From assembly GCA_963920705.1 (NCBI GenBank), contig OY987233.1, positions 124,001-188,000 of the forward strand: DNA of 64,000 nucleotides. The letters are read 5' to 3'. Position 1 is the stretch's first letter. Each line of letters begins with the position of its first letter. Under the pieces are notes generated by a model. It searched no databases and was not told the DNA's origin. It worked only from the letters and a program-made list of their open reading frames with translations. Both the position numbers and the translations under genes were made by a program. Source of the DNA: Odiellus spinosus. Lineage: Eukaryota; Arthropoda; Arachnida; Opiliones; Phalangiidae. Below are positions 1-64,000 of the stretch, one piece after another.

Positions 1-310
1 AAAGCAAAATTTGGATCTATACTTGGAAAATTTGTGGATCTATTCTAGAAAAATTTGGGGATATATGCTTGGAAATTTGTTGATCTACACTTGGCAAATT
101 TGTGGATCTAAACTTTAAAAATTTGTGGATCTACACTTGGGAAATTTGTGGATTTACACTTGGCAAATTTGTGGATCTACACTTGGTAAATTTGTGGATC
201 TACACTTGGCAAATTTGTGGATCTACACTTGCTAATTTGTGGATCTACACTTGGCAAATTTGTGGATCTACACTTGGGAAATTTGTGGATTTACACTTGG
301 GAAATTTGTG
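1..310 (+). repeat. Cassette copy L-a (partner 4381-4690)
   Basis: The sequence from AAAGCAAAATTTGG through the ATATATGC cassette, the CTAAACTTTAAAAA monomer and the 21-bp CTTGCTAATTTG monomer reappears at an offset of exactly 4,380 bp. Only a handful of substitutions separate the copies, for example TTCTAG here against TTCTTG there. The left end of this copy is cut by the window edge. Confidence 0.85.
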
Positions 311-1227
311 GATTTACACTTGGCAAATTTGTGGATCTACACTTGGTAAATTTGTGGATCTACACTTGGGAAATTTGTGGATCTACACTTGGGAAATTTG
401 TGGATCTACACTTGCAAATTTGTGGATCTACACTTGGCAAATTTGTGGATCTAAACTTTAAAAATTTGTGGATTTATACTTGGGAAATTTGTGGATTTAT
501 ACTTGGGAAATTTGTGGATTTATACTTGGGAAATTTGTATATTTATACTTAGGAAATTTGTGGATTTATACTTGGGAAATTTGTGGATTTATACTTGGGA
601 AATTTGTGGATTTATACTTGGGAAATTTGGATTTATACTTAGGAAATTTGTGGATTTATACTTGGGAAATTTGTGGATTTATACTTGGGAAATTTGTATA
701 TTTATACTTAAGAAATTTGTGGATTTATAATTGGGAAATTTGTGGATTTATACTTGGGAAATTTGTGGATTTATACTTGGGAAATTTGTGGATCTACACT
801 TGGTAAATTTGTGGATCTACACTTGGCAAATTTGTGGATCTACACTTGGCAAATTTGTGGATCTACACTTGGCAAATTTGTGGATCTAAACTTTAAAAAT
901 TTGTGGATCTACACTTGGGAAATTTGTGGAGTTACACTTGGCAAATTTGTGGATCTACACTTGGTAAATTTGTGGATCTACACTTGGCAAATTTGTGGAT
1001 CTACACTTGGTAAATTTGTGGATCTACACTTGGCAAATTTGTGGATCTACACTTGGTAAATTTGTGGATCTACACTTGGCAAATTTGTGGATCTACACTT
1101 GGTAAATTTGTGGATCTACACTTGGCAAATTTGTGGATCTACAGTTGGCAAATTTGTGGATCTACACTTGGGAAATTTGAGGATTTACACTTGGCAAATT
1201 TGTTTATCTACACTTGGTAAATTTGTG

Positions 1228-2397
1228 GATCTACACTTGGGAAATTTGTGGATCTACACTTGGGAAATTTGTGGATCTACACTTACAAATTTGTGGATCT
1301 ACACTTGGCAAATCTGTGGATCTAAACTTTAAAAATTTGTGGATCTACACTTGGGAAATTTGTGGATTTACACTTGGCAAATTTGTGGATCTACACTTGG
1401 TAAATTTGTGGATCTGCACTTGGCAAATTTGTGGATCTACACTTGGCAAATTTGTGGATCTACACTTGGGAAATTTGTGGATCTACACTTGGGAAATTTG
1501 TGGATTTACACTTGGGAAATTTGTGGATTTATACTTGGGAAATTTGTGGATTTATACTTGGGAAATTTGTGGATTTATACTTGGGAAATTTGGATTTATA
1601 CTTAGGAAATTTGTGGATTTATACTTGGGAAATTTGTGGATTTATACTTGGGAAATTTGTATATTTATACTTAAGAAATTTGTGGATTTATACTTGGGAA
1701 ATTTGTGGATTTATACTTGGGAAATTTGTGGATTTATACTTGGGAAATTTGTGGATTTATTCTTAGGAAATTTGTGGATTTTCTCTTGGCAAATTTGTGG
1801 ATTTATACTTAGTAAATTTGTGGATTTTCACTTGGCAAATTTGTGGATCTACACTTGGTAAATTTGTGGATCTACACTTGGCAAATTTGTGGATCTACAC
1901 TTGGCAAATTTTGTGGATCTACACTTGGGAAATTTGCGGATCTACACTCGCAAATTTGTGGATCTACACTTGGCAAATTTGTGGATCTAAACTTTAAAAA
2001 TTTGTGGATCTACACTTGGGAAATTTGTGGATTTACACTTGGCAAATTTGTGGATCTACACTTGGTAAATTTGTGGATCTACACTTGGCAAATTTGTGGA
2101 TCTACACTTGGTAAATTTGTGGATCTACACTTGGCAAATTTGTGGATCTACAGTTGGCAAATTTGTGGATCTACACTTGGGAAATTTGTGGATTTACACT
2201 TGGCAAATTTGTTTATCTACACTTGGTAAATTTGTGGATCTACACTTGGGAAATTTGTGGATCTACACTTGGGAAATTTGTGGATCTACACTTGGCAAAT
2301 CTGTGGATCTAAACTTTAAAAATTTGTGGATCTACACTTGGGAAATTTGTGGATTTACACTTGGCAAATTTGTGGATCTACACTTGGCAAATTTGTG
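1228..2397 (+). repeat. 1,170-bp HOR, copy 1
   Basis: An ordered series of variants repeats 1,170 bp downstream: the 21-bp CTTACAAATTTG monomer, CAAATCTGTGG, CTAAACTTTAAAAA, a long GATTTATAC cluster with a shortened AAATTTGGATTT monomer, GATTTTCTCTTGG and AAATTTTGTGG. 1,170 is 51 monomers minus 3 bp, explained by the short monomers carried inside. Confidence 0.85.
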
Positions 2398-3590
2398 GAT
2401 CTACACTTGGGAAATTTGTGGATCTACACTTGGGAAATTTGTGGATCTACACTTACAAATTTGTGGATCTACACTTGGCAAATCTGTGGATCTAAACTTT
2501 AAAAATTTGTGGATCTACACTTGGGAAATTTGTGGATTTACACTTGGCAAATTTGTAGATCTACACTTGGTAAATTTGTGGATCTGCACTTGGCAAATTT
2601 GTGGATCTACACTTGGCAAATTTGTGGATCTACACTTGGGAAATTCGTGGATCTACACTTGGGAAATTTGTGGATTTACACTTGGGAAATTTGTGGATTT
2701 ATACTTGGGAAATTTGTGGATTTATACTTGGGAAATTTGTGGATTTATACTTGGGAAACTTGGATTTATACTTAGGAAATTTGTGGATTTATACTTGGGA
2801 AATTTGTGGATTTATACTTGGGAAATTTGTATATTTATACTTAAGAAATTTGTGGATTTATACTTGGGAAATTTGTGGATTTATACTTGGGAAATTTGTG
2901 GATTTATACTTGGGAAATTTGTGGATTTATTCTTAGGAAATTTGTGGATTTTCTCTTGGCAAATTTGTGGATTTATACTTAGTAAATTTGTGGATTTTCA
3001 CTTGGCAAATTTGTGGATCTACACTTGGTAAATTTGTGGATCTACACTTGGCAAATTTGTGGATCTACACTTGGCAAATTTATGGATCTACACTTGGCAA
3101 ATTTTGTGGATCTACACTTGGGAAATTTGCGGATCTACACTCGCAAATTTGTGGATCTACACTTGGCAAATTTGTGGATCTAAACTTTAAAAATTTGTGG
3201 ATCTACACTTGGGAAATTTGTGGATTTACACTTGGCAAATTTGTGGATCTACACTTGGTAAATTTGTGGATCTACACTTGGCAAATTTGTGGATCTACAC
3301 TTGGTAAATTTGTGGATCTACACTTGGCAAATTTGTGGATCTACAGTTGGCAAATTTGTGGATTTACACTTGGCAAATTTGTTTATCTACACTTGGTAAA
3401 TTTGTGGATCTAAACTTGGGAAATTTGTGGATCTACACTTGGCAAATCTGTGGATCTAAACTTTAAAAATTTGTGGATCTACACTTGGGAAATTTGTGGA
3501 TTTACACTTGGCAAATTTGTGGATCTACACTTGGCAAATTTGTGGATCTACACTTGGGAAATTTGTGGATCTACACTTGGGAAATTTGTG
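2398..3590 (+). repeat. 1,170-bp HOR, copy 2 (one extra, then one lost monomer)
   Basis: Matches copy 1 in order and content. An extra CAAATTTATGG monomer near 3075 raises the offset to 1,193 bp, and one monomer is lost near 3360. Private changes such as AAATTCGTGG near 2641 distinguish the copies. The final ~110 bp start a partial third copy. Confidence 0.8.
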
Positions 3591-3754
3591 GATCTACACT
3601 TGGCAAATTTGTGGATCTACACTTGGCAAATTTGTGGATCTACACTTGGGAAATTTGTTTATCTACACTTGGGAAATTTGTGGATCTACACTTGGGAAAT
3701 TTGTGGATCTACACTTGGGAAATTTGTGGATCTACACTTGGGAAATTTGTGGAT

Positions 3755-4055
3755 CTACTCTTGGGAAATTTGTGGATCTACACTAGGGAAATTTGTGGAT
3801 CTACACTTGGGAAATTTGTGGATCTACACTTGGGAAATTTGTGGATCTATACTTGGAAAATTTGTGGAACTATTCTTGGAAAATTTGGGGATATATGCTT
3901 GGATATTTGTTGATCTATACTTGGGAAATATGTGTATCTATACTTGGGATTTTTGTGGATCTACACTTGGCAAATTTGTGGATCTACACTTTGCAAATTT
4001 GTGGATCTACACTTGGGAAATTTGTGGATCTACACTTGCAAATTTGTAGATCTAC
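3755..4055 (+). repeat. ~300-bp block shared with the right domain
   Basis: In order it contains TCTACTCTTGGG, ACACTAGGGAAA, GGGGATATATGC, AAATATGTGTATC, TTGGGATTTTTGTGG, CTTTGCAAATTTG and CTTGCAAATTTG. The same order recurs at about 41.08-41.40, 42.85-43.14 and 45.46-45.80 kb, but nowhere between 4.1 and 41 kb. Unlike those copies it lacks CTATACAAAGC before the GGGGATATATGC part. Preserved order of seven private variants makes chance convergence very unlikely. Confidence 0.85.
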
Positions 4056-4284
4056 ACTTGGCAAATTTGTGGATCTAAACTTTAAAAATTTGTGGATCTA
4101 CACTTGGGAAATTTGTGGATCTACACTTGGGAAATTTGTGGATCTTCACTTGGGAAAGTTGTGGATCTACACTTGGGAAATTTGTGGATCTACACTTGGG
4201 AAATTTGTGGATCTACACTTGGGAAATTTGTGGATCTACACTTGGGAAATTTGTGGATCTACACTTGGGAAATTTTTGGATCTA

Positions 4285-5055
4285 CACTAGGGAAATTTGT
4301 GGATCTACACTTGGGAAATTTGTGGATCTACACTTGGGAAATTTGTGGATCTATACAAAGGGAAATTTGTGGATCTATACAAAGCAAAATTTGGATATAT
4401 ACTTGGAAAATTTGTGGATCTATTCTTGGAAAATTTGGGGATATATGCTTGGAAATTTGTTGATCTACACTTGGCAAATTTGTGGATCTAAACTTTAAAA
4501 ATTTGTGGATCTACACTTGGGAAATTTGTGGATTTACACTTGGCAAATTTGTGGATCTATACTTGGTAAATTTGTGGATCTACACTTGTCAAATTTGTGG
4601 ATCTACACTTGCTAATTTGTGGATCTACACTTGGCAAATTTGTGGATCTACACTTGGGAAATTTGTGGATTTACACTTGGGAAATTTGTGGATCTACACT
4701 TGTGAAATTTGTGGATCTACACTTGGGAAATTTGTGGATCTACACTTGGGAAATTTGTGGATCTACACTTGGGAAATTTGTGGATCTACACTTGGGAAAG
4801 TTGTGGATCTACACTTGGAAAATTTGTGGATATACACTTGGGAAATTTTTGGATCTACACTTGGGAAATTTGTGGGTCTACACTTGGGAGATTTGTGGAT
4901 CTACACTTGGGAAATTTTTGGATCTACACTAGGGAAATTTGTGGATCTACACTTGGGAAATTTGTGGATCTACACTTGGGAAATTTGTGGATCTATACAA
5001 AGGGAAATTTGTGGATCTATACAAAGCAAAATTTGGATCTATTCTTGGAAAATTT
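4285..5055 (+). repeat. Duplicated CTATACAAAG cassettes (offset 642 bp)
   Basis: A series ACACTAGGGAAA, two ordinary monomers, CTATACAAAGGG, CTATACAAAGC, then TATTCTTGGAAAA occurs at about 4285-4440 and again from about 4926. The offset is 642 bp, 28 monomers minus 2 bp. Doubled CTATACAAAG monomers occur otherwise only near 61.87 kb. The second copy leads straight into the first 1,126-bp HOR. Confidence 0.8.
4381..4690 (+). repeat. Cassette copy L-b (partner 1-310)
   Basis: This is the second copy of the ~310-bp block at the left window edge, carrying the same ordered series of private monomers, including CTTGCTAATTTG at the same relative place. Two CTATACAAAG monomers directly precede it, showing what probably lies just outside the window before base 1. 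Confidence 0.85.
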
Positions 5056-6181
5056 GGGGATATATGCTTGGAAATTTGTTGATCTACACTTGGCAAATTT
5101 GTGGATCTAAACTTGGGAAATTTGTGGATCTACACTTGGTAAATTTGTGGATCTACACTTTGCAAATTTTTGGATCTACACTTGGGAAATTTGTGGATCT
5201 ACACTCGCAAATTTGTGGATCTACACTTGGCAAATTTGTGGATCTAAACTTTAAAAATTTGTGGATCTACACTTGTTAAATTTGTGGATTTACATTTGGC
5301 AAATTTGTGGATCTACACTTGGTAAATTTGTGGATCTACACTTGACAAATTTGTGGATCTACACTTGGTAAATTTGTGGATCTACACTTGGCAAATTTGT
5401 GGATCTACAGTTGGCAAATTTGTGGATCTACACTTGGGAAATTTGTGGATTTACACTTGGCAAATTTGTGGATCTACACTTGGTAAATTTGTGGATCTAC
5501 ACTTGGGAAATTTGTGGATCTACACTTGGGAAATTTGTTGATCTACACTTGGCCAATTTGTGGATCTAAACTTTAAAAATTTGTGGATTTATACTTGGGA
5601 AATTTGTGGATTTATACTTGGGAAATTTGTGGATTTATACTTGGGAAATTTGTGGATTTATACTTGGGAAATTTGTATATTTATACTTAGGAAATTTGTG
5701 GATTTATACTTGGGAAATTTGTGGATCTACACTTGGGAAATTTGTGAATTTATACTTGGGAAATTTGTGGATTTATACTTGGGAAATTTGTGGATTTATA
5801 CTTGGGAAATTTTTGAATTTGTACTTGGGAAATTTGTGAATTTATACTTGGGAAATTTGTGGATTTATACTTGGGAAATTTGTAGATTTATACTTGGGAA
5901 ATTTGTGGATTTATACTTAGGAAATTTGTGGATTTATACTTAGGAAATTTGAGGATTTACACTTGACAAATTTGTGGATCTACTCTTTGCAAATTTGTGG
6001 ATCTACACTTGGCAAATTTGTGGATCTACACTTGGCAAATTTGTGGATCTACACTTGGCAAATTTGTGGATCTACACTTGGCAAATTTTGTGGATTTACA
6101 CTTGGGAAATTTGTGGATTTACACTTGGCAAATTTGTATATCTACACTTGTGAAATTTGTGGATCTATTCTTGGAAAATTT
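5056..6181 (+). repeat. 1,126-bp HOR, copy 1
   Basis: Counted from GGGGATATATGC to the next one. It holds about 49 monomers (49 x 23 minus 1). Landmarks in order are CTTTGCAAATTTTTGG, the short CACTCGCAAATTTG, CTAAACTTTAAAAA, CTTGTTAAATTTG, CTACAGTTGG, CTTGGCCAATTTG, a second CTAAACTTTAAAAA, a GATTTATAC cluster with GAATTTGTACTTGG, CTACTCTTTGC and AAATTTTGTGG. I see no difference from copy 2. Confidence 0.92.
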
Positions 6182-7307
6182 GGGGATATATGCTTGGAAA
6201 TTTGTTGATCTACACTTGGCAAATTTGTGGATCTAAACTTGGGAAATTTGTGGATCTACACTTGGTAAATTTGTGGATCTACACTTTGCAAATTTTTGGA
6301 TCTACACTTGGGAAATTTGTGGATCTACACTCGCAAATTTGTGGATCTACACTTGGCAAATTTGTGGATCTAAACTTTAAAAATTTGTGGATCTACACTT
6401 GTTAAATTTGTGGATTTACATTTGGCAAATTTGTGGATCTACACTTGGTAAATTTGTGGATCTACACTTGACAAATTTGTGGATCTACACTTGGTAAATT
6501 TGTGGATCTACACTTGGCAAATTTGTGGATCTACAGTTGGCAAATTTGTGGATCTACACTTGGGAAATTTGTGGATTTACACTTGGCAAATTTGTGGATC
6601 TACACTTGGTAAATTTGTGGATCTACACTTGGGAAATTTGTGGATCTACACTTGGGAAATTTGTTGATCTACACTTGGCCAATTTGTGGATCTAAACTTT
6701 AAAAATTTGTGGATTTATACTTGGGAAATTTGTGGATTTATACTTGGGAAATTTGTGGATTTATACTTGGGAAATTTGTGGATTTATACTTGGGAAATTT
6801 GTATATTTATACTTAGGAAATTTGTGGATTTATACTTGGGAAATTTGTGGATCTACACTTGGGAAATTTGTGAATTTATACTTGGGAAATTTGTGGATTT
6901 ATACTTGGGAAATTTGTGGATTTATACTTGGGAAATTTTTGAATTTGTACTTGGGAAATTTGTGAATTTATACTTGGGAAATTTGTGGATTTATACTTGG
7001 GAAATTTGTAGATTTATACTTGGGAAATTTGTGGATTTATACTTAGGAAATTTGTGGATTTATACTTAGGAAATTTGAGGATTTACACTTGACAAATTTG
7101 TGGATCTACTCTTTGCAAATTTGTGGATCTACACTTGGCAAATTTGTGGATCTACACTTGGCAAATTTGTGGATCTACACTTGGCAAATTTGTGGATCTA
7201 CACTTGGCAAATTTTGTGGATTTACACTTGGGAAATTTGTGGATTTACACTTGGCAAATTTGTATATCTACACTTGTGAAATTTGTGGATCTATTCTTGG
7301 AAAATTT
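6182..7307 (+). repeat. 1,126-bp HOR, copy 2
   Basis: Every landmark of copy 1 sits exactly 1,126 bp further on, including the CACTCGC monomer and both CTAAACTTTAAAAA monomers. I found no base difference from copy 1 by eye, so the duplication is very recent, homogenised, or an assembly duplication. Confidence 0.92.
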
Positions 7308-8433
7308 GGGGATATATGCTTGGAAATTTGTTGATCTACACTTGGCAAATTTGTGGATCTAAACTTGGGAAATTTGTGGATCTACACTTGGTAAATTTGT
7401 GGATCTACACTTTGCAAATTTTTGGATCTACACTTGGGAAATTTGTGGATCTACACTCGCAAATTTGTGGATCTACACTTGGCAAATTTGTGGATCTAAA
7501 CTTTAAAAATTTGTGGATCTACACTTGTTAAATTTGTGGATTTACATTTGGCAAATTTGTGGATCTACACTTGGTAAATTTGTGGATCTACACTTGACAA
7601 ATTTGTGGATCTACACTTGGTAAATTTGTGGATCTACACTTGGCAAATTTGTGGATCTACAGTTGGCAAATTTGTGGATCTACACTTGGGAAATTTGTGG
7701 ATTTACACTTGGCAAATTTGTGGATCTACACTTGGTAAATTTGTGGATCTACACTTGGGAAATTTGTGGATCTACACTTGGGAAATTTGTTGATCTACAC
7801 TTGGCCAATTTGTGGATCTAAACTTTAAAAATTTGTGGATTTATACTTGGGAAATTTGTGGATTTATACTTGGGAAATTTGTGGATTTATACTTGGGAAA
7901 TTTGTGGATTTATACTTGGGAAATTTGTATATTTATACTTAGGAAATTTTTGGATTTATACTTGGGAAATTTGTGGATCTACACTTGGGAAATTTGTGAA
8001 TTTATACTTGGGAAATTTGTGGATTTATACTTGGGAAATTTGTGGATTTATACTTGGGAAATTTTTGAATTTGTACTTGGGAAATTTGTGAATTTATACT
8101 TGGGAAATTTGTGGATTTATACTTGGGAAATTTGTAGATTTATACTTGGGAAATTTGTGGATTTATACTTAGGAAATTTGTGGATTTATACTTAGGAAAT
8201 TTGTGGATTTACACTTGACAAATTTGTGGATCTACTCTTTGCAAATTTGTGGATCTACACTTGGCAAATTTGTGGATCTACACTTGGCAAATTTGTGGAT
8301 CTACACTTGGCAAATTTGTGGATCTACACTTGGCAAATTTTGTGGATTTACACTTGGGAAATTTGTGGATTTACACTTGGCAAATTTGTATATCTACACT
8401 TGTGAAATTTGTGGATCTATTCTTGGAAAATTT
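7308..8433 (+). repeat. 1,126-bp HOR, copy 3
   Basis: Same landmark order at a further 1,126 bp. It differs from copies 1 and 2 at a few sites, such as AAATTTTTGGATTT in place of AAATTTGTGGATTT near 7950 and GTGG in place of GAGG near 8203. Confidence 0.9.
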
Positions 8434-9906
8434 GGGGATATATGCTTGGAAATTTGTTGATCTACACTTGGCAAATTTGTGGATCTAAACTTGGGAAATT
8501 TGTGGATCTACACTTGGTAAATTTGTGGATCTACACTTTGCAAATTTTTGGATCTACACTTGGGAAATTTGTGGATCTACACTTGGCAAATTTGTGGATC
8601 TAAACTTTAAAAATTTGTGGATCTACACTTGTTAAATTTGTGGATTTACATTTGGCAAATTTGTGGATCTACACTTGGTAAATTTGTGGATCTACACTTG
8701 ACAAATTTGTGGATCTACACTTGGTAAATTTGTGGATCTACACTTGGCAAATTTGTGGATCTACAGTTGGCAAATTTGTGGATCTACACTTGGGAAATTT
8801 GTGGATTTACACTTGGCAAATTTGTGGATCTACACTTGGTAAATTTGTGGATCTACACTTGGGAAATTTGTGGATCTACACTTGGCCAATTTGTGGATCT
8901 AAACTTTAAAAATTTGTGGATTTATACTTGGGAAATTTGTGGATTTATACTTGGGAAATTTGTGGATTTGTACTTGGGAAATTTGTGGATTTATACTTGG
9001 GAAATTTGTATATTTATACTTAGGAAATTTGTGGATTTATACTTGGGAAATTTGTGGATCTACACTTGGGAAATTTGTGAATTTATACTTAGGAAATTTG
9101 TGGATTTATACTTGGGAAATTTGTGGATTTATACTTGGGAAATTTTTGAATTTGTACTTGGGAAATTTGTGAATTTATACTTGGGAAATTTGTGGATTTA
9201 TACTTGGGAAATTTGTAGATTTATACTTGGGAAATTTGTGGATTTATACTTAGGAAATTTGTGGATTTATACTTAGGAAATTTGTGGATTTACACTTGAC
9301 AAATTTGTGGATCTACTCTTAGCAAATTTGTGGATCTACACTTGGCAAATTTGTGGATCTACACTTGGCAAATTTGTGGATCTACACTTGGCAAATTTGT
9401 GGATCTACACTTGGCAAATTTTGTGGATTTACACTTGGGAAATTTGTGGATTTACACTTGGCAAATTTGTATATCTACACTTGTGAAATTTGTGGATCTA
9501 CACTTGGGAAATTTGTGGATCTACACTTGGGAAATTTGTGGATCTACACTTGGGAAATTTGTGAATTTATACTTGGGAAATTTGTGGATTTATACTTGGG
9601 AAATTTGTGGATTTATACTTGGGAAATTTGTGGATTTATACTTAGGAAATTTGTGGATTTATACTTAGGAAATTTGTGGATTTACACTTGACAAATTTGT
9701 GGATCTACTCTTTGCAAATTTGTGGATCTACACTTGGCAAATTTGTGGATCTACACTTGGCAAATTTGTGGATCTACACTTGGCAAATTTGTGGATCTAC
9801 ACTTGGCAAATTTTGTGGATTTACACTTGGGAAATTTGTGGATTTACACTTGGCAAATTTGTATATCTACACTTGTGAAATTTGTGGATCTATTCTTGGA
9901 AAATTT
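8434..9906 (+). repeat. 1,473-bp HOR, copy 1 (expanded form of the 1,126-bp HOR)
   Basis: Starts as a fourth copy of the 1,126-bp unit, but lacks the CACTCGC monomer and one monomer before CTTGGCCAATTTG (offset falls from 1,126 to 1,104 to 1,081 bp). It gains a 392-bp internal duplication near 9330-9720. The arithmetic closes: 1,081 + 392 = 1,473. 1,473 is 64 monomers plus 1 bp. Confidence 0.9.
9330..9721 (+). repeat. 392-bp internal duplication inside the 1,473-bp HOR
   Basis: The run of CTTGGCAAATTTG monomers, AAATTTTGTGG, GTATATCTACACTTGTG and a GATTTATAC run occurs at about 9330 and again from 9722, offset 392 bp (17 monomers plus 1 bp). In this copy the GGGGATATATGC cassette is replaced by plain GATCTACAC monomers; in the one from 9722 the cassette is kept. 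The same pair repeats 1,473 bp later. Confidence 0.8.
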
Positions 9907-11379
9907 GGGGATATATGCTTGGAAATTTGTTGATCTACACTTGGCAAATTTGTGGATCTAAACTTGGGAAATTTGTGGATCTACACTTGGTAAATTTGTG
10001 GATCTACACTTTGCAAATTTTTGGATCTACACTTGGGAAATTTGTGGATCTACACTTGGCAAATTTGTGGATCTAAACTTTAAAAATTTGTGGATCTACA
10101 CTTGTTAAATTTGTGGATTTACATTTGGCAAATTTGTGGATCTACACTTGGTAAATTTGTGGATCTACACTTGACAAATTTGTGGATCTACACTTGGTAA
10201 ATTTGTGGATCTACACTTGGCAAATTTGTGGATCTACAGTTGGCAAATTTGTGGATCTACACTTGGGAAATTTGTGGATTTACACTTGGCAAATTTGTGG
10301 ATCTACACTTGGTAAATTTGTGGATCTACACTTGGGAAATTTGTGGATCTACACTTGGCCAATTTGTGGATCTAAACTTTAAAAATTTGTGGATTTATAC
10401 TTGGGAAATTTGTGGATTTATACTTGGGAAATTTGTGGATTTGTACTTGGGAAATTTGTGGATTTATACTTGGGAAATTTGTATATTTATACTTAGGAAA
10501 TTTGTGGATTTATACTTGGGAAATTTGTGGATCTACACTTGGGAAATTTGTGAATTTATACTTAGGAAATTTGTGGATTTATACTTGGGAAATTTGTGGA
10601 TTTATACTTGGGAAATTTTTGAATTTGTACTTGGGAAATTTGTGAATTTATACTTGGGAAATTTGTGGATTTATACTTGGGAAATTTGTAGATTTATACT
10701 TGGGAAATTTGTGGATTTATACTTAGGAAATTTGTGGATTTATACTTAGGAAATTTGTGGATTTACACTTGACAAATTTGTGGATCTACTCTTAGCAAAT
10801 TTGTGGATCTACACTTGGCAAATTTGTGGATCTACACTTGGCAAATTTGTGGATCTACACTTGGCAAATTTGTGGATCTACACTTGGCAAATTTTGTGGA
10901 TTTACACTTGGGAAATTTGTGGATTTACACTTGGCAAATTTGTATATCTACACTTGTGAAATTTGTGGATCTACACTTGGGAAATTTGTGGATCTACACT
11001 TGGGAAATTTGTGGATCTACACTTGGGAAATTTGTGAATTTATACTTGGGAAATTTGTGGATTTATACTTGGGAAATTTGTGGATTTATACTTGGGAAAT
11101 TTGTGGATTTATACTTAGGAAATTTGTGGATTTATACTTAGGAAATTTGTGGATTTACACTTGACAAATTTGTGGATCTACTCTTTGCAAATTTGTGGAT
11201 CTACACTTGGCAAATTTGTGGATCTACACTTGGCAAATTTGTGGATCTACACTTGGCAAATTTGTGGATCTACACTTGGCAAATTTTGTGGATTTACACT
11301 TGGGAAATTTGTGGATTTACACTTGGCAAATTTGTATATATACACTTCTGAAATTTGTGGATCTACACTTGGGAAATTT
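9907..11379 (+). repeat. 1,473-bp HOR, copy 2
   Basis: Landmarks follow copy 1 at exactly 1,473 bp, including the CTCTTAGC monomer (about 9314 and 10787) that separates the two halves of the internal duplication. I saw no clear difference over most of its length. The next copy, from about 11149, lacks the GGGGATATATGC cassette and soon decays, so this is the last copy of the cassette before 41.2 kb. Confidence 0.88.
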
Positions 11380-11979
11380 GTGGATCTACACTTGGGAAAT
11401 TTGTGGATCTACACTTGGGAAATTTGTGAATTTATACTTGGGAAATTTGTGGATTAATACTTGGGAAATTTGTGGATTTATACTGGGGAAATTTGTGGAT
11501 TTATACTTGGGAAATTTGTGGATTTATACTTAGGAAATTTGTGGATTTACACTTGGCAAATTTGTGGATCTACACTTGGTAAATTTGTGGATCTACACTT
11601 GGCAAATTTGTGGATCTACACTCGGCAAATTTGTGGATCTACACTTGGCAAATTTATGGATCTACACTTGGCAAATTTTGTGGATCTACACTTCGGAAAT
11701 TTGTGGATCTACACTTGGGAAATTTGTGGATCTACATTTGGGAAATTTGTGGATCTACACTTGATAAATTTGTGGATCTACACTTGGCAAATTTGTGGAT
11801 CTACACTTGGCAAATTTATGGATCTACACTTGGCAAATTTTGTAGATCTACACTTCGGAAATTTGTGGATCTATACTTGGGAAATTTGTGGATCTACACT
11901 TGGGAAATTTGTTTATCTACACTTGGGAAATTTGTGGATCTACACTTGTGAAATTTGTGGAGCTACACTTGGGAAATTT

Positions 11980-12575
11980 GTGGATCTACACTTGGGAAAT
12001 TTGTGGATCTACACTTGGGAAATTTGTGGATCTACACTTGGGAAATTTGTGGATCTACACTTGGGAAATTTGTGGATCTACACTTGGGAAATTTGTGAAT
12101 TTATGCTTGGGAAATTTGTGGATTTATACTTGGGAAATTTGTGGATTTATACTTGGGAAATTTGTGGATCTATACTGGGGAAATTTGTGGATTTATACTT
12201 GGGAAATTTGTGGATTTACACTTGGCAAATTTGTGGATCTACACTTGGTAAATTTGTGGATCTACACTTGGCAAATTTGTGGATCTACACTTGGCAAATT
12301 TGTGGATCTACACTTGGCAAATTTTGTGGATCTACACTTCGGAAATTTTTGGATCTACACTTGTGAAATTTGTGGATCTACACTTGGGAAATTTGTGGAT
12401 CTACACTTGGGAAATTTGTGGATCTACACTTGACAAATTTGTGGATCTACACTTGGCAAATTTGTGGATCTACACTTGGCAAATTTATGGATCTACACTT
12501 GGCAAATTTTGTGGATCTACACTTCGGAAATTTGTGGATCTACACTTGGGAAATTTGTGGATCTACACTTGGGAA
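11980..12575 (+). repeat. ~595-bp direct repeat, copy 1 (offset 992 bp)
   Basis: Variant order GAATTTATGC, TACTGGGG, AAATTTTGTGG, CTTCGG, CTTGAC, AAATTTATGG, AAATTTTGTGG, CTTCGG matches the block beginning near 12972. The offset of 992 bp is fixed by GAATTTATGC at 12097 and 13089. Confidence 0.78.
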
Positions 12576-12971
12576 ATTTGTGAATTTATGCTTGGGAAAT
12601 TTGTGGATTTATATTTGGGAAATTTGTGGATTTATACTTGGGAAATTTGTTTATTTATACTTGGGAAATTTGTGGATTTATACTTAGGAAATTTGTGGAT
12701 TTTCACTTGGCAAATTTGTAGATTTATACTTGGGAAATTTGTGGATTTATTATTGGGAAATTTGTGGATTTATACTTAGAAAATTTGTGGATTTACACTT
12801 GGCAAATTTGTGGATCTACACTTGGTAAATTTGTGGATCTACACTTGGCAAATTTGTGGATCCACACTTGGCAAATTTGTGGATCTACACTTGGCAAATT
12901 TGTGGATCTACACTTGGCAAATTTTGTGGATCTACACTTGGGAAAATTGTGGATTTACACTTGGCAAATTT

Positions 12972-13567
12972 GTGGATCTACACTTGTGAAATTTGTGGAT
13001 CTACACTTGGGAAATTTGTGGATCTACACTTGGGAAATTTGTGGATCTACACTTGGGAAATTTGTGGATCTACACTTGGGAAATTTGTGAATTTATGCTT
13101 GGGAAATTTGTGGATTTATACTTGGGAAATTTGTGGATTTATACTTGGGAAATTTGTGGATCTATACTGGGGAAATTTGTGGATTTATACTTGGGAAATT
13201 TGTGGATTTACACTTGGCAAATTTGTGGATCTACACTTGGTAAATTTGTGGATCTACACTTGGCAAATTTGTGGATCTACACTTGGCAAATTTGTGGATC
13301 TACACTTGGCAAATTTTGTGGATCTACACTTCGGAAATTTGTGGATCTACACTTGGGAAATTTGTGGATCCACACTTGGGAAATTTGTGGATCTACACTT
13401 GGGAAATTTGTGGATCTACACTTGACAAATTTGTGGATCTACACTTGGCAAATTTGTGGATCTACACTTGGCAAATTTATGGATCTACACTTGGCAAATT
13501 TTGTGGATCTACACTTCGGAAATTTGTGGATCTACACTTGGGAAATTTGTGGATCTACACTTGGGAT
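12972..13567 (+). repeat. ~595-bp direct repeat, copy 2 (offset 992 bp)
   Basis: Second copy of the block at 11980-12575. It differs by private changes such as GGATCCACAC near 13368. It ends where GTCGATATACAC monomers first appear, at the start of the next domain. Confidence 0.78.
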
Positions 13568-15183
13568 ATTTGTTTATCTACACTTGGGAAATTTGTGGAT
13601 CTACACTTGTGAAATTTGTCGATATACACTTGTGAAAATTGTGGAGCTATACTTGGGAAATTTGTGGATCTACACTTGGGAAATTTGTGGATCTACACTT
13701 GGGAAATTTGTGGATCTACACTTGGGAAATTTGTGGATCTACACTTGGGAAATTTGTGGATCTACACTTGGAAAATTTGTGGAAATACACTTGGGAAATA
13801 TGTGGATCTACACTTGGGAAATTTGTGGATCTACACTTGGAAAATTTGTGGATCTACATTTGGGAAATTTGTTGATCTACACTTGGGAAATTTGTGGTTC
13901 TACACTTGGGAAATTTGTGTATCTACACTTGGGAAATTTGTGGATTTATACTTGGGAAATTTGTGGATTTATACTTCGGAAATTTGTGGATTTATACTTG
14001 GAAAATTTGTGGATTTATAATTGGGAATTTGTGGATTTATACTTGGGAAATTTGTGGGTCTAGACTTGGGAAATTTGTGGGTATAGACTTGGGACATTTG
14101 TGGATCTAGACTTGGGACATTTGTGGATCTACACTTGTGAAATTTGTGGATCTACACTTGGTAAATTTGTGGATCTACTCTTGGCAAATTTGTGGATCTA
14201 CACTTGGCAAATTTGTGGATCTACACTTGGCAAATTTGTGGATCTACACTTGGCAAATTTGTGGATCTACACTTGGCAAATTTTGTGGATCTACACTTGG
14301 GAAATTTGTGGATTTACACTTGGCAAATTTGTGGATCTACACTTGTGAAATTTGTGGATCTACACTTGGGAAATTTGTGGATCTACACTTGGCAAATTTG
14401 TGGATCTACACTTGGGAAATTTGTGGATCTACACTTGGGAAATTTGTTTATCTACACTTGGGAAATTTGTGGATCTACACTTGTGAAATTTGTCGATATA
14501 CACTTGTGAAATTTGTGGAGCTATACTTGGGAAATTTGTGGATCTACACTTGGGAAATTTGTGGATCTACACTTGGGAAATTTGTGGATCTACACTTGGA
14601 AAATTTGTGGATATACACTTGGGAAATATGTGGATCTACACTTGGGAAATTTGTGGATCTACACTTGGGAAATTTGTTGATCTACACTTGGGAAATTTGT
14701 GTATCTACACTTGGGAAATTTGTGGATTTATACTTGGGAAATTTGTGGATTTATACTTCGGAAATTTGTGGATTTATACTTGGAAAATGTGTGGATTTAT
14801 AATTGGGAAATTTGTGGATTTATACTTGGAAAATTTGTGGGTCTAGACTTGGGAAATTTGTGGGTATAGACTTGGGACATTTGTGGATCTAGACTTGGGA
14901 CATTTGTGGATCTACACTTGTGAAATTTGTGGATCTACACTTGGTAAATTTGTGGATCTACACTTGGGAAATTTGTGGATCTACTCTTGGCAAATTTGTG
15001 GATCTACACTTGGCAAATTTGTGGATCTACACTTGGCAAATTTGTGGATCTACACTTGGCAAATTTTGTGGATCTACACTTGGGAAATTTGTGGATTTAC
15101 ACTTGGCAAATTTGTGGATCTACACTTGTGAAATTTGTGGATCTACACTTGGTAAATTTGTGGATCTACACTTGGCAAATTTG

Positions 15184-16795
15184 TGGATCTACACTTGGCA
15201 AATTTGTGGATCTACACTTGGCAAATTTATGGATCTACACTTGGCAAATTTTGTGGATCTACACTTGGGAAATTTGTGGATCTACACTTGGGAAATTTGT
15301 GGATCTACACTTGACAAATTTGTGGATCTACACTTGGCAAATTTGTGGATCTACACTTGGCAAATTTATGGATCTACACTTGGCAAATTTTGTGGATCTA
15401 CACTTCGGAAATTTGTGGATCTACACTTGGGAAATTTGTTTATCTACACTTGGGAAATTTGTGGATCTACACTTGTGAAATTTGTCGATATACACTTGTG
15501 AAAATTGTGGAGCTATACTTGGGAAATTTGTGGATCTACACTTGGGAAATTTGTGGATCTACACTTGGGAAATTTGTGGATCTACACTTGGGAAATTTGT
15601 GGATCTACACTTGGAAAATTTGTGGATATACACTTGGGAAATATGTGGATCTACACTTGGGAAATTTGTGGATCTACACTTGGAAAATTTGTGGATCTAC
15701 ATTTGGGAAATTTGTTGATCTACACTTGGGAAATTTGTGGTTCTACACTTGGGAAATTTGTGTATCTACACTTGGGAAATTTGTGGATTTATACTTGGGA
15801 AATTTGTGGATTTATACTTCGGAAATTTGTGGATTTATACTTGGAAAATTTGTGGATTTATAATTGGGAAATTTGTGGATTTATACTTGGGAAATTTGTG
15901 GGTCTAGACTTGGGAAATTTGTGGGTATAGACTTGGGACATTTGTGGATCTAGACTTGGGACATTTGTGGATCTACACTTGTGAAATTTGTGGATCTACA
16001 CTTGGTAAATTTGTGGATCTACACTTGGGAAATTTGTGGATCTACTCTTGGCAAATTTGTGGATCTACACTTGGCAAATTTGTGGATCTACACTTGGCAA
16101 ATTTGTGGATCTACACTTGGCAAATTTTGTGGATCTACACTTGGGAAATTTGTGGATTTACACTTGGCAAATTTGTGGATCAACACTTGTGAAATTTGTG
16201 GATCTACACTTGGGAAATTTGTGGATCTACACTTGGCAAATTTGTGGATCTACACTTGGGAAATTTGTGGATCTACACTTGGGAAATTTGTTTATCTACA
16301 CTTGGGAAATTTGTGGATCTACACTTGTGAAATTTGTCGATATACACTTGTGAAATTTGTGGAGCTATACTTGGGAAATTTGTGGATCTACACTTGGGAA
16401 ATTTGTGGATCTACACTTGGGAAATTTGTGGATCTACACTTGGGAAATTTGTGGATCTACACTTGGAAAATTTGTGGATATACACTTGGGAAATATGTGG
16501 ATCTACACTTGGGAAATTTGTGGATCTACACTTGGAAAATTTGTTGATCTACACTTGGGAAATTTGTGGTTCTACACTTGGGAAATTTGTGTATCTACAC
16601 TTGGGAAATTTGTGGATTTATACTTGGGAAATTTGTGGATTTATACTTCGGAAATTTGTGGATTTATACTTGGAAAAGGTGTGGATTTATAATTGGGAAA
16701 TTTGTGGATCTATACTTGGGAAATTTGTGGGTCTAGACTTGGGAAATTTGTGGATTTATAATTGGGAAATTTGTGGATTTATACTTGGGAAATTT
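15184..16795 (+). repeat. 1,612-bp HOR, copy 1
   Basis: From the AAATTTATGG/AAATTTTGTGG run, through GTCGATATACAC (15485), TCTAGAC (~15900-15960), a second GTCGATATACAC (16337) and a TATAATTGGG run. The series repeats at 1,589 bp, rising to 1,612 bp after one added monomer. 1,612 is 70 monomers plus 2 bp. Confidence 0.82.
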
Positions 16796-18407
16796 GTGGA
16801 TCTACACTTGGCAAATTTGTTGATCTACACTTGGCAAATTTATGGATCTACACTTGGGAAATTTGTGGATCTACACTTGGGAAATTTGTGGATCTACACT
16901 TGACAAATTTGTGGATCTACACTTGGCAAATTTGTGGATCTACACTTGGCAAATTTATGGATCTACACTTGGCAAATTTTGTGGATCTACACTTCGGAAA
17001 TTTGTGGATCTACACTTGGGAAATTTGTTTATCTACACTTGGGAAATTTGTGGATCTACACTTGTGAAATTTGTCGATATACACTTGTGAAAATTGTGGA
17101 GCTATACTTGGGAAATTTGTGGATCTACACTTGGGAAATTTGTGGATCTACACTTGGGAAATTTGTGGATCTACACTTGGGAAATTTGTGGATCTACACT
17201 TGGGAAATTTGTGGATCTACACTTGGAAAATTTGTGGATATACACTTGGGAAATATGTGGATCTACACTTGGGAAATTTGTGGATCTACACTTGGAAAAT
17301 TTGTGGATCTACATTTGGGAAATTTGTTGATCTACACTTGGGAAATTTGTGGTTCTACACTTGGGAAATTTGTGTATCTACACTTGGGAAATTTGTGGAT
17401 TTATACTTGGGAAATTTGTGGATTTATACTTCGGAAATTTGTGGATTTATACTTGGAAAATTTGTGGATTTATAATTGGGAAATTTGTGGATTTATACTT
17501 GGGAAATTTGTGGGTCTAGACTTGGGAAATTTGTGGGTATAGACTTGGGACATTTGTGGATCTAGACTTGGGACATTTGTGGATCTACACTTGTGAAATT
17601 TGTGGATCTACACTTGGTAAATTTGTGGATCTACACTTGGGAAATTTGTGGATCTACTCTTGGCAAATTTGTGGATCTACACTTGGCAAATTTGTGGATC
17701 TACACTTGGCAAATTTGTGGATCTACACTTGGCAAATTTTGTGGATCTACACTTGGGAAATTTGTGGATTTACACTTGGCAAATTTGTGGATCAACACTT
17801 GTGAAATTTGTGGATCTACACTTGGGAAATTTGTGGATCTACACTTGGCAAATTTGTGGATCTACACTTGGGAAATTTGTGGATCTACACTTGGGAAATT
17901 TGTTTATCTACACTTGGGAAATTTGTGGATCTACACTTGTGAAATTTGTCGATATACACTTGTGAAATTTGTGGAGCTATACTTGGGAAATTTGTGGATC
18001 TACACTTGGGAAATTTGTGGATCTACACTTGGGAAATTTGTGGATCTACACTTGGGAAATTTGTGGATCTACACTTGGAAAATTTGTGGATATACACTTG
18101 GGAAATATGTGGATCTACACTTGGGAAATTTGTGGATCTACACTTGGAAAATTTGTTGATCTACACTTGGGAAATTTGTGGTTCTACACTTGGGAAATTT
18201 GTGTATCTACACTTGGGAAATTTGTGGATTTATACTTGGGAAATTTGTGGATTTATACTTCGGAAATTTGTGGATTTATACTTGGAAAAGGTGTGGATTT
18301 ATAATTGGGAAATTTGTGGATCTATTCTTGGGAAATTTGTGGGTCTAGACTTGGGAAATTTGTGGATTTATAATTGGGAAATTTGTGGATTTATACTTGG
18401 GAAATTT
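16796..18407 (+). repeat. 1,612-bp HOR, copy 2
   Basis: Tandem to copy 1, with the same series of landmarks. It has one extra GATCTACACTTGGG monomer near 17180. Private variants such as GGAAAAGGTGTGG (near 16675 and 18287) and GATCAACAC (near 16181 and 17793) are shared at the 1,612-bp offset. Confidence 0.82.
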
Positions 18408-21034
18408 GTGGGTCTAGACTTGGGAAATTTGTGGGTATAGACTTGGGACATTTGTGGATCTAGACTTGGGACATTTGTGGATCTACACTTGTGAAATTTG
18501 TGGATCTACACTTGGTAAATTTGTGGATCTACACTTGGGAAATTTGTGGATCTACTCTTGGCAAATTTGTGGATCTACACTTGGCAAATTTGTGGATCTA
18601 CACTTGGCAAATTTGTGGATCTACACTTGGCAAATTTTGTGGATCTACACTTGGGAAATTTGTGGATTTACACTTGGCAAATTTGTGGATCTACACTTGT
18701 GAAATTTGTGGATCTACACTTGGTAAATTTGTGGATCTACACTTGGCAAATTTGTGGATCTACACTTGGCAAATTTTGTGGATCTACACTTCGGAAATTT
18801 GTGGATCTACACTTGGGAAATTTGTGGATCTACACTTGGGAAATTTGTGGATCTACACTTGGGAAATTTGTGGATCTACACTTGGGAAATTTGTGGATCT
18901 ACACTTGACAAATTTGTGGATCTACATTTGGCAAATTTGTGGATCTACACTTGGCAAATTTATGGATCTACACTTGGCAAATTTTGTGGATCTACACTTG
19001 GGAAATTTGTGGATCTACTCTTGGGAAATTTGTGGATCTACACTTGGGAAATTTGTGGATTTACACTTGGCAAATTTGTGGATCAACACTTGTGAAATTT
19101 GTGGATCTACACTTGGGAAATTTGTGGATCTACACTTGGCAAATTTGTGGATCTACACTTGGGAAATTTGTGGATCTACACTTGGGAAATTTGTTTATCT
19201 ACACTTGGGAAATTTGTGGATCTACACTTGTGAAATTTGTCGATATACACTTGTGAAATTTGTGGAGCTATACTTGGGAAATTTGTGGATCTACACTTGG
19301 GAAATTTGTGGATCTACACTTGGGAAATTTGTGGATCTACACTTGGAAAATTTGTGGATATACACTTGGGAAATATGTGGATCTACACTTGGGTAATTTG
19401 TGGATCTACACTTGGGAAATTTGTTGATCTACACTTGGGAAATTTGTGGTTCTACACTTGGGAAATTTGTGTATCTACACTTGGAAAATGTGTGGATTTA
19501 TAATTGGGAAATTTGTGGATCTATACTTGGGAAATTTGTGGGTCTAGACTTGGGAAATTTGTGGATTTATAATTGGGAAATTTGTGGATTTATACTTGGG
19601 AAATTTGTGGGTCTAGACTTGGGAAATTTGTGGGTATAGACTTGGGACATTTGTGGATCTAGACTTGGGACATTTGTGGATCTACACTTGTGAAATTTGT
19701 GGATCTACACTTGGTAATTTTGTGGATCTACACTTGGGAAATTTGTGGATCTACTCTTGGCAAATTTGTGGATCTACACTTGGCAAATTTGTGGATCTAC
19801 ACTTGGCAAATTTGTGGATCTACACTTGGCAAATTTTGTGGATCTACACTTGGGAAATTTGTGGATTTACACTTGGCAAATTTGTGGATCTACACTTGTG
19901 AAATTTGTGGATCTACACTTGGTAAATTTGTGGATCTACACTTGGCAAATTTGTGGATCTACACTTGGCAAATTTTGTGGATCTACACTTCGGAAATTTG
20001 TGGATCTACACTTGGGAAATTTGTGGATCTACACTTGGGAAATTTGTGGATCTACACTTGACAAATTTGTGGATCTACATTTGGCAAATTTGTGGATCTA
20101 CACTTGGCAAATTTATGGATCTACACTTGGCAAATTTTGTGGATCTACACTTCGGAAATTTGTTGATCTACACTTGGGAAATTTGTGGATCTACACTTGG
20201 GAAATTTGTTTATCTACACTTGGGAAATTTGTGGATCTACACTTGTGAAATTTGTCGATATACACTTGTGAAAATTGTGGAGCTATACTTGGGAAATTTG
20301 TGGATCTACACTTGGGAAATTTGTGGATCTACACTTGGGAAATTTGTGGATCTACACTTGGGAAATTTGTGGATCTACACTTGGAAAATTTGTGGATATA
20401 CACTTGGGAAATATGTGGATCTACACTTGGGAAATTTGTGGATCTACACTTGGAAAATTTGTGGATCTACATTTGGGAAATTTGTTGATCTACACTTGGG
20501 AAATTTGTGGTTCTACACTTGGGAAATTTGTGTATCTACACTTGGGAAATATGTGGATTTATACTTGGGAAATTTGTGGATTTATACTTCGGAAATTTGT
20601 GGATTTATACTTGGAAAATTTGTGGATTTATACTTGGGAAATTTGTGGATTTATACTTTGGAAATTTGTGGGTCTAGACTTGGGAAATTTGTGGGTATAG
20701 ACTTGGGACATTTGTGGATCTACACTTGGAAAATTTGTGGATCTACATTTGGGAAATTTGTGGATCTACTCTTGGCAAATTTGTGGATCTACACTTGGCA
20801 AATTTGTGGATCTACACTTGGCAAATTTTGTGGATCTACACTTGGGAAATTTGTGGATTTACACTTGGCAAATTTGTGGATCTACACTTGTGAAATTTGT
20901 GGATCTACACTTGGGAAATTTGTGGATCTACACTTGGGAAATTTGTGGATCTACACTTGGCAAATTTGTGGATCTACACTTGGGAAATTTGTTTATCTAC
21001 ACTTGGGAAATTTGTGGATCTACACTTGTGAAAT

Positions 21035-21863
21035 TTGTCGATATACACTTGTGAAATTTGTGGAGCTATACTTGGGAAATTTGTGGATCTACACTTGGGA
21101 AATTTGTGGATCTACACTTGGGAAATTTGTGGATCTACACTTGGGAAATTTGTGGATCTACACTTGGAAAATTTGTGGATATACACTTGGGAAATATGTG
21201 GATCTACACTTGGGAAATTTGTGGATCTACACTTGGGAAATTTGTTGATCTACACTTGGGAAATTTGTGGATCTACACTTGGGAAATTTGTGGATCTACA
21301 CTTGAAAAATTTGTGGATATACACTTGGGAAATATGTGGATCTACACTTGGGAAATTTGTGGATCTACACTTGGAAAATTTGTGGATCTACATTTGGGAA
21401 ATTTGTTGATCTACACTTGGGAAATTTGTGGTTCTACACTTGGGAAATTTGTGTATCTACACTTGGGAAATTTGTGGATTTATACTTGGGAAATTTGTGG
21501 ATTTATACTTCGGAAATTTGTGGATTTATACTTGGAAAATTTGTGGATTTATAATTGGGAAATTTGTGGATTTATACTTGGGAAATTTGTGGGTCTAGAC
21601 TTGGGAAATTTGTGGGTATAGACTTGGGACATTTGTGGATCTAGACTTGGGACATTTGTGGATCTACACTTGGTAAATTTGTGGATCTACACTTGGGAAA
21701 TTTGTGGATCTACTCTTGGCAAATTTGTGGATCTACACTTGGCAAATTTGTGGATCTACACTTGGCAAATTTGTGGATCTACATTTGGCAAATTTTGTGG
21801 ATCTACACTTGGGAAATTTGTGGATTTACACTTGGCAAATTTGTGGATCTACACTTGGGAAAT
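21035..21863 (+). repeat. 829-bp HOR, copy 1
   Basis: The series GTCGATATACAC, GTGGAGCTATAC, two GATATACACTTGGGAAATATG units, GTGGTTCTAC, CTTCGG, TATAATTGGG and the TCTAGA group repeats at an offset of 829 bp (36 monomers plus 1 bp). Confidence 0.85.
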
Positions 21864-22700
21864 TTGTCGATATACACTTGTGAAATTTGTGGAGCTATAC
21901 TTGGGAAATTTGTGGTACTACACTTGGGAAATTTGTGGATCTACACTTGGGAAATTTGTGGATCTACACTTGGGAAATTTGTGGATCTACACTTGGAAAA
22001 TTTGTGGATATACACTTGGGAAATATGTGGATCTACACTTGGGAAATTTGTGGATCTACACTTGGGAAATTTGTTGATCTACACTTGGGAAATTTGTGGA
22101 TCTACACTTGGGAAATTTGTGGATCTACACTTGAAAAATTTGTGGATATACACTTGGGAAATATGTGGATCTACACTTGGGAAATTTGTGGATCTACACT
22201 TGGAAAATTTGTGGATCTACATTTGGGAAATTTGTTGATCTACACTTGGGAAATTTGTGGTTCTACACTTGGGAAATTTGTGTATCTACACTTGGGAAAT
22301 TTGTGGATTTATACTTGGGAAATTTGTGGATTTATACTTCGGAAATTTGTGGATTTATACTTGGAAAATTTGTGGATTTATAATTGGGAAATTTGTGGAT
22401 TTATACTTGGGAAATTTGTGGGTCTAGACTTGGGAAATTTGTGGGTATAGACTTGGGACATTTGTGGATCTAGACTTGGGACATTTGTGGATCTACACTT
22501 GTGAAATTTGTGGATCTACACTTGGTAAATTTGTGGATCTACACTTGGGAAATTTGTGGATCTACTCTTGGCAAATTTGTGGATCTACACTTGGCAAATT
22601 TGTGGATCTACACTTGGCAAATTTGTGGATCTACATTTGGCAAATTTTGTGGATCTACACTTGGGAAATTTGTGGATTTACACTTGGCAAATTTGTGGAT
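21864..22700 (+). repeat. 829-bp HOR, copy 2
   Basis: Same landmark order as copy 1. It restores the GATCTACACTTGTG monomer after the TCTAGA group that copy 1 lacks, so the offset becomes 852 bp in the last third. A private GTGGTACTAC is seen near 21913. Confidence 0.82.
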
Positions 22701-23880
22701 CTACACTTGAGAAATTTGTGGATCTACACTTGGGAAATTTGTGGATCTACACTTGTCAAATTTGTGGATCTACACTTGGGAAATTTGGGGATCTACACTT
22801 GGGAAATTTGTTTATCTACACTTGGGAAATTTGTGGATCTACACTTGTGAAATTTGTCGATATACACTTGTGAAATTTGTGGAGCTATACTTGGGAAATT
22901 TGTGGATCTACACTTGGGAAATTTGTGGATCTACACTTGGGAAATTTGTGGATCTACACTTGGGAAATTTGTGGATCTACACTTGGAAAATTTGTGGATA
23001 TACACTTGGGAAATATGTGGATCTACACTTGGGAAATTTGTGGATCTACACTTGGGAAATTTGTTGATCTACACTTGGGAAATTTGTGGTTCTACACTTG
23101 GGAAATTTGTGTATCTACACTTGGGAAATTTGTGGATTTATACTTGGGAAATTTGTGGATTTATACTTCGGAAATTTGTGGATTTATACTTAGAAAATGT
23201 GTGGATTTATAATTGGGAAATTTGTGGATTTATACTTGGGAAATTTGTGGGTCTAGACTTGGGAAATTTGTGGGTATAGACTTGGGACATTTGTGGATCT
23301 AGACTTGGGACATTTGTGGATCTACACTTGGTAAATTTGTGGATCTACACTTGGGAAATTTGTGGATCTACTCTTGGCAAATTTGTGGATCTACACTTGG
23401 CAAATTTGTGGATCTACACTTGGCAAATTTGTGGATCTACACTTGGCAAATTTTGTGGATCTACACTTGGGAAATTTGTGGATTTACACTTGGCAAATTT
23501 GTGGATCTACACTTGTGAAATTTGTGGATCTACACTTGGGAAATTTGTGGATCTACACTTGGCAAATTTGTGGATCTACACTTGGGAAATTTGTGAATTT
23601 ATACTTGGGAAATTTGTGGATTTATACTTGGGAAATTTGTGGATTTATACTGGGGAAATTTGTGGATTTATACTTGGGAAATTTGTGGAATTATACTTAG
23701 GAAATTTGTGGATTTATACTTGGGACATTTGTGGATCTAGACTTGGGACATTTGTGGATCTAGACTTGGGACATTTTTGAATTTATACTTGGGAAATTTG
23801 TGAATTTATACTTGGGAAATTTGTGGATTTATACTTGGGAAATTTGTGGATTTATACTTCGGAAATTTGTGGATTTATAC
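22464..23880 (+). repeat. Block repeated 3,663 bp downstream (26127-27543)
   Basis: The TCTAGA group, a GTCGATATACAC monomer (~22857), CTTAGAAAATGTGTGG (~23190), TACTGGGG (~23649), GTGGAATTATAC and the triple TTGGGACATTT run occur in the same order at +3,663 bp. The copy spans about 1.4 kb and is part of the larger duplicated group at 25.1-30.0 kb. Confidence 0.8.
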
Positions 23881-25136
23881 TTGGAAAATATGTGGATTTA
23901 TAATTGGGAAATTTGTGGATCTATACTTGGGAAATTTGTGGGTCTAGACTTGGGAAATTTGTGGATTTATAATTGGGAAATTTGTGGATTTATACTTGGG
24001 AAATTTGTGGGTCTAGACTTGGGAAATTTGTGGGTATAGACTTGGGACATTTGTGGATCTAGACTTGGGACATTTGTGGATCTACACTTGTGAAATTTGT
24101 GGATCTACACTTGGTAAATTTGTGGATCTACACTTGGGAAATTTGTGGATCTACTCTTGGCAAATTTGTGGATCTACACTTGGCAAATTTGTGGATCTAC
24201 ACTTGGCAAATTTGTGGATCTACACTTGGCAAATTTTGTGGATCTACACTTGGGAAATTTGTGGATTTACACTTGGCAAATTTGTGGATCTACTCTTGTG
24301 AAATTTGTGGATCTACACTTGGTAAATTTGTGGATCTACACTTGGCAAATTTGTGGATCTACACTTGGCAAATTTTGTGGATCTACACTTCGGAAATTTG
24401 TGGATCTACACTTGGGAAATTTGTGGATCTACACTTGGGAAATTTGTGGATCTACACTTGGGAAATTTGTGGATCTACACTTGACAAATTTGTGGATCTA
24501 CATTTGGCAAATTTGTGGATCTACACTTGGCAAATTTATGGATCTACACTTGGCAAATTTTGTGGATCTACACTTCGGAAATTTGTGGATCTACACTTGG
24601 GAAATTTGTGGATCTACACTTGGGAAATTTGCTTATCTACACTTGGGAAATTTGTGGATCTACACTTGTGAAATTTGTCGATATACACTTGTGAAAATTG
24701 TGGAGCTATACTTGGGAAATTTGTGGATCTACACTTGGGAAATTTGTGGATCTACACTTGGGAAATTTGTGGATCTACACATGGGAAATTTGTGGATCTA
24801 CACTTGGAAAATTTGTGGATATACACTTGGGAAATATGTGGATCTACACTTGGGAAATTTGTGGATCTACACTTGGAAAATTTGTGGATCTACATTTGGG
24901 AAATTTGTTGATCTACACTTGGGAAATTTGTGGTTCTACACTTGGGAAATTTGTGTATCTACACTTGGGAAATATGTGGATTTATACTTGGGAAATTTGT
25001 GGATTTATACTTCGGAAATTTGTGGATTTATACTTGGAAAATTTGTGGATTTATAATTGGGAAATTTGTGGATTTATACTTGGGAAATTTGTGGGTCTAG
25101 ACTTGGGAAATTTGTGGGTATAGACTTGGGACATTT

Positions 25137-27646
25137 GTGAATCTAGACTTGGGACATTTGTGGATCTACACTTGTGAAATTTGTGGATCTACACTTGGTA
25201 AATTTGTGGATCTACACTTGGGAAATTTGTGGATCTACTCTTGGCAAATTTGTGGATCTACACTTGGCAAATTTGTGGATCTACACTTGGCAAATTTGTG
25301 GATCTACACTTGGCAAATTTTGTGGATCTACACTTGGGAAATTTGTGGATTTACACTTGGCAAATTTGTGGATCTACACTTGTGAAATTTGTGGATCTAC
25401 ACTTGGGAAATTTGTGGATCTACACTTGGCAAATTTGTGGATCTACACTTGGGAAATTTGTGGATCTACACTTGGGAAATTTGTTTATCTACACTTGGGA
25501 AATTTGTGGATCTACACTTGTGAAATTTGTCGATATACACTTGTGAAATTTGTGGAGCTATACTTGGGAAATTTGTGGATCTACACTTGGGAAATTTGTG
25601 GATCTACACTTGGGAAATTTGTGGATCTACACTTGGGAAATTTGTGGATCTACACTTGGAAAATTTGTGGATATACACTTGGGAAATATGTGGATCTACA
25701 CTTGGGAAATTTGTGGATCTACACTTGGGAAATTTGTTGATCTACACTTGGGAAATTTGTGGATCTACACTTGGGAAATTTGTGGATCTACACTTGAAAA
25801 ATTTGTGGATATACACTTGGGAAATATGTGGATCTACACTTGGGAAATTTGTGGATCTACACTTGGAAAATTTGTGGATCTACATTTGGGAAATTTGTTG
25901 ATCTACACTTGGGAAATTTGTGGTTCTACACTTGGGAAATTTGTGTATCTACACTTGGGAAATTTGTGGATTTATACTTGGGAAATTTGTGGATTTATAC
26001 TTCGGAAATTTGTGGATTTATACTTGGAAAATTTGTGGATTTATAATTGGGAAATTTGTGGATTTATACTTGGGAAATTTGTGGGTCTAGACTTGGGAAA
26101 TTTGTGGGTATAGACTTGGGACATTTGTGGATCTAGACTTGGGACATTTGTGGATCTACACTTGTGAAATTTGTGGATCTACACTTGGTAAATTTGTGGA
26201 TCTACACTTGGGAAATTTGTGGATCTACTCTTGGCAAATTTGTGGATCTACACTTGGCAAATTTGTGGATCTACACTTGGCAAATTTGTGGATCTACACT
26301 TGGCAAATTTTGTGGATCTCCACTTGGGAAATTTGTGGATTTACACTTGGCAAATTTGTGGATCTACACTTGTGAAATTTGTGGATCTACACTTGGGAAA
26401 TTTGTGGATCTACACTTGGCAAATTTGTGGATCTACACTTGGGAAATTTGGGGATCTACACTTGGGAAATTTGTTTATCTACACTTGGGAAATTTGTGGA
26501 TCTACACTTGTGAAATTTGTCGATATACACTTGTGAAATTTGTGGAGCTATACTTGGGAAATTTGTGGATCTACACTTGGGAAATTTGTGGATCTACACT
26601 TGGGAAATTTGTGGATCTACACTTGGGAAATTTGTGGATCTACACTTGGAAAATTTGTGGATATACACTTGGGAAATATGTGGATCTACACTTGGGAAAT
26701 TTGTGGATCTACACTTGGGAAATTTGTTGATCTACACTTGGGAAATTTGTGGTTCTACACTTGGGAAATTTGTGTATCTACACTTGGGAAATTTGTGGAT
26801 TTATACTTGGGAAATTTGTGGATTTATACTTCGGAAATTTGTGGATTTATACTTAGAAAATGTGTGGATTTATAATTGGGAAATTTGTGGATTTATACTT
26901 GGGAAATTTGTGGGTCTAGACTTGGGAAATTTGTGGGTATAGACTTGGGACATTTGTGGATCTAGACTTGGGACATTTGTGGATCTACACTTGGTAAATT
27001 TGTGGATCTACACTTGGGAAATTTGTGGATCTACTCTTGGCAAATTTGTGGATCTACACTTGGCAAATTTTTGGATCTACACTTGGCAAATTTGTGGATC
27101 TACACTTGGCAAATTTTGTGGATCTACACTTGGGAAATTTGTGGATTTACACTTGGCAAATTTGTGGATCTACACTTGTGAAATTTGTGGATCTACACTT
27201 GGGAAATTTGTGGATCTACACTTGGCAAATTTGTGGATCTACACTTGGGAAATTTGTGAATTTATACTTGGGAAATTTGTGGATTTATACTTGGGAAATT
27301 TGTGGATTTATACTGGGGAAATTTGTGGATTTATACTTGGGAAATTTGTGGAATTATACTTAGGAAATTTGTGGATTTATACTTGGGACATTTGTGGATC
27401 TAGACTTGGGACATTTGTGGATCTAGACTTGGGACATTTTTGAATTTATACTTGGGAAATTTGTGAATTTATACTTGGGAAATTTGTGGATTTATACTTG
27501 GGAAATTTGTGGATTTATACTTGGGAAATTTGTGGATTTATACTTGGGAAATTTGTGGATTTATAATTGGGAAATTTGTGGATTTATACTTGGGAAATTT
27601 GTGGGTCTAGACTTGGGAAATTTGTGGGTATAGACTTGGGACATTT
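25137..27646 (+). repeat. 2,510-bp super-HOR, copy 1
   Basis: Composed of a 990-bp unit (25137-26126), a second unit starting the same way (26127), and a tail with TACTGGGG, GTGGAATTATAC and TTTTTGAATTTATAC. All landmarks recur 2,510 bp later. 2,510 is 109 monomers plus 3 bp. It shows three nested levels: monomer, 990-bp unit, 2.5-kb group. Confidence 0.85.
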
Positions 27647-30040
27647 GTGGATCTAGACTTGGGACATTTGTGGATCTACACTTGTGAAATTTGTGGATCT
27701 ACACTTGGTAAATTTGTGGATCTACACTTGGGAAATTTGTGGATCTACTCTTGGCAAATTTGTGGATCTACACTTGGCAAATTTGTGGATCTACACTTGG
27801 CAAATTTGTGGATCTACACTTGGCAAATTTTGTGGATCTACACTTGGGAAATTTGTGGATTTACACTTGGCAAATTTGTGGATCTACACTTGTGAAATTT
27901 GTGGATCTACACTTGGGAAATTTGTGGATCTACACTTGGCAAATTTGTGGATCTACACTTGGGAAATTTGTGGATCTACACTTGGGAAATTTGTTTATCT
28001 ACACTTGGGAAATTTGTGGATCTACACTTGTGAAATTTGTCGATATACACTTGTGAAATTTGTGGAGCTATACTTGGGAAATTTGTGGATCTACACTTGG
28101 GAAATTTGTGGATCTACACTTGGGAAATTTGTGGATCTACACTTGGGAAATTTGTGGATCTACACTTGGAAAATTTGTGGATATACACTTGGGAAATATG
28201 TGGATCTACACTTGGGAAATTTGTGGATCTACACTTGGGAAATTTGTTGATCTACACTTGGGAAATTTGTGGATCTACACTTGGGAAATTTGTGGATCTA
28301 CACTTGAAAAATTTGTGGATATACACTTGGGAAATATGTGGATCTACACTTGGGAAATTTGTGGATCTACACTTGGAAAATTTGTGGATCTACATTTGGG
28401 AAATTTGTTGATCTACACTTGGGAAATTTGTGGTTCTACACTTGGGAAATTTGTGTATCTACACTTGGGAAATTTGTGGATTTATACTTGGGAAATTTGT
28501 GGATTTATACTTCGGAAATTTGTGGATTTATACTTGGAAAATTTGTGGATTTATAATTGGGAAATTTGTGGATTTATACTTGGGAAATTTGTGGGTCTAG
28601 ACTTGGGAAATTTGTGGGTATAGACTTGGGACATTTGTGGATCTAGACTTGGGACATTTGTGGATCTACACTTGTGAAATTTGTGGATCTACACTTGGTA
28701 AATTTGTGGATCTACACTTGGGAAATTTGTGGATCTACTCTTGGCAAATTTGTGGATCTACACTTGGCAAATTTGTGGATCTACACTTGGCAAATTTGTG
28801 GATCTACACTTGGCAAATTTTGTGGATCTACACTTGGGAAATTTGTGGATTTACACTTGTGAAATTTGTGGATCTACACTTGGGAAATTTGTGGATCTAC
28901 ACTTGGGAAATTTGGGGATCTACACTTGGGAAATTTGTTTATCTACACTTGGGAAATTTGTGGATCTACACTTGTGAAATTTGTCGATATACACTTGTGA
29001 AATTTGTGGAGCTATACTTGGGAAATTTGTGGATCTACACTTGGGAAATTTGTGGATCTACACTTGGGAAATTTGTGGATCTACACTTGGGAAATTTGTG
29101 GATCTACACTTGGAAAATTTGTGGATATACACTTGGGAAATATGTGGATCTACACTTGGGAAATTTGTGGATCTACACTTGGGAAATTTGTTGATCTACA
29201 CTTGGGAAATTTGTGGTTCTACACTTGGGAAATTTGTGTATCTACACTTGGGAAATTTGTGGATTTATACTTGGGAAATTTGTGGATTTATACTTCGGAA
29301 ATTTGTGGATTTATACTTAGAAAATGTGTGGATTTATAATTGGGAAATTTGTGGATTTATACTTGGGAAATTTGTGGGTCTAGACTTGGGAAATTTGTGG
29401 GTATAGACTTGGGACATTTGTGGATCTAGACTTGGGACATTTGTGGATCTACACTTGGTAAATTTGTGGATCTACACTTGGGAAATTTGTGGATCTACTC
29501 TTGGCAAATTTGTGGATCTACACTTGGCAAATTTTTGGATCTACACTTGGCAAATTTGTGGATCTACACTTGGCAAATTTTGTGGATCTACACTTGGGAA
29601 ATTTGTGGATTTACACTTGGCAAATTTGTGGATCTACACTTGTGAAATTTGTGGATCTACACTTGGGAAATTTGTGGATCTACACTTGGCAAATTTGTGG
29701 ATCTACACTTGGGAAATTTGTGAATTTATACTTGGGAAATTTGTGGATTTATACTTGGGAAATTTGTGGATTTATACTGGGGAAATTTGTGGATTTATAC
29801 TTGGGAAATTTGTGGAATTATACTTAGGAAATTTGTGGATTTATACTTGGGACATTTGTGGATCTAGACTTGGGACATTTGTGGATCTAGACTTGGGACA
29901 TTTTTGAATTTATACTTGGGAAATTTGTGAATTTATACTTGGGAAATTAATGGATTTATACTTGGGAAATTTGTGGATTTATACTTGGGAAATTTGTGGA
30001 TTTATACTTGGGAAATTTGTGGATTTATACTTGGGAAATT
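27647..30040 (+). repeat. 2,510-bp super-HOR, copy 2 (two monomers shorter)
   Basis: Follows copy 1 landmark by landmark. Near 28.86 kb two monomers are missing, so the offset falls to 2,464 bp. Private changes include AAATTAATGG near 29945. The AAATTTTTGGATC monomer near 27068 in copy 1 is matched near 29532. Confidence 0.83.
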
Positions 30041-31560
30041 TGTGGATTTATACTTAGGAAATTTGTGGATTTACACTTGACAAATTTGTGGATCTACACT
30101 TTGCAAAGTTGTGGATCTACACTTGGTAAATTTGTGGATCTACACTTGGCAAATTTGTGAATCTACACTTGGCAAATTTGTGGATCTACACTTGGCAAAT
30201 TTTGTGGATCTACACTTGGGAAATTTGTGGATTTACACTTGGGAAATTTGTGGATCTACACTTGGGAAATTTGTGGATCTACACTTGGGAAATTTGTGGA
30301 TCTACACTTGGGAAATTTGTGAATTTATACTTGGTAAATTTGTGGATTTATACTGGGGAAATTTGTGGATTTATACTTGGGAAATTTGTGGATTTATACT
30401 TAGGAAATTTGTGGATTTACACTTGGCAAATTTGTGGATTTACACTTGGCAAATTTGTGGATCTACACTTGTGAAATTTGTGGATCTACACTTGGGAAAT
30501 TTGTGGATCTACACTTGGGAAATTTGTGGATCTACACTTGGGAAATTTGTGGATCTACACTTGGGAAATTTGTGAATTTATACTTGGTAAATTTGTGGAT
30601 TTATACTGGGGAAATTTGTGGATTTATACTTGGGAAATTTGTGGATTTATACTTAGGAAATTTGTGGATTTACACTTGGCAAATTTGTGGATCTACACTT
30701 GGTAAATTTGTGGATCTACACTTGGCAAATTTGTGGATCTACACTTGGCAAATTTGTGGATCTACACTTAGCAAATTTATGGATCTACACTTGGCAAATT
30801 TTGTGGATCTACACTTCGGAAATTTGTGGATCTACACTTGGGAAATTTGTGGATCTACACTTGGGAAATTTGTGGATCTACACTTGATAAATTTGTGGAT
30901 CTACACTTGGCAAATTTGTGGATCTACACTTGGGAAATTTGTGGATTTACACTTGGCAAATTTGTGGATCTACACTTGTGAAATTTGTGGATCTACACTT
31001 GGGAAATTTGTGGATCTACACTTGGGAAATTTGTTTATCTACACTTGGGAAATTTGTGAATTTATACTTGGGAAATTTGTGAATTTATACTTGGGAAATT
31101 TGTGGATCTACACTTGGCAAATTTGTGGATCTACACTTGGCAAATTTATGGATCTACACTTGGCAAATTTTGTGGATCTACACTTGGCAAATTTGTGGAT
31201 CTACACTTGGGAAATTTGTTTATCTACACTTGGGAAATTTGTGGATCTACACTTGTGAAATTTGTGGATCTACACTTGTGAAATTTGTGGAGCTACACTT
31301 GGGAAATTTGTGGATCTACACCTGGGAAATTTGTGGATCTACACTTGGGAAATTTGTGGATCTACACTTGGGAAATTTGTGGATCTACACTTGGGAAATT
31401 TGTGGATCTACACTTGGTAAATTTGTGGATCTACACTTGGGAAATTTGTGAATTTATACTTGTAAAATTTGTGGATTTATACTTGGGAAATTTGTGGATT
31501 TATACTGGGGAAATTTGTGGATTTATACTTGGGAAATTTGTGGATTTATACTTAGGAAAT
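29832..31560 (+). repeat. ~1.73-kb HOR, copy 1
   Basis: Starts with TTGGGACATTTG and the TCTAGAC doublet, then TTTTTGAATTTATAC (29901), a GATTTATAC run, CTTTGCAAAGTTGTGG (~30098), GTGAATCTAC, TACTGGGG, CTTAGCAAATTTATGG and CTTCGG. The series restarts at 31561 with an initial offset of 1,728 bp. Confidence 0.8.
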
Positions 31561-33060
31561 TTGTGGATTTATACTTGGGACATTTGTGGATCTAGACTTG
31601 GGACATTTGTGGATCTAGACTTGGGACATTTTTGAATTTATACTTGGGAAATTTGTGAATTTATACTTGGGAAATTTGTGGATTTATACTTGGGAAATTT
31701 GTGGATTTATACTTGGGAAATTTGTGGATTTATACTTGGGAAATTTGTGGATTTATACTTGGGAAATTTGTGGATTTATACTTAGGAAATTTGTGGATTT
31801 ACACTTGACAAATTTGTGGATCTACACTTTGCAAAGTTGTGGATCTACACTTTGCAAAGTTGTGGATCTACACTTGGTAAATTTGTGGATCTACACTTGG
31901 TAAATTTGTGGATCTACACTTGGCAAATTTGTGAATCTACACTTGGCAAATTTGTGGATCTACACTTGGCAAATTTTGTGGATCTACACTTGGGAAATTT
32001 GTGGATTTACACTTGGGAAATTTGTGGATCTACACTTGGGAAATTTGTGGATCTACACTTGGGAAATTTGTGGATCTACACTTGGGAAATTTGTGAATTT
32101 ATACTTGGTAAATTTGTGGATTTATACTGGGGAAATTTGTGGATTTATACTTGGGAAATTTGTGGATTTATACTTAGGAAATTTGTGGATTTACACTTGG
32201 CAAATTTGTGGATTTACACTTGGCAAATTTGTGGATCTACACTTGTGAAATTTGTGGATCTACACTTGGGAAATTTGTGGATCTACACTTGGGAAATTTG
32301 TGGATCTACACTTGGGAAATTTGTGGATCTACACTTGGGAAATTTGTGAATTTATACTTGGTAAATTTGTGGATTTATACTGGGGAAATTTGTGGATTTA
32401 TACTTGGCAAATTTGTGGATCTACACTTAGCAAATTTATGGATCTACACTTGGCAAATTTTGTGGATCTACACTTCGGAAATTTGTGGATCTACACTTGG
32501 GAAATTTGTGGATCTACACTTGGGAAATTTGTGGATCTACACTTGATAAATTTGTGGATCTACACTTGGCAAATTTGTGGATATACACTTGGCAAATTTA
32601 TGGATCTACACTTGGCAAATTTTGTGGATCTACACTTGGGAAATTTGTAGATTTACACTTGGCAAATTTGTGGATCTACACTTGTGAAATTTGTGGATCT
32701 ACACTTGGGAAATTTGTGGATCTACACTTGGGAAATTTGTGAATTTATACTTGGGAAATTTGTGAATTTATACTTGGGAAATTTGTGGATCTACACTTGG
32801 CAAATTTGTGGATCTACACTTTGCAAATTTGTGGATCTACACTTGGCAAATTTATGGATCTACACTTGGCAAATTTTGTGGATCTACACTTGGGAAATTT
32901 GTGGATCTACACTTGGGAAATTTGTGGATCTACACTTGGGAAATTTGTTTATCTACACTTGGGAAATTTGTGGATCTACACTTGTGAAATTTGTGGATCT
33001 ACACTTGTGAAATTTGTGGAGCTACACTTGGGAAATTTGTGGATCTACACTTGGGAAATT
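31561..33060 (+). repeat. ~1.73-kb HOR, copy 2
   Basis: Starts with the same TTGGGACATTTG group. The CTTTGCAAAGTTGTGG monomer is doubled here (~31830 and ~31853), raising the offset to 1,774 bp. A deletion of about five monomers near 32.4 kb then lowers it. Order is kept through the AAATTTATGG/AAATTTTGTGG run. Confidence 0.76.
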
Positions 33061-33355
33061 TGTGGATCTACACTTGGGAAATTTGTGGATCTACACTTGG
33101 GAAATTTGTGGATATACACTTGGGAAATATGTGGATCTACACTTGGAAAATTTGTGGATCTACATTTGGGAAATTTATGGATCTACACTTGGGAAATTTG
33201 TGGTTCTACACTTGGGAAATTTGTGGTTCTACACTTGGGAAATTTGTGGATCTACACTTGGGAAATTTGTGGATTTATACTTGGGAAATTTGTGGATTTA
33301 TACTTGGGAAATTTGTGGATTTATACTTGGGAAATTTGTGGATTTATACTTAGGA
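32180..33355 (+). repeat. 1,176-bp unit, copy 1 (nested)
   Basis: Two GATTTACACTTGGC monomers, CTTGTG, TACTGGGG, CTTAGCAAATTTATGG, CTTCGG, CTTGATAAATTTG and GTAGATTTACAC recur at +1,176 bp. The following GTGGAGCTACAC block recurs at +1,222 bp (32991 and 34213). This unit overlaps copy 2 of the 1.73-kb HOR, so duplications of different age are superimposed. Confidence 0.75.
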
Positions 33356-34560
33356 AATTTGTGGATTTACACTTGGCAAATTTGTGGATTTACACTTGGC
33401 AAATTTGTGGATCTACACTTGTGAAATTTGTGGATCTACACTTGGGAAATTTGTGGATCTACACTTGGGAAATTTGTGGATCTACACTTGGGAAATTTGT
33501 GGATCTACACTTGGGAAATTTGTGAATTTATACTTGGTAAATTTGTGGATTTATACTGGGGAAATTTGTGGATTTATACTTGGCAAATTTGTGGATCTAC
33601 ACTTAGCAAATTTATGGATCTACACTTGGCAAATTTTGTGGATCTACACTTCGGAAATTTGTGGATCTACACTTCGGAAATTTGTGGATCTACACTTGGG
33701 AAATTTGTGGATCTACACTTGGGAAATTTGTGGATCTACACTTGATAAATTTGTGGATATACACTTGGCAAATTTATGGATCTACACTTGGCAAATTTTG
33801 TGGATCTACACTTGGGAAATTTGTAGATTTACACTTGGCAAATTTGTGGATCTACACTTGTGAAATTTGTGGATCTACACTTGGGAAATTTGTGGATCTA
33901 CACTTGGGAAATTTGTGGATCTACACTTGGGAAATTTGTGGATCTACACTTGGGAAATTTGTGAATTTATACTTGGGAAATTTGTGAATTTATACTTGGG
34001 AAATTTGTGGATCTACACTTGGCAAATTTGTGGATCTACACTTGGCAAATTTGTGGATCTACACTTGGCAAATTTATGGATCTACACTTGGCAAATTTTG
34101 TGGATCTACACTTGGGAAATTTGTGGATCTACACTTGGGAAATTTGTGGATCTACACTTGGGAAATTTGTTTATCTACACTTGGGAAATTTGTGGATCTA
34201 CACTTGTGAAATTTGTGGATCTACACTTGTGAAATTTGTGGAGCTACACTTGGGAAATTTGTGGATCTACACTTGGGAAATTTGTGGATCTACACTTGGG
34301 AAATTTGTGGATCTACACTTGGGAAATTTGTGGATATACACTTGGGAAATATGTGGATCTACACTTGGAAAATTTGTGGATCTACATTTGGGAAATTTAT
34401 GGATCTACACTTGGGAAATTTGTGGTTCTACACTTGGGAAATTTGTGGATCTACACTTGGGAAATTTGTGGATTTATACTTGGGAAATTTGTGGATTTAT
34501 ACTTGGGAAATTTGTGGATTTATACTTGGGAAATTTGTGGATTTATACATGGGAAATTTG
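33356..34560 (+). repeat. 1,176-bp unit, copy 2 (nested)
   Basis: Second copy of the unit at 32180-33355. It carries a doubled CTTCGG monomer (~33649 and 33672) and lacks one CAAATTTGTGG monomer near 33750. It leads into the first 2,119-bp HOR. Confidence 0.74.
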
Positions 34561-36331
34561 TGGATTTATACTCCGGAAATTTGTGGATTTATACTTGCGA
34601 AATTTGTGGATTTATAATTGGGAAATTTGTGGATTTATAATTGGGAAATTTGTGGATTTATACTTGTTAAATTTGTGGGTCTAGACTTGGGAAATTTGTG
34701 GGTCTAGACTTGGGACATTTGTGGATCTAGACTTGGGACATTTGTGGATCTAGACTTGGGATATTTGTGGATTTATACTTGGGACATTTGTTGATCTAGA
34801 CTTGGGACATTTGTGGATCTAGACTTGGGACATTTTTGAATTAATACTTGGGAAATTTTTGAATTTATACTTGGGAAATTTGTGGATTTATACTTGGGAA
34901 ATTTGTGGATTTATACTTGGGAAATTTGTGGATTTATACTTGGGAAATTTGTGGATTTATACTTGGGAAATTTGTGGATATATACTTAGGAAATTTGTGG
35001 ATTTACACTTGGCAAATATGTGGATCTACACTTTGCAAATTTGTGGATCTACACTTTGCAAATTTGTGGATCTACACTTGGGAAATTTGTGGATCTACAC
35101 TTTGCAAATTTGTGGATCTACACTTTGCAAATTTGTGGATCTACACTTGGGAAATTTGTGGATCTACACTTGGGAAATTTGTGGATCTACACTTGGGAAA
35201 AACGTGGATATACACTTGGGAAATTTGTGGATCTACACTTGGGAAATTTGTGAATTTATACTTGGGAAATTTGTGGATTTATACTTGGGAAATTTGTGGA
35301 TTTATACTGGGGAAATTTGTGGATTTATACTTGGAAATTTGTGGATTTACACTTGGCAAATTTGTGGATCTACACTTGGTAAATTTTTGGATCTACACTT
35401 GGCAAATTTGTGGATCTACACTTGGCAAATTTGTGGATCTACACTTGGCAAATTTATGGATCTACACTTGGCAAATTTTGTGGATCTACACTTCGGAAAT
35501 TTGTGGATCTACACTTGGGAAATTTGTGGATCTACACTTGGGAAATTTGTGGATCTACACTTGATAAATTTGTGGATCTACACTTGGCAAATTTGTTGAT
35601 CTACACTTGGCAAATTTATGGATCTACACTTGGGAAATTTGTGGATCTACACTTGGGAAATTTGTGGATCTACACTTGGGAAATTTGTGAATTTATACTT
35701 GGTAAATTTGTGGATTTATACTGGGGAAATTTGTGGATTTATACTTGGCAAATTTGTGGATCTACACTTAGCAAATTTATGGATCTACACTTGGCAAATT
35801 TTGTGGATCTACACTTCGGAAATTTGTGGATCTACACTTGGGAAATTTGTGGATCTACACTTGGGAAATTTGTGGATCTACACTTGATAAATTTGTGGAT
35901 CTACACTTGGCAAATTTGTGGATATACACTTGGCAAATTTATGGATCTACACTTGGCAAATTTTGTGGATCTACACTTGGGAAATTTGTGGATTTACACT
36001 TGGCAAATTTGTGGATCTACACTTGTGAAATTTGTGGATCTACACTTGGGAAATTTGTGGATCTACAATTGGGAAATTTGTGGATCTACACTTGGGAAAT
36101 TTGTGAATTTATACTTGGGAAATTTGTGAATTTATACTTGGGAAATTTGTGGATCTACACTTTTCAAATTTGTGGATCTACACTTGGCAAATTTATGGAT
36201 CTACACTTGGCAAATTTTGTGGATCTACACTTGGGAAATTTGTGGATCTACACTTGGGAAATTTGTGGATCTACACTTGGGAAATTTGTTTATCTACACT
36301 TGGGAAATTTGTGAATCTACACTTGTGAAAT
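34213..36331 (+). repeat. 2,119-bp HOR, copy 1
   Basis: Landmarks: GTGGAGCTACAC, GATATACACTTGGGAAATATG, TACTCCGGAAA (~34570), the TCTAGAC group, TTGGGATATTTG, GAATTAATAC (~34838), GGATATATACTTAGG, a CTTTGCAAATTTG run, GGAAAAACGTGG (~35197), and AAATTTATGG/AAATTTTGTGG runs. All recur at +2,119 bp (92 monomers plus 3 bp). Confidence 0.86.
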
Positions 36332-37990
36332 TTGTGGATCTACACTTGTGAAATTTGTGGAGCTACACTTGGGAAATTTGTGGATCTACACTTGGGAAAT
36401 TTGTGGATCTACACTTGGGAAATTTGTGGATCTACACTTGGGAAATTTGTGGATCTACACTTGGGAAATTTGTGGATATACACTTGGGAAATATGTGGAT
36501 CTACACTTGGAAAATTTGTGGATCTACATTTGGGAAATTTGTGGATCTACACTTGGGAAATTTGTGGTTCTACACTTGGGAAATTTGTGGATCTACACTT
36601 GGGAAATTTGTGGATTTATACTTGGGAAATTTGTGGATTTATACTTGGGAAATTTGTGGATTTATACTTGGGAAATTTGTGGATTTATACATGGGAAATT
36701 TGTGGATTTATACTCCGGAAATTTGTGGATTTATACTTGCGAAATTTGTGGATTTATAATTGGGAAATTTGTGGATTTATACTTGTTAAATTTGTGGGTC
36801 TAGACTTGGGAAATTTGTGGGTCTAGACTTGGGACATTTGTGGATCTAGACTTGGGACATTTGTGGATCTAGACTTGGGATATTTGTGGATTTATACTTG
36901 GGACATTTGTTGATCTAGACTTGGGACATTTGTGGATCTAGACTTGGGACATTTTTGAATTAATACTTGGGAAATTTTTGAATTTATACTTGGGAAATTT
37001 GTGGATTTATACTTGGGAAATTTGTGGATTTATACTTGGGAAATTTGTGGATTTATACTTGGGAAATTTGTGGATTTATACTTGGGAAATTTGTGGATAT
37101 ATACTTAGGAAATTTGTGGATTTACACTTGGCAAATATGTGGATCTACACTTTGCAAATTTGTGGATCTACACTATGCAAATTTGTGGATCTACACTTGG
37201 GAAATTTGTGGATCTACACTTTGCAAATTTGTGGATCTACACTTGGAAAATTTGTGGATCTACACTTGGGAAATTTGTGGATCTACACTTGGGAAATTTT
37301 CTGATCTACACTTGGGAAATTTGTGGATTTACACTTGGCAAATTTGTGGATCTACACTTGGGAAATTTGTGGATCTACACTTGGGAAATTTGTGGATCTA
37401 CACTTGGGAAAAACGTGGATATACACTTGGGAAATTTGTGGATCTACACCTGGGAAATTTGTGAATTTATACTTGGGAAATTTGTGGATTTATACTTGGG
37501 AAATTTGTGGATTTATACTGGGGAAATTTGTGGATTTATACTTGGAAATTAGTGGATTTACACTTGGCAAATTTGTGGATCTACACTTGGTAAATTTTTG
37601 GATCTACACTTGGCAAATTTGTGGATCTACACTTGGCAAATTTGTGGATCTACACTTGGCAAATTTATGGATCTACACTTGGCAAATTTTGTGGATCTAC
37701 ACTTCGGAAATTTGTGGATCCACACTTGGGAAATTTGTGGATCTACACTTGGGAAATTTGTGGATCTACACTTGATAAATTTGTGGATCTACACTTGGCA
37801 AATTTGTTGATCTACACTTGGCAAATTTATGGATCTACACTTGGCAAATTTTGTGGATCTACACTTCGGAAATTTGTGGATCTACACTTGGGAAATTTGT
37901 GGATCTACACTTGGGAAATTTGTTTATCTACACTTGGGAAATTTTTGGATCTACACTTGTGAAATTTGTGGATCTACACTTGTGAAATTT
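36332..37990 (+). repeat. 2,119-bp HOR, copy 2 (incomplete)
   Basis: Same order as copy 1 with one TCTAGAC-region monomer rearranged. Four monomers are added near 37.3 kb, giving a 2,211-bp offset from GTGGATATACAC onward. Copy 2 stops at the next GTGGAGCTACAC (~37990). It includes a rare GGATCC monomer near 37718. Confidence 0.82.
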
Positions 37991-38464
37991 GTGGAGCTAC
38001 ACTTTTGAAATTTGTGGATCTACACTTGGGAAATTTGTGGATCTACACTTGGGAAATTTGTGGATCTACACTTGGGAAATTTGTGGATATACACTTGGGA
38101 AATATGTGGATCTACACTTGGAAAATTTGTGGATCTGCATTTGGGAAATTTGTGGATCTACACTTGGGAAATTTGTGGTTTTACACTTGGGAAATATTGT
38201 GGATCTACACTTGGGAAATTGGTGGATTTATACTTGGGAAATTTGTGGATTTATACTTGGGAAATTTGTGGATTTATACTTGGGAAATTTGTGGATTTAT
38301 ACTTGGGAAATTTGTGGATTTATATTTGGGAAATTTGTTTATTTATACTTGGGAAATTTGTGGATTTATACTTGGAAAATTTGTGGATTTATACTTGGGA
38401 AATTTGTGGATTTATACTTGGGAAATTTGTGGATTTAGACTTAGGAAATTTGTGGATTTACACT

Positions 38465-38930
38465 TTTCAAATTTATGGATCTTCACTTGGTAAATTTGTG
38501 GATCTACACTTGGTAATTTTGTGGATCTACACTTGGAAAATTTGTGGATCTACACTTGGGAAATTTGTGGATCTACACTTGGGAAATTTGTGGATTTATA
38601 CTTGGGAAATTTGTGGATTTATACTTGGGAAATTTGTGGATTTATACTTGGGAAATATATGGATTTATATTTGGGAAATTTGTTTATTTATACTTGGGAA
38701 ATTTGTGGATTTATACTTGGAAAATTTGTGGATTTATACTTGGGAAATTTGTGGATTTATACTTGGGAAATTTGTGGATTTATACTTAGGAAATTTGTGG
38801 ATTTACACTTGGCAAATTTATGGATCTACACTTGGTAAATTTGTGGATCTACACTTGGCAAATTTGTGGATCTAAACTTGGCAAATTTGTGGATCTACAC
38901 TTGGAAAATTTGTGGATCTACACTTGGGAA
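38465..38930 (+). repeat. ~465-bp direct repeat, copy 1 (offset 1,838 bp)
   Basis: CAAATTTATGG, GATCTTCACTTGG, CTTGGTAATTTTGTGG, a GATTTATAC run with GTTTATTTATAC and CTAAACTTGGC recur at +1,838 bp (80 monomers minus 2 bp). Confidence 0.82.
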
Positions 38931-40302
38931 ATTTGTGGATCTACACTTGGCAAATTTGTTTATCTACACTTGGCAAATTTGTGGATCTACACTTGGCAAA
39001 TTTGTGGGTCTACACTTTGCAAATTTGTGGATCTACAATTGGGGAATTTGTGGATCTACACTTGGGAAATTTGTGGATCTACACTTGGGAAATTTGTGGG
39101 TCTACACTTGGCAAATTTGTGGATCTACACTTGGGAAATTTTTGGATCTACACTTGGGAAATTTGTGGATCTACACTTGGGAAATTTTTGGATCTACACT
39201 TGGGAAATTTGTGGATCTACACTTGGGAAATTTGTGGATCTACACTTGGGAAATTTGTGGATCTACACTTGGGAAATTTGTGGATCTACACTTGGGAAAT
39301 TTGTGGATCTACACTTGGGAAATTTGTGGATCTACACTTAGGAAATTTGTGGATCTACACTTGGGAAATTTATGGATCTACACTTGGGAAATTTATGGAT
39401 CTACACTTGGGAAATTTATGGATCTACACTTGGGAAATTTGTGGATCTACACTTGGGAAATTTTTGGATCTACACTTGGGAAATTTGTGGATCTACACTT
39501 GGGAAATTTGTGGATTTATACTTGGGAAATTTGGGGATTTATACTTGGGAAATTTATGGATTTATACTTGGGAAATTAGTGGATTTATAATTGGGAAATT
39601 TGTGGATTTATATTTGAGAAATTTGTGGATCTACACTTGGGAAATTTGTGGATCTACACTTGGGAAATTTGTGGATCTACACTTGGAAAATTTGTGGATC
39701 TACACTTGGGAAATTTGTGGATCTACACTTGGGAAATTTGTAGATCTACACTTGGGAAAATTGTGGATCTACTCTTGGGAAATTTGTCGATCTACACTAG
39801 TAAAATTTGTGGATCTACACTTGGGAAATTTGTGGATCTACACTTGGGAAATTTGTTATTCTACACTTGGGAAATTTGTGGATTTATACTTGGGAAATTT
39901 GGGGATTTACACTTTTCAAATTTGTGGATCTACACTTGGCAAATTTGTGGATCTACACTTGGCAAATTTGTGGATTTATACTTGCGAAATTTGTGGATTT
40001 ATACTTGGGAAATTTGTGGATTTATACTTGGGAAATTTGTGGATTTATACTTGGGAAATTTGTGGATTTATATTTGGGAAATTTGTTTATTTATACCTGG
40101 GAAATTTGTGGATTTATACTTGGGAAATTTGTGGATTTATACTTAGGAAATTTGTGGATTTACACTTTTCAAATTTATGGATCTTCACTTGGTAAATTTG
40201 TGGATCTACACTTGGTAAATTTGTGGATCTACACTTGGAAAATTTGTGGATCTACACTTGGGAAATTTGTGGATCTACACTTGGGAAATTTGTGGATTTC
40301 CA

Positions 40303-40768
40303 CTTCAAATTTATGGATCTTCACTTGGTAAATTTGTGGATCTACACTTGGTAATTTTGTGGATCTACACTTGGAAAATTTGTGGATCTACACTTGGGAA
40401 ATTTGTGGATCTACACTTGGGAAATTTGTGGATTTATACTTGGGAAATTTGTGGATTTATACTTGGGAAATTTGTGGATTTATACTTGGGAAATTTATGG
40501 ATTTATATTTGGGAAATTTGTTTATTTATACTTGGGAAATTTGTGGATTTATACTTGGAAAATTTGTGGATTTATACTTGGGAAATTTGTGGATTTATAC
40601 TTGGGAAATTTGTGGATTTATACTTAGGAAATTTGTGGATTTACACTTGGCAAATTTATGGATCTACACTTGGTAAATTTGTGGATCTACACTTGGCAAA
40701 TTTGTGGATCTAAACTTGGCAAATTTGTGGATCTACACCTGGAAAATTTGTGGATCTACACTTGGCAA
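40303..40768 (+). repeat. ~465-bp direct repeat, copy 2 (offset 1,838 bp)
   Basis: Second copy of the block at 38465. Its left edge sits on a damaged monomer (GATTTCCACTTCAAATTTATGG lacks several bases), a visible junction scar near 40290-40310. Confidence 0.82.
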
Positions 40769-42420
40769 ATTTGTGGATCTACACTTGGGAAATTTGTGGA
40801 TCTACACTTGGGAAATTTGTGGATCTACACTTGGCAAATTTGTTTATCTACACTTTGCAAATTTGTGGATCTACACTTGGGAAATTTGTGGATCTACACT
40901 TGGCAAATTTGTGGGTCTACGCTTTGCAAATATGTGGATCTACACTTGGGAAATTTTTGGATCTACACTTGGGAAATTTGTGGATCTACACTTGGGAAAT
41001 TTTTGGATCTACACTTGGGAAATTTGTGGATCTACACTTGGGAAATTTGTGGATCTACACTTGGGAAATTTGTGGATCTACTCTTGGGAAATTTGTGGAT
41101 CTACACTAGGGAAATTTGTGGTACTACACTTGGGAAATTTGTGGATCTGCACTTGGGAAATTTGTGGATCTATACAAAGCAAAATTTGGATTTATACTTG
41201 GAAAATTTGTGGATCTATTCTTGGAAAATTTGGGGATATATGCTTGGAAATTTGTTGATCTATACTTGGGAAATATGTGTATCTATACTTGGGATTTTTG
41301 TGGATCTACACTTGGCAAATTTGTGGATCTACACTTTGCAAATTTGTGTATCTACACTTGGGAAATTTGTGGATCTACACTTGCAAATTTGTGGATTTAC
41401 ACTTGGCAAATTTGTGGATCTACACTTTGCAAATTTGTGGATCTACACTTGGGAAATTTGTGGATCTACACTTGGGAAATTGGTGGATCTACACTTGGGA
41501 AATTTGTGGATCTACACTTGGGAAATTTGTGGATCTACACTTGGGAAATTTGTGGATCTACACTTGGGAAATTTGTGGATCTACACTTGGGAAATTTGTG
41601 GATATACACTTAGGAAATTTGTGGATCTACACTTGGGAAATTTATGGATCTACACTTGGGAAATTTGTGGATCTACACTTGGGAAATTTGTGGATCTACA
41701 CTTGGGAAATTTTTGGATCTACACTTGGGAAATTTGTGGATCTACACTTGGGAAATTTGTGGATCTACACTTAGGAAATTTGTGGATCTACACTTGGGAA
41801 ATTTATGGATCTACACTTGGGAAATTTTTGGATCTACACTTGGGAAATTTGTGGATCTACACTTGGGAAATTTGTGGATTTATACTTGGGAAATTTGGGG
41901 ATTTATGCTTGGGAAATTTATGGATTTATACTTGGGAAATTAGTGGATTTATAATTGGGAAATTTGTGGATTTATATTTGAGAAATTTGTGGATCTACAC
42001 TTGGGAAATTTGTGGATCTACACTTGGGAAATTTGTGGATCTACACTTGGAAAATTTGTGGATCTACACTTGGGAAATTTGTGGATCTACACTTGGGAAA
42101 TTTGTGGATCTACACTTGAGAAAATTGTGGATCTACTCTTGGGAAATTTGTCGATCTACACTAGTAAAATTTGTGGATCTACACTTGGGAAATTTGTGGA
42201 TCTACACTTGGGAAATTTGTTATTCTACACTTGGGAAATTTGTGGATTTATACTTGGGAAATTTGGGGATTTACACTTGGCAAATTTGTGGATCTACACT
42301 TGGCAAATTTGTGGATCTACACTTGGGAAATTTGTGGATTTATACTTGGGAAATTTGTGGATTTATACTTGGGAAATTTGTGGATTTATACTTGGGAAAT
42401 TTGTGGATTTATACTTGGGA
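40630..42420 (+). repeat. ~1.79-kb HOR, copy 1
   Basis: Runs from CAAATTTATGG and CTAAACTTGGC through CTTTGCAAATTTG, ACACTAGGG, CTATACAAAGC (~41171), GGGGATATATGC (41232), CTTGCAAATTTG, AAATTGGTGG, TATATTTGAG and ACTAGTAAAA. The series repeats at 1,791 bp, falling to 1,768 and 1,745 bp as single monomers are lost in the second copy. Confidence 0.85.
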
Positions 42421-44030
42421 AATTTGTGGATTTACACTTGGCAAATTTATGGATCTACACTTGGGAAATTTGTGGATCTACACTTGGCAAATTTGTGGAT
42501 CTAAACTTGGCAAATTTGTGGATCTACACCTTGAAAATTTGTGGATCTACACTTGGCAAATTTGTGGATCTACACTTGGGAAATTTGTGGATCTACACTT
42601 GGCAAATTTGTTTATCTACACTTTGCAAATTTGTGGATCTACACTTGGGAAATTTGTGGATCTACACTTGGCAAATTTGTGGGTCTACACTTTGCAAATT
42701 TGTGGATCTACACTTGGGAAATTTTTGGATCTACACTTGGGAAATTTGTGGATCTACACTTGGGAAATTTTTGGATCTACACTTGGGAAATTTGTGGATC
42801 TACACTTGGGAAATTTGTGGATCTACACTTGGGAAATTTGTGGATCTACTCTTGGGAAATTTGTGGATCTACACTAGGGAAATTTGTGGATCTACACTTG
42901 GGAAATTTGTGGATCTATACAAAGCAAAATTTTTATTTATACTTGGAAAATTTGTGGATCTATTCTTGGAAAATTTGGGGATATATGCTTGGAAATTTGT
43001 TGATCTATACTTGGGAAATATGTGTATCTATACTTGGGATTTTTGTGGATCTACACTTGGCAAATTTGTGGATCTACACTTTGCAAATTTGTGTATCTAC
43101 ACTTGGGAAATTTGTGGATCTACACTTGCAAATTTGTGGATTTACACTTGGCAAATTTGTGGATCTACACTTTGCAAATTTGTGGATCTACACTTGGGAA
43201 ATTTGTGGATCTACACTTGGGAAATTGGTGGATCTACACTTGGGAAATTTGTGGATCTACACTTGGGAAATTTGTGGATCTACACTTGGGAAATTTGTGG
43301 ATCTACACTTGGGAAATTTGTGGATCTACACTTGGGAAATTTGTGGATATACACTTAGGAAATTTGTGGATCTACACTTGGGAAATTTATGGATCTACAC
43401 TTGGGAAATTTGTGGATCTACACTTGGGAAATTTGTGGATCTACACTTGGGAAATTTTTGGATCTACACTTGGGAAATTTGTGGATCTACACTTGGGAAA
43501 TTTGTGGATTTATACTTGGGAAATTTGGGGATTTATACTTGGGAAATTTATGGATTTATACTTGGGAAATTAGTGGATTTATAATTGGGAAATTTGTGGA
43601 TTTATATTTGAGAAATTTGTGGATCTACACTTGGGAAATTTGTGGATCTACACTTGGAAAATTTGTGGATCTACACTTGGGAAATTTGTGGATCTACACT
43701 TGGGAAATTTGTGGATCTACACTTGGGAAAATTGTGGATCTACTCTTGGGAAATTTGTCGATCTACACTAGTAAAATTTGTGGATCTACACTTGGGAAAT
43801 TTGTGGATCTACACTTGGGAAATTTGTTATTCTACACTTGGGAAATTTGTGGATTTATACTTGGGAAATTTGGGGATTTACACTTGGCAAATTTGTGGAT
43901 CTACACTTGGCAAATTTGTGGATCTACACTTGGGAAATTTGTGGATTTATACTTGGGAAATTTGTGGATTTATACTTGGGAAATTTGTGGATTTATACTT
44001 GGGAAATTTGTGGATTTATACTTGGGAAAT
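42421..44030 (+). repeat. ~1.79-kb HOR, copy 2 (shortened)
   Basis: Same landmark order as copy 1, with GGGGATATATGC at 42977. Several monomers are missing, so the final offset is about 1,607 bp. CAAAATTTTTATTTATAC replaces the CAAAATTTGGATTTATAC of copy 1, a change also seen at about 45.3 and 45.6 kb. Confidence 0.83.
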
Positions 44031-44060
44031 TTGTGGATTTATACTTGGGAAATTTGTGGA

Positions 44061-44730
44061 TTTATATTTGGGAAATTTGTTTATTTATACCTGGGAAATT
44101 TGTGGATTTATACTTTGAAAATTTGTGGATTTATACTTGGGAAATTTGTGGATTTATACTTTTCAAATTTATGGATTTACACTTTTCAAATTTATGGATC
44201 TTCACTTGGTAAATTTGTGGATCTACACTTGGTAAATTTGTGGATCTACACTTGGAAAATTTGTGGATCTACACTTGGGAAATTTGTGGATCTACACTTG
44301 GGAAATTTGTGGATTTATACTTGGGAAATTTGTGGATTTATACTTGGGAAATTTGTGGATTTATACTTGGGAAATTTGTGGATTTATACTTTGGAAATTT
44401 ATGGATTTATATTTGGGAAATTTGTTTATTTATACTTGGGAAATTTGTGGATTTATACTTGGAAAATTTGTGGATTTATACTTGGGAAATTTGTGGATTT
44501 ATACTTGGGAAATTTGTGGATTTATATTTGGGAAATTTGTTTATTTATACCTGGGAAATTTGTGGATTTATACTTTGAAAATTTGTGGATTTATATTTGG
44601 GAAATTTGTGGATTTATACTTTTCAAATTTATGGATTTACACTTTTCAAATTTATGGATCTTCACTTGGTAAATTTGTGGATCTACACTTGGTAAATTTG
44701 TGGATCTACACTTGGAAAATTTGTGGATCT
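44061..44730 (+). repeat. 460-bp tandem duplication
   Basis: TATATTTGGG, GTTTATTTATACCTGG, CTTTGAAAATTTG, two CTTTTCAAATTTATGG monomers and GATCTTCACTTGG occur from 44061 and again from 44521, offset exactly 460 bp (20 monomers). A third copy of this series begins near 46630. Confidence 0.83.
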
Positions 44731-45231
44731 ACACTTGGGAAATTTGTGGATCTACACTAGGGAAATTTGTGGATCTACACTTGGGAAATTTGTGGATCTA
44801 CACTTGGGAAATTTGTGGATCTATACAAAGCAAAATTTGGATTTATACTTGGAAAATTTGTGGATCTATTCTTGGAAAATTTGGGGATATATGCTTGGAA
44901 ATTTGTTGATCTATACTTGGGAAATATGTGTATCTATACTTGGGATTTTTGTGGATCTACACTTGGGAAATTTGTGGATCTACACTTTGCAAATTTGTGG
45001 ATATACACTTGGGAAATTTGTGGATCTACACTTGGCAAATTTGGGGATCTACACTTTGTTAATTTGTGGATCTACACTTGGAAAATTTGTGGATCTACAC
45101 TTGGGAAATTTGTGGATCTACACTTGGGAAATTTGTGGATCTACACTTGGAAAATTTGTGGATCTACACTTGGGAAATTTGTGGATCTACGTTGGGAAAT
45201 TTGTGGATCTACACTTGGGAAATTTGTGGAT

Positions 45232-45459
45232 CTACTCTTGGGAAATTTGTGGATCTACACTAGGGAAATTTGTGGATCTACACTTGGGAAATTTGTGGAT
45301 CTACACTTGGGAAATTTGTGGATCTATACAAAGCAAAATTTTTATTTATACTTGGAAAATTTGTGGATCTATTCTTGGAAAATTTGGGGATATATGCTTG
45401 GAAATTTGCTGATCTATACTTGGGAAATATGTGTATCTATACTTGGGATTTTTGTGGAT
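45232..45459 (+). repeat. 228-bp tandem duplication, copy 1
   Basis: CTACTCTTGGG, ACACTAGGG, CTATACAAAGC, CAAAATTTTTATTTATAC, GGGGATATATGC (45386), TTTGCTGATC, AAATATGTGTATC and TTGGGATTTTTGTGG. The unit equals ten monomers minus 2 bp and is followed directly by its copy. Confidence 0.88.
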
Positions 45460-45687
45460 CTACTCTTGGGAAATTTGTGGATCTACACTAGGGAAATTTG
45501 TGGATCTACACTTGGGAAATTTGTGGATCTACACTTGGGAAATTTGTGGATCTATACAAAGCAAAATTTTTATTTATACTTGGAAAATTTGTGGATCTAT
45601 TCTTGGAAAATTTGGGGATATATGCTTGGAAATTTGCTGATCTATACTTGGGAAATATGTGTATCTATACTTGGGATTTTTGTGGAT
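45460..45687 (+). repeat. 228-bp tandem duplication, copy 2
   Basis: Immediate second copy with GGGGATATATGC at 45614. It shares the private TTTGCTGATC change with copy 1, so the pair arose after that change. No difference was seen between the two. Confidence 0.88.
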
Positions 45688-48606
45688 CTACACTTGGCAA
45701 ATTTGTGGATCTACACTTTGCAAATTTGTGTATCTACACTTGGGAAATTTGTGGATCTACACTTGGGAAATTTGTGGATCTACACTTGCAAATTTGTGGA
45801 TTTACACTTGGCAAATTTGTGGATCTACACTTTGCAAATTTGTGGATCTACACTTTGCAAATTTGTGGATCTACACTTGGGAAATTTGTGGATCTACACT
45901 TGGGAAATTGGTGGATCTACACTTGGGAAATTTGTGGATCTACACTTGGGAAATTTGTGGATCTACACTTGGGAAATTTGTGGATCTACACTTGGGAAAT
46001 TTGTGGATCTACACTTGGGAAATTTGTGGATCTACACTTAGGAAATTTGTGGATCTACACTTGGGAAATTTATGGATCTACACTTGGGAAATTTGTGGAT
46101 CTACACTTGGGAAATTTGTGGATCTACTCTTGGGAAATTTTTGGATCTACACTTGGGAAATTTGTGGAACTACACTTGGGAAATTTGTGGATTTATACTT
46201 GGGTAATTTGGGGATTTATACTTGGGAAATTTATGGATTTATACTTGGGAAATTAGTGGATTTATAATTGGGAAATTTGTGGATTTATATTTGAGAGATT
46301 TGTGGATCTACACTTGGGAAATTTGTGGATCTACACTTGGGAAATTTGTGGATCTACACTTGGAAAATTTGTGGATCTACACTTGGGAAATTTGTGGATC
46401 TACACTTGGGAAATTTGTGGATCTACACTTGGGAAAATTGTGGATTTATACTTGGGAAATTTGGGGATTTACACTTGGCAAATTTGTGGATCTATACTTG
46501 GCAAATTTGTGGATCTACACTTGGCAAATTTGTGGATTTATACTTGGGAAATTTGTGGATTTATACTTGGGAAATTTGTGGATTTATACTTGGGAAATTT
46601 GTGGATTTATACTTGGGAAATTTGTGGATTTATATTTGGGAAATTTGTTTATTTATACCTGGGAAATTTGTGGATTTATACTTTGAAAATTTGTGGATTT
46701 ATACTTGGGAAATTTGTGGATTTATACTTTTCAAATTTATGGATTTACACTTTTCAAATTTATGGATCTTCACTTGGTAAATTTGTGGATCTACACTTGG
46801 GAAATTTGTGGATCTACACTTGGGAAATTTGTGGATTTATACTTGGGAAATTTGTGGATTTATACTTGGGAAATTTGTGGATTTATACTTTGGAAATTTA
46901 TGGATTTATATTTGGGAAATTTGTTTATTTATACTTGGGAAATTTGTGGATTTATACTTGGAAAATTTGTGGATTTATACTTGGGAAATTTGGGATTTAT
47001 ACTTGGGAAATTTGTGGATTTATACTTAGGAAATTTGTGGATTGACACTTGGCAAATTTATGGATCTACACTTGGTAAATTTGTGGATCTACACTTGGCA
47101 AATTTGTGGATCTACACTTGGCAAATTTGTGGATCTACACTTGGCAAATTTGTGGATCTACACTTGGGAAATTTGTGGATCTACACTTGGCAAATTTGTT
47201 TATCTACACTTTGCAAATTTGTGGATCTACACTTGGGAAATTTGTGGATCTACACTTGGCAAATTTGTGGGTCTACACTTTGCAAATTTGTGGATCTACA
47301 ATTGGGGAATTTGTGGATCTACACTTGGGAAATTTGTGGATCTACACTTGGGAAATTTGTGGGTCTACACTTTGCAAATTTGTGGATCTACACTTGGGAA
47401 ATTTTTGGATCTACACTTGGGAAATTTGTGGATCTACACTTGGGAAATTTGTGGATCTACACTAGGGAAATTTGTGGATCTACACTTGGGAAATTTGTGG
47501 ATCTATACAAAGCAAAATTTGGATTTATACTTGGACAATTTGTGGATCTATTCTTGGAAAATTTGGGGATATATGCTTGGAAATTTGTTGATCTATACTT
47601 GGGAAATATGTGTATCTATACTTGGGATTTTTGTGGATCTACACTTGGGAAATTTGTGGATCTACACTTTGCAAATTTGTGGATATACACTTGGGAAATT
47701 TGTGGATCTACACTTGGCAAATTTGTGGATCTACACTTTGTTAATTTATGGATCTACACTTGGAAAATTTGTGGATCTACACTTGGGAAATTTGTGGATC
47801 TACACTTGGGAAATTTGTGGATCTACACTTGGAAAATTTGTGGATCTACACTTGGGAAATTTGTGGATCTACACTTGGGAAATTTGTGGATCTACACTTG
47901 GGAAAATTGTGGATCTACTCTTGGGAAATTTGTGGATCTACACTAGTAAAATTTGTGGATCTACACTTGGGAAATTTGTGGATCTACACTTGGGAAATTT
48001 GTGGATCTACACTTGGGAAATTTGTGGATTTATACTTGGGAAATTTGTGGATTTATACTTGTGAAATTTGTGGATTTATAATTGGGAAATTTGTGGATTT
48101 ATATTTGGGAAATTTGTGGATCTACACTTGGGAAATTTGTGGATCTACACTTGGGAAATTTGTGGATCTACACTTGGAAAATTTGTGGATCTACACTTGG
48201 GAAATTTGTGGATTTATACTTGGAAATTTGTGGATTTATTTTTGGGAAATTTGTGGATTTATACTTATGAAATTTGTGGATTTATATTTTGGAAATTTGT
48301 GGATTTATACTTGGGAAATTTGTGGACTTATACTTGGGAAATTTGTGGATTTATACTTGGCAAATTTGTGGATCTACACTTGGCAAATTTGTGGATCTAC
48401 ACTTGCAAATTTGTGGATTTACACTGTGCAAATTTGTGGATCTACACTTTGCAAATTTGTGGATCTACACTTGGGAAATTTGTGGATCTACACTTGGGAA
48501 ATTTGTGGATCTACACTTGGGAAATTTGTGGATCTACACTTGGGAAATTTGTAGATCTACACTTGGGAAATTTGTGGATCTACACTTGGGAAATTTGTGG
48601 ATCTAC

Positions 48607-49114
48607 ACTTTGTAAAATTTGTGGATATACACTTGGGAAATTTGTGGATCTACACTTGGCAAATTTGTGGATCTACACTTTGTTAATTTGTGGATCTACA
48701 CTAGGAAAATTTGTGGATCTACACTTGGGAAATTTGTGGATCTACACTTGGGAAATTTGTGGATCTACACTTGGGAAAATTGTGGATCTACTCTTGGGAA
48801 ATTTGTGGATCTACACTAGTAAAATTTGTGGATCTACACTTGGGAAATTTGTGGATCTACACTTTGTAAAATTTGTGGATATACACTTGGGAAATTTGTG
48901 GATCTACACTTGGCAAATTTGTGGATCTACACTTTGTTAATTTGTGGATCTACACTAGGAAAATTTGTGGATCTACACTTGGGAAATTTGTGGATCTACA
49001 CTTGGGAAATTTGTGGATCTACACTTGGGAAAATTGTGGATCTACTCTTGGGAAATTTGTGGATCTACACTATTAAAATTTGTGGATCTACACTAGTGAA
49101 ATTTGTGGATCTAC
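48607..49114 (+). repeat. 254-bp tandem duplication (two copies)
   Basis: CTTTGTAAAATTTG at 48607 and 48861 starts two copies carrying GGATATACAC, CTTTGTTAATTTG, CACTAGGAAAATTTG, GGGAAAATTGTGG, CTACTCTTGGG and ACTAGTAAAA (ACTATTAAAA in the second). The offset of 254 bp is eleven monomers plus 1 bp. Confidence 0.87.
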
Positions 49115-49994
49115 ACTTGGGAAATTTGTGGATCTACACTTGGGAAATTTGTGGATCTATACAAAGCAAAATTTGGATTTATACTTGGAAAATTTGTGGA
49201 TCTATTCTTGGAAAATTTGGGGATATATGCTTGGAAATTTGTTGATCTATACTTGGGAAATATGTGTATCTATACTTGGGATTTTTGTGGATCTACACTT
49301 GGCAAATTTGTGGATCTACACTTTGCAAATTTGTGGATCTACACTTGGGAAATTTGTGGATCTACACTTGCAAATTTGTGGATTTACACTGTGCAAATTT
49401 GTGGATCTTCACTTTGCAAATTTGTGGATCTACACTTGGGAAATTTGTGGATCTACACTTGGGAAATTTGTGGATCTACACTTGGGAAATTTGTGGATCT
49501 ACACTTGGGAAATTTGTAGATCTACACTTGGGAAATTTGTGGATCTAAACTTGGGAAATATGTGGATCTACACTTTGCAAATTTGTGGATATACACTTGG
49601 GAAATTTGTGGATCTACACTTGGCAAATTTGTGGATCTACACTTTGTTAATTTGTGGATCTACACTTGGGAAATTTGTGGATCTACACTTGGGAAATTTG
49701 TGGATCTACACTTGGGAAAATTGTGGATCTACTCTTGGGAAATTTGTGGATCTACTCTTGGGAAATTTGTGGATCTACACTAGTAAAATTTGTGGATCTA
49801 CACTTGGGAAATTTGTGGATCTACACTTGGGAAATTTGTGGATTTATACTTGGGAAATTTGTGGATTTATACTTGTGAAATTTGTGGATTTATAATTGGG
49901 AAATTTGTGGATTTATATTTGGGAAATTTGTGGATCTACACTTGGGAAATTTGTGGATCTACACTTGGGAAATTTGTGGATCTACACTTGGAAA

Positions 49995-51370
49995 ATTTGT
50001 GGATCTACACTTGGGAAATTTGTGGATTTATACTTGGAAATTTGTGGATTTATTCTTGGGAAATTTGTGGATTTATACTTGTGAAATTTGTGGATTTATA
50101 TTTTGGAAATTTGTGGATTTATACTTGGGAAATTTGTGGACTTATACTTGGGAAATTTGTGGATTTATACTTAGGAAATTTGTGGATTTACACTTGGCAA
50201 ATTTGTGGATCTACACTTGGCAAATTTGTGGATCTACACTTGGCAAATTTGTGGATCTACACTTGCAAATTTGTGGATTTACAATGTGCAAATTTGTGGA
50301 TCTACACTTTGCAAATTTGTGGATCTACACTTGGGAAATTTGTGGATCTACACTTGGGAAATTTGTGGATCTACACTTGGGAAATTTGTGGATCTACACT
50401 TGGGAAATTTGTAGATCTACACTTGGGAAATTTGTGGATCTACACTTGGGAAATTTGTGGATCTACACTTTGCAAATTTGTGGATATATACTTGGGAAAT
50501 TTGTGGATCTACACTTGGCAAATTTGTGGATCTACACTTTGTTAATTTGTGGATCTACACTCGGAAAATTTGTGGATCTACACTTGGGAAATTTGTGGAT
50601 CTACACTTGGGAAATTTGTGGATCTACACTTGGGAAAATTGTGGATCTACTCTTGGGAAATTTGTGGATCTACACTAGTAAAATTTGTGGATCTACACTT
50701 GGGAAATTTGTGGATATACACTTGGGAAATTTGTGGATCTACACTTGGGAAATTTGTGGATCTATAAAAAGCAAAATTTGGATTTATACTTGGAAAATTT
50801 GTGGATCTATTCTTGGAAAATTTGGGGATATATGCTTGGAAATTTGTTGATCTATACTTGGGAAATATGTGTATCTATACTTGGGATTTTTGTGGATCTA
50901 CACTTGGCAAATTTGTGGATCTACGCTTTGCAAATTTGTGGATCTACACTTGGGAAATTTGTGGATCTACACTTGCAAATTTGTGGATTTACACTGTGCA
51001 AATTTGTGGATCTACACTTTGCAAATTTGTGGATCTACACTTGGGAAATTTGTGGATCTACACTTGGTAAATTTGTGGATCTACACTTGGGAAATTTGTG
51101 GATCTACACTTGGGAAATTTGTGGATCTATACAAAGCAAAATTTGGATTTATACTTGGAAAATTTGTGGATCTATTCTTGGAAAATTTGGGGATATATGC
51201 TTGGAAATTTGTTGATCTATACTTGGGAAATATGTGGATCTACACGTTGCAAATTTGTGGATCTACACTTGGGAAATTTGTGGATCTACACTTGCAAATT
51301 TGTGGATTTACACTGTGCAAATTTGTGGATCTACACTTTGCAAATTTGTGGATCTACACTTGGGAAATTT
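49995..51370 (+). repeat. 1,532-bp HOR, copy 1
   Basis: Carries the short CTTGGAAATTTG, GACTTATAC, ACAATGTGC (~50283), CACTCGGAAAATTTG (~50559), TATAAAAAGC (~50763), two GGGGATATATGC cassettes (50824, 51189) and CACGTTGC (~51243). Every one of these private variants recurs at 1,532 bp, changing to 1,509 bp after one monomer is lost. Confidence 0.9.
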
Positions 51371-51526
51371 GTGGATCTACACTTGCAAATTTGTGGATTT
51401 ACACTTGGCAAATTTGTGGATCTACACTTTGCAAATTTGTGGATCTACACTTGGGAAATTTGTGGATCTACACTTGGCAAATTTGTGGGTCTACACTTTG
51501 TAAATTTGTGGATCTACACTTGGGAA

Positions 51527-52880
51527 ATTTGTGGATCTACACTTGGGAAATTTGTGGATTTATACTTGGAAATTTGTGGATTTATTCTTGGGAAATTTGT
51601 GGATTTATACTTGTGAAATTTGTGGATTTATATTTTGGAAATTTGTGGATTTATACTTGGGAAATTTGTGGACTTATACTTGGGAAATTTGTGGATTTAT
51701 ACTTAGGAAATTTGTGGATTTACACTTGGCAAATTTGTGGATCTACACTTGGCAAATTTGTGGATCTACACTTGGCAAATTTGTGGATCTACACTTGCAA
51801 ATTTGTGGATTTACAATGTGCAAATTTGTGGATCTACACTTTGCAAATTTGTGGATCTACACTTGGGAAATTTGTGGATCTACACTTGGGAAATTTGTGG
51901 ATCTACACTTGGGAAATTTGTGGATCTACACTTGGGAAATTTGTAGATCTACACTTGGGAAATTTGTGGATCTACACTTGGGAAATTTGTGGATCTACAC
52001 TTTGCAAATTTGTGGATATATACTTGGGAAATTTGTGGATCTACACTTGGCAAATTTGTGGATCTACACTTTGTTAATTTGTGGATCTACACTCGGAAAA
52101 TTTGTGGATCTACACTTGGGAAATTTGTGGATCTACACTTGGGAAATTTGTGGATCTACACTTGGGAAAATTGTGGATCTACTCTTGGGAAATTTGTGGA
52201 TCTACACTAGTAAAATTTGTGGATCTACACTTGGGAAATTTGTGGATATACACTTGGGAAATTTGTGGATCTACACTTGGGAAATTTGTGGATCTATAAA
52301 AAGCAAAATTTGGATTTATACTTGGAAAATTTGTGGATCTATTCTTGGAAAATTTGGGGATATATGCTTGGAAATTTGTTGATCTATACTTGGGAAATAT
52401 GTGTATCTATACTTGGGATTTTTGTGGATCTACACTTGGCAAATTTGTGGATCTACGCTTTGCAAATTTGTGGATCTACACTTGGGAAATTTGTGGATCT
52501 ACACTTGCAAATTTGTGGATTTACACTGTGCAAATTTGTGGATCTACACTTTGCAAATTTGTGGATCTACACTTGGGAAATTTGTGGATCTACACTTGGT
52601 AAATTTGTGGATCTACACTTGGGAAATTTGTGGATCTATACAAAGCAAAATTTGGATTTATACTTGGAAAATTTGTGGATCTATTCTTGGAAAATTTGGG
52701 GATATATGCTTGGAAATTTGTTGATCTATACTTGGGAAATATGTGGATCTACACGTTGCAAATTTGTGGATCTACACTTGGGAAATTTGTGGATCTACAC
52801 TTGCAAATTTGTGGATTTACACTGTGCAAATTTGTGGATCTACACTTTGCAAATTTGTGGATCTACACTTGGGAAATTTG
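51527..52880 (+). repeat. 1,532-bp HOR, copy 2
   Basis: All private variants of copy 1 are present in order, including TATAAAAAGC (~52295) and CACGTTGC (~52752). One monomer is missing near 52.62 kb. About 155 bp of other monomers separate the copies, so this is a near-tandem duplication. Confidence 0.9.
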
Positions 52881-55344
52881 TGGATCTACACTTGGGAAAT
52901 TTGTGGATCTACACTTGGGAAATTTGTGGATCTACACTTGGGAAATTTGTAGATCTACACTTGGGAAATTTGTGGATCTACACTTGGGAAATTTGTGGAT
53001 TTACACTTTGCAAATTTGTGGATATACACTTGGGAAATTTGTGGATCTACACTTGGCAAATTTGTGGATCTACACTTTGTTAATTTGTGGATCTACACTT
53101 GGAAAATTTGTGGATCTACACTTGGGAAATTTGTGGATCTACACTTGGGAAATTTGTGGATCTACACTAGTAAAATTTGTGGATCTACACTTGGGAAATT
53201 TGTGGATCTACACTTGGGAAATTTGTGGATTTATACTTGGGAAATTTGTGGATTTATACTTGTGAAATTTGTGGATTTATAATTGGGAAATTTGTTTATT
53301 TATATTTGGGAAATTTGTGGATCTACACTTGGGAAATTTGTGGATCTACACTTGGGAAATTTGTGGATCTACACTTGGAAAATTTGTGGATCTACACTTG
53401 GGAAATTTGTGGATTTATTCTTGGGAAATTTGTGGATTTATACTTATGAAATTTGTGGATTTATATTTTGGAAATTTGTGGATTTATACTTGGGAAATTT
53501 GTGGACTTATACTTGGGAAATTTGTGGATTTATACTTAGGAAATTTGTGGATTTACACTTGGCAAATTTGTGGATCTACACTTGGCAAATTTGTGGATCT
53601 ACACTTGGCAAATTTGTGGATCTACACTTGGCAAATTTGTGGATCTACACTTGGGAAATTTGTGGATCTACTCTTGCAAATTTGTGGATCTACACTTGGC
53701 AAATTTGTGGATCTACACTTGGGAAATTTGTGGATCTACACTTGGCAAATTTGTGGGTCTACACTTTGTAAATTTGTGGATCTACACTTGGGAAATTTGT
53801 GGATCTACACTTGGGAAATTTTTGGATCTACACTTGGGAAATTTGTGGATCTACACTTGGAAAATTTGTGGATCTACACTTGGGAAATTTGTGGATCTAC
53901 ACTTGGGAAATTTGTGGATCTACACTTGGGAAAATTGTGGATCTACTCTTGGGAAATTTGTGGATCTACACTAGTAAAATTTGTGGATCTACACTTGAGA
54001 AATTTGTGGATCTACACTTGGGAAATTTGTTTATTTATACTTGGGAAATTTGGGGATTTACACTTGGCAAATTTGTGGATCTACACTTGGCAAATTTGTG
54101 GATCTACACTTGGCAAATTTGTGGATCTACACTTGGGAAATTTGTGGATCTACACTTGGGAAATTTGTGGATCTACTCTTGCAAATTTGTGGATCTACAC
54201 TTGGCAAATTTGTGGATCTACACTTGGGAAATTTGTGGATCTACACTTGGCAAATTTGTGGGTCTAGACTTTGTAAATTTGTGGATCTGCACTTGGAAAA
54301 TTTGTGGATCTACACTTGGGAAATTTGTGGATCTACAATTGGGAAATTTGTGGATCTACACTTGGGAAAATTGTGGATCTACTCTTGGGAAATTTGTGGA
54401 TCTACACTAGTAAAATTTGAGGATCTACACTTGGGAAATTTGTGGATCTACACTTGGCAAATTTGTGGATCTACACTTGGCAAATTTGTGGATCTACACT
54501 TGGGAAATTTGTGGATCTACACTTGGCAAATTTGTGGATCTACACTTTGCAAATTTGTGGATATACACTTGGGAAATTTGTGGATCTACACTTGGCAAAT
54601 TTGTGGGTCTACACTTTGTAAATTTGTGGATCTACACTTGGGAAATTTGTGGATCTACACTTGGGAAATTTTTGGATCTACACTTGGGAAATTTGTGGAT
54701 CTACTCTTGGGAAATTTGTGGATCTACACTAGGGAAATTTGTGGATTTATACTTGGGAAATTTGGGGATTTATACTTGGGAAATTTGTGGATTTATACTT
54801 GGGAAATTTGTGGATTTATAATTGGGAAATTTGTGGATTTATATTTGGGAAATTTGTGGATCTACACTTGGGAAATTTGTGGATCTGCACTTGGGAAATT
54901 TGTGGATCTACACTTGGGAAATTTGTGGATCTACACTTGGGAAATTTTGGATCTACACTTGGGAAAATTGTGGATCTACACTTGGGAAAATTGTGGATCT
55001 ACTCTTGGGAAATTTGTGGATCTACACTAGTAAAATTTGTGGATCTACACTTGGGAAATTTGTTATTCTACACTAGGGAAATTTGTTTATTTATACTTGG
55101 GAAATTTGGGGATTTACACTTGGCAAATTTGTGGATCTACACTTGGCAAATTTGTGGATCTACACTTGGGAAATTTGTGGATCTACACTTGGGAAATTTG
55201 TGGATCTACTCTTGCAAATTTGTGGATCTACACTTGGCAAATTTGTGGATCTACACTTTGCAAATTTGTGGATATACACTTGGGAAATTTGTGGATCTAC
55301 ACTTGGCAAATTTGTGGGTCTACACTTTGTAAATTTTTGGATCT

Positions 55345-55980
55345 ACACTTGGAAAATTTGTGGATCTACACTTGGGAAATTTGTGGATCTACACTTGGGA
55401 AATTTGTGGATCTACACTTGGGAAAATTGTGGATCTACTCTTGGGAAATTTGTGGATCTACACTAGTAAAATTTGTGGATCTACACTTGGCAAATTTGTG
55501 GATCTACACTTTGCAAATTTGTGGATATACACTTGGGAAATTTGTGGATCTACACTTGGCAAATTTGTGGGTCTACACTTTGTAAATTTGTGGATCTACT
55601 CTTGCAAATTTGTGGATCTACACTTGGCAAATTTGTGGATCTACACTTTGCAAATTTGTGGATATACACTTGGGAAATTTGTGGATCTACACTTGGCAAA
55701 TTTGTGGGTCTACACTTTGTAAATTTGTGGATCTACACTTGGAAAATTTGTGGATCTACACTTGGGAAATTTGTGGATCTACACTTGGGAAATTTGTGGA
55801 TCTACACTTGGGAAAATTGTGGATCTACTCTTGGGAAATTTGTGGATCTACACTAGTAAAATTTGTGGATCTACACTTGGCAAATTTGTGGATCTACACT
55901 TTGCAAATTTGTGGATGTACACTTGGGAAATTTGTGGATCTACACTTGGCAAATTTGTGGGTCTACACTTTGTAAATTTG
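55345..55980 (+). repeat. 390-bp and 137-bp nested tandem duplications
   Basis: The series GGGAAAATTGTGG, CTACTCTTGGG, ACTAGTAAAA, CTTTGCAAATTTG, GGATATACAC, GGGTCTACACTTTG occurs from about 55345 and from 55735 (offset 390 bp, 17 monomers minus 1). Its last part is additionally doubled at 137 bp (six monomers minus 1; about 55473 and 55610). Confidence 0.84.
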
Positions 55981-57529
55981 TGGATCTACACTTGGGAAAT
56001 TTGTGGATCTACACTAGGGAAATTTGTGGATTTATACTTGGGAAATTTGGGGATTTATACTTGGGAAATTTGTGGATTTATACTTGGGAAATTTGTGGAT
56101 TTATAATTGGGAAATTTGTGGATTTATATTTGGGAAATTTGTGGATCTACACTTGGGAAATTTGTGGATCTACACTTGGGAAATTTGTGGATCTACACTT
56201 GGGAAATTTGTGGATCTACACTTGGGAAATTTGTGGATCTACACTTGGGAAATTTGTGGATCTACACTTGGGAAATTTGTGGATCTACTCTTGGGAAATT
56301 TGTGGATCTACACTAGGGAAATTTGTGGATCTACACTTGGGAAATTTGTGGATCTACACTTGGAAAATTTGTGGATCTACACTTGGGAAATTTGTGGATC
56401 TACACTTGCGAAATTTGTGGATCTACACTTGGGAAATTTGTGGATTTATACTTGGGAAATTTGTGGATTTATACTTGGGAAATTTGTGGATTTATTCTTG
56501 GGAAATTTGTGGATTTATACTTAGGAAATTTGTGGATTTATATTTGGGAAATTTGTGGATTTATACTTTGGAAATTTGTGGATCTACACTTGGGAAATTT
56601 GTGGTTCTACTCTTGCAAATTTGTGGATCTACACTTTGCAAATTTGTGGATATACACTTGGGAAATTTGTGGATCTACACTTGGCAAATTTGTGGGTCTA
56701 CACTTGGGAAATTTGTGGATCTATACTTGGGAAATTTTTGGATCTACACTTGGGAAATTTGGGGATCTACACTTGGGAAATTTGTGGATTTATACTTGGC
56801 AAATTTTGGGATTTATACTTGGGAAATTTGTGGATTTATACTTGGGAAATTTGTGGATTTATAATTGGGAAATTTGTGGATTTATAATTGGGATATTTGT
56901 GGATTAATATTTGGGAAATTTGTGGATCTACACTTGGCAAATTTGTGGATCTACACTTGGGAAATTTTTGGATCTACTCTTGCCAATTTGTGGATCTACA
57001 CTTGGCAAATTTGTGGATCTACACTTTGCAAATTTGTGGATATACACTTGGGAAATTTGTGGATCTACACTTGGCAAATTTGTGGGTCTACACTTTGCAA
57101 ATTTGTGGATCTAAACTTGGGAAATTTGTGGATCTACACTTGGGAAATTTTTGGATCTACACTTGGGAAATTTGTGGATCTACACTTGGGAAATTTGTGG
57201 ATTTATACTTGGGAAATTTGGGGATTTATACTTGGGAAATTTATGGATTTATAATTGGGAAATTTGTGGATTTATACTTGGGAAATTTGTGGATTTATAC
57301 TTGGAAAATTTGTGGATCTACACTTGGGAAATTTGTAGATCTACACTTGGGAAATTTGTGGATCTACACTTGGGAAATTTGTGGATTTATAATTGGGAAA
57401 TTTGTGGATTTATATTTGGGAAATTTGTGGATCTACACTTGGGAAATTTGTGGATCTACACTTGGGAAATTTGTGGATCTACATTTGGGAAATTTGTGGA
57501 TCTACACTTGGGAAATTTGTGGATCTACA

Positions 57530-58309
57530 CTTGCGAAATTTGTGGATCTACACTTGGGAAATTTGTGGATCTACACTTGGGAAATTTGTGGATTTATACT
57601 TGGGAAATTTGTGGATTTATACTTGGGAAATTTGTGGATTTATTCTTGGGAAATTTATGGATTTATACTTAGGAAATTTGTGGATTTATATTTGGGAAAT
57701 TTGTGGATTTATACTTGGGAAATTTGTGGATCTACACTTGGGAAATTTGTGGTTCTACTCTTGCAAATTTGTGGATCTACACTTTGCAGATTTGTGGATA
57801 TACACTTGGGAAATTTGTGGATCTACACTTGGCAAATTTGTGGGTCTACACTTTGCAAATTTGTGGATCTACACTTGGGAAATTTGTGGATCTACACTTG
57901 GGAAATTTTTGGATCTACACTTGCGAAATTTGTGGATCTACACTTGGGAAATTTGTGGATCTACACTTGGGAAATTTGTGGATTTATACTTGGGAAATTT
58001 GTGGATTTATACTTGGGAAATTTGTGGATTTATTCTTGGGAAATTTATGGATTTATACTTAGGAAATTTGGCGATTTATATTTGGGAAATTTGTGGATTT
58101 ATCCTTGGGAAATTTGTGGATCTACACTTGGGAAATTTGTGGTTCTACTCTTGCAAATTTGTGGATCTACACTTTGCAGATTTGTGGATATACACTTGGG
58201 AAATTTGTGGATCTACACTTGGCAAATTTGTGGGTCTACACTTTGCAAATTTGTGGATCTACACTTGGGAAATTTGTGGATCTACACTTGGGAAATTTGT
58301 GGATCTACA
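57530..58309 (+). repeat. 390-bp tandem duplication at 57.5 kb
   Basis: CTTGCGAAATTTG, a GATTTATAC run with GATTTATTC, AAATTTATGG, GTGGTTCTAC, the 21-bp CTTGCAAATTTG, CTTTGCAGATTTG and GGGTCTACAC occur from 57530 and again at 57920. CTTTGCAGATTTG (~57781 and ~58171) is private to the pair. The second copy has new changes, AAATTTGGCGATTT and GATTTATCC. The size equals that of the 55-kb pair but the content differs. Confidence 0.86.
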
Positions 58310-59259
58310 CTTGGGAAATTTGTGGATTTATACTTAGGAAATTTGTGGATTGACACTTGGCAAATTTATGGATCTACACTTGGTAAATTTGTGGATCTAC
58401 ACTTGGCAAATTTGTGGATCTACCTTGGCAAATTTGTGGATCTACACTTGGCAAATTTGTGGATCTACACTTGGGAAATTTGTGGATCTACACTTGGCAA
58501 ATTTGTTTATCTACACTTTGCAAATTTGTGGATCTACACTTGGGAAATTTGTGGATCTACACTTGGCAAATTTGTGGGTCTACACTTTGCAAATTTGTGG
58601 ATCTACAATTGGGGAATTTGTGGATCTACACTTGGGAAATTTGTGGTTCTACACTTGGGAAATTTGTGGGTCTACACTTTGCAAATTTGTGGATCTACAC
58701 TTGGGAAATTTTTGGATCTACACTTGGGAAATTTGTGGATCTACACTTGGGAAATTTGTGGATCTACACTTGGGAAATTTGTGGATCTACACTTGGGAAA
58801 TTTGTGGATCTATACAAAGCAAAATTTGGATTTATACTTGGAAAATTTGTGGATCTATTCTTGGAAAATTTGGGGATATATGCTTGGAAATTTGTTGATC
58901 TATACTTGGGAAATATGTGTATCTATACTTGGGATTTTTGTGGATCTACACTTGGCAAATTTGTGGATCTACACTTTGCAAATTTGTGGATCTACACTTG
59001 GCAAATTTGTGGATCTACACTTTGCAAATTTGTGGATCTACACTTGGGAAATTTGTGGATCTACACTTTGCAAATTTGTGGATCTACACTTGGGAAATTT
59101 GTGGATCTACACTTGGGAAATTGGTGGATCTACACTTGGGAAATTTGTGGATCTACGCTTGGAAATTTGTTGATCTATACTTGGGAAATATGTGTATCTA
59201 TACTTGGGATTTTTGTGGATCTACACTTGGCAAATTTGTGGATCTACACTTTGCAAATT

Positions 59260-61171
59260 TGTGGATCTACACTTGGGAAATTTGTGGATCTACACTTGCA
59301 AATTTGTGGATTTACACTGTGCAAATTTGTGGATCTACACTTGGAAAATTTGTGGATCTACACTTGGGAAATTTGTGGATCTACACTTGGGAAATTTGTG
59401 GATCTACACTTGGGAAAATTGTGGATCTACTCTTGGGAAATTTGTGGATCTACACTAGTAAAATTTGTGGATCTACACTTGGGAAATTTGTGGATCTACA
59501 CTAGTAAAATTTGTGGATCTACACTTGGGAAATTTGTGGATCTACACTTGGGAAATTTGTGGATATATACTTGTGAAATTTGTGGATTTATAATTGGCAA
59601 ATTTGTGGATTTATATTTGGGAAATTTGTGGATCTACACTTGGGAAATTTGTGGATCTACACTTGGGAAATTTGTGGATCTACACTTGGAAAATTTGTGG
59701 ATCTACACTTGGGAAATTTGTGGATTTATACTTGGAAATTTGTGGATTTATTCTTGGGAAATTTGTGGATTTATACTTATGAAATTTGTGGATTTATATT
59801 TTGGAAATTTGTGGATTTATACTTGGGAAATTTGTGGACTTATACTTGGGAAATTTGTGGATTTATACTTAGGAAATTTGTGGATTTACACTTGGCAAAT
59901 TTGTGGATCTACACTTGGCAAATTTGTGGATCTACACTTGGCAAATTTGTGGATCTACACTTGGCAAATTTGTGGATCTACTCTTGCAAATTTGTGGATC
60001 TACACTTGGCAAATTTGTGGATCTACACTTGGGAAATTTGTGGATCTACACTTGGCAAATTTGTGGGTCTACACTTTGTAAATTTGTGGATCTACACTTG
60101 GGAAATTTGTGGATCTACACTTAGGAAATTTTTGGATCTACACTTGGGAAATTTGTGGATCTACACTTGGAAAATTTGTGGATCTACACTTGGGAAATTT
60201 GTGGATCTACACTTGGGAAATTTGTGGATCTACACTTGGGAAAATTGTGGATCTACTCTTGGGAAATTTGTGGATCTACACTAGTAAAATTTGTGGATCT
60301 ACACTAGTAAAATTTGTGGATCTACACTTGGGAAATTTGTGGATCTACACTTGGAAAATTTGTTATTCTACACTTGGGAAATTTGTTTATTTATACTTGG
60401 GAAATTTGGGGATTTACACTTGGCAAATTTGTGGATCTACACTTGGCAAATTTGTGGATCTACACTTGGGAAATTTGTGGATCTACACTTGGGAAATTTG
60501 TGGATCTACTCTTGCAAATTTGTGGATCTACACTTGGCAAATTTGTGGATCTACACTTTGCAAATTTGTGGATATACACTTGGGAAATTTGTGGATCTAC
60601 ACTTGGCAAATTTGTGGGTCTACACTTTGTAAATTTGTGGATCTACACTTGGGAAATTTGTGGATCTACACTTGGGAAATTTGTGGATCTACACTTGGGA
60701 AAATTGTGGATCTACTCTTGGGAAATTTGTGGATCTACACTAGTAAAATTTGTGGATCTACACTTGGGAAATTTGTGGATCTACACTTGGGAAATTTGTT
60801 ATTCTACACTTGGGAAATTTGTTTATTTATACTTGGGAAATTTGGGGATTTACACTTGGCAAATTTGTGGATCTACACTTGGCAAATTTGTGGATCTACA
60901 CCTGGGAAATTTGTGGATCTACACTTGGGAAATTTGTGGATCTACTCTTGCAAATTTGTGGATCTACACTTGGCAAATTTGTGGATCTACACTTTGCAAA
61001 TTTGTGGATATACACTTGGGAAATTTGTGGATCTACACTTGGCAAATTTGTGGGTCTACACTTTGTAAATTTGTGGATCTACACTTGGAAAATTTGTGGA
61101 TCTACACTTGGGAAATTTGTGGATCTACACTTGGGAAATTTGTGGATCTAAACTTGGGAAAATTGTGGATC
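59260..61171 (+). repeat. ~1.9-kb group, copy 1, containing a 436-bp tandem pair
   Basis: From CTTGCAAATTTG and CACTGTGC through the ACTAGTAAAA pair, GGATATATACTTGTG, TATAATTGGC, TATTTTGGAAA, GACTTATAC and GGGTCTACACTTTG. It ends with a 436-bp tandem duplication (about 60300-60735 and 60736-61171; 19 monomers minus 1 bp). The group recurs at +2,938 bp, falling to +2,869 bp. Confidence 0.85.
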
Positions 61172-61589
61172 TACTCTTGGGAAATTTGTGGATCTACACA
61201 AGTAAAATTTGTGGATCTACACTTGGGAAATTTGTGGATCTACACTTGGCAAATTTGTGGATCTACACTTGGGAAATTTGTGGATCTACACTTGGCAAAT
61301 TTGTGGATCTACACTTCGCAAATTTGTGGATATACACTTGGGAAATTTGTGGATCTACACTTGGCAAATTTGTGGGTCTACACTTTGTAAATTTGTGGAT
61401 CTACACTTGGGAAATTTGTGGATCTACACTTGGGAAATTTTTGGATCTACACTTGGGAAATTTGTGGATCTACTCTTGGGAAATTTGTGGATCTACACTA
61501 GGGAAATTTGTGGATTTATACTTGGGAAATTTGGGGATTTATACTTGGGAAATTTGTGGATTTATACTTGGGAAATTTGTGGATTTATA

Positions 61590-62197
61590 ATTGGGAAATT
61601 TGTGGATCTACACTTGGGAAATTTGTAGATCTACACTTGGGAAATTTGTGGATCTACACTTGGGAAATTTTTGGATCTACACCTGGGAAATTTGTGGATC
61701 TAAACTTGGGAAATTTTTGGATCTACACTTGGGAAATTTTAGGATCTACACTAGGGAAATTTGTGGATCTACACTTGGGAAATATGTGGATCTACTCTTG
61801 GGAAATTTGTGGATCTACACTTGGGAAATTTGTGGATCTACACTTGGGAAATTTGTGGATCTATACAAAGGGAAATTTGTGGATCTATACAAAGGGAAAT
61901 TTGGATCTATACTTGGAAAATTTGTGGATTTATTCTTATAAAATTTGTGGGTATATGCTTGGAAATTTGTTGATCTATACTTGTTAAATATGTGTATCTA
62001 CACTTGGGAAATTTGTGGATCTACACTTGCGAAATTTGTGGATCTACACTTGGGAAATTTGCGGATTTATACTTGGGAAATTTGTGTATTTATACTTGGG
62101 AAATTTGTGGATTTATGCTTAGGAAATTTGTGGATTTATACTTAGGAAATTTGTGGATTTATATTTGGGAGATTTTTGGATTTATACTTGGGAAATT
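61590..62197 (+). repeat. Spacer with doubled CTATACAAAGGG cassette
   Basis: Lies between the two 1.9-kb groups. It contains AAATTTTAGGATC, ACACTAGGG, AAATATGTGG, two adjacent CTATACAAAGGG monomers (~61862 and 61885), GGGTATATGCTTGG (a one-base variant of the GGGGATATATGC cassette, ~61950), CTTGCG, AAATTTGCGG and GATTTATGC. Its closest match in order is the cassette group at 4.3-5.05 kb. Confidence 0.8.
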
Positions 62198-64000
62198 TGT
62201 GGATCTACACTTGGGAAATTTGTGGATCTACACTTGCAAATTTGTGGATTTACACTGTGCAAATTTGTGGATCTACACTTGGAAAATTTGTGGATCTACA
62301 CTTGGGAAATTTGTGGATCTACACTTGGGAAATTTGTGGATCTACACTTGGGAAAATTGTGGATCTACTCTTGGGAAATTTGTGGATCTACACTAGTAAA
62401 ATTTGTGGATCTACACTTGGGAAATTTGTGGATCTACACTAGTAAAATTTGTGGATCTACACTTGGGAAATTTGTGGATCTACACTTGGGAAATTTGTGG
62501 ATATATACTTGTGAAATTTGTGGATTTATAATTGGCAAATTTGTGGATTTATATTTGGGAAATTTGTGGATCTACACTTGGGAAATTTGTCGATCTACAC
62601 TTGGGAAATTTGTGGATCTACACTTGGAAAATTTGTGGATCTACACTTGGGAAATTTGTGGATTTATACTTGGAAATTTGTGGATTTATTCTTGGGAAAT
62701 TTGTGGATTTATACTTATGAAATTTGTGGATTTATATTTTGGAAATTTGTGGATTTATACTTGGGAAATTTGTGGACTTATACTTGGGAAATTTGTGGAT
62801 TTATACTTGGCAAATTTGTGGATCTACAGTTGGCAAATTTGTGGATCTACACTTGGCAAATTTGTGGATCTACACTTGGCAAATTTGTGGATCTACTCTT
62901 GCAAATTTGTGGATCTACACTTGGCAAATTTGTGGATCTACACTTGGGAAATTTGTGGATCTACACTTGGCAAATTTGTGGGTCTACACTTTGTAAATTT
63001 GTGGATCTACACTTGGGAAATTTGTGGATCTACACTTAGGAAATTTTTGGATCTACACTTGGGAAATTTGTGGATCTACACTTGGAAAATTTGTGGATCT
63101 ACACTTGGGAAATTTGTGGATCTACACTTGGGAAATTTGTGGATCTACACTTGGGAAAATTGTGGATCTACTCTTGGGAAATTTGTGGATCTACACTTGG
63201 GAAATTTGTGGATCTACACTTGGAAAATTTGTTATTCTACACTTGGGAAATTTGTTTATTTATACTTGGGAAATTTGGGGATTTACACTTGGCAAATTTG
63301 TGGATCTACACTTGGCAAATTTGTGGATCTACACTTGGGAAATTTGTGGATCTACACTTGGGAAATTTGTGGATCTACTCTTGCAAATTTGTGGATCTAC
63401 ACTTGGCAAATTTGTGGATCTACACTTTGCAAATTTGTGGATATACACTTGGGAAATTTGTGGATCTACACTTGGCAAATTTGTGGGTCTACACTTTGTA
63501 AATTTGTGGATCTACACTTGGGAAATTTGTGGATCTACACTTGGGAAATTTGTGGATCTACACTTGGGAAAATTGTGGATCTACTCTTGGGAAATTTGTG
63601 GATCTACACTAGTAAAATTTGTGGATCTACACTTGGGAAATTTGTGGATCTACACTTGGGAAATTTGTTATTCTACACTTGGGAAATTTGTTTATTTATA
63701 CTTGGGAAATTTGGGGATTTACACTTGGCAAATTTGTGGATCTACACTTGGCAAATTTGTGGATCTACACCTGGGAAATTTGTGGATCTACACTTGGGAA
63801 ATTTGTGGATCTACTCTTGCAAATTTGTGGATCTACACTTGGCAAATTTGTGGATCTACACTTTGCAAATTTGTGGATATACACTTGGGAAATTTGTGGA
63901 TCTACACTTGGCAAATTTGTGGGTCTACACTTTGTAAATTTGTGGATCTACACTTGGAAAATTTGTGGATCTACACTTGGGAAATTTGTGGATCTACACT
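62198..64000 (+). repeat. ~1.9-kb group, copy 2 (cut by window edge)
   Basis: Landmarks of 59260 onward reappear in order at +2,938 bp. Monomers missing near 63.0 and 63.2 kb, among them an ACTAGTAAAA monomer, lower the offset to 2,869 bp. It also has its own 436-bp tandem pair (the GGGTCTACACTTTG sites near 63486 and 63922 are 436 bp apart). It runs off the right edge. Confidence 0.84.

Follow-up and report, generated by a model that had tools for sequence, protein, structure and literature searches.

A patchwork of locally homogeneous domains in a 23-bp satellite array of Odiellus spinosus

The 64,000-nucleotide stretch of Odiellus spinosus DNA analyzed here (the window; C11:124001-188000, where C11 is a 23.9-Mb contig of a 443-Mb genome in 286 contigs) is very probably a slice of a giant 23-bp satellite array that turns over by repeated tandem duplication and deletion, most likely through unequal exchange. 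The array is divided into domains, similarity within it decays with distance, long exact repeats are frequent, a hybrid unit lies at one domain border, and two kinds of sequence recur along C11. A preliminary description of this DNA had noted ordered cassettes present in both outer parts of the window and absent from its middle, and had proposed a younger expansion inside an older array, segments moved over ~40 kb or an assembly joining separate arrays. The observation as a whole was confirmed, and its interpretation was partly supported. We found that the two-flank pattern is a local case of an alternation running along the array.

Tandem Repeats Finder described window positions 12-64000 as a 23-bp repeat of 2783.5 copies with 91% matches, and we counted 2785 monomers in 292 variants, so that the window is a satellite DNA array in the usual sense of head-to-tail tandem repeats that extend for tens of kb or more. 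The same repeat filled C11:1-258000 from base 2260 to 258 kb with no non-satellite run, amounting to 11,123 monomers, all in the same direction and comprising 659 variants; the commonest variant made up 24% (2,700/11,123), and 7,930 of the 11,123 monomers were 1-4 edits from the consensus. Reverse-strand consensus words reached at most 0.4% of any 4-kb bin in the first 258 kb. Further along the contig, satellite was present at each of 8 spaced positions probed from 300 kb up to 1.44 Mb, was more diverged at 1.48-1.59 Mb, with reversed orientation from 1.52 Mb on, and occupied part of the probe at 1.60 Mb; probes at 1.63 and 1.70 Mb were scored as no satellite, and none was seen at 1.80, 2.0 and 2.5 Mb. 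Reverse satellite copies on C11 were found only in the diverged-edge probes (1.52-1.60 Mb). Samples of 300 bp diverged from the consensus by 0.047-0.11 in the window (8 samples); the range was 0.053-0.107 for the 300 kb to 1.44 Mb probes and rose to 0.113-0.153 for those at 1.48-1.59 Mb. The exact monomer had 0 matches in bacterial and archaeal genome contigs, three 21-letter monomer strings had no match in a literature text search, and a literature search of limited depth found no described 23-bp satellite matching the array. The kind of pattern is known; the satellite itself was not found described in the literature searched. In addition, TTAGG runs were seen near the end of contig C1, and a search for TTAGGG gave no match, which is suggestive of an arthropod. 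COX1 could be read as a single long open frame with the invertebrate mitochondrial code and equally well with table 9; the former was preferred, since it preserves a conserved lysine. The features used below are as follows (window positions unless C11 is given).

1..64000, + strand: 23-bp satellite, consensus TGGATCTACACTTGGGAAATTTG, head to tail, in a single orientation and with no break
C11 2-96 kb: domain A, from marker words
C11 96.5-134.5 kb, right end at window 1..10500, + strand: domain B, with GGGGATATATGC together with the TTTAAAAA monomer and one full cassette, from the marker table and tile matches
C11 134-162 kb, window 10500..38200, + strand: domain C, the middle of the preliminary description, with GGCAAATTTTG and CTAGACTTGGGACATTTG variants and no GGGGATATATGC
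C11 162-228 kb, left part at window 38200..64000, + strand: domain D, with nine cassette copies
C11 228-258 kb and beyond: domain E, from marker words
3755..4055, + strand: cassette of the preliminary description, the sole full copy in the left flank
41101..59041, + strand: nine cassette copies, each ~301 bp, starting at 41101, 42846, 44752, 45483, 47434, 49088, 50693, 52225 and 58741
5034..11339, + strand: left boundary zone, a hybrid higher-order repeat in which cassette-type and middle-type monomers are joined, with 1126-bp and then 1473-bp spacing
37512..38300, + strand: right boundary zone, in which middle-type markers stop and right-type markers start (monomer labels)

Exact copies of GGGGATATATGC numbered 20 in the window, with 8 up to position 9907, 12 from 41232 and none between. 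Allowing one mismatch gave 21 matches, the extra one at 41897, and still none in the middle; chance was rejected as the source of such counts, as 0.47 matches were expected from 100 dinucleotide shuffles. A two-flank gap this wide arose in 0 of 20,000 uniform placements, a weak null because satellite copies that arise by duplication do not vary independently of one another. The ~300-bp block at 3755-4055 does recur as described, with nine right-flank partners that match more than 240 of its 301 nt at 93.4-95.0% identity (matches spanning 240 nt or less were dropped before counting), and these include copies at 44.75 and 47.4 kb that had been missed. Identity fell to 91.4% for its next-best match in the left flank and to 90.8% for the best one in the middle, with 89-91% for the other satellite stretches within the top 40 matches.

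Several details of the earlier picture had to be corrected. Cassettes are absent from the middle as ordered blocks, but single words of the block do occur there, CTACTCTTGGG once (19015) and CTTTGC at 11 sites from 10.5 to 38.2 kb. They are also less evenly shared by the flanks than was thought, since only one of the eight left-flank GGGGATATATGC copies (3887) lies in a full cassette; the other seven lack the AAATATGTGTATC module and stand among different neighbours, four of them as part of the hybrid repeat. The 33-nt core AAATATGTGTATC...TTTTTGTGG had a single exact copy in the left flank (3926) and 11 in the right, with one more copy carrying 3 mismatches at 61986. The CTTGCAAATTTG monomer, for which the same distribution had been reported, is indeed missing between the flanks, but it is 22 bp rather than 21 bp long and lopsided, with 2 copies on the left and 27 on the right.

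Domain borders were set by eye from the marker table and differed by at most 0.7 kb between scripts. When the sequence was cut into 460-bp tiles, the best partner of a tile lay in its own domain for 199/205 tiles in A, 73/83 in B, 55/59 in C, 133/144 in D and 58/64 in E. Pieces of 6 kb had a mean similarity of 0.919-0.965 when both came from one domain and of 0.864-0.923 when they came from two; the least homogeneous block, B (0.919 within), fell below the between-domain value of A and C (0.923). The array is thus a patchwork (mosaic) of higher-order repeat blocks that are internally homogeneous and mutually different. The closest domain to C was A, at that same 0.923, and B was most similar to D (0.904), followed by A (0.897), E (0.896) and C (0.877); the value for C and D was 0.885. 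The two flanks group with each other and apart from the middle, which groups instead with domain A, the part beyond the left flank.

Both kinds of sequence recur far outside the window. A 92-mer from the cassette core occurred 65 times without mismatch in the genome, always on the + strand of C11, and we grouped these copies into patches near 165-219, 245-269, 429-443, 467-536, 672-686, 807-854, 908-912, 1029-1035 and 1412-1420 kb. The middle marker was found in 675 places; the first 100 of these, the ones listed, were all on the + strand of C11, and the patches they formed lay at 2.6-15, 138-161, 316-356 and 675-745 kb. At C11 672-690 kb the two kinds interdigitate, with cassettes at 672157, 673627, 684945 and 686139 and middle markers, among those listed, at 675536-682945 and then from 688072. 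Because cassettes occur in patches over 1.4 Mb, the two-flank appearance comes from the edges of the window, and the two flanks are no special pair.

We identified 1,626 pairs of exact repeats of at least 200 bp, the longest being 1,870 bp (words with more than 40 copies were left out, or more than 60 in the analysis of shared 300-mers). Of these pairs, 606 were less than 6 kb apart, including all 23 longest, and 701 were more than 15 kb apart. A bulge in the distances was seen at 26-34 kb, with its longest pairs mainly in domain A; exact copies tens of kb apart exist within domains A and D, and exact 300-mers were shared at distances up to 48-64 kb. These distances indicate copying over one to five kb as well as over tens of kb. 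Higher-order repeats are present as exact units longer than 1 kb, spaced for example by 1126, 1473, 1612 and 2869 bp, with irregular unit lengths. Similarity of 6-kb pieces fell from 0.956 between neighbours to 0.912 at 42-48 kb, then slowly to ~0.90 and to 0.88 at the largest distances.

Order shared between domains was short. The longest exact match between the left and right flanks was 173 bp (window 3661 and 56191), spanning CTACTCTTGGG and ACACTAGGG words, and none reached 200 bp. Weighted monomer alignment of B and D gave 13 identical of 17 aligned monomers and a score of 40.3 versus 20.5 for a reversed-order control; alignment of A and C gave 17 identical of 21 (44.8 versus 15.5), and that of C and D almost nothing above the control (14.5 versus 11.8). 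No left-right collinearity beyond ~0.4 kb was found by this method. The kinship of A with C and of B with D suggested a tandem duplication of a two-domain block (A-B to C-D), but shared order extends over at most 21 and 17 aligned monomers, respectively, and such a duplication is unproven.

The two borders of the middle differ in structure. At the left one, both kinds of monomer, as judged from monomer labels, lie within exact repeats that are 1790 bp long (1126-bp spacing) and 1730 bp long (1473-bp spacing). A 58-mer across this junction is present in four copies (C11 130136, 131262, 132388 and 133861, that is, window 6136, 7262, 8388 and 9861) and nowhere else in the genome; in the simplest reading, the recombinant arose once and then multiplied. 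On the right, middle markers fade by ~38.2 kb while the repeat continues unbroken, and a 79-mer at 37512-37590 in this zone occurs once in the genome.

The phylogeny of cassettes comprised 112 rows (90 different) in 8 groups, with cassettes truncated at the ends of analyzed stretches left out. Cassettes were locally clustered, with 17 label changes versus a shuffled mean of 54.1 and a minimum of 7, but did not form one clade per domain. The cassette at 3755-4055 belonged to a cluster with 99% SH-aLRT whose 11 rows came from D (6) and B (5), in a tree that was weakly resolved (6 of 87 inner branches starred and 57 under 80%). Either the shared block is old relative to the domains, or it was rarely passed over long distances.

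We also simulated duplication and deletion in 40 arrays with four windows each (160 windows), using blocks of 5-150 monomers and a single mutation at each event. In the real window, after variants with fewer than 8 or more than 60 copies had been dropped, 3 of 46 variants had a two-flank gap, two of the three being neighbouring monomers in one cassette. At least one was found in 52/160 simulated windows and at least three in 9/160, which places the observed value on the high side of the simulation, near its upper tail, yet inside its range. Variant numbers were similar in simulated and real data (median 693.5 versus 659 per array and 45 versus 46 per window), in a simulation that was not fitted, its commonest variant reaching 5-7% at the same mutation setting versus 24% in the real array. 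With blocks up to 1300 monomers the corresponding counts were 45/160 and 11/160, with fewer variants (199 per array).

These observations can be brought together in one process. Blocks from tens of monomers to tens of kb would have been repeatedly duplicated and deleted, by unequal sister-chromatid exchange or replication-based copying, and the outcome would be a patchwork of ~25-95 kb domains, more homogeneous within than between, with similarity decaying over ~40 kb. Exact repeats at both short and long distances are as expected from repeated tandem duplication and deletion of blocks, and unequal exchange is the probable copying process; concerted evolution by unequal crossing over is reportedly Smith's model. 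An ordered block of ~0.3-0.4 kb may already have been spread in the array and then been amplified in the domains of both flanks and not in the middle; we infer such ancestral spread in preference to occasional long-range conversion. On the left, the two kinds would have met and formed a recombinant unit that was itself amplified. The 701 exact pairs more than 15 kb apart count against purely local copying, and rare long-range transfer might be required to explain why both kinds recur over 1.4 Mb.

An alternative is that the middle is a recent amplification that grew or was inserted in a once-continuous array of the cassette type. Exact repeats of 1.0-1.9 kb demonstrate local expansion, similarity is higher between the two flanks than between the middle and either of them, the left-right exact match is longer than the left-middle (118 bp) and middle-right (135 bp) matches when boundary zones are left out, and the hybrid unit shows growth at the left border. 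However, the middle is not distinctly younger: similarity of its adjacent 6-kb pieces (0.968) is equalled in the far-left part (0.968) and nearly so in the far-right part (0.966), the values for the right flank (0.952) and the left flank (0.935) being lower. Where the flanks face each other, their ends are 0.910 alike, a little above the middle's end and the right flank's start (0.901) but like pieces ~45 kb apart and not like neighbours. In addition, the kinship of the middle with domain A and the presence of its marker in three other patches among the matches listed mean that it is no new kind. A homogeneous centre with symmetric older flanks was found neither in the window nor in the 258 kb, and we regard this alternative as unlikely.

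Movement or copying of a segment over ~40 kb between the flanks, by segmental duplication or gene conversion, is more doubtful still and, in our view, highly improbable. The ordered sharing of B and D above its control, the cassette set that mixes rows of both domains and the distant exact copies within A and D speak for it, but flank sharing stops at ~17 monomers and 173 exact bases, so that no 40-kb move is visible, and cassettes lie all along the array; a recent transfer of this kind was rejected by the exact-match and collinearity tests. Satellite arrays are prone to misassembly, and the assembly might have joined separate arrays at one or both borders. A join at the right border is compatible with the sequence, since the 79-mer tested there is single-copy. 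The left junction argues against one, as a single misjoin would not be expected to yield a genome-unique hybrid in four copies; moreover, the satellite and its orientation continue through both borders, and the two kinds of marker interdigitate elsewhere on C11. Overall, a misjoin appears improbable. Finally, the two kinds might be lasting, functionally different domains (e.g., kinetochore-bound versus flanking heterochromatin) that selection, in addition to random copying, maintains. We give this very little weight; if it were true, the cassette 92-mer, exact on C11 alone, would mark a chromosome-specific identity.

The mosaic array has known parallels. Passages on orangutan alpha-satellite describe distinct higher-order repeat blocks, each with its own expansion, as a patchwork quilt (PMC11062924, PMC12428378), and the array described here resembles them in being a mosaic of such blocks. 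The orangutan arrays, as described there, are centromeric, with a 171-bp monomer and blocks 80-90% alike, whereas the present array, known from its sequence, has a 23-bp monomer and domains 86-92% alike. In the layered alpha-satellite of human and chimpanzee, as outlined in PMC11062924, the most identical sequence is central and divergence increases outward; locally homogeneous layers in one array and diverged satellite at the right edge are similar here, but the 258 kb that we read showed no symmetry of this kind. The closest arthropod case using the word cassette is Tribolium madens, for which the relevant part of PMC13081366 reports two different satellites, TmSat1 and TmSat2, mixed in blocks that can reach tens of kb, with inverted (macro-dyad) subarrays. 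Two repeat kinds are likewise intermingled in blocks here, but they are variants of one monomer, both markers are on the + strand only (for the middle marker, among the matches listed), and long inverted subarrays of the Tribolium type were not found. On concerted evolution by unequal crossing over, a review traces higher-order repeats to blocks of monomers that were amplified jointly (PMC8122249); compared with what is set out there, we saw no difference that needs a new process.

When a two-flank pattern is seen in one satellite window, the rest of the array is needed before an insertion or misjoin is claimed. Our analysis quantified the scale over which copies stay alike (~40 kb), and provides a chromosome-scale example, from an invertebrate whose monomer is very short (23 bp), of mosaicism like that reported in orangutan alpha satellite.

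At the start of C11, the contig that carries the window, the 23-bp satellite array directly adjoins part of a virus-like mobile element. One of the element's open frames matches the adenovirus core protein X family; the match is short and scores below the family cut-off. Within the array, the spacing of long exact repeats in satellite domains A and D hints that the copied units are tens of kb long. The features of C11 and of three other contigs of the genome (C2, C4 and C17) are as follows.

C11:1-2250 (L009:1-2250, the contig-start stretch), minus strand: virus-like mobile element fragment, open frames of 138-159 aa
C11 8-96 kb: domain A, exact repeats >500 bp spaced about 25-42 kb
C11 160-228 kb: domain D, exact repeats >500 bp spaced about 15-28 kb
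C11:1480001-1600000, partly reversed: more strongly diverged form of the 23-bp satellite, right edge of the array
C2:27347104-27714528: loci of this satellite family (TATACTTGGG is their commoner form)
C4:669287: locus of this satellite family
C17:3125637-3136983: nuclear-genome pieces resembling mitochondrial COX1
C17:4376162-4393978: nuclear-genome pieces resembling mitochondrial COX1

Frames related to the C11-start element are abundant in the genome (636 candidates, 150 of which were scored, all matching), and several of them form inverted pairs about 10.7 kb apart. At both C17 loci, pairs of this element type adjoin the COX1-like pieces.

The exact consensus dimer, two consecutive consensus monomers, occurs 25,619 times in forward and 5,466 times in reverse orientation genome-wide, compared to 1,330 times across the initial 258 kb of C11; further large arrays of the satellite are therefore probable elsewhere in the genome.
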